From Fibrobacter sp. (GTDB taxonomy: Bacteria; Fibrobacterota; Chitinivibrionia; Chitinivibrionales; Chitinispirillaceae): a stretch of DNA of 32,147 bases. Made by a program: the position numbers and the translations under genes. The notes under the pieces were generated by a model that had not been told where the DNA came from, made no database searches, and was given only the letters and a program-made list of their open reading frames with translations. Positions within the stretch are counted from its first letter, which is position 1. Every line of letters begins with the position of its first letter. The stretch lies in assembly GCA_012523595.1 (NCBI GenBank), contig JAAYIG010000063.1:1-32147 (forward strand), given 5' to 3'. Shown piece by piece: positions 1 to 32,147 of the stretch.

Positions 1-547
1 GATAGAGATCGATACTTGAGCCAACACCAAAGTAGTAGGGAGAGGGTGTAAGTGGCTTCTGCCATGATAATCCGACTGCTTTCCAGTCCCAGATACTGAA
101 TGTGGTCTTGAATATCTCCATCCTGCCACGGAAATTTATATGCTCGATTCCGCCTTTAAGTCTCCACCAGGTTTCATCTTTGCCGTATTTTCTGCTATAT
201 AGCTCACCAGAGAGCCCCGGAAGAAGATAAGGCTTTTCTGTAATCATGATATAGACGACCTTACCCCCTGAACGGCATATTGAAAACACATCTACCTTTG
301 TGAAAAGGTTTGTGGATTCAAGCGCTTTTTCTCCTCTTGCAAGCATCACAGAATCATAAGCCATTCCGGTATCTATAGCAAAAAAAGCTTTAATCAGTTC
401 AGTCTTAGTTACTTTGTTTCCGTGAATGATGATCTGTTTTATGGGTGCATTGTGCGGGCATTCCTGAGCCGAAGATGAAAAGATAACCATTAAACCGAAT
501 ATAAAGGGTGAAAACAGTCTTAATTTAATCAATTGCACCAAAACCAT
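1..547 (-). CDS. Outer-membrane POTRA/beta-barrel protein (Omp85-like), 5' part only
   Basis: The gene begins with ATG at 547 and runs leftwards off the window, leaving 182 complete codons. An in-frame TGA at 583-581 lies upstream and there is no better start. Residues 1-28 form a signal peptide (KLRLFSPFIFGLMVIFSSSA, cleaved near SAQ). Residues of about 35-105 read like one POTRA domain: 'IKQIIIHGNKVTKTELIKAF', a glycine-containing turn, then 'ALESTNLFTKVDVF'. From about residue 110, alternating aromatic and polar strands ('LPGLSGELYS', 'GGIEHINFRGRMEIFKTTFS') look like the start of a transmembrane barrel. POTRA-barrel proteins of this superfamily insert or export proteins at the outer membrane. 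Only one POTRA fits before the barrel, against five in BamA and two in TpsB proteins. The gene lies 122 bp downstream of the cyclase gene and may be cotranscribed with it. It could instead be a non-transporting barrel with a POTRA-like plug. The family call is fairly sure and the role is open. Confidence 0.72.
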   Translation of the reverse strand, partial: MVLVQLIKLRLFSPFIFGLMVIFSSSAQECPHNAPIKQIIIHGNKVTKTELIKAFFAIDTGMAYDSVMLARGEKALESTNLFTKVDVFSICRSGGKVVYIMITEKPYLLPGLSGELYSRKYGKDETWWRLKGGIEHINFRGRMEIFKTTFSIWDWKAVGLSWQKPLTPSPYYFGVGSSIDLY

Positions 548-579
548 CCTGGAGGCTAGGGAAGGAATCAGGTAAGCAG

Positions 580-594
580 TTCAGGATTCCTGAA
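580..594. repeat. Inverted repeat TTCAGG-ATT-CCTGAA
   Basis: This perfect 6-bp stem with a 3-nt loop lies in the 122-bp gap between the cyclase gene and the POTRA gene. It would form in a readthrough mRNA about 30 nt before the POTRA start. It has no U-run behind it, so it could be an mRNA processing or stability element, or chance. Confidence 0.35.
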
Positions 595-604
595 TTTCTG
601 CTTA

Positions 605-625
605 AAAAATAATACCGGTACCGGT
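605..625 (-). terminator. Possible weak intrinsic terminator after the cyclase gene
   Basis: On the minus strand the palindrome ACCGGTACCGGT (625-614) is followed by ATTATTTTTT, about 45 nt past the cyclase stop codon. The stem is only 4-5 bp but is rich in G+C and is directly followed by a T-tract. It could attenuate transcription into the POTRA gene rather than stop it fully. Confidence 0.35.
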
Positions 626-669
626 TAAAGTAGAGTGTCACAGTTCCTGCTATTTCCAGGAGAGGGCGT

Positions 670-2112
670 TTATTTAGATGTAATGCAGTTTTTGCCTTTG
701 TTTTTGGAGATATAAAGCGCACAATCTGCATCTTCCAACAGCAGGTGTTTTTCTTTGGGCAGATTTCCATCGTAAACCGATAGTCCGATGCTTATAGTGT
801 AGGGAATTTCGTTTTCAGAAAAGAAGAAGGGATCTGCCTCTATAGCACACCTGACACGCTCTGCGAGAATATTTGCACCATGTATGTCTGTTTCTGGTAG
901 TATTACAGCAAACTCTTCACCACCATAACGGGCGGCTATGTCCTGCTGTCGCACTGAGGCCTGAAGTCTTTTGGTCATGTCACTCAATACCGCATCTCCG
1001 ATCAGGTGCCCGTAAGTATCATTTATCTTCTTGAAGTCATCTATGTCGATCATCAGTAAACTGAACTGGGTTTTGTTTCTGTTGGAGCGGGCAATTTCTC
1101 TGGACAGCACCTGTTGAAAAGTACGATGGTTGATAAGCCCGGTGAGCCCGTCTGTTTCAGCCATCAGTTTGGTGCGTTTGTGAATATAGCTGTGTTCTAC
1201 CAGCGGGCTGAAGATTGAGGAGAGGATATGCAGGAACTGGTGTTCCTCAGTAACCAGATCTCCGCCATCTCTGAACACAGCAATAGATCCTATGATCTGC
1301 CCGGCAATGATCATGGGGATAGTGGAAACAGACTTTATCTCCATGGGCAGGGTCTCTCCTTTGGGTCCGTCAAAGAGTGTAAAGGAGATGCTGTTCTGGA
1401 GCAGATTATTTCTGTTGAGGATACCGAAAGCTTGATCCCAGTGCTGCATAAGCAGATCGCGTATCATTTCTGCCGGGACACGTCCGGCCATGGGCATGGC
1501 ATAGATTTCCGAGGCTCCAAAGAGGCTGACGCCAACTGCTGAAAAACAGGGCTTTACTTTTCTGTTCAACTCATCCAGAAATGTTTTCATTATTTCAGGG
1601 ACATCGAGGGTAGTCAGCATCCGCTTGGAGAATTCATATATGTCGGTGATGTTGAGCAGGTGACGCTGCATCTCAGGATGAATACTGGATGTTTGCTGCA
1701 TGAATGCCGTGCTTCGAATATGGAAGTCACGGTTAGCCATGGCCCGGTCGACCTGGGCCATAAAATTTATCAGTGATACTGGTTTGACCAGGTATGATGA
1801 AGCTCCAAGGTTTACTGCATTTATGGCGCTGTCAAGTGAAGCATATCCGGTAATTATAATCACCTCAACATGGCTGTCTCTGTCCTTGGCCCGTTCGAGG
1901 ACTTCTATACCGCTTTTATCTCCCAGTTTAAGATCTGTGACAATAGCATCATAACTCACAGAATCGATCTTCTGAAAGGCTTCTTCACCAGAGTAGGCTG
2001 CATCAACGGAGTACTTCCCGCAAAGTGCAGAACAGAGCAGATCACAGAGCTTCTTTTCATCATCGACAATCAGAATGCTGTATTGTGATTCCTGCTTTTC
2101 TTTATCTTCCAT
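670..2112 (-). CDS. Response regulator with GAF and GGDEF domains (diguanylate cyclase)
   Basis: The product is predicted to make c-di-GMP from two GTP in the cytoplasm in response to a sensor kinase. Numbered from ATG at 2112 (480 residues), residues 11-130 are a receiver domain with the acidic pair D17-D18, phosphoacceptor D60 ('AIVTDLKLG'), T88 and K110 ('YLVKPVS'). Residues of about 165-305 resemble a GAF domain. Residues of about 320-478 are a GGDEF domain with an intact GGEEF active site near residue 397. An RxxD inhibitory site (RQQD) stands five residues before it, so activity and product feedback are both expected. The reading frame extends to a TTG at 2148, but that start has no ribosome binding site and would place a 19-bp palindrome inside the coding region, so ATG 2112 is preferred. 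The gene is divergent from the giant surface-protein gene and upstream of the POTRA gene. No output partner such as PilZ is visible here. The domain calls are firm. Confidence 0.93.
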   Translation of the reverse strand: MEDKEKQESQYSILIVDDEKKLCDLLCSALCGKYSVDAAYSGEEAFQKIDSVSYDAIVTDLKLGDKSGIEVLERAKDRDSHVEVIIITGYASLDSAINAVNLGASSYLVKPVSLINFMAQVDRAMANRDFHIRSTAFMQQTSSIHPEMQRHLLNITDIYEFSKRMLTTLDVPEIMKTFLDELNRKVKPCFSAVGVSLFGASEIYAMPMAGRVPAEMIRDLLMQHWDQAFGILNRNNLLQNSISFTLFDGPKGETLPMEIKSVSTIPMIIAGQIIGSIAVFRDGGDLVTEEHQFLHILSSIFSPLVEHSYIHKRTKLMAETDGLTGLINHRTFQQVLSREIARSNRNKTQFSLLMIDIDDFKKINDTYGHLIGDAVLSDMTKRLQASVRQQDIAARYGGEEFAVILPETDIHGANILAERVRCAIEADPFFFSENEIPYTISIGLSVYDGNLPKEKHLLLEDADCALYISKNKGKNCITSK

Positions 2113-2119
2113 AATCTTT

Positions 2120-2148
2120 ATTCTACTCCACTTGTCTTCAGAAGACAA
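2120..2148 (-). promoter_or_regulatory. Candidate promoter of the cyclase gene, possibly leaderless
   Basis: On the minus strand TTGTCT (2148-2143), a 17-bp spacer and TAGAAT (2125-2120) fit a sigma70-type promoter. Transcription would begin at or within a few bases of ATG 2112, giving a leaderless message, which agrees with the lack of a clear Shine-Dalgarno. This is a pattern match only. Confidence 0.35.
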
Positions 2149-2149
2149 G
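2131..2149. promoter_or_regulatory. Perfect 19-bp palindrome, likely operator
   Basis: CTTGTCTTC-A-GAAGACAAG has two 9-bp arms around one central base. It covers the -35 hexamer and much of the spacer of the candidate cyclase promoter, where a dimeric repressor could block RNA polymerase. It is followed by TTTT on the plus strand, but no plus-strand gene ends nearby, so a terminator role is less likely. Confidence 0.5.
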
Positions 2150-2284
2150 TTTTGATTTCAAAAAATAAAAAAGAAAAGGCTTGATGTAGTATTTCAGGAT
2201 AGGGAAAGAAGAGACAGAAAAAAAACAAAGATGGTTTTGTGTTTCCTGAAAATTGGATTCAAATCATACGTAAGAACAAATTGA

Positions 2285-2313
2285 TAGACATAACTGCCAC
2301 TAAACTATATAAT
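2285..2313 (+). promoter_or_regulatory. Promoter of the first giant surface-protein gene
   Basis: TAGACA (2285-2290), a spacer of exactly 17 bp and TATAAT (2308-2313) make a strong sigma70-type match. Transcription would start near 2320. The second giant gene has the same two hexamers with the same spacing, although the flanking bases differ. Confidence 0.65.
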
Positions 2314-2332
2314 TAATATAGATATAGACCCC

Positions 2333-5300
2333 ATGATCGATCTGTCGGCCCGGAAGATTGTTTCTGCAAAGGTAATTTTATTGTTTTTAAATCTCCGCAA
2401 TCTCCCTCTTATTAAGGCTGCAATAACAGTAGTATCCCTTGTTTTTTACTCTTTTGCAGCAAAACTCAATGTGGATAAAGATGAATTGGGATCGTACACC
2501 ACCATATCAGACGCTTTATCCGATTCCAATGCTGGTGATACGATCTGGATTATGGGTTCCGACAGCTATGATGAGACCTGGCCAAGCAATATCGACTGGA
2601 TCGTACATATAATGGGGGCATTTTATTCTCCGGACAGTTTCCCTTCTGTAAGGCTTACAGGAGAGCAGTGGGAGTTTCACTGGATAAACACCTCCGGCAC
2701 AACCAGAATTGAAAGAGTTATCCTGGACAACTGCGACAGGATCAATCTGACCAACGCAGGAAGAATACTGATTATTGATAAGTGCGTGATTAAAAACTTT
2801 TCCGCTGATGTGTTTTTACTAAAAGATAACGCGTCCAATTATCTGTCTATCACTAATTCTATTTTCCACAATAACGCAACCATATTTCCCGCTATTCCTT
2901 ACAAAAACATCAACGGCCCATATGGAAGCGTGTTTAACTGCACGTTTTATAACAACACGACTGTTCAGGCAGAGGATAACATTGATACTGTACAAATCAG
3001 CGCTGGAAAATTTATTAACATTACCAACTGCATTTTTAGTGGAAATACCACTATTCTGGTTGATGACGATCTGAAAAGCGCTTACACTTACAATCTACTT
3101 CCAACCTCAGAATCCGGCTGGGGTACAGGATCTGTTTATAGTGATAATCCAAGATTCATTAATTCGACTCCCACGTTACCATCTCATTTCAATATTCAAT
3201 CCAGTTCGCCTGCCAGAGAAGCGGGTACATTTACAGGTGCCCCGGCAGTGGATATTCGCGGTGTCAGCCGTACGGGGGCCTGTGATATAGGAGCCTATGA
3301 GTATCCAGCCGCCGGTGGTAGAGCGGATTACACCTGGGACGTAAGCACATCTGGAGGAATTCAGGCTGATAGCGGTACCTGGGGAACAAATAATTACTGG
3401 ACACTTTCCAGTGGAGGGGGGACATCTCTGGTCGCCTGGCCGGGAGCAGGGAATAGTGCGACTTTCGCAGGTGCCAATGGAGATTATACAATAAATGTCA
3501 ATGGAACCCAGATTGTGGATAGTATTTCATTCCTCTATAATGGTTATTACTTAAAAGGCGGTGTGATTAACCTTGGTTCAAAAAGTGGAATTTACGTGGC
3601 AAGCGGCAGAACGGCAAGAATTGGTTCCGTTATAGCCGGTATTGCAGGTATAAAGATATATGGTGCAAACGGTGAGTTAAGGCTGGAGGGTAACAACACC
3701 TTTTCCGGTGCATCAACGATTTTCAGTGGAAAGCCCAAACTGATTCATCCCAATTCTCTTGGAAGCACAAGCGGAGGAACCACCATAATCACTGGTGCCT
3801 GTGTTCAACTCTCAGGAAAAACGACTTTTGCTCCAGAGCAATTGTTTATCAACGGAACCGGAACCGGGAACGGAGTTGTAAGGACCCCTGGAGACGGGAT
3901 AAATGATACTGTCACCTGGTCCGGTAAATTGACAATGCAAAGTTCAAGTTCAATTGGCGCTACAGAAGCAGCAGACATATTGACAATTTCCGGAGTCATT
4001 GAAGGCGCGTTTCAATTGACATCCGTTGGTCCGGGAACAAAAATTCTCTCCGGTGTTAACACATTTTCGGGAGGCCTTGTCATAGCTGAAGGTATAACAA
4101 AAGCCGGTAATGGACAAGCACTTGGAAGTTTCGGAAATACAATTACCATTTCATCAGGTGCTGCTCTCGATATCAACGGGTACAATTTACAAGGATACAC
4201 TCAAAATATTGTCATTAACGGGCAGGTGGATGCAAATACCGGTGCTATTATAAATACGGCGAGTGGAGAGCAGTTGAACGCGATACGTCAGATATCCCTT
4301 GGAAGTAATGCGTCCATAGGAAACAATGGCGGAAGGTTCGATATCGGGAGAGGATATACAGGTGCTGTGCGCGTGACAGGTAATAATCATACTCTTACCA
4401 AGGTGGGAAACAATTTTGTAGCTCTTTTGGCTGATGCCACTACACTTGCGGGATTGATAATAAACGGAGGACAGATATCTCTGGAATCCAATGCTGCAGC
4501 AGGAAATGCACCAATAACAATAAACAACGGTGCAATCCTGTCTTCATGGGGAAACAGGACATTTACGAATAATATAACTATCAACAATGGGGGACAGCTC
4601 AATTCGCCCAGCAGCAACTCATACACCACGGTACACAACGGTAACATTTCCCTGTCCGGAAACACTGTAATGCATAATGATGCAGCCAATACCATGACAA
4701 TAGGCGGGGTGATAGACGGAACCGGAAACCTTACAAAAACAGGCGCAAATGGAACTATAATCCTCTCCAATACCAATACCTACACAGGATCAATAACTGT
4801 ATCCGCAGGTACACTTATTGTCAATGGAGCAACCAGTGCATCAAGCGCGATGAATGTAAGCAGCGGAGCGAATCTTGGCGGAACAGGAAATGTTGCAGGC
4901 ACGGTGAACATTGCAGGGAACGGTATAATCAGTCCCGGCCACGGCGGGGCGGGAACTCTGAGAACCGGTACTCTCAACCTGAACAATACATCTGTTCTGA
5001 ACTATGAACTTGGCGCTTCCCGTGATAGTATCAGGGTAAATGGGAATCTTACACTCGACGGGCAGCTTAACATAACCGCTATTGCCGGTTTTGGAGTCGG
5101 CAACTACACTTTGATGACCTGCAGCGGTACTATTACAAACAATACGTTGATTGTCAATAATGCCCCGTCCGGATATATTTACTCCATCTCTGTAACAGCA
5201 GGCTCTGTCATTTTGAAAGTTTCGGCTGCTCCTCAGGATACACTTATTCTCAGGTATAAATTCGATGAAAGCAGCGGATCTGTGGTTTATGATTCATCCG

Positions 5301-8300
5301 GTTTTGGAAATGATGGTACTGCTATCAATAATCCTTCATTTATTACAGGTTTCAGCGGAAACTCCATAGCGCTCGATGGCAGCAACGATTATGTACAGAT
5401 CCCATCCGGAATTGTAAACAGTTGTGAAGACATAACAGTCTGCACCTGGATAAGGCTGGAAACGATAAGTGACTGGACAAGGATATTTGACTTCGGCAAC
5501 AGTTACACAACCGGTTATATGTTCCTGGCGCCCACAGGGGGATCGTTGAGGTTTGCTATTACCAAAACATCCAGCGGTAGTGAACAGAAAGTTGATGCTC
5601 CGATGTTCTCAGTCAATGTCTGGAAACATGTGGCAGTCAGAATAAAAGGCGATTCCGCCCAGATTTATATTGATGGAGTTGCAGCAGCAACAAATGCCGC
5701 TGTAACAAACAATCCCTCTGATCTGGGAAGTACCACTTATAATTACATCGGTAAATCGCAATATGCAGATCCTTACCTTGACGGAGTGGTTGAAGATTTC
5801 CGAATCTACAGTTATGCTCTTACACCGCAAAATATAGCAAGTATCTATAATTCCACAAGACCAGTTTACTTCACATGGGATTCTTCGTCATCTGCCGGAT
5901 ATCAGGCAGCAAACGGGACCTGGGGAACTGATAATTACTGGAGTCCCGATGGTTATGTGCTGATGTCCTGGCCGGGAGCAGGGAACAGCGCAATATTTGC
6001 GGGCGCGGATGGTACCTATGAAATTACCGTAAATGGAACACAGAATGTTGACAGTATAGCATTTCTCAATTCCGGATATATCCTGAACGGTGGAACACTG
6101 AATTTCGGATCTAAAAATGCCATATATCTGGCTAATGGAAAGAGTGCCACAATCAACTCTGTGATTTCCGGAACAGGAGGAATGAACTTTTCCACTCCGG
6201 GTGGAACTATCTCAACACTCAATCTGGGGGGTGAAAACAGTTACAGTGGCGTAACTACTATCAGATACCGTGTAAGGTTGAATGTGATGACTCTTGCCAA
6301 TGGTGGGTCAAACAGCAGTATCGGTTCTGCTGGTTCAGCGGCTGCAAATCTGGTGATCGATGGAGGACAATTGCGGACTATCGGTGGTGCTGTAAGCACA
6401 AACCGGCTCTTTACTGTCACGGATTTGGGAGGTTATTTATACTCAAACGCCAGCGGTCCGACAAATTTCACCGGTACAGGTTCCATCGAGTTTCCCGGAA
6501 CCGGGAGTCGCACATTGGAAATAGGGGGCATTTACAGTGGCTCAAATATATTCGCTCCGGTAATTGGAAACGGTGCCGGTACTACTTTAATTCGAAAGAC
6601 CGGAAGTACCAGCACATGGATCCTTACAGGCAATAATACCTATACTGGAACGACTTCGATACAGGGTGGTACTCTGCAGATAGGAAACGGTGGCACGAGC
6701 GGAAGTATAGCGGGAAATGTGGTCAATGATGACAATCTGGTGTTTAACAGATCAGACAGTTATATCTATTCCGGAGTCATTTCAGGTACCGGTACAGTAA
6801 ATCAGGCCGGGTCCGGAACTCTGATATTTACAGGCGCAAATACCTTTACCGGTGCCGCTACTGTAAGTGCAGGTACTTTGCAGATCGGCAATGGCGGAAC
6901 CACCGGAAGTCTCACCAGTGATATCACAAATAATGGTACACTGGTGTTCAACCGCTCCAATAATTACAATTACAACGGAGTGATATCCGGCAACGGAAGT
7001 GTCAGGAAGGCGGGTAGCGGAACTCTTACCTTGTCAGGCACTCATACTTATACAGGTGCAACAAATGTTACCGCCGGCACACTGAACGTGACCGGTTCTC
7101 TGGCTCAAGAGAGCGCTGTTACTGTAAGCGGTACCCTGGCCGGGAACGGAACAGTTGCCGGAGCAGTAAATGCCGGCGGGGGAGCAATATCTCCGGGTAA
7201 TAACGGGGCAGGAACTCTTTCAACAGGCCCCTTGACACTTAACAGTTCATCGGTTCTCAATTTCGAACTTGGTACATCCCGGGACAGTATCAAAGTCAAT
7301 GGTGATCTTACTCTTGACGGGACTTTAAATGTTTCTGCTCTTTCCGGCTTCGGGTTGGGCTCCTATACCCTCATAACCTGTACTGGAACCCTGACCAACA
7401 ATATCCTTTCCATGGGCAAAATGCCGGAAGAATATTCGTATGTTGTCAGCGTCGCGGAAAATTCGGTGGTTCTTACTGTGGAACGTGCTGCTTCTCTGAA
7501 ACCAGTCACAGTGGTACAGTCAACACCAAGGTGCTCGGTTTACACCGATGACTGGACAATCGTATTTGACAATAGTGCAGGCGGAGGTATCACTGCTCTG
7601 ACTGATTCCGCACATGGAAAATCAAGAGGCCAGGGTAATCAGATTGGTGCAGGGCAGAATCTTTACTATTTCTACTATGATGGTGAGAGCTCCAAGACAA
7701 ACGGAAAAGGCACCTGGTCAGTTCTCAAAGCAGAGAACTTTTACACCATCATACGCCAGAGCGGCACTCTCGCCGGGCTGTCTTATACAACCGATTACAC
7801 TGTCCATGGTTCAGGAAAAATTTACATCAAAACTACTCTCAGCAATACAGGCGGCAATATCTCAGGCAAGACGGTGAGGTGTGTAGTCGAACGCAGGGCA
7901 GTTCCCGCTATGCGTGCTTTGAGAGGAGATGACAATGCATGGCAGTGTCCATATTTATTGCTGTCAAGTGATTCGGCAAAGCAGAATGATATTCTTTTGT
8001 CCATTAAGGACCTGTGGAGTACATCAAATGGTGCAGCAAATTCCGCTACCGGGTTCTATACCGATGCGGGAAGCGGCTATACAGGATATGAGCTTTCGAA
8101 TGCTTTTTCCCTTAATGCTGGTCAAAAACAGGTTTGGGAATACATGCTTGATTTTGTACATCATTTCTGGGATGATACAGCCAATGCCCGGAGAAGCAGT
8201 GATGATTACAGGAATCCTGACAGCCTGGAGATGATTTCCGGTACCCTGTTGTTTGAGAAAGCCTGGGAGAGACAGTTAAGGGGACACTGGAAAATGGATG

Positions 8301-11065
8301 AGGGTTCTGGTGATACCTTAAGGGATAATTCCGGAAACAATCACCATGCAAAAACCACCGGTACCTGGACTGATGGAAGATGGGGGGGCGGGATTCGGCT
8401 TAACGGGGCACAAAACGCTACTGTTCCGGATAACTCCGATTTTGATGGGACCGACTTTTTTACTGTAATGGGTTGGGTAAAAGCAAACAACGGAACCTTC
8501 ACAAACAGTGCGTGGATTGCCGGTAAACATAACGGAAGCAATGGATGGAAATTGACAGGTAATGGTTCGGATCAGCTCGTTCTAACTTGCAACGGGACTG
8601 CCATTACGGGTACGCGGGATGTTGCTGATGGTTCCTGGCATCATGTGGCTGCCTGTTTTTCACCAAGCAAGGTGATATTATATGTTGACGGGAGGCTGGA
8701 CAAAATCAGCACCGGATCTTATTCTGTGACAGAAAACAACTCTGATCTGCTTATAGGTGCCGGTCTGACGGGGGATCTTGATGATGTGAGATACTGTCGT
8801 GATTACATTTCCGAAAACTCCCTGAAAGCTATCTATCAGCAGGGTTTCCGCTCTTCAGAAGGCTTTTATGAACTCAGGGCAGACAACAACAACACTGTAC
8901 ATTTTAAAATCGATGGAGCGGACATAAGCAGGTGTTTTCCTGTTTTCCATATCAACAATTACTGGGCAGAATCAAAACCAAAAGCCGGATGTGTGGTTCT
9001 TAACGGTACTGCCCTTGTTGAAAACACAGATTATTACGCGGTTTTTGATAATCAGAACAATACCCTGACTATAGGACTGAACAAAATTATCTCAATGGAT
9101 CAGACCCATCTTTACATAGATGATGGTTACAGTGCCGGATACCAGATGGCAGAGGAAACACGAAAGATGAGCTGGGGGATAGATAACCAGGGCAGCTACC
9201 AGCATTTCTGGGTGAAGAATTTCTCAGGCAGCAGTTTTGGTGATGAAAATTCCGGTCAGTGGTATCTCAACTGGAAAATGAGTACAGAGGGAAACAGCAA
9301 GGATGGAGAGATCTGGTATTATGGAAGTTCAGTTAACAATCCAAACTCTTCTGTTGATACCTCAGACACCAATACCAACATGGTTCCCGGTTATGACAAT
9401 TACTACGATAGCTGGGGATATGTATGCCTGAATATAGGCAGCGGCTATCCAAAGACCTCCTACAATGTATCCAATGCGTTTACCTATGCAGTAGAGGAAA
9501 GTTCGGATGTAAGAGTTGTATTGTGTGTAAATGAGAGGCAGGTCGATAATGGATCATCGTTCAATATAAAAACCCGCTGGACAATCTATCCTACAGGCCA
9601 GATATTCAGGTGGGACAGCATTTATTCAATGAGCGCTGCTCCCTCGAAGGTCTATATCGGTGCATTCATGGACGATCAGGAATATGCCACTGTTTATACA
9701 AACACTCTGAGGAAAAGAAGTGGGTTGATCTATAGCCAGACTTTTCCGGATTTTGCCTTCAGTTGGTTGTCGATGAAAAATGCAAGCGGTTTTCAGGCTG
9801 AGCCTTTTGGCAGCGACACTATTATGCCTGATTTGTCTGAGTATCGTGCAGGAATGGATTTCGGTGATGCCAGTGCCACGGAGGTCTGGAATTCTGCATC
9901 GGTTCAGACAGTATTCTATCTGGATATTCAACACTCTAATATGAGCAATAGTTTTATCGATTCTGTCAGCAATTCAGTTCAGTGTATTGGTACCGGTGGA
10001 GGGGCAGCTCTGCTGATGAAAAGGGGAGTATTGCTTTCCGGAGATGATGCTACAGAGGGAGATCTCAATGGAGACGGTTTTAACGAGCGTGAGGGGGCGT
10101 ATATAATTCAGGCGGATAACAATACAGTCAACTTTATACTTCCTGCGAGGAATGATACCTGCAGGTTCAATCCCGCTTTCCGCCTCACTGGCTACTATGT
10201 ATTGGAGAAACCACAGTACATATTCCTCTATAATTCATCCGGTGACACCATCCCGGTGATTGAGGGGTATAAGTATAATGCATATCACAAGAAATCAACA
10301 AAAGAGCTTGTGATTCAGTTCGACAGTGTGTTCTGTGATTCTGTGGGTATATATATATCGGCTGACAGGACCCTGGCGGTAAATTTATCGGGATTCTGGG
10401 CTAAAGCAGGAAACAGTTGCGATACACTGGGCTGGAGCACCGGGAGTGAGCTGGAGAATCTTGGGTACTATCTGTACCGAAGAATAAAACCGGAGTTTTT
10501 TGACAGCCTCAGCAAAGCAGCAGATAGTGATGATGGTAATGGTGTTGTTACTCTGCTTAAAGAAAGAGTGCTGAGCTGGAAAGACACAAGCTGGGTTCTG
10601 CTTAACAATGAGATAATCCCCGGAGCACCCGCAGGTGTATCACACGGATCGAGAAATTATGTCTGGATTGACAAATCTGTGCACAATGGTGTTCTGTACG
10701 AATACAAACTTGTTTCAGTCGACTTCAGAAATACAACAGAGGAGTTCGGACCGGTTGAAGCAATGCCTTTCGGGCCTGTAAGACATTTCAACCTGGGGCC
10801 CAATTTTCCTAATCCGTTCCGCGGTACTACTGTTATCAGATTCGAACTACCAATAGAGAGCAGGGTAACACTGAATATCTATAACCTTCAGGGTCGCCTT
10901 GTGAGGCGATTATTAACTCCTGAGAAGGTGCTTAGTGCAAATGCTCATCAGGTAATCTGGGACGGAAAGAATGATATAGGGCGGGAACTGGAAGCCGGAC
11001 CTTACATTTACCGCATCACCTCAGGAAAATTCTCAAAATCGAAAATCATGGTAAAACTGGAGTAG
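2333..11065 (+). CDS. Giant modular surface protein A (beta-helix, PATR repeats, LamG, T9SS-type tail)
   Basis: This predicted exported adhesin-like protein has 2910 residues. A signal peptide ends near A43. Residues 45-325 are beta-helix-like with repeated 'ITNSIFHNN'/'ITNCIFSGN' coils, closing with a choice-of-anchor-Q-like 'SSPAREAGTFTGAPAVDIRG ... DIGAYEY'. Cassette 1 (about 333-967) and cassette 2 (about 1178-1720) each have a 'WDxSxxxGxQAxxGTWGT' head, autotransporter-associated (PATR) beta-strand repeats and a cap ending in 'LDGxLN...GFGxGxYTL'. A LamG/ConA-like domain (about 968-1175) joins them. The tail (1721-2910) holds an unassigned possible beta-sandwich (1721-1978), a second LamG domain (1979-2175), an unassigned region, an Fn3-like domain (about 2690-2816, 'LENLGYYLYRR') and a T9SS/FlgD-type C-terminal domain (2818-2910). 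No autotransporter barrel is present. ATG 2333 has no clear ribosome site; TTG 2381 has one and gives a cleaner signal peptide. The ligand is unknown. Confidence 0.92.
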   Translation: MIDLSARKIVSAKVILLFLNLRNLPLIKAAITVVSLVFYSFAAKLNVDKDELGSYTTISDALSDSNAGDTIWIMGSDSYDETWPSNIDWIVHIMGAFYSPDSFPSVRLTGEQWEFHWINTSGTTRIERVILDNCDRINLTNAGRILIIDKCVIKNFSADVFLLKDNASNYLSITNSIFHNNATIFPAIPYKNINGPYGSVFNCTFYNNTTVQAEDNIDTVQISAGKFINITNCIFSGNTTILVDDDLKSAYTYNLLPTSESGWGTGSVYSDNPRFINSTPTLPSHFNIQSSSPAREAGTFTGAPAVDIRGVSRTGACDIGAYEYPAAGGRADYTWDVSTSGGIQADSGTWGTNNYWTLSSGGGTSLVAWPGAGNSATFAGANGDYTINVNGTQIVDSISFLYNGYYLKGGVINLGSKSGIYVASGRTARIGSVIAGIAGIKIYGANGELRLEGNNTFSGASTIFSGKPKLIHPNSLGSTSGGTTIITGACVQLSGKTTFAPEQLFINGTGTGNGVVRTPGDGINDTVTWSGKLTMQSSSSIGATEAADILTISGVIEGAFQLTSVGPGTKILSGVNTFSGGLVIAEGITKAGNGQALGSFGNTITISSGAALDINGYNLQGYTQNIVINGQVDANTGAIINTASGEQLNAIRQISLGSNASIGNNGGRFDIGRGYTGAVRVTGNNHTLTKVGNNFVALLADATTLAGLIINGGQISLESNAAAGNAPITINNGAILSSWGNRTFTNNITINNGGQLNSPSSNSYTTVHNGNISLSGNTVMHNDAANTMTIGGVIDGTGNLTKTGANGTIILSNTNTYTGSITVSAGTLIVNGATSASSAMNVSSGANLGGTGNVAGTVNIAGNGIISPGHGGAGTLRTGTLNLNNTSVLNYELGASRDSIRVNGNLTLDGQLNITAIAGFGVGNYTLMTCSGTITNNTLIVNNAPSGYIYSISVTAGSVILKVSAAPQDTLILRYKFDESSGSVVYDSSGFGNDGTAINNPSFITGFSGNSIALDGSNDYVQIPSGIVNSCEDITVCTWIRLETISDWTRIFDFGNSYTTGYMFLAPTGGSLRFAITKTSSGSEQKVDAPMFSVNVWKHVAVRIKGDSAQIYIDGVAAATNAAVTNNPSDLGSTTYNYIGKSQYADPYLDGVVEDFRIYSYALTPQNIASIYNSTRPVYFTWDSSSSAGYQAANGTWGTDNYWSPDGYVLMSWPGAGNSAIFAGADGTYEITVNGTQNVDSIAFLNSGYILNGGTLNFGSKNAIYLANGKSATINSVISGTGGMNFSTPGGTISTLNLGGENSYSGVTTIRYRVRLNVMTLANGGSNSSIGSAGSAAANLVIDGGQLRTIGGAVSTNRLFTVTDLGGYLYSNASGPTNFTGTGSIEFPGTGSRTLEIGGIYSGSNIFAPVIGNGAGTTLIRKTGSTSTWILTGNNTYTGTTSIQGGTLQIGNGGTSGSIAGNVVNDDNLVFNRSDSYIYSGVISGTGTVNQAGSGTLIFTGANTFTGAATVSAGTLQIGNGGTTGSLTSDITNNGTLVFNRSNNYNYNGVISGNGSVRKAGSGTLTLSGTHTYTGATNVTAGTLNVTGSLAQESAVTVSGTLAGNGTVAGAVNAGGGAISPGNNGAGTLSTGPLTLNSSSVLNFELGTSRDSIKVNGDLTLDGTLNVSALSGFGLGSYTLITCTGTLTNNILSMGKMPEEYSYVVSVAENSVVLTVERAASLKPVTVVQSTPRCSVYTDDWTIVFDNSAGGGITALTDSAHGKSRGQGNQIGAGQNLYYFYYDGESSKTNGKGTWSVLKAENFYTIIRQSGTLAGLSYTTDYTVHGSGKIYIKTTLSNTGGNISGKTVRCVVERRAVPAMRALRGDDNAWQCPYLLLSSDSAKQNDILLSIKDLWSTSNGAANSATGFYTDAGSGYTGYELSNAFSLNAGQKQVWEYMLDFVHHFWDDTANARRSSDDYRNPDSLEMISGTLLFEKAWERQLRGHWKMDEGSGDTLRDNSGNNHHAKTTGTWTDGRWGGGIRLNGAQNATVPDNSDFDGTDFFTVMGWVKANNGTFTNSAWIAGKHNGSNGWKLTGNGSDQLVLTCNGTAITGTRDVADGSWHHVAACFSPSKVILYVDGRLDKISTGSYSVTENNSDLLIGAGLTGDLDDVRYCRDYISENSLKAIYQQGFRSSEGFYELRADNNNTVHFKIDGADISRCFPVFHINNYWAESKPKAGCVVLNGTALVENTDYYAVFDNQNNTLTIGLNKIISMDQTHLYIDDGYSAGYQMAEETRKMSWGIDNQGSYQHFWVKNFSGSSFGDENSGQWYLNWKMSTEGNSKDGEIWYYGSSVNNPNSSVDTSDTNTNMVPGYDNYYDSWGYVCLNIGSGYPKTSYNVSNAFTYAVEESSDVRVVLCVNERQVDNGSSFNIKTRWTIYPTGQIFRWDSIYSMSAAPSKVYIGAFMDDQEYATVYTNTLRKRSGLIYSQTFPDFAFSWLSMKNASGFQAEPFGSDTIMPDLSEYRAGMDFGDASATEVWNSASVQTVFYLDIQHSNMSNSFIDSVSNSVQCIGTGGGAALLMKRGVLLSGDDATEGDLNGDGFNEREGAYIIQADNNTVNFILPARNDTCRFNPAFRLTGYYVLEKPQYIFLYNSSGDTIPVIEGYKYNAYHKKSTKELVIQFDSVFCDSVGIYISADRTLAVNLSGFWAKAGNSCDTLGWSTGSELENLGYYLYRRIKPEFFDSLSKAADSDDGNGVVTLLKERVLSWKDTSWVLLNNEIIPGAPAGVSHGSRNYVWIDKSVHNGVLYEYKLVSVDFRNTTEEFGPVEAMPFGPVRHFNLGPNFPNPFRGTTVIRFELPIESRVTLNIYNLQGRLVRRLLTPEKVLSANAHQVIWDGKNDIGRELEAGPYIYRITSGKFSKSKIMVKLE
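2368..2383 (+). promoter_or_regulatory. Ribosome binding site favouring a TTG start for protein A
   Basis: AAAGG (2368-2372) stands 8 nt before the in-frame TTG at 2381 (codon 17 of the longer frame). Starting there gives an N-terminus of FLNLRNLPLIKAA followed by a hydrophobic core and FAA, a textbook signal peptide. ATG at 2333 has only CCCC before it and would lie about 13 nt from the predicted transcription start. Confidence 0.45.
6668..7075 (+). repeat. Two tandem 68-codon PATR units in gene A
   Basis: Copies begin at 6668 and 6872, and the next GTL motif starts at 7076, so both are exactly 204 bp. The pattern is GTLQIGNGGT(S/T)GS, then LVFNRS, VISG and SGTL, ending near NT(F/Y)TGA. Protein identity is high but codons differ, so these are old duplications under protein-level selection. 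Confidence 0.85.
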
Positions 11066-11319
11066 TGCAGAAAGCCGTAAAGTCTGAAAATAAACCGCAC
11101 AGGATTACCCTTTTATAATGATTTTCATCCCCTTGCTTTTTATTCACAGTAAAGAAATATCCCGTTAATTACCGATTTCATTGCAGTATGCTTTAAATTT
11201 TAATAATATCCTGAAAAACATTAAAATCAGGAAACGGCAAAACCTTCTATTCTTGAAAATTTGCTTCAGGCAGGACTTCATAACTTCATCAGTTTCAGCC
11301 CTTTAGCTTTTATTTATCA
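11066..11319. other. Non-coding spacer between the giant genes, no gene seen
   Basis: The 323-bp gap between the two giant genes (11066-11388) is A+T-rich and holds no plausible coding frame. I see no convincing intrinsic terminator behind gene A. What it does hold is a 12-bp direct repeat (11220 and 11330) and, at its right end, the promoter of gene B. Confidence 0.6.
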
Positions 11320-11341
11320 ATAGACAAAAATTAAAATCAGG
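11220..11341 (+). repeat. 12-bp direct repeat ATTAAAATCAGG, two copies 110 bp apart
   Basis: Copies lie at 11220-11231 and 11330-11341. The second fills most of the spacer of the gene B promoter and ends 2 bp before its -10 hexamer. The spacing of 110 bp is close to a whole number of helical turns, as would suit a looping regulator, but A+T-rich repeats of this length can also arise by chance. Confidence 0.4.
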
Positions 11342-11349
11342 CGTATAAT
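11321..11349 (+). promoter_or_regulatory. Promoter of the second giant surface-protein gene
   Basis: TAGACA (11321-11326), 17 bp and TATAAT (11344-11349) repeat the core found upstream of gene A. Transcription would start near 11356, giving a leader of about 33 nt to ATG 11389. This implies that gene B is expressed on its own and not only by readthrough from gene A. Confidence 0.65.
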
Positions 11350-11388
11350 GTTATATATAATGAGAATTTTATGGCATGATGTTCTGAA

Positions 11389-14300
11389 ATGAATTGCGGT
11401 CTTGCCGGGATCAAGCAAATGCCAGAAGATGTATCAAATTTAAAAACCATTGCTGCAAAAGGAAACAGCGGCACATTAAAGTGTCTCCTTTTTCGTGAGA
11501 ACACTTTTCTGCCGACAATGGTTTTTATCTGCCTTAGCATAATCTTTTCATTCTCTGATATTCAGGCTGGCGGTTATTCAGATGACCACAGTGACAGCGG
11601 CAATGTGATCGACACAATAAGTGCGGGAACAGTCAGGACAGTTGATGCGGACGGGGGAGCGGATTACACATCTCTGGATTCCGCATTGAACGCCATAGCC
11701 GGAGGACTGGATATTGACACTATTAAATTTGTGGGAAGCGATGTTGACACATTTACCTGGTCCACTTATCTTTCGCAGAGTATCGGTACCATAACCTTTA
11801 AGGGTACAAAAAATGATCCGGACAGTTTTCCTGTAATTAATCACACAAATCATGGCACTTATAACTTCTTCAATGCGACAAACGGCCGGTTTGAGAGAGT
11901 AGTAATAACCGGTTCGTATGGCTTCAACATGGGCCAGTCTGCAAAGACACACGAATTCCTCAATTGTGTGTTCCGGGATAATACCTCTACAGCAACAGAT
12001 CCCTATATAATCCATGTGGAAGGTGCAGCAGCCCTGAGGCTGGAGAACTGTCTTTTTGAGGGAAATACCTGTGGAAGTGTCATCAGCATCAATCCCTGGG
12101 GTGGAAATCCAGCATTGATTATTACTAACTGCACTTTTGACAATAACACCAGAGTTTTCAGCGCTGATCCGGGTGGTTCAATTGCCAATTATGTCTTTAA
12201 AAACAATATTTTCAGCGGGAATACAACAACTTTCATGGGCAACAACCTGAGAGGTAAAACTACTTATTCCCTTACCTCTGAAGACATAGCCGATTACGGA
12301 ACAGGGTGTGTATCAAACAGTAATCCACAATATCATTTCGGTAACAGAAACAAACCATCAGACTGGCGGATAGCCAACGGTTCTCCCGGTGATGGGATTG
12401 GAACCACAACCGGTGCTCCAGCTACAGATATAGCAGGCCAGGCAAGAGGTGGAAGCATAGATGCTGGTTGTTGGAATTCTGCAGCACCGCCGGCTAAAGA
12501 TTATTTCTGGGATGTATCAACCTCTCCGGGGATTCAGGCAGGTAAGGGAACCTGGGGAACAAATAATTACTGGACAATCGATGGAACTACACTTGTCTCC
12601 TGGCCTGGTTCAGGATATAGCGCCATATTCGGAGGGAATGATGGCAATTATACGATTACAGTAAATGGTACCCAATATGTTGACAGCATTACATTTCTCA
12701 ACAGCAATTATTATCTCACCGGAGGCACTATTGATCTGGGATCGAAGAACGGAATCTATGTGGAAAGCGGAGAAAGAGGGGAAATAAATTCCGTAATTGC
12801 CGGTACGGCAGGAATAAAGCTTTACGGAACAGGTGAGTTGAGTTTATCGGGCAACAACACCTTCACAGGTGCATCTGTCATATATGAGGGAAAACCCAAA
12901 TTGATTCATCCAAACGCACTGGGTGCAACCAGTGGTGCAACAACCATCAACTCAGGTGCCTGCATACAGCTTTCCGGTAATACGACATTTGCAGCGGAAC
13001 GTCTTTACATAAACGGTTTCGGTACCGGGACAGGTGTTGTAAGAACAGGAATAGATGGAATTAATGATAATGCTGTATGGCAGGGGAGAATAACACTTCA
13101 GGGTAACAGTTCATTCGGAGCAAGTGAAGCAAATGATCAGATTACAATCACTGGTGTTGTAGAAGGCGCGTTTCAATTGACAAAGGCTGGCCCTGGTACA
13201 ATAACTCTGTCCGGGACCAATACTTTTTCCGGAGGTCTGACAGTTGAGGAAGGAATTCTAAGATCTGGTAATTCTCAGGCTCTGGGTAATTATGGAAATG
13301 CAATCACCATTGCTAATGGTGCTGCAATCGATGTGAACGGTTTTGATCTACGCGGATATACCCAGAGCATTGTCATAAATGGTCAAAGAAATGGAAGTAA
13401 TGGTGCCCTGATAAACAGTGGTGGAGAACAGATAAATGCCATCAGAAAGATCTCTCTGGGCAGTAACGCCTCTATCGGCGGCAATGGAAACCGCTTTGAT
13501 ATCGGGAGGGGATACTCCGGTTCTGTCTGCATAACCGGTAATAACCACATCCTTACTAAAGTCGGGTCTAATTATATGGCTTTACTGGCGGATGCTGACG
13601 GGCTGGCAGGAGTTGTTGTCAACAGCGGAACTTTGTCGCTTGAGGCAGATGCAGCAGCGGGAAATGCTCCAATAACAATCAATAACGGGGCAATCCTTGC
13701 CTCGTATGAGAACAGAACCTTTTCCAATAATATAAGCATTAATGATGGCGGCACATTGCATTCTTCATTGTATAACGCATACACAACGGTGCATAACGGC
13801 TCCATCACACTAACCGGTAATACCAATATTGGAAACCCTGTTGCAAGTACCATGATCATTTCCGGGGCAATAGGTGGTACAGGCAATGTTAATTTTACAG
13901 GTGCAACTGGTACAGTTATTCTTGCCAACAACAACAATTACAGTGGCGGCACTACGATTAGCTCAGGAACTCTGCAGATTGGAAATGGAGGGACTACCGG
14001 CAGCATAACAGGCAATGTGACCAATAACGGTACATTGAGATTTAACAGGTCTGATGATATGAATTTCGGAGGAGTAATCTCCGGTACAGGTGCAGTTGTA
14101 CAGTCCGGAGAAGGGAATCTGACTCTTTCGGGGGCAAACACCTATTCCGGATTGACAACAGTGTCACCTTTATGTACTCTGATTGTAGCCCACAACACTG
14201 CGCTGGGCACTACTGCCGGAGGAACAGTACTTGAGGCTGGTGGTGGTCAGTATTCTACCTCACTGCGTTTGGCCAACGGAGTAACAATTACAGGTGAGAC

Positions 14301-17300
14301 AGTAACCCTTAATTCCAACATTTCCGGTGATGCAAGGTCTGCAATTGAAGTAGGCAATGGCAATACTGCAACATGGAACGGTACTGTGATATTGGCCGGT
14401 AATAACAGAACGCAATTGTATGCCAATGGTACTATGAATATTAACGGGCCAGTCAATGGCAGTTGCCGCCATCTCTTGCTCAGAGGTTACGGTACCGGAA
14501 ATATCAACTCCAGTATAAATATCGGAAACACAACTCTTTTAAAAACAGATGGTTCTACCTGGAATATTAACACCACAGGAAATACCTGGGGAAATACCCA
14601 GATAGCAGTTGGCACACTGAAACTGGGGGTAACAAATGCAATGCCATCTGCAACCATTATTACCATGGGGCAGAATGATGCATTAAGTGCCGCTTTCGAC
14701 CTTAACGGAAAAAATCAGACCATTTCCGGGCTGATGGATGGAGGTTCAACAGGGGGAACCAAGAGAATAACTAACAGCGGAACATCTGCGGCCACTTTGA
14801 CAATTAATAACACTTCCGATTTTACATACAGCTACCTGATCCAAAACAGCAGCAATCCGCTAAATCTTATAAAGAGCGGAAACGGTACTCTTACTCTGGC
14901 AGGAACCAATACCTATACAGGTACGACAACTGTTTCAGGTGGAACACTCAATGTAACCGGTTCCCTTGCATCGGGAAGTGCTGTAACCGTTACAGGTACT
15001 CTGGCTGGAAATGGAACTGTAGCCGGAACTGTAAACGCAAGTAATGGCACAATAGCTCCCGGAAATAATGGAACAGGCACACTCAATACCGGTGCTCTCA
15101 TTCTCAACGGCTCTTCAAAATTGAATTTTGAACTGGGTACTGCAAGGGACAGTATCAAAGTTACAGGAAATCTTACCCTTGACGGAACATTGAATGTTAC
15201 TGAAATGGCAGGGTTTGGTCCCGGAACCTATTGCATCATTACATATTCTGGAACCCTCATCGATCAGGGACTCCAAACCGGCACTATGCCCGCTGATTAC
15301 AATTACAGTATTGAAGCAAGCAAGGGATCTGTAAGGCTGATTGTCAGTCCGTTGTCATCGGATTATTTCTGGGATGTTTCTGCTGATGCTGGATTTCAGG
15401 CTGGAGATGGTACCTGGGGAACAGATGATTACTGGTCCACAGATGGAACGACTCTGGTTTCCTGGCCGGGAGCGGGTTATTCGGCAACTTTCGCCGGTCA
15501 AGACGGTACTTACACTGTGACGGTCAGCGGCACCCAGAATGTAGACAGCATTGCGATACTGAATTCAGGTTATACTCTTACCGGGGGAACCATCCATTTC
15601 GGCACTAAGAATGGTATTTACATGATTGCCGGCAAGAGCGCAACCATAAGCTCGGTTATAACAGGTACGGGAGGACTGAAGCTATACAGTCCGGGAACAG
15701 GAAGCCGTGCCACACTTAATTTAGAAGGTTCTAACACTTATACTGGCGTAACAAACATCAGTCAGTATGTACGGTTGAATGTGCCCATTCTTGCAAACGG
15801 AGGATTGAACAGCAGCATTGGCCGATCTTCAAATGCCGCATCAAATCTTATTATCGATGGTGGACAGTTGCGGCATACAGGAGCGGCTGCAAGCACCGAT
15901 CGTCTCTTTACATTAACAGATAAAGGCGGATATGTTTTAGCCAGTGGAAGCGGACCTCTTAATTTTACCAATACCGATTCGATTGCTGTTACAGGAGCTG
16001 GAACACCTGTTCTGGAAATAGGTGGAGTATATGAGGGAGCAAGTGTTTTTGCACCAGTCATAGTTGATGGAGCCGGTACTGTGTCGGTTTTAAAGAGTGG
16101 TCCTGTCAGTACCTGGATTTTGACCGGAAATAACACCTACACAGGTGTAACAACTGTAAGAGAAGGCACGTTGCAGGTAGGAAACGGCGGAACAAGCGGA
16201 AGCATTACCGGCGATATTGTCAACAGAGCCACACTTGTTTTCAACAGATCAAATGCATATTCATATTACGGGATCATATCAGACACCGGTGCTGTCATAC
16301 AGTCCGGATCAGGTACTCTCACTCTGGAAGGTATAAACACCTACACCGGGAAGACTGTCATTAATTCAGGTACCTTGTCTGTTGCATATCTTGACAACGG
16401 AGGTACAAACAGCAATATCGGAGCATCAGCGGCCACAGCGGGGAATCTTGTGTTTCGCGGCGGAACGCTTGCATACACAGGGGCTGGAAATGGCACAAAC
16501 AGATTATTTACACTTGACGTAAATGGCGGTACAATCGATGCCTCAGGTACAGGTACTCTCAGGTTTACTGCAACTGGCACAATGGCGTTTGAGGGAACAG
16601 GTGCAAGAACACTGATCCTGAGTGGAAGCAACACTGGCGATAACAGATTGAATATCGCAATCAATAATGATGGAGGAGGTAATGCCACTTCCATCATTAA
16701 AACAGGCACCGGAAAATGGATATTGAATGGAAATAACGGGGCTACAGGGACAGTTACAATAAGCAATGGAACACTGCAGATTGGAAACGGGGGAACTACC
16801 GGAAGTATTGCAGGAAATGTTGTAAATGGCGGAGTATTGATTTTCAACCGGTCTGATGCCCTCTCTTACAGCGGTAATATCTCCAGTACCGGTTCTGTTA
16901 CCAAGACAGGAACCGGTACATTGACACTTTCCGGGAATAATACTTTCTCTGGTGGAGTTACGATCAGTGCCGGTACACTCAGAGCAGGAAGCACATCTGC
17001 TTTAGGACATTATGACAACACAATTACAGTCAGTTCCGGTGCTGCACTGGATATAAACGGATATAACCTGCAGAACTACACTAAGGAGATAATCCTGAAC
17101 GGGCAGGTTGACGCCAGCACTGGAGCCCTGATAAACACCGGTGCAGTGCAGCAGAATGCTATTGGTAAAGTCAGCCTGGGAAGCAACACATCGATTGGAA
17201 ATGATGGCGGCAATGCCGTTGAAATCGGCAGAGGAATTGGCGGTACAGTACTCAATGGAAACGGATTTACGCTGACAAAAATCGGAACCAATGATCTGAA

Positions 17301-20300
17301 ACTGGCTGGAACAGGATCCGGGCTGGCGTCTGTGATAGTAAATGCCGGAAGATTGAGCCAGGAAACAGCAGATGCATTCGGGAATGCTCCTGTCATAGTC
17401 AATGGCGGTGCAGTACTGTCTTCATATTACAGCATGACAGTAGCAAACAATATAACTTTGAATGACCAGAGTACACTGCGGTCATCTTCAAACGCTGCCC
17501 ATGTAACCGAGTACACCGGTACAATAACAACCTCCGGAAATGATACACTCCTGAATAATGGAACCAATACTGTCACTCTGAGCGGTGTTATAGAAGGAAC
17601 CGGAACAATAATAAAGAAAAATGCCGGAATATTCAGGCTTTCAAACACCGGTAACACTTTCAGCGGTGGATTGACAGTCCTGAGCGGAACCCTTCAGATT
17701 GGTGCTGATGAAGTAATTCCTGATGGAGTGGGGAAAGGCAGTGTAAGCGTAACCGGTGGTACACTGGATCTCAACAGCCACAGTGAAACCATTAATGGAC
17801 TGAGTGGCAGTGGAACCATTACCAGCAGTACCGCCGGTGCATCCACATTGGCAATCGGCGGCAATAATGCCACATCATCCTTTGACGGAGTAATCCAGAA
17901 CGGAGCCGGTACTGTTGCGCTTACCAAAACCGGAACCGGAACACTGACACTTGCAGGTGTAAACACCTATACCGGTGCCACTTTAGTTTCTGCCGGGACT
18001 CTCAATGTAACAGGTTCAATCGCATCAGGCAGTGCGGTTACAGTCAGTGCGACTCTCAGTGGTGATGGTACTGTTGCTGGAACGGTTAATGTCTCAAATG
18101 GAACCATTATTCCTGGAAATGGGGGGACAGGGACACTCTCTACAGGCACATTGACTCTGAACGGCTCTTCAACTTTAAACTATGAAATCGGTACATCATC
18201 GGATCTGATAGCAATAACTGGTGACCTTGTACTTGACGGAAAATTGAATGTTGCCCCGGTTGAGGGATTTGGCATAGGGACATATATTATCATGACTTAC
18301 TCCGGTTCTCTTACCAACCAGGTATTGGAGATTAATACGGCACCTGAAGGATACAACTACGGTATTACTGCAGAGGATGGCAAAGTTTATTTACATGTAA
18401 TCTCCACATCGACTGACTGGTTCTGGGATGTATCTACAGATGCATCATTCCAGGCTGGAGACGGAACCTGGGGAATTGACAATTACTGGACAACAGACGG
18501 CACTCATCTGTTCCCCTGGCTGAGAGGAGATTTTTCTGCGACATTTGCCGGAAGTGACAGTACCTGGACTGTTACAGTCAATGGAACACAGAATGTGGAC
18601 AGTCTGGCATTTTTAAATTCCGGCTATACTCTGACTGACGGTACGTTAAATTTCGGTACAAAGCCGGGAGTTCTTGTCGCAGCAGGAAAGAACGCCACCA
18701 TAAATTCCATAATATCAGGTTCTCCCGGTTTGTCAAAATACGGAACCGGTATTCTTGTTCTTGGCGGATCTAACACATATACAGGTCCAACTGTCATTAA
18801 TGCAGGAACTATAAGCACACCTGTGATTTCCGATGGAGGCAGCAGCAGCGGTATCGGAGCATCTGCCAACACTGCAGATAATCTGGTAATACTGGGGGCA
18901 ACGCTAGTTTATACCGGTACCGGCCACAGCTCAGACCGTCTCTTTACCCTTGGCACAGCCGGCGGTACAATCAGCGCCTCCGGATCAGGTGCTTTGAATT
19001 TGTCAAATACGGGTAGTATGGCGTTCAGCGGGGCAGGAACACGTACTTTAATTCTCGGTGGAACCAATAGCGGGAACAATATACTCGCCGCTGAAATTAC
19101 AAATGAGGGGGCAAATGCCACGTCTGTTACCAAGTCAGGTGATGGAAAGTGGATTTTGACCGGTAATAACACTGCCACAGGCACAGTGACAATAAGCGGA
19201 GGCACACTCCAGATCGGCAATGCAGGGACTTCTGGAAGCATTGCAGGAAATGTCGCCAACAGTGGAACACTGGTGTTTAACAGATCTGACAATTATACAT
19301 ACAGTAAGGTCATTTCCGGTGCGGGTGCTGTTATTCAGGCCGGATCAGCAACACTGATATTTGATGGCGATAACGCATATACAGGTGTTACAACAATCAG
19401 TGACGGAACTTTGCAGATAGGTGATGATGGTACAACCGGAAGCATAGCCGGAGATGTGGTCAATAATGGATCTCTGGTATTTTACCGTTCCGATGAGTAC
19501 TCTTACTCTGGAATCATTTCCGGAACAGGAACAGTACATAAAAACGGAGCTGCCAGACTGATACTGACAGGCACAAATGCCTATTCCGGAGCAACAGTGA
19601 TAAATAGTGGTACTCTTTCTGTAAATGTTCTTGCTGATGGGGACTCAGCCAGTAATATCGGTGCCGCTGCAGCTACAGCCGATAGGCTGATAATCAATGG
19701 CGGCACTCTTGAATATACCGGTGCCGGCTCGACAAGTAACCGCCTCTTTACAATTGGAACCGGAGTCTCCGGTGCAGCTATCCTGGCATCAGGAACAGGA
19801 GAATTGAATCTCAATGGAACCGGCTCTCTTGCATTTACCGGAAATGGATCCCGGACACTGACTCTTGGCGGCAGCAACTCCGGAAATAACTCCCTTGCTG
19901 TTGTAATAGGAGATCAGGGAACAAATGCTACTTCAGTCACCAAAACCGGAACCGGGAAATGGATTTTAACAGGAGAAAACACATATACCGGAATCACCAG
20001 CATTTCTGCCGGAACGCTCGTTATAGATGGATCTACTCATGCCGGAAGTGCTGTAAATGTCGCTGCCGGAGCTACTCTGGCAGGATCCGGAATGGCCGGA
20101 GGAAATGTTACAGTCGCAAATAATGGAATCATAGCCCCCGGAACCGGCACAGGGACCCTGTATACTGGAAGTCTTGTACTTAACAATGCATCAGTACTGA
20201 GTTTCGATCTTGGAACTGCACGTGACAGCATCAGAGTCGTCGGTAACCTTACCCTCGATGGTATACTTAACATTACTGAAACTGCCGGGTTCGGTCCTGG

Positions 20301-23300
20301 CACTTACACTTTAATAAAGTATACAGACAGCCTGGTTGCTGATAACGGTCTGGAGATAGGCTCTGTTCCTGATCAGGGTTACATCTACTCTGTAACTGTC
20401 AATGAAGGAGCAAAGTCGGTAATTCTTTCAGTAGTTCCGGGTTTGTCTCTTAAGCCGATAACTGTTGTAGAGACTGCACAACGCTGCTCGGTCTACACAG
20501 ATGACTGGACCCTTGTCTTTGATAATCAATACGGAGGTGGAATCGTAACTTTGACCGATGCAGCACACGGAGAATCGAGCGGGCAGGGGAATCAGCTTGG
20601 TAATGGACAAAACCTCTACTACTTCTTCTTTGACGGTGATAACTCCAAGAGCGATGGAAAGGGAACCTGGTCGGTATTGACAAAAGGAGGCTTTTTCGCC
20701 ACCATACGCCAGAGTGGAATTCTCAAAGGACTACCTTACATAACAGATTATACTGTTCATGGATCAGGGAAAATCTATATCAGAACCTCCCTGGAGAATA
20801 CTGGGGGCGATGTATCCGGAAAAACAGTCCGTTGTGTTGTTGAGCGCAGGAATGTGGCTGCGATGTCATATCACAAAGGAAATGACAATGCCAGCCTCTC
20901 TCCTTATGTTCTGATATCATCCGATTCTGCTAAGCAGAATGATATCCTTCTTTCCATCAAGGATCTATGGAACACATCACACGGCGCAGCCGACAGCGCC
21001 ACCGGCTTCTACAGTGCAGCCGGAAGCTACGGTTATGAAAACAACAATCTCTCTATCTCCACAGGACAGAAGCAGGTCTGGGAATTCATGCTCGATTTCG
21101 TGCATGATGCCTGGAATGATACTGCCGGAGTAGGAGGACATTGTGATGATTACCGCAGCCCCGACAGTCTCGAGATGATTGCCGGAACTCTTCTTATGGA
21201 GAAAGCCTGGGAGAAGCAGTTACGCGGGCACTGGCAGATGGATGAAGGTACTGGTGATACCATACGGGATAACTCCGGGAACAATCGTCATGCCCATACT
21301 ACAAGTCAGAACTGGACTAATGGAAGATGGGGTGGCGCACTGAGTTTTAATGGAGTAAACAGTGCAGTGTATCCGGACCACTCTGATTTTGATGGAACCG
21401 ATTTCTTCACTGTCATGGCATGGATAAAGTGCAATAACGGTACCTTTACTTCTGGTTCTGTGATAGCTGGAAAATACACAGGAGGTAGCGGTTGGAAACT
21501 GACCGGCAGCGGGTCTGACAGGGTCACGCTTACCTGCAATGGAACGAATATAACCGGAACGCGTGATGTTGGTGATGGAATGTGGCATCATGTGGCCGCA
21601 TGTTACTCCAAGTCAAAGGTGATGCTCTATGTTGACGGTCGCATTGATATGATCAGCACCGGCAGCTTCAGTGTGTCCGCCAACGATGAGGAACTGGTGA
21701 TTGGGAAGGGGTTGACAGGGACTCTTGACGATGTGCGCTTTTACCACGATTATATCTCGGAAAATACTCTCAAAGCCATCTGTCAGCAGGGATTCCGGTC
21801 ATCTGAGGGAATGTATGAACTCAGGGCTGATAACAACAGCACCATCTGCCTTAAAATTGACGGTGGTTCGATCAGGAGAAACTTCCCCGTGTTCATTATT
21901 AACAACTACTGGGCGGAATCCAAACCCGAAGCAGGTTGTGTTGTGCTTAATGGAACACCTCTGATAGAGAATTCCGATTATTTTGCGCACTTCGATAATC
22001 CGCATAATCAGTTGATCATTGGCCTTAACAAGATGATCACAACTGATGAGGCCAGATTATATATCGACAATGATTTTGAGGGCGGAGCTCTCATGACCGG
22101 GGCAACAAAGAAGATGAACTGGGGGATAGACAATGCAGGAGACTACAAGCACTTCTGGGTAAAAAATTTCTCTGAGAATACTTTCGGAAGTGACAGCTCC
22201 AGACAGTGGTATCTTAACTGGAAAATGAGTACTGAGGGTAATAGCAAGGATGGTGAGTTGTGGTTTATGTCAAGCTCATATTCCAACCCCGGAGATCAGG
22301 TGGATACAGCCGCCAATATAAACATCATTCCTGGTGCTGATGGAGACAATGATTCATGGGTGACATGGGCATTTAATATCGGCGGGCAGTTACCAAGAAG
22401 CAGTAAAGATGTCTCTGGTGCGTTTAACTGGGCAGTTGAGGAAAGCTCCTCTGTCAGAATAAGAATTAGAATTGATAACAGGACTGTATCTCTTGGTGGA
22501 AATTCTTTTGATATCAAGACCAGATGGACCATTTACCCGACTGGTCAGATCTTCAGATGGGACAGTATCAGTAATTTCTCTGCCGGGCCTTCCCAGGTGC
22601 ATCTGCTCAATGTTTTCGATGACAATGCCGGATTCTCATCGGTCAGCAAATCGGAAGCCGGCAAGAGGGCCGTATTGATGAATTCTCAGAATTATCCTGA
22701 TTTCGCTTCTGCATGGCTTTCCATGAAAAACAACAGCGGATATCAGGCTGAACCTTTCGATAATGACACCATAGACGAGTGCAGCACAGGAGAAAGGGCA
22801 GGTTTTAAATATGTCGATGAAACCACAAGTCCCTTGACCAAATGGATATCAGCCCCGATACAGACTGTACAGTATCTGGATATCCAGCGCCCTGAGATGA
22901 GTCCGGGATACAGGGATTCTGTATGTATAGGTGTACAGCACACAGGTTTGGGAAACGGAGACGCTCTGATAGTTTCAAAGGGAACACTGCTGTCTGGAGA
23001 ACTTGCTACAGACGGAGACCTCAACAAGGATGGCTTTAATGAAACAGAGGGTGCCTATGTTATTGCTGCTGAAAACAATGCGGTAAATTTCCAGCTTCCT
23101 GCAAATAATGATACATGCAGGTTCTATCCGGTTTTCAGGTTGACTGATTATTTTGCCTCATCAAAACCGCAATACATCTTCCTCTATAACTCTTCCGGCG
23201 ATACCATTCCTTTATTAGATGGTTATCAGTATAATGCTTACCTTAACAGGGCGAAAAGAGAACTGGTGATACAGATAGACAGTGTATTCTGCAGTACTGT

Positions 23301-24024
23301 TGGAATTTTTATCTCTGCAGACAGGACTCTGGCAGTTACACTGTCAAGTTTCTGGGCTAAAGGAGGCCAGAACTGTGACACATTAGGGTGGAGAACGGAA
23401 AGCGAACTGGAAAATCTGGGGTATTACATCTACAGGAGAATCAAGCCGGAATTCTACGACAGCCTGAGCAATCTTGCGAAAAAGAAAGAAGCCAATGAAG
23501 GTGCTGTGGCTTTGCTTAAAGGTAAAGCCATCAGCAGTAAGGATACAGGATGGGTTCTTTTAAATAATGAGATTATTCCCGGTGCTCCGTCGGGAGTTTC
23601 ACATGCTTCCCGTAATTATATGTGGATAGACAAGGCTGTTTTGAGTGAAGTCCTTTATGAATACAAGCTTGTTTCGGTTGACTATAGAAATGTTGCTGAA
23701 GAATTTGGTCCTGTAGAAGCCATGCCTTTACCACTGATCAGGGTTTTCCGCCTGGGAACAAATTTCCCCAACCCATTCAGGGCTTTTACGGTCATTCGAT
23801 TCGAGCTGCCGGTAGAATGCAGAGTATCACTTAACATCTATGACCTCCAGGGACGGCTTGTGCGAAAGCTTATTACTCCCGATAAACCTCTGGCAGCAAA
23901 TTATCATCAGGTGATCTGGGATGGTAAAAATGATATGGGTCGTAAGATTCAAGCCGGTCCCTATATCTATCGCCTGACAGCCAGAAAATTCACAAAGTCG
24001 ATGGTGATGATAAAAGTGGAGTAG
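11389..24024 (+). CDS. Giant modular surface protein B (paralogue of A, three PATR cassettes)
   Basis: This 4211-residue paralogue of protein A is likewise predicted to be exported. A hydrophobic stretch at about 44-60 (MVFICLSIIFSF...QA) would be the signal peptide, after an unusually long n-region. ATG 11419 (codon 11) has GGGA 8 nt before it and is an alternative start. Residues of about 80-365 are beta-helix-like, closing with a 'TTTGAPATDIAGQARGG' motif. Cassettes 1 (about 371-1324), 2 (1325-2342) and 3 (2343-3019) each start with 'FWDVSxxxxxQAGxGTWG'. The tail (3020-4211) is co-linear with A: possible beta-sandwich, LamG (about 3279-3464), unassigned region, Fn3-like domain (about 3988-4116) and T9SS/FlgD-type C-terminal domain (4120-4211). 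The LamG that joins the cassettes in A is absent. Five copies of a 68- or 69-residue unit occur against two in A. The 3' end overlaps the convergent SPASM remnant by 35 bp. The binding target is unknown. Confidence 0.92.
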   Translation: MNCGLAGIKQMPEDVSNLKTIAAKGNSGTLKCLLFRENTFLPTMVFICLSIIFSFSDIQAGGYSDDHSDSGNVIDTISAGTVRTVDADGGADYTSLDSALNAIAGGLDIDTIKFVGSDVDTFTWSTYLSQSIGTITFKGTKNDPDSFPVINHTNHGTYNFFNATNGRFERVVITGSYGFNMGQSAKTHEFLNCVFRDNTSTATDPYIIHVEGAAALRLENCLFEGNTCGSVISINPWGGNPALIITNCTFDNNTRVFSADPGGSIANYVFKNNIFSGNTTTFMGNNLRGKTTYSLTSEDIADYGTGCVSNSNPQYHFGNRNKPSDWRIANGSPGDGIGTTTGAPATDIAGQARGGSIDAGCWNSAAPPAKDYFWDVSTSPGIQAGKGTWGTNNYWTIDGTTLVSWPGSGYSAIFGGNDGNYTITVNGTQYVDSITFLNSNYYLTGGTIDLGSKNGIYVESGERGEINSVIAGTAGIKLYGTGELSLSGNNTFTGASVIYEGKPKLIHPNALGATSGATTINSGACIQLSGNTTFAAERLYINGFGTGTGVVRTGIDGINDNAVWQGRITLQGNSSFGASEANDQITITGVVEGAFQLTKAGPGTITLSGTNTFSGGLTVEEGILRSGNSQALGNYGNAITIANGAAIDVNGFDLRGYTQSIVINGQRNGSNGALINSGGEQINAIRKISLGSNASIGGNGNRFDIGRGYSGSVCITGNNHILTKVGSNYMALLADADGLAGVVVNSGTLSLEADAAAGNAPITINNGAILASYENRTFSNNISINDGGTLHSSLYNAYTTVHNGSITLTGNTNIGNPVASTMIISGAIGGTGNVNFTGATGTVILANNNNYSGGTTISSGTLQIGNGGTTGSITGNVTNNGTLRFNRSDDMNFGGVISGTGAVVQSGEGNLTLSGANTYSGLTTVSPLCTLIVAHNTALGTTAGGTVLEAGGGQYSTSLRLANGVTITGETVTLNSNISGDARSAIEVGNGNTATWNGTVILAGNNRTQLYANGTMNINGPVNGSCRHLLLRGYGTGNINSSINIGNTTLLKTDGSTWNINTTGNTWGNTQIAVGTLKLGVTNAMPSATIITMGQNDALSAAFDLNGKNQTISGLMDGGSTGGTKRITNSGTSAATLTINNTSDFTYSYLIQNSSNPLNLIKSGNGTLTLAGTNTYTGTTTVSGGTLNVTGSLASGSAVTVTGTLAGNGTVAGTVNASNGTIAPGNNGTGTLNTGALILNGSSKLNFELGTARDSIKVTGNLTLDGTLNVTEMAGFGPGTYCIITYSGTLIDQGLQTGTMPADYNYSIEASKGSVRLIVSPLSSDYFWDVSADAGFQAGDGTWGTDDYWSTDGTTLVSWPGAGYSATFAGQDGTYTVTVSGTQNVDSIAILNSGYTLTGGTIHFGTKNGIYMIAGKSATISSVITGTGGLKLYSPGTGSRATLNLEGSNTYTGVTNISQYVRLNVPILANGGLNSSIGRSSNAASNLIIDGGQLRHTGAAASTDRLFTLTDKGGYVLASGSGPLNFTNTDSIAVTGAGTPVLEIGGVYEGASVFAPVIVDGAGTVSVLKSGPVSTWILTGNNTYTGVTTVREGTLQVGNGGTSGSITGDIVNRATLVFNRSNAYSYYGIISDTGAVIQSGSGTLTLEGINTYTGKTVINSGTLSVAYLDNGGTNSNIGASAATAGNLVFRGGTLAYTGAGNGTNRLFTLDVNGGTIDASGTGTLRFTATGTMAFEGTGARTLILSGSNTGDNRLNIAINNDGGGNATSIIKTGTGKWILNGNNGATGTVTISNGTLQIGNGGTTGSIAGNVVNGGVLIFNRSDALSYSGNISSTGSVTKTGTGTLTLSGNNTFSGGVTISAGTLRAGSTSALGHYDNTITVSSGAALDINGYNLQNYTKEIILNGQVDASTGALINTGAVQQNAIGKVSLGSNTSIGNDGGNAVEIGRGIGGTVLNGNGFTLTKIGTNDLKLAGTGSGLASVIVNAGRLSQETADAFGNAPVIVNGGAVLSSYYSMTVANNITLNDQSTLRSSSNAAHVTEYTGTITTSGNDTLLNNGTNTVTLSGVIEGTGTIIKKNAGIFRLSNTGNTFSGGLTVLSGTLQIGADEVIPDGVGKGSVSVTGGTLDLNSHSETINGLSGSGTITSSTAGASTLAIGGNNATSSFDGVIQNGAGTVALTKTGTGTLTLAGVNTYTGATLVSAGTLNVTGSIASGSAVTVSATLSGDGTVAGTVNVSNGTIIPGNGGTGTLSTGTLTLNGSSTLNYEIGTSSDLIAITGDLVLDGKLNVAPVEGFGIGTYIIMTYSGSLTNQVLEINTAPEGYNYGITAEDGKVYLHVISTSTDWFWDVSTDASFQAGDGTWGIDNYWTTDGTHLFPWLRGDFSATFAGSDSTWTVTVNGTQNVDSLAFLNSGYTLTDGTLNFGTKPGVLVAAGKNATINSIISGSPGLSKYGTGILVLGGSNTYTGPTVINAGTISTPVISDGGSSSGIGASANTADNLVILGATLVYTGTGHSSDRLFTLGTAGGTISASGSGALNLSNTGSMAFSGAGTRTLILGGTNSGNNILAAEITNEGANATSVTKSGDGKWILTGNNTATGTVTISGGTLQIGNAGTSGSIAGNVANSGTLVFNRSDNYTYSKVISGAGAVIQAGSATLIFDGDNAYTGVTTISDGTLQIGDDGTTGSIAGDVVNNGSLVFYRSDEYSYSGIISGTGTVHKNGAARLILTGTNAYSGATVINSGTLSVNVLADGDSASNIGAAAATADRLIINGGTLEYTGAGSTSNRLFTIGTGVSGAAILASGTGELNLNGTGSLAFTGNGSRTLTLGGSNSGNNSLAVVIGDQGTNATSVTKTGTGKWILTGENTYTGITSISAGTLVIDGSTHAGSAVNVAAGATLAGSGMAGGNVTVANNGIIAPGTGTGTLYTGSLVLNNASVLSFDLGTARDSIRVVGNLTLDGILNITETAGFGPGTYTLIKYTDSLVADNGLEIGSVPDQGYIYSVTVNEGAKSVILSVVPGLSLKPITVVETAQRCSVYTDDWTLVFDNQYGGGIVTLTDAAHGESSGQGNQLGNGQNLYYFFFDGDNSKSDGKGTWSVLTKGGFFATIRQSGILKGLPYITDYTVHGSGKIYIRTSLENTGGDVSGKTVRCVVERRNVAAMSYHKGNDNASLSPYVLISSDSAKQNDILLSIKDLWNTSHGAADSATGFYSAAGSYGYENNNLSISTGQKQVWEFMLDFVHDAWNDTAGVGGHCDDYRSPDSLEMIAGTLLMEKAWEKQLRGHWQMDEGTGDTIRDNSGNNRHAHTTSQNWTNGRWGGALSFNGVNSAVYPDHSDFDGTDFFTVMAWIKCNNGTFTSGSVIAGKYTGGSGWKLTGSGSDRVTLTCNGTNITGTRDVGDGMWHHVAACYSKSKVMLYVDGRIDMISTGSFSVSANDEELVIGKGLTGTLDDVRFYHDYISENTLKAICQQGFRSSEGMYELRADNNSTICLKIDGGSIRRNFPVFIINNYWAESKPEAGCVVLNGTPLIENSDYFAHFDNPHNQLIIGLNKMITTDEARLYIDNDFEGGALMTGATKKMNWGIDNAGDYKHFWVKNFSENTFGSDSSRQWYLNWKMSTEGNSKDGELWFMSSSYSNPGDQVDTAANINIIPGADGDNDSWVTWAFNIGGQLPRSSKDVSGAFNWAVEESSSVRIRIRIDNRTVSLGGNSFDIKTRWTIYPTGQIFRWDSISNFSAGPSQVHLLNVFDDNAGFSSVSKSEAGKRAVLMNSQNYPDFASAWLSMKNNSGYQAEPFDNDTIDECSTGERAGFKYVDETTSPLTKWISAPIQTVQYLDIQRPEMSPGYRDSVCIGVQHTGLGNGDALIVSKGTLLSGELATDGDLNKDGFNETEGAYVIAAENNAVNFQLPANNDTCRFYPVFRLTDYFASSKPQYIFLYNSSGDTIPLLDGYQYNAYLNRAKRELVIQIDSVFCSTVGIFISADRTLAVTLSSFWAKGGQNCDTLGWRTESELENLGYYIYRRIKPEFYDSLSNLAKKKEANEGAVALLKGKAISSKDTGWVLLNNEIIPGAPSGVSHASRNYMWIDKAVLSEVLYEYKLVSVDYRNVAEEFGPVEAMPLPLIRVFRLGTNFPNPFRAFTVIRFELPVECRVSLNIYDLQGRLVRKLITPDKPLAANYHQVIWDGKNDMGRKIQAGPYIYRLTARKFTKSMVMIKVE
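13966..14172 (+). repeat. PATR unit copy 1 in gene B (69 codons)
   Basis: This is the only one of the seven recognised copies that departs from 68 codons, being 207 bp long before the next aligned TL motif. The unit reads GTLQIGNGGTTGSITGN ... FNRSDD ... GVISGTG ... NTYSGLTTVS. Confidence 0.75.
16165..16368 (+). repeat. PATR unit copy 2 in gene B (68 codons)
   Basis: Starts GTLQVGNGGTSGSITGD and ends NTYTGKTVINS. The next GTL motif begins 204 bp downstream at 16369. Confidence 0.8.
16768..16971 (+). repeat. PATR unit copy 3 in gene B (68 codons)
   Basis: Starts GTLQIGNGGTTGSIAGN and ends NTFSGGVTISA. The next GTL motif begins 204 bp downstream at 16972. Confidence 0.8.
19201..19608 (+). repeat. 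PATR unit copies 4 and 5 in gene B, in tandem (68 codons each)
   Basis: Copies begin at 19201 and 19405 and the next GTL motif is at 19609, so both are exactly 204 bp. This mirrors the tandem pair in gene A. Confidence 0.85.
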
Positions 24025-24631
24025 GATCTGCCCCCTGATCCACTAACTTCATCAGTCCGACAATAGGATCTTCAGCCAACAGTGATCCTCCAAGCTGCTC
24101 AGAAGCAGCACGGCACCCACCACGGCACTTTTCCCATTTTACACAATCCCGGCAATACAGGGGAGTGGTTGTATCCCAGGATTTTACATATTCCGAATTG
24201 AATATGGATCTTATGGATTCTCTGAAGATATTCCCGGTAATCACAGGCGAATGATTGCACATCCGCACATCCCCGAATGCATCGATTGTTATCGGTTTTC
24301 TCATAGGATCGGAACTGCAGTGAGAAATCGCAATACCAGGATAATCTTTTTGATCGATAATACAGCAGGGGACACAAACATTTGCTGAGATTTGCATACT
24401 GCTGTTCATCGAGAAATCATTTGCGGTTTGGAAAGCAGATTTAAGCTGTTGCAGGGATGTTATTTTTCCGGAGATTGTGTCCGAAGCTGGATTGATGACA
24501 ATAATTGTATCACCGGGACCTGAGACTTGATCTATCGAAAACTGGTTTTCAGGGGAATTGCATAACAGGTTGTAGTAAAACAGCCAGAAGTTACCCCGGA
24601 AAGGGAAAGAATGATAGCACCAAGTTTCAGT
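23990..24631 (-). pseudogene. Radical SAM/SPASM protein remnant lacking the radical SAM core
   Basis: The frame is open from just below a TAA at 24634 down to TGA at 23990. The C-terminal half matches SPASM auxiliary [4Fe-4S] domains: 'SHC-x14-GDVRMC' fits C-x9-15-G-x4-C, and 'CRDCVKWEKCRGGC' fits C-x2-C-x5-C-x3-C exactly, followed by 'RAASEQLGGSLLAEDPIV'. A related linker ('LQQLKSAFQTANDF') extends the similarity upstream to about 24520. The N-terminal radical SAM barrel with its CxxxCxxC cluster is not found in any minus-strand frame up to 24745. The only ATG (24409) lies inside the conserved region and has no ribosome binding site. The last eight codons or so (LLSSPSTL) are antisense to the end of giant gene B. 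I read this as a truncated, decaying gene; an independently acting SPASM fragment is possible but unlikely. Confidence 0.65.
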
Positions 24632-24745
24632 TTACTCTTGACCAGAGAGGGATGTCGCCTTGTTTAAAATAACGAGGAAAGAAACCAGTCCAAAAGCGAT
24701 AAAGAGGAAAAACAGGAAAACTGAGATGACTATTTTTCTGTTCAT
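24632..24745 (-). CDS. 37-residue single-pass membrane peptide
   Basis: ATG at 24745 opens a frame that ends with TAA at 24634-24632. The peptide starts MNRKIVISVFLFFLFIAFGL, continues hydrophobic to about residue 27 and ends NKATSLSGQE, so it is a short positively started membrane helix with a polar tail. AGGAG stands 7 nt before ATG and a good promoter lies 78 nt further up, which strongly suggests real expression. It is in the same frame as the SPASM remnant, separated from it only by the TAA. It may be a free-standing small membrane protein, the cleavable N-terminus of a former gene, or the partner peptide of the lost radical SAM enzyme. No family was recognised. Confidence 0.55.
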   Translation of the reverse strand: MNRKIVISVFLFFLFIAFGLVSFLVILNKATSLSGQE

Positions 24746-24757
24746 ATACAGGCTCCT
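24746..24757 (-). promoter_or_regulatory. Strong Shine-Dalgarno for the 37-residue peptide
   Basis: On the minus strand AGGAG is followed by CCTGTAT and then ATG 24745. The 7-nt spacing is ideal, and this is the main evidence that so short a frame is translated. Confidence 0.6.
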
Positions 24758-24793
24758 GCTGTATTAATGTGAAGAATATTGAGTTGAAGCATT

Positions 24794-24814
24794 ACAGAAG
24801 GCATTTTCTTCTGT
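24794..24814. repeat. Hairpin in the leader of the small-peptide mRNA
   Basis: ACAGAAG (24794-24800) and CTTCTGT (24808-24814) form a perfect 7-bp stem with a 7-nt loop, within the predicted 78-nt leader. It has no T-run, so it is not a terminator. It could affect mRNA stability. Confidence 0.35.
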
Positions 24815-24830
24815 TTATGTCATTCACAAA

Positions 24831-24858
24831 AGTATAATAGTTACTGTTTCTAAGTCAA
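24831..24858 (-). promoter_or_regulatory. Promoter of the 37-residue peptide gene
   Basis: On the minus strand TTGACT (24858-24853), a 16-bp spacer and TATACT (24836-24831) match sigma70 consensus at five of six positions in each hexamer. It points leftwards to the small peptide and the SPASM remnant. Confidence 0.6.
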
Positions 24859-24908
24859 GTAAGTTTTCATACAGTTTTCCGGTTTGGAGACAGTATCGCA
24901 ATTTCAAC

Positions 24909-24934
24909 AAATTTTCTGAAATGCCGGAAAATTT
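24909..24934. repeat. Inverted repeat AAATTTTC-n10-GAAAATTT
   Basis: Perfect 8-bp arms with a 10-nt spacer stand between the leftward small-peptide promoter and folC. This is a possible regulator site, but the arms are A+T-rich and chance is not excluded. Confidence 0.3.
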
Positions 24935-24973
24935 CGCTCTCCGCGGTGAGCAGTTGAAGGTATTACTCATGGA

Positions 24974-24990
24974 AATTGTGACACACAATT
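24974..24990. promoter_or_regulatory. Operator-like palindrome upstream of folC
   Basis: AATTGTG-ACA-CACAATT is a perfect inverted repeat of 7-bp arms, 45 bp before the folC start. It resembles sites of dimeric helix-turn-helix repressors. No cognate regulator gene is in the window. Confidence 0.45.
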
Positions 24991-25035
24991 GGATGATAAG
25001 GTTTTGCCGGTGCGCAGATTCTATTTTTTACAGTT

Positions 25036-26292
25036 ATGTCAATTAAGGCCGCTGATGTCCGGAAGCACCTCTTTTCCCTCACTGCCAGGGGAATCAAGTT
25101 TGATCTCAAACGCATTATTGAGGCTTCAAATCGAATTGGCGTCCCCCACAGTGCTTATAAGTGCATCCATGTAGCAGGCACAAACGGTAAAGGATCAACC
25201 TGCGCCTACATAGAATCTATCCTGCGTACATCAGGATTTAAAACCGGGCTTTTTACTTCTCCCCATATTCTGAATTTTGAAGAGCGTTTCCAGATAGACG
25301 GGAAAATCATCTCGGAGGACCTCTGGCTTGGTGCCTACGAAAAACTGTCCGGGATTATAGATAAGCTTAAGCTTACTTTCTTTGAGGCCTCAACACTGAT
25401 TGCTTTTGATCTTTTTAAAGCAACCGGTGTGGAATGGGCTGTATTTGAGACAGGGATGGGGGGACGTCTCGATGCTACAAACATCATTTCACCCGTTGTG
25501 TCGGTCATTTCAAGTGTATCCATGGACCACATGGAATTTCTGGGAGACAATCTGTTATCTGTGTTCCGGGAAAAACTTGGGATAGTGAAAAAGAACACAC
25601 CTTTGATTCTGGCTGCAAACCCAGATGAAGATGTTATGAGGCTGGCAAGGAAAGTTTGCAGCGAGGCAGGGGCAGATCTGACAGTTGTTTCCTCAGATGG
25701 TTTGGATTCTCAACAGACACCAGCAGGAACCCGTTTTTCCTATAACGGGCAGATTTACGATATTCAGCTGCGCGGCTCTTTTCAGTTATTGAACAGCCTG
25801 CTGGCAATAAATGCTGTCAGGAAAGCCGGAATTAGCGATGATACAATCATCAAAGAAGGACTTTTAAAAGCAAATCTCCCGGGAAGATTCCAGAAGATAG
25901 AGATTTCCGGGAAAAATGTAATTTTCGATGTTGGTCACAATCCCGAAGCTGCAGAGGCGTTTATCACTGCGCTGCAGGCAAATTTCCCCAATAAAAAAGC
26001 CTGTATTGTAACTGGAATAATGAAAGACAAGGATACTGCAGGTATAATAGCCAACTACCTCAAAGTTGCAGAAACCATCATTTTTACTCAACCCGGGACA
26101 GAAAGGGCGGAATCTGCCCAAAACCTGCTTTCCCGGGTTCCACCAGAAAAGCAGTTAAAGTGTTTTGTTATACCGGACGTTGCAAGTGCTGTAAAAGCAG
26201 CACTTTGTGGTAAAGAGGAACTGGTGTGTATCGCCGGTTCTTTTTACACGGTGAGCGAAGGTTTTTCTGCACTGGGAATTAAACCTTTTTAA
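25036..26292 (+). CDS. folC: Bifunctional folylpolyglutamate synthase / dihydrofolate synthase
   Basis: FolC adds glutamate to dihydropteroate and to folates, using ATP, in the cytoplasm. At 418 residues the protein has the usual family length. It has the Mur-ligase-type P-loop 'HVAGTNGKGST' (residues 45-55), the FolC signature 'ETGMGGRLDATN', the 'SMDHMEFLGD' motif, the lysine region 'REKLGIVKK' and the C-terminal ligase motif 'FDVGHNPEAAEAF'. Start ATG 25036 fits the normal FolC N-terminus, although no strong Shine-Dalgarno precedes it. A perfect inverted repeat lies 45 bp upstream. The gene is followed after 104 bp by secreted-protein genes with no terminator seen, so readthrough is possible. 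It is the only clear housekeeping gene in the window. Whether both activities are present cannot be told from sequence alone. Confidence 0.95.
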   Translation: MSIKAADVRKHLFSLTARGIKFDLKRIIEASNRIGVPHSAYKCIHVAGTNGKGSTCAYIESILRTSGFKTGLFTSPHILNFEERFQIDGKIISEDLWLGAYEKLSGIIDKLKLTFFEASTLIAFDLFKATGVEWAVFETGMGGRLDATNIISPVVSVISSVSMDHMEFLGDNLLSVFREKLGIVKKNTPLILAANPDEDVMRLARKVCSEAGADLTVVSSDGLDSQQTPAGTRFSYNGQIYDIQLRGSFQLLNSLLAINAVRKAGISDDTIIKEGLLKANLPGRFQKIEISGKNVIFDVGHNPEAAEAFITALQANFPNKKACIVTGIMKDKDTAGIIANYLKVAETIIFTQPGTERAESAQNLLSRVPPEKQLKCFVIPDVASAVKAALCGKEELVCIAGSFYTVSEGFSALGIKPF

Positions 26293-26337
26293 TCAGATTT
26301 GCACAAACTACATTATTATATTCATTTTGGGGAAAAA

Positions 26338-26400
26338 ATGGGTGCCACAGACGGGACAGCTATTTTCTGGTTTCTTTTCACAATTTCAGGTAGATTATGA
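26338..26400 (+). CDS. Possible 20-residue upstream ORF coupled to the CBM gene
   Basis: ATG at 26338 follows GGGGA (26329-26333) at close spacing and encodes MGATDGTAIFWFLFTISGRL. Its TGA (26398-26400) overlaps the ATG of the next gene (26397) as ATGA, the classic arrangement for translational coupling. The next gene has only a weak AGG of its own, so coupling would make sense. The frame is very short and may be chance. Confidence 0.3.
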   Translation: MGATDGTAIFWFLFTISGRL

Positions 26401-27851
26401 TGCAGAAATTCAAGTTTCCTATTTTAATACTGCTTCTTTCCTTCTTTCCTGCATTCAGCCAGACTGATATTATCAGGTCTGGAGATTTCAGCGATTTTAC
26501 CCAATGGAATCTTGATCCCTGGAGTGGTTCCTGCACAAGCTTTGTTTCCAACGGAGAGTTAACTGTTCAGATCACCGACCCCGGAGCTGAAACCTGGTCA
26601 ATTCAGCTTACCCAGAAAGAAGTTCGTCTCGACAGCGGTAAAGTTTACCGCTTCTCATTCGAAGCTGCAGCAGACATGGAGCGAACTATCGAAGCAGCAG
26701 TTGGCAGGGATGGGGGAGATTATTATGCCTGGTCTGGCCGGGATACAGTCACTTTGAATACCGTAAAACAGTCTTTCGAATATGTATTCTCCATGAGGAC
26801 AACCGGGGATTCTTCTGCCCGGGTTGAATTTAACCTTGGGAAGTATATGGGAAATATCATAATAAGCAATGTGCAGTTAATAGAACTGCCCGGACCGCTT
26901 TTAAGCATTACATCGCCATCACCCGGAGCACTGGTCTATGTGGGAAATCCGGAAACTGTCTCCTGGGTATGCCTTGGGGATAATGATCCTCTGACAATCG
27001 AACTTTCGGTTGACAATGGTCTGAGCTGGAAACTGATCGCAGATTCGGTACCAAATACTGGCTCTTATACCTGGATACCCGAAAAGACCTATTCACCATG
27101 GTGTATCCTCCGCCTTAAAAGTACGTCGGATGAAACTCTTACAGCTCAGACAGAAATGCCATTTGAAATAGCAGCAAGCACACAACTGGTTTTTAATGGA
27201 TCCTTTTCTATCAGCGATTCTGGCTGGAGCCTTGAAGTGAAAGAAGGGCTGAACGCATCTGGTGAAGTTACGGAAGATGGATACTATAAAACCGTTATTG
27301 AAACAGCGGGAAGTGAGGCAGGAGACATCAGGTTAACTCAGGGAGGTATTGTTCTTCTTGAAGAAACTGTTTATGAGCTTTCCTTTACCGCATACTCCGA
27401 GAGCGAACGCAAAATAAGCGTGAGCCTGAATCCTGATGGTGAATCCAATGAAAATCTACTCGATAATTCATCAAGTGAAATCGAGCTCAATTCGCTTCCT
27501 GCTAAGTACAGGATAGAATTCACGATTGGAGACCAGAGCTATACCAATGCACACCTGAGATTTAATTGCGGCCTTGATGACAAGGGTGTTTTTCTCGACG
27601 AGATCGTTATCATGCGTAAAATCTATTCAAAAGCAAGACCGCTTTCCAGAACTGTGAAGGCTCCCGGAACCGCAAACATGAAAGTGATGACATTCACCGA
27701 TAAAGGTATTCGTTCAGGTTATTCAGGGAAAATCCTCGACCTCATGGGACGATCATTATCAAAAAATGCCCGATCTGCCGTTTACTCCGGGAGAATAAGG
27801 CTTTCGCCTGGTTTGTACATCTCATCCGGGCAGAAAACCGAGAAACAATAA
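26397..27851 (+). CDS. Secreted protein with two CBM4/9-like domains around an Ig-like domain
   Basis: The 484-residue product starts with a signal peptide (MMQKFKFPILILLLSFFPAF, cleaved near FSQ). Residues of about 25-165 are a jelly-roll domain like CBM4/9: 'GDFSDFTQWNLDPW', 'YRFSFEAAADMERTIEAAVG', 'FEYVFSMRTTGDSSARVEFN'. Residues of about 168-258 are an Ig-like domain ('ITSPSPGALVYVGNPETVSW ... IELSVDNGLSWKLI ... GSYTWIPE'). Residues of about 262-405 repeat the jelly-roll pattern ('NGSFSISDSGWSLEV', 'YELSFTAYSESERKISVSL'). The last 70 residues carry a short degenerate sorting-tail pattern ('SGKILDLMGRSLS ... LSPGLYISSGQ'). No catalytic domain is seen, so the role is probably binding carbohydrate at the cell surface. 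It lies 26 bp before the PEGA gene. A second in-frame ATG directly follows the first. Confidence 0.8.
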   Translation: MMQKFKFPILILLLSFFPAFSQTDIIRSGDFSDFTQWNLDPWSGSCTSFVSNGELTVQITDPGAETWSIQLTQKEVRLDSGKVYRFSFEAAADMERTIEAAVGRDGGDYYAWSGRDTVTLNTVKQSFEYVFSMRTTGDSSARVEFNLGKYMGNIIISNVQLIELPGPLLSITSPSPGALVYVGNPETVSWVCLGDNDPLTIELSVDNGLSWKLIADSVPNTGSYTWIPEKTYSPWCILRLKSTSDETLTAQTEMPFEIAASTQLVFNGSFSISDSGWSLEVKEGLNASGEVTEDGYYKTVIETAGSEAGDIRLTQGGIVLLEETVYELSFTAYSESERKISVSLNPDGESNENLLDNSSSEIELNSLPAKYRIEFTIGDQSYTNAHLRFNCGLDDKGVFLDEIVIMRKIYSKARPLSRTVKAPGTANMKVMTFTDKGIRSGYSGKILDLMGRSLSKNARSAVYSGRIRLSPGLYISSGQKTEKQ

Positions 27852-27877
27852 TATCAAATTAGTGGAGCTGACACAGA

Positions 27878-28717
27878 ATGCATTTAAGCCGTTTTTTTCT
27901 CCTTTCAATCTTGTTACTTGTCATCTTTTCATTCCTTTCCTCATCAGCACAGGCCGGTTCTACCACAGCTACCACCAGGGTTATCCTCATCGGACTTTCC
28001 GATAGTGCGGTTGTCACTGCTGACGGCAACGTAATTACCCATGACATAGGGGGCTGGTATCAGGTTCCTGCTGGAGACGTAAAAATTGAGATAAAAGAAG
28101 CAGATGAGCTTGTTTTCTCTACAACTATGCATTTTGTCGCGGGTGAAGACAGCAGAATAATAATGGAATGCAGGATGGGGTGTGCACAGATTAAGATAGA
28201 CAGCAAACCTTCAGGAGCAAAGCTTGCAATTGACGGGGAAAATTACGGGGTTACTCCTTTTGTCAACAAATACTTCAGGCCCGGAAACAGGACTGTTGAA
28301 CTTTCATTAAAGGATTACGCTCCATTAAAGCATGGCTTCTCAATTTCACCCGGTCAATCACAGGATCTTGATCTCCAGCTCTCACGTTCACAGGCCTGGA
28401 AAGACTCAGTGGCTCAGATCGCACTCAAGCAGAAACGCTCCCGTCAGATGGTTCAGAAAGCGATATTCGGTTTTCTTACAGCAACCTTTGCCGGTGCGGG
28501 ACTTTACTATGAAATGTATGCAAGATCACAATCTTCAGCGGCTACCATTGAAGCACAGGCTTATGACGCCGCTGCAATTTCAGAAGAATGTACAATTCAC
28601 AGAAATGCCTATGAAGCGAACCGATCTAATGCCAGAAAAGCAATAGGATTCAGAAATACTCTGATGGGTGTTGCAGGTGGATGTTTAGTGGGGTTTGGTT
28701 TGTCTTTTGTCTTCTAG
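27878..28717 (+). CDS. PEGA-domain membrane-associated protein
   Basis: The 279-residue product has an N-terminal signal sequence (RFFLLSILLLVIFSFLSSSA, cleaved near AQAG). Residues of about 100-167 are a PEGA domain: 'AQIKIDSKPSGAKLAIDGEN', 'YGVTPFVNKYFRPGNRTVEL', 'KDYAPLKHGFSISPGQ'. A charged linker (residues 170-190) leads to a hydrophobic segment (about 194-212), a helical Ala-rich stretch and a last hydrophobic segment (about 263-279). PEGA domains are beta-sandwich modules of extracytoplasmic proteins, often linked to cell-wall or surface processes. GGAG lies 9 nt before ATG. It sits 26 bp after the CBM/Ig gene and 27 bp before the SUMF1-fold gene, so the three probably form one transcript. 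The precise function is unknown. Confidence 0.82.
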   Translation: MHLSRFFLLSILLLVIFSFLSSSAQAGSTTATTRVILIGLSDSAVVTADGNVITHDIGGWYQVPAGDVKIEIKEADELVFSTTMHFVAGEDSRIIMECRMGCAQIKIDSKPSGAKLAIDGENYGVTPFVNKYFRPGNRTVELSLKDYAPLKHGFSISPGQSQDLDLQLSRSQAWKDSVAQIALKQKRSRQMVQKAIFGFLTATFAGAGLYYEMYARSQSSAATIEAQAYDAAAISEECTIHRNAYEANRSNARKAIGFRNTLMGVAGGCLVGFGLSFVF

Positions 28718-28744
28718 AGGAAAACTGAGGAGAGAGTATTTTAA

Positions 28745-30481
28745 ATGCACGCAGGCTATATGTTTCTTAAAAGTGTATCTGACAAGCGGTTGTTGGTTGT
28801 CTTTGTTCTGATAGTAGTTTTCTGTGCGAAGATACCTCCTGAAAAGGCCTGGAATAACCCTTTTGATCCCCACGGGACAAATTATCATCCGCCAAAGGTG
28901 TTCTCAAAAACCGATACGGTACTTGTAATAAATGACACAGTTATACTGGTTGCAGAGGGTTCTGATGAAAACGGGACAATAGCTGCTTATTGCTGGTCAT
29001 TTGACAATGGTTCAACCTGGGATACGGTTTCAAACTCTTCTTATAAAACATGGGTGGCCTCTGAAACCGGAGCCAAAACAGTCCTGTTCAGGGCAATTGA
29101 CAATGATGGCCTGGCTTCCTCAATTGACAGCTTTAAGATTATGGTTCACAGTTATGCTCCTGTACTTACACCTGTATCAGATATGACTGCAGGGCAGCGG
29201 GAGATTGTGTCTGTAAGTTTTCAGGCATCTGATACTGTGGGTAATCTGATAAAATATTACATCAAAACCGGCAATTCTTCAGGATGGAGTGACAGTTCCG
29301 ATTCTCCCCGGTTTGATATTTCCAATCCCGAAGGTGGGCCTCTGAAAGTTTTCTGGGCCGTTATGGATGATGATTACAATGTGGTTACAGACAGTTTCAC
29401 CATCTTTTTTAACCGTGGTCCGGATACCGCGGTAATTAATCCTACTGGTGCATTTCAGGCATTTGATTACAATGAGTGCCTGGGATCTCTGCCTCTGAGT
29501 TTTTACGGTACTGATCCGGATGGCGATACAGATACTCTTCATTACACTCTTTTTATCGGTACAGGTACAGGGACACTTTCCGAGCTTTACAGCGGAAGAG
29601 AAACGGAGTTTGTCGCCAGCGGATTGCCTCCATCAACATCCTGTGACTGGAAACTGCGTGTAAAGGATCTTTTCGGAGACAGTATTGAAGTCAGCGGCAG
29701 TTTTGTCACACCTGATTTCCCGGGCGGACCATCAGGAATGAAGTTTGTCAGATCCAAGGGTGCGAGTTTCAACATGGGACAGGATGAATTCGCGGATCAC
29801 GAAAAACCTGTTCATTCTGTTTCATTCAGCTATCATTTCTGGATCGATTCCACCGAAGTTACATCAGAGAATTTTGCTGCCCTGGTTGGCACATCACCAT
29901 CAGAAAATGGCAGTATCCCAATAACCGGAATCTCCTGGTTTGATGCTGCTTATTACTGTAATGCTCGCAGCAAGAGAGATGCTTTGGATACTGTTTACAT
30001 TTATACGAGTATTAGCGGAACTGTTGGCGAAAACTGCGTAATGGAAGGCCTGTCAATTAATATGGATGCCGGAGGATACAGGCTTCCTACAGAAGCGGAA
30101 TGGGAGTATGCATGCAGATCCGGAAAAACTTCCCTTTTTTACTGGGGGAACAACCCGCTTATCGCTGCAGACTATGCCTGGATCAAATCAAACAGTTCAA
30201 ATACGGCTCATCCGGTTGCCCAGAAAAAGCCAAATTCATTCAGACTTTATGATATGGCAGGAAACGTATGGGAATGGTGTAATGATTGGTTTGATGCTGC
30301 ATACTATTCTGTAAGTCCCTCTGCTGATCCTGCAGGCCCGGATTCGGGTCTGGAGCGTGTGATCAGGGGAGGAAGCTGGATGCACAGCGATTATTTTGCT
30401 CAATCAGGTACACGTAGTAAAATGCCGCCTGCAAACGGCAATGCTACTATAGGGTTCAGGGTTGTTCTTCAGGTGAGATAG
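28745..30481 (+). CDS. Secreted Ig-like/FGE-sulfatase (SUMF1-fold) protein
   Basis: The 578-residue product has an N-terminal hydrophobic segment (KRLLVVFVLIVVFCAK). The Cys could be lipidated, but its -1 residue is Phe, which is atypical for a lipobox. 'NNPFDPHGTNYHPP' follows, a leader style common in Fibrobacterota envelope proteins. Residues of about 55-320 contain three or so Ig/PKD-like beta-domains ('AYCWSFDNGSTWD', 'SFYGTDPDGDTDTLHYTLFI', 'TSCDWKLRVKD'). Residues of about 326-578 are a FGE-sulfatase domain: 'FNMGQDEFADHEKPVH', 'GYRLPTEAEWEYACR', 'LYDMAGNVWEWCNDWF', 'RVIRGGSWMHSDYF', 'GFRVV'. The catalytic cysteine expected after RGGSW is absent, so a binding or structural role is more likely than sulfatase activation. 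GGAGAGAG lies 8 nt before ATG. It is the last gene of the CBM-PEGA-SUMF1 set. Confidence 0.88.
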   Translation: MHAGYMFLKSVSDKRLLVVFVLIVVFCAKIPPEKAWNNPFDPHGTNYHPPKVFSKTDTVLVINDTVILVAEGSDENGTIAAYCWSFDNGSTWDTVSNSSYKTWVASETGAKTVLFRAIDNDGLASSIDSFKIMVHSYAPVLTPVSDMTAGQREIVSVSFQASDTVGNLIKYYIKTGNSSGWSDSSDSPRFDISNPEGGPLKVFWAVMDDDYNVVTDSFTIFFNRGPDTAVINPTGAFQAFDYNECLGSLPLSFYGTDPDGDTDTLHYTLFIGTGTGTLSELYSGRETEFVASGLPPSTSCDWKLRVKDLFGDSIEVSGSFVTPDFPGGPSGMKFVRSKGASFNMGQDEFADHEKPVHSVSFSYHFWIDSTEVTSENFAALVGTSPSENGSIPITGISWFDAAYYCNARSKRDALDTVYIYTSISGTVGENCVMEGLSINMDAGGYRLPTEAEWEYACRSGKTSLFYWGNNPLIAADYAWIKSNSSNTAHPVAQKKPNSFRLYDMAGNVWEWCNDWFDAAYYSVSPSADPAGPDSGLERVIRGGSWMHSDYFAQSGTRSKMPPANGNATIGFRVVLQVR

Positions 30482-30547
30482 AGATCTGAGGGCAGAATTA
30501 GCGGGGAGTGGAAATGAAGCCCGGCAGCGAATTGTTGATCTTGTTAC

Positions 30548-30575
30548 TTGCTCAAGAACGATCCTCTGTTACAAT
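30548..30575 (+). promoter_or_regulatory. Weak promoter candidate for the GH5 gene
   Basis: TTGCTC (30548-30553), 16 bp and TACAAT (30570-30575) lie 40 bp upstream of the GH5 start. The -10 hexamer is good and the -35 is poor. The 134-bp gap after the SUMF1-fold gene makes a separate promoter reasonable. Confidence 0.3.
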
Positions 30576-30615
30576 GATTTCCCTCCGTTAAAAGCCTCTC
30601 AACACAGGAGTAAAT

Positions 30616-31623
30616 ATGGCCTTTAATCCCGGATGCGGGACAAATATCTCGCACTGGCTCAGTCAGAGTGAAAAAAGAGGAAAGCAGCGTATAGACTGGT
30701 TTATCCGTGAGGATGTATCCAGAATAGCTGATATGGGTTTCAACCATATCCGTATTCCAATTGATGAAGTGCAGATGTGGAAGGAAGACGGAAGTGTTGA
30801 CAATGAATCATTCGACCTTCTGAACAGCTCAATTTACTGGTGCGAAAGGGAGGAGCTTAAAGCGATTGTCGATCTTCATATCCTGCGTACCCACTATTTC
30901 AATGACAGGAGCGTGTCCACTCTTTTTACAGATCCGGATGAAATGGAAAGGTTTACCGGCCTTTGGAGAAGTATTTCAAGGGAGACCGGGTTCTGGTCAG
31001 AGAAGATTCTTGCCTATGAGATTCTTAATGAACCTGTTGCTCCGGATAATGAGGATTGGAACAGAGTCTGCAATTATGTTTTCAAGGCATTAAGAGAGGT
31101 CCAGCCGGAGAGGACTATTCTTTTGGGATCAAATAATTGCTGCTCAGTGGACACTTTCGATGCACTAAGAGTCCCGGATGATAAAAATATCATCCTGACA
31201 TTTCATTTTTATCACCCTATGTTGCTGACTCATTATACAGCGCCATGGTGGGAGGGAGGCGTCTACCAGGGACCGGTCAGATATCCCGGAAAAACTATAC
31301 CTGAAGAGGAAATTGAAAAAATTCCGAGTCCGCTAAAAGAGATGCTCAAGGAGATGAACGAATATTGCGACCGGGGTGTCATGCTGGAAAAATTATCAAA
31401 ACCGCTTTCGGTTGCTAAAGATAAAAACCTTCATCTTTACTGTGGTGAATTTGGCTGCTATAAAAAAGTGCCGGAAAAAGAGAGACATGCCTGGTACAGA
31501 GATTTTATTTCTATTTTAAAGGAACAGGGCATATCCTATGCCAACTGGGATTACAGAGGTGATTTCGGGATTCTGGACCAGTGCAGAAAAGAAACTAACA
31601 TAGCGGGAATGAAACTTTGTTGA
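30616..31623 (+). CDS. Glycoside hydrolase family 5-like enzyme without signal peptide
   Basis: The 335-residue protein is a TIM-barrel retaining glycosidase of the cellulase (GH5) type, expected to cut beta-linked glucans, mannans or short oligosaccharides from them. Visible family residues are R46 ('HIRIPID'), H88 ('IVDLH'), the N138-E139 acid/base pair ('YEILNEPV'), 'FHFYHP' in the middle of the barrel, nucleophile E278 ('YCGEFGCY') and the late tryptophan in 'ANWDYRGDFGI'. AGGAG 5 nt before ATG fixes the start, and an in-frame TAA near 30589 excludes an N-terminal extension. There is therefore no signal peptide and no linker or CBM, so the enzyme should be cytoplasmic, unlike its neighbours. 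It may act on imported oligosaccharides. The subfamily and substrate cannot be told from the sequence alone. The fold and catalytic residues are secure. Confidence 0.93.
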   Translation: MAFNPGCGTNISHWLSQSEKRGKQRIDWFIREDVSRIADMGFNHIRIPIDEVQMWKEDGSVDNESFDLLNSSIYWCEREELKAIVDLHILRTHYFNDRSVSTLFTDPDEMERFTGLWRSISRETGFWSEKILAYEILNEPVAPDNEDWNRVCNYVFKALREVQPERTILLGSNNCCSVDTFDALRVPDDKNIILTFHFYHPMLLTHYTAPWWEGGVYQGPVRYPGKTIPEEEIEKIPSPLKEMLKEMNEYCDRGVMLEKLSKPLSVAKDKNLHLYCGEFGCYKKVPEKERHAWYRDFISILKEQGISYANWDYRGDFGILDQCRKETNIAGMKLC

Positions 31624-31673
31624 TGAAGTCTGTAAGTGGTAAAACTTGAGGATTCATTACTGGTTACTTAGAC

Positions 31674-31702
31674 TTGTTTCCAGCGTGCATTAAGGGTATA
31701 AT
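31674..31702 (+). promoter_or_regulatory. Promoter of the terminal lipoprotein gene
   Basis: TTGTTT (31674-31679), 17 bp and a perfect TATAAT (31697-31702) lie 72 bp before the start codon. The predicted leader is about 66 nt. Confidence 0.55.
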
Positions 31703-31774
31703 TCTATAAAAGAGCTGGTTAAATGTTTTTGGCCACTCTGCTCTCACAAGTGACTAATTTGGCTGGGGGGTTAT

Positions 31775-32147
31775 ATGAGAGTAAGAGTGTTAATCGCTTT
31801 ACTCATATTTCTAATCTCAACCTGTTTGACTTCATGCTATAAAGGCTTGCTGAAAAGCAGTGCTAATAGCGGGAAAGCCACATATCTGCTTTGCTCTGTT
31901 CGGGAAAGTGAGCTTCCGCCAACCAACGCGCAGCGTTTCGGTTTTTTCTCCAGTACACTATGGCAGAATTATGAGGAAAACCTGAGGAGCGAAATAGCAG
32001 TGTTCGGGGCAACTCCCGGATATGTTCTCTGGTATCTTCAAATGGGAGATGATTTTCCGGTACATATCGCTGAGCACAATAAAAAGCTTGGAATCTATAC
32101 AGTTATCAATCAGGATATTGCCTCTGTTGAGTTTACTCCTGAGAAAA
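31775..32147 (+). CDS. Lipoprotein with GH26-like N-terminus, 3' end outside the window
   Basis: ATG 31775 is preceded by GGGGGG at 4 nt, and 124 codons are present before the window ends. MRVRVLIALLIFLISTCLTS is a lipoprotein signal, with a lipobox LTSC placing the lipidated Cys at residue 21. After a short linker, 'FGFFSSTLWQNYEENLRSEI ... FGATPGYVLWYLQMGDDFP ... NKKLGIYTVINQDI' resembles the first strands and helices of GH26 beta-mannanase-type TIM barrels (a G-x-Y-V motif, then a 'G-I-x-x-x-I' strand). The catalytic glutamates would lie downstream and cannot be checked. If the call is right, this is a surface-anchored hemicellulase next to a cytoplasmic GH5. A different TIM-barrel family is possible. 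Confidence 0.55.
   Translation, partial: MRVRVLIALLIFLISTCLTSCYKGLLKSSANSGKATYLLCSVRESELPPTNAQRFGFFSSTLWQNYEENLRSEIAVFGATPGYVLWYLQMGDDFPVHIAEHNKKLGIYTVINQDIASVEFTPEK

Follow-up and report, generated by a model that had tools for sequence, protein, structure and literature searches.

The closest described systems are a giant T9SS adhesin, PATR-containing autotransporter adhesins and the tailed cargo proteins of Fibrobacter succinogenes. SprB of Flavobacterium johnsoniae is a surface-displayed T9SS motility adhesin of 669 kDa (PMC9127263, PMC7807042), and its tail belongs to type B (PMC12618676). T9SS tails can be species-specific (PMC11285876). Autotransporter adhesins of the ShdA and Ag43 class carry PATR repeats in a beta-helical passenger fold and end in a C-terminal beta-barrel. 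In F. succinogenes, TIGR04183-type tails have been proposed as T9SS signals on the basis of envelope proteomics, and none of the peptides detected by mass spectrometry for the mature proteins overlapped with the tail domain (PMC6851124).

The window analysed here, a stretch of 32,147 nucleotides from Fibrobacter sp. (contig JAAYIG010000063.1), encodes two very large proteins, giant 1 and giant 2, which are probably duplicated, very long, T9SS-exported and surface-anchored solenoid adhesins with carbohydrate-binding capacity. Their predicted export and surface display would liken them to SprB. Unlike SprB, which has a type-B tail and the SprF shuttle, they possess type-A/FlgD-like tails, a passenger-type solenoid and LamG domains, and no match to an SprF/PorP-like shuttle gene was found among the neighbouring ORFs in the window. 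The initial annotation regarded their size as remarkable for a T9SS route; this did not hold, because SprB is itself a T9SS cargo of 669 kDa, albeit with the other type of tail. With the PATR autotransporter adhesins the giants have the repeats and the beta-helical passenger fold in common, but the C-terminal beta-barrel is missing, its place being taken by a conserved base module with a T9SS-type tail. The TIGR04183/BTD-Fpm-1 cargo of F. succinogenes, probably of the same phylum, shares the basic C-terminal T9SS-type domain and a link to polysaccharide use (PMC6851124); the cargo listed consists of single enzymes, whereas the present proteins are non-enzymatic giants. The features of the locus are as follows.

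2285–2313, + strand: promoter-like site 5' of giant 1 (TAGACA-17-TATAAT, 11/12 consensus; pattern match)
2333–11065, + strand: giant 1, 2910 aa, 309 kDa (ORF and domains)
2333–2464, + strand: predicted signal-peptide region of giant 1, residues 1–44, hydrophobic stretch about 29–43 (sequence and hydropathy)
2465–3304, + strand: N-terminal beta-helix of giant 1, closed by a choice-of-anchor Q domain at residues 286–324 (model)
3374–5240, + strand: solenoid block 1 of giant 1, residues about 348–969 (PATR, opening and passenger-type cap motifs, model, Foldseek)
5375–5839, + strand: first LamG domain of giant 1, residues 1015–1169 (PF13385)
5915–7490, + strand: solenoid block 2 of giant 1, residues about 1195–1719 (PATR repeats)
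7478–11062, + strand: C-terminal module of giant 1, residues 1716–2910, including the second LamG domain and the tail (relatives, alignment, model)
about 8270–8835, + strand: second LamG domain of giant 1, inside the C-terminal module
10805–11056, + strand: T9SS/FlgD-like tail of giant 1 (TIGR04183, 37.3 bits in the genome search, 38.0 alone)
11321–11349, + strand: promoter-like site 5' of giant 2 (the same two hexamers, TAGACA and TATAAT, 11/12 consensus; pattern match)
11389–24024, + strand: giant 2, 4211 aa, 435 kDa, tandem paralogue of giant 1 (ORF and domains)
11389–11571, + strand: predicted signal-peptide region of giant 2, residues 1–61 (sequence and hydropathy)
11641–12540, + strand: N-terminal beta-helix of giant 2, residues about 85–384 (homology to the giant 1 head)
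12547–20470, + strand: three solenoid blocks of giant 2, with 17 PATR stretches in residues 478–2879 (block openings at residues 387, 1341 and 2359)
20434–24021, + strand: C-terminal module of giant 2 (homology to giant 1, alignment of relatives, LamG scan)
about 21358–21765, + strand: LamG domain of giant 2, inside the C-terminal module
23764–24015, + strand: T9SS/FlgD-like tail of giant 2 (TIGR04183, 26.1 bits in the genome search, 27.3 alone)

The coordinates, strand and lengths of both ORFs given in the initial annotation were exact. The genes lie on the same strand, 323 bases apart, and their products are 66% identical across the last 1195 residues and about 52% identical in the head, a degree of sequence similarity that marks them as tandem paralogues resulting from duplication. 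The alignment score of the DNA upstream of the two genes equals that of shuffled controls, and the agreement is limited to the promoter-like hexamers. Both proteins begin with hydrophobic N-terminal segments, from which Sec signal peptides are predicted by hydropathy alone.

The computed domain order of giant 1 is a signal peptide, the N-terminal beta-helix, the first solenoid block, a LamG domain, the second block, and the C-terminal module with its second LamG domain and tail. Giant 2 has three consecutive solenoid blocks as against the two of giant 1, and LamG domains were not detected between them. The PATR repeats already noticed in both proteins were found by the Pfam search in 7 stretches of giant 1 (E=6.5e-32) and 17 of giant 2 (E=7e-82), with concordant matches to TIGR02601 of NCBIfam. 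The choice-of-anchor Q domain of giant 1 matched NF041518 of the same collection with 41.3 bits (cut-off 25). Each block opens with the motif GxWGx(D/N)(N/D)YW followed by WPGxGxSAxFxG, at residues 348 and 1195 of giant 1 and at the three block openings of giant 2 listed above. The closing cap LNxExGTxxDxIxVxGxLxLDGxLN was matched in four of the five blocks, and the last block of giant 2 has a close variant of it; judged by sequence and by partial NCBIfam matches to EprS and ShdA, this cap resembles the C-terminal region of autotransporter passengers.

The beta-helical front that had been proposed for these proteins is backed by structure prediction. The AlphaFold2 model of giant 1 residues 33–1000, obtained with six sequences, is a beta-solenoid with a mean pLDDT of 74, mostly 80–95 at about residues 520–960 and of modest confidence in the first third. 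The best Foldseek matches of this head model were autotransporter passengers, namely EspC, pertactin, IgA1 protease, Hbp, Ag43 and Ssp. Taken over the entire model, the TM-scores are only 0.16–0.29, so these matches support assignment of the head to the passenger fold class rather than relationship to a specific homologue.

The PATR repeats and the passenger-type fold, together with partial NCBIfam matches to the autotransporters EprS and ShdA, might be taken to mean that the giants are split or degenerate type V autotransporters, whose barrel has been lost or is encoded elsewhere. Nevertheless, as the initial annotation had stated for the two proteins, neither giant matches the C-terminal 12-strand autotransporter beta-barrel, and the PF03797 barrel was found nowhere in the genome by a search that was positive in E. 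coli. The same was seen in the phylum: among 21 PATR ORFs with an intact C-terminus, drawn from many genomes and including one from another contig of this genome, the barrel was matched in none at E<=0.01, whereas TIGR04183 was matched in 15, the PorU C-terminal region in 17, and FlgD_ig and Por_Secre_tail in 12 each. A type V origin of this kind is therefore very improbable. Since 15 of the 21 proteins match TIGR04183, 17 match the PorU region and none has the barrel, the combination of PATR with a T9SS/FlgD-type tail is, by these profile matches, the usual one in the phylum, where PATR was present in 27 of the 121 genomes drawn. In another genome of the phylum, a PATR-bearing open frame reaches 8247 codons (G093:C130). 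No account of PATR together with the T9SS was found in the literature searched, which covered few subscription papers; giant T9SS adhesins and PATR passengers are known separately, and no description was found of a passenger-type solenoid joined to a type-A/FlgD-like tail and a conserved base.

This base, absent from the initial annotation, is a conserved C-terminal module that takes up everything behind the solenoid, tail included, and is about 1,195 residues long. Its first 971 residues, used as a query, found matches in 28 of 101 related genomes, some of them to the LamG region only, and strong matches (E below 1e-40) in about 19 of the 101. The alignment of 18 sequences has a mean column identity of 47%, and all 18 carry the TIGR04183 tail at the very C-terminus. 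A scan of genome contigs with this alignment gave mostly tail-only matches, the best being to a Fibrobacteres MAG. The module was modelled with a mean pLDDT of 79, and its pieces other than LamG and the tail have no Pfam family above the cut-off. The top Foldseek ranks of the module are clostridial toxin binding domains, sialidases and an arabinanase; these generic LamG/jelly-roll matches, with a whole-query TM-score of about 0.14, are taken to show the LamG fold and no functional relationship. The LamG modules suggested previously were recovered in both proteins, two in giant 1 and one in giant 2, the latter with 62.5 bits when the region was scanned alone; it is lost in a scan of the whole repetitive protein.

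Related ORFs have a variable solenoid in front and 0 to 11 PATR repeats as counted with a home-made profile; the shortest has 1,957 residues and the longest at least 5,988. A third PATR giant of 2803 aa is encoded on another contig (C46) of the same genome (locus L069:9188-17596, + strand). It aligns with the head of giant 1 at 49.6% over 1,031 columns, but combines this head with Ig and PKD domains and with a FlgD-type tail different from that of giant 1. Because the solenoids vary and the C46 protein shares the head but has another C-terminal half, heads, shafts and bases appear, from the sequence comparisons, to be exchanged as modules.

The tails were scanned as the last 110 residues alone. 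The expected motifs NFPNPFR, FELP, IYNLQGRLVR/IYDLQGRLVR, IWDGKND and AGPYIYR are all present, and the profiles proposed for their examination scored above their cut-offs in giant 1 and giant 2, respectively: TIGR04183 with 38.0 and 27.3 bits (cut-off 23) and Pfam FlgD_ig with 32.5 and 29.4 bits (cut-off 27). No type-B tail (TIGR04131) appeared among the NCBIfam matches of both tails at E<=0.1, and matches to CHU_C in Pfam were weak and below the cut-off. Among solved structures, the C-terminal domain of PorU is the best match of the tail region (E=1.2e-4), followed by FlgD (E=3.9e-4). The tails have a pI of about 10, and so do 98.6% of the 71 terminal tails found elsewhere in the genome. Assignment of the tail as a T9SS type-A/FlgD-like sorting domain is supported by these comparisons, with the reservation that TIGR04183 and FlgD_ig describe related folds and that the fold alone is no proof of a sorting function.

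The genome contains machinery for such tails. SprA (440 bits, cut-off 200) and PorU (538 bits, cut-off 420) were detected as equivalogs, and the PorV family was detected with 192 bits (cut-off 90), several PorV/PorQ-family proteins being above the family cut-off; the T9SS assignment, which the absence of core genes would have overturned, is thus left standing. Matches to the GldL/GldM (PorL/PorM) profiles were weak and below the cut-off in every genome tried. The search for GldM across 12 genomes, Bacteroidota and Ignavibacteria MAGs included, gave nothing above the cut-off and hence provides no working positive control. TIGR04183 has 76 matches in the genome, 68 of them above the cut-off, and 71 of the 74 tails outside the window lie within 20 residues of the stop codon. 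The 64 complete tail carriers outside the window have a median length of 607 residues (largest 1,559), and 57 of them have a hydrophobic N-terminal segment, compared with about 10% of random segments. Judged from sequence, the tail is not a feature of periplasmic proteins only; it forms the terminal domain of dozens of proteins with signal-like N-termini. Giant 1, giant 2 and the C46 protein thus stand out by their size from a predicted T9SS cargo that is otherwise unremarkable. More than 10 tail matches are clustered on each of two other contigs of the genome, C103 and C241 (about 41–46 kb).

It could also be argued that the tail is merely a structural FlgD-like Ig domain and that the giants are periplasmic or released by another route, given that FlgD_ig is above its cut-off in both tails and FlgD structures match the tail region. 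Set against this, TIGR04183 is above its cut-off as well, the PorU tail is a better match than FlgD, the tail stands at the very C-terminus in every aligned relative, and the tail family is widespread in the same genome as SprA, PorU and PorV. We regard this explanation as unlikely. Export by the T9SS, which rests on domain membership and the presence of the core genes, is most likely.

An 818-aa PorV-family protein encoded elsewhere in the genome (contig C205, locus L090:11015-13468, + strand) has a split profile match, to model positions 3–47 and then 45–318. The two halves are separated by some 420 residues with matches to two-component propeller repeats and to part of PorZ. Relatives were found in 60 of the 61 genomes of the phylum searched, and many matches span the full query in a single frame. 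The protein looks like a PorV–PorZ fusion, with a PorZ-like propeller apparently inserted in an early loop of the PorV barrel. If confirmed, this would mean that the T9SS attachment complex has been rearranged throughout the phylum, a finding that may outdo the giants in interest. As a tentative suggestion, in which we place rather limited confidence, the phylum as a whole may have passenger-type beta-helical fibres in which a T9SS tail has replaced the barrel. Such fibres would have arisen by shuffling of modules, some having a head in common but differing in the C-terminal half, others having a base in common but differing in the shaft. The T9SS that serves them would have a PorV-like barrel with a built-in PorZ-like propeller and a motor unrecognised by the PorL/PorM profiles.

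For the two giants, we infer export by the T9SS, surface anchoring, ligand binding and an adhesive role. Sec would carry each protein across the inner membrane by means of its signal peptide. The T9SS would recognise the basic Ig-like tail, the giant would pass through SprA, and PorV and PorU would retain it on the outer surface or attach it there. Outside the cell, the PATR blocks would form a rigid beta-helical shaft, as in autotransporter passengers, shorter or longer depending on whether the paralogue has two or three solenoid blocks. The LamG domains within or behind the shaft, held away from the cell, would offer carbohydrate-binding sites for attachment to polysaccharide, and the conserved C-terminal module would form a base adjoining the membrane. 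Polysaccharide binding is predicted on the basis of the LamG domains and the cellulase/CBM neighbourhood. The exported giants might instead constitute a surface coat, a cell–cell filament or an enzyme scaffold and not bind outside polysaccharide, since LamG domains bind many ligands and the relatives vary greatly in length and head domains. This seems rather doubtful in view of the GH5 cellulase-family enzyme and the CBM_4_9 protein among the neighbours and of the glycan binding by LamG-type domains, such as the homologous domain 4 of AbnA, both of which are circumstantial.

The phylum is known for degraders of cellulose and chitin, for which the way they attach to their substrate is crucial but little explained, and the giants would represent a family of probable substrate-binding proteins there. 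Their architecture indicates that the passenger solenoid is separable from the barrel and deliverable by another export system. Such uncoupling of the solenoid from the barrel would make PATR an unreliable sign of an autotransporter in FCB-group bacteria. The C-terminal module, which has no Pfam name, is a concrete target for structural work.

A gene encoding a response regulator with a GGDEF domain (670–2148, − strand) is oriented away from giant 1, from which it is separated by 185 bases. It is conceivable that c-di-GMP connects it with the adhesins; regulation by this gene is not claimed, since within the regions read it has a close homologue (79%) in the vicinity of a giant only in the same genus, and there in a rearranged order. 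The end of giant 2 is overlapped by a 139-aa antisense ORF (23990–24409, − strand) with a SPASM iron-sulfur domain and without the radical-SAM core, possibly a remnant of a radical-SAM gene. Downstream, a run of genes on the + strand (25036–31623) encodes predicted Mur-ligase/FolC-like, CBM_4_9 and PEGA proteins, a protein with PKD and FGE-sulfatase domains, and the GH5 cellulase-family enzyme, a content that fits polysaccharide use.
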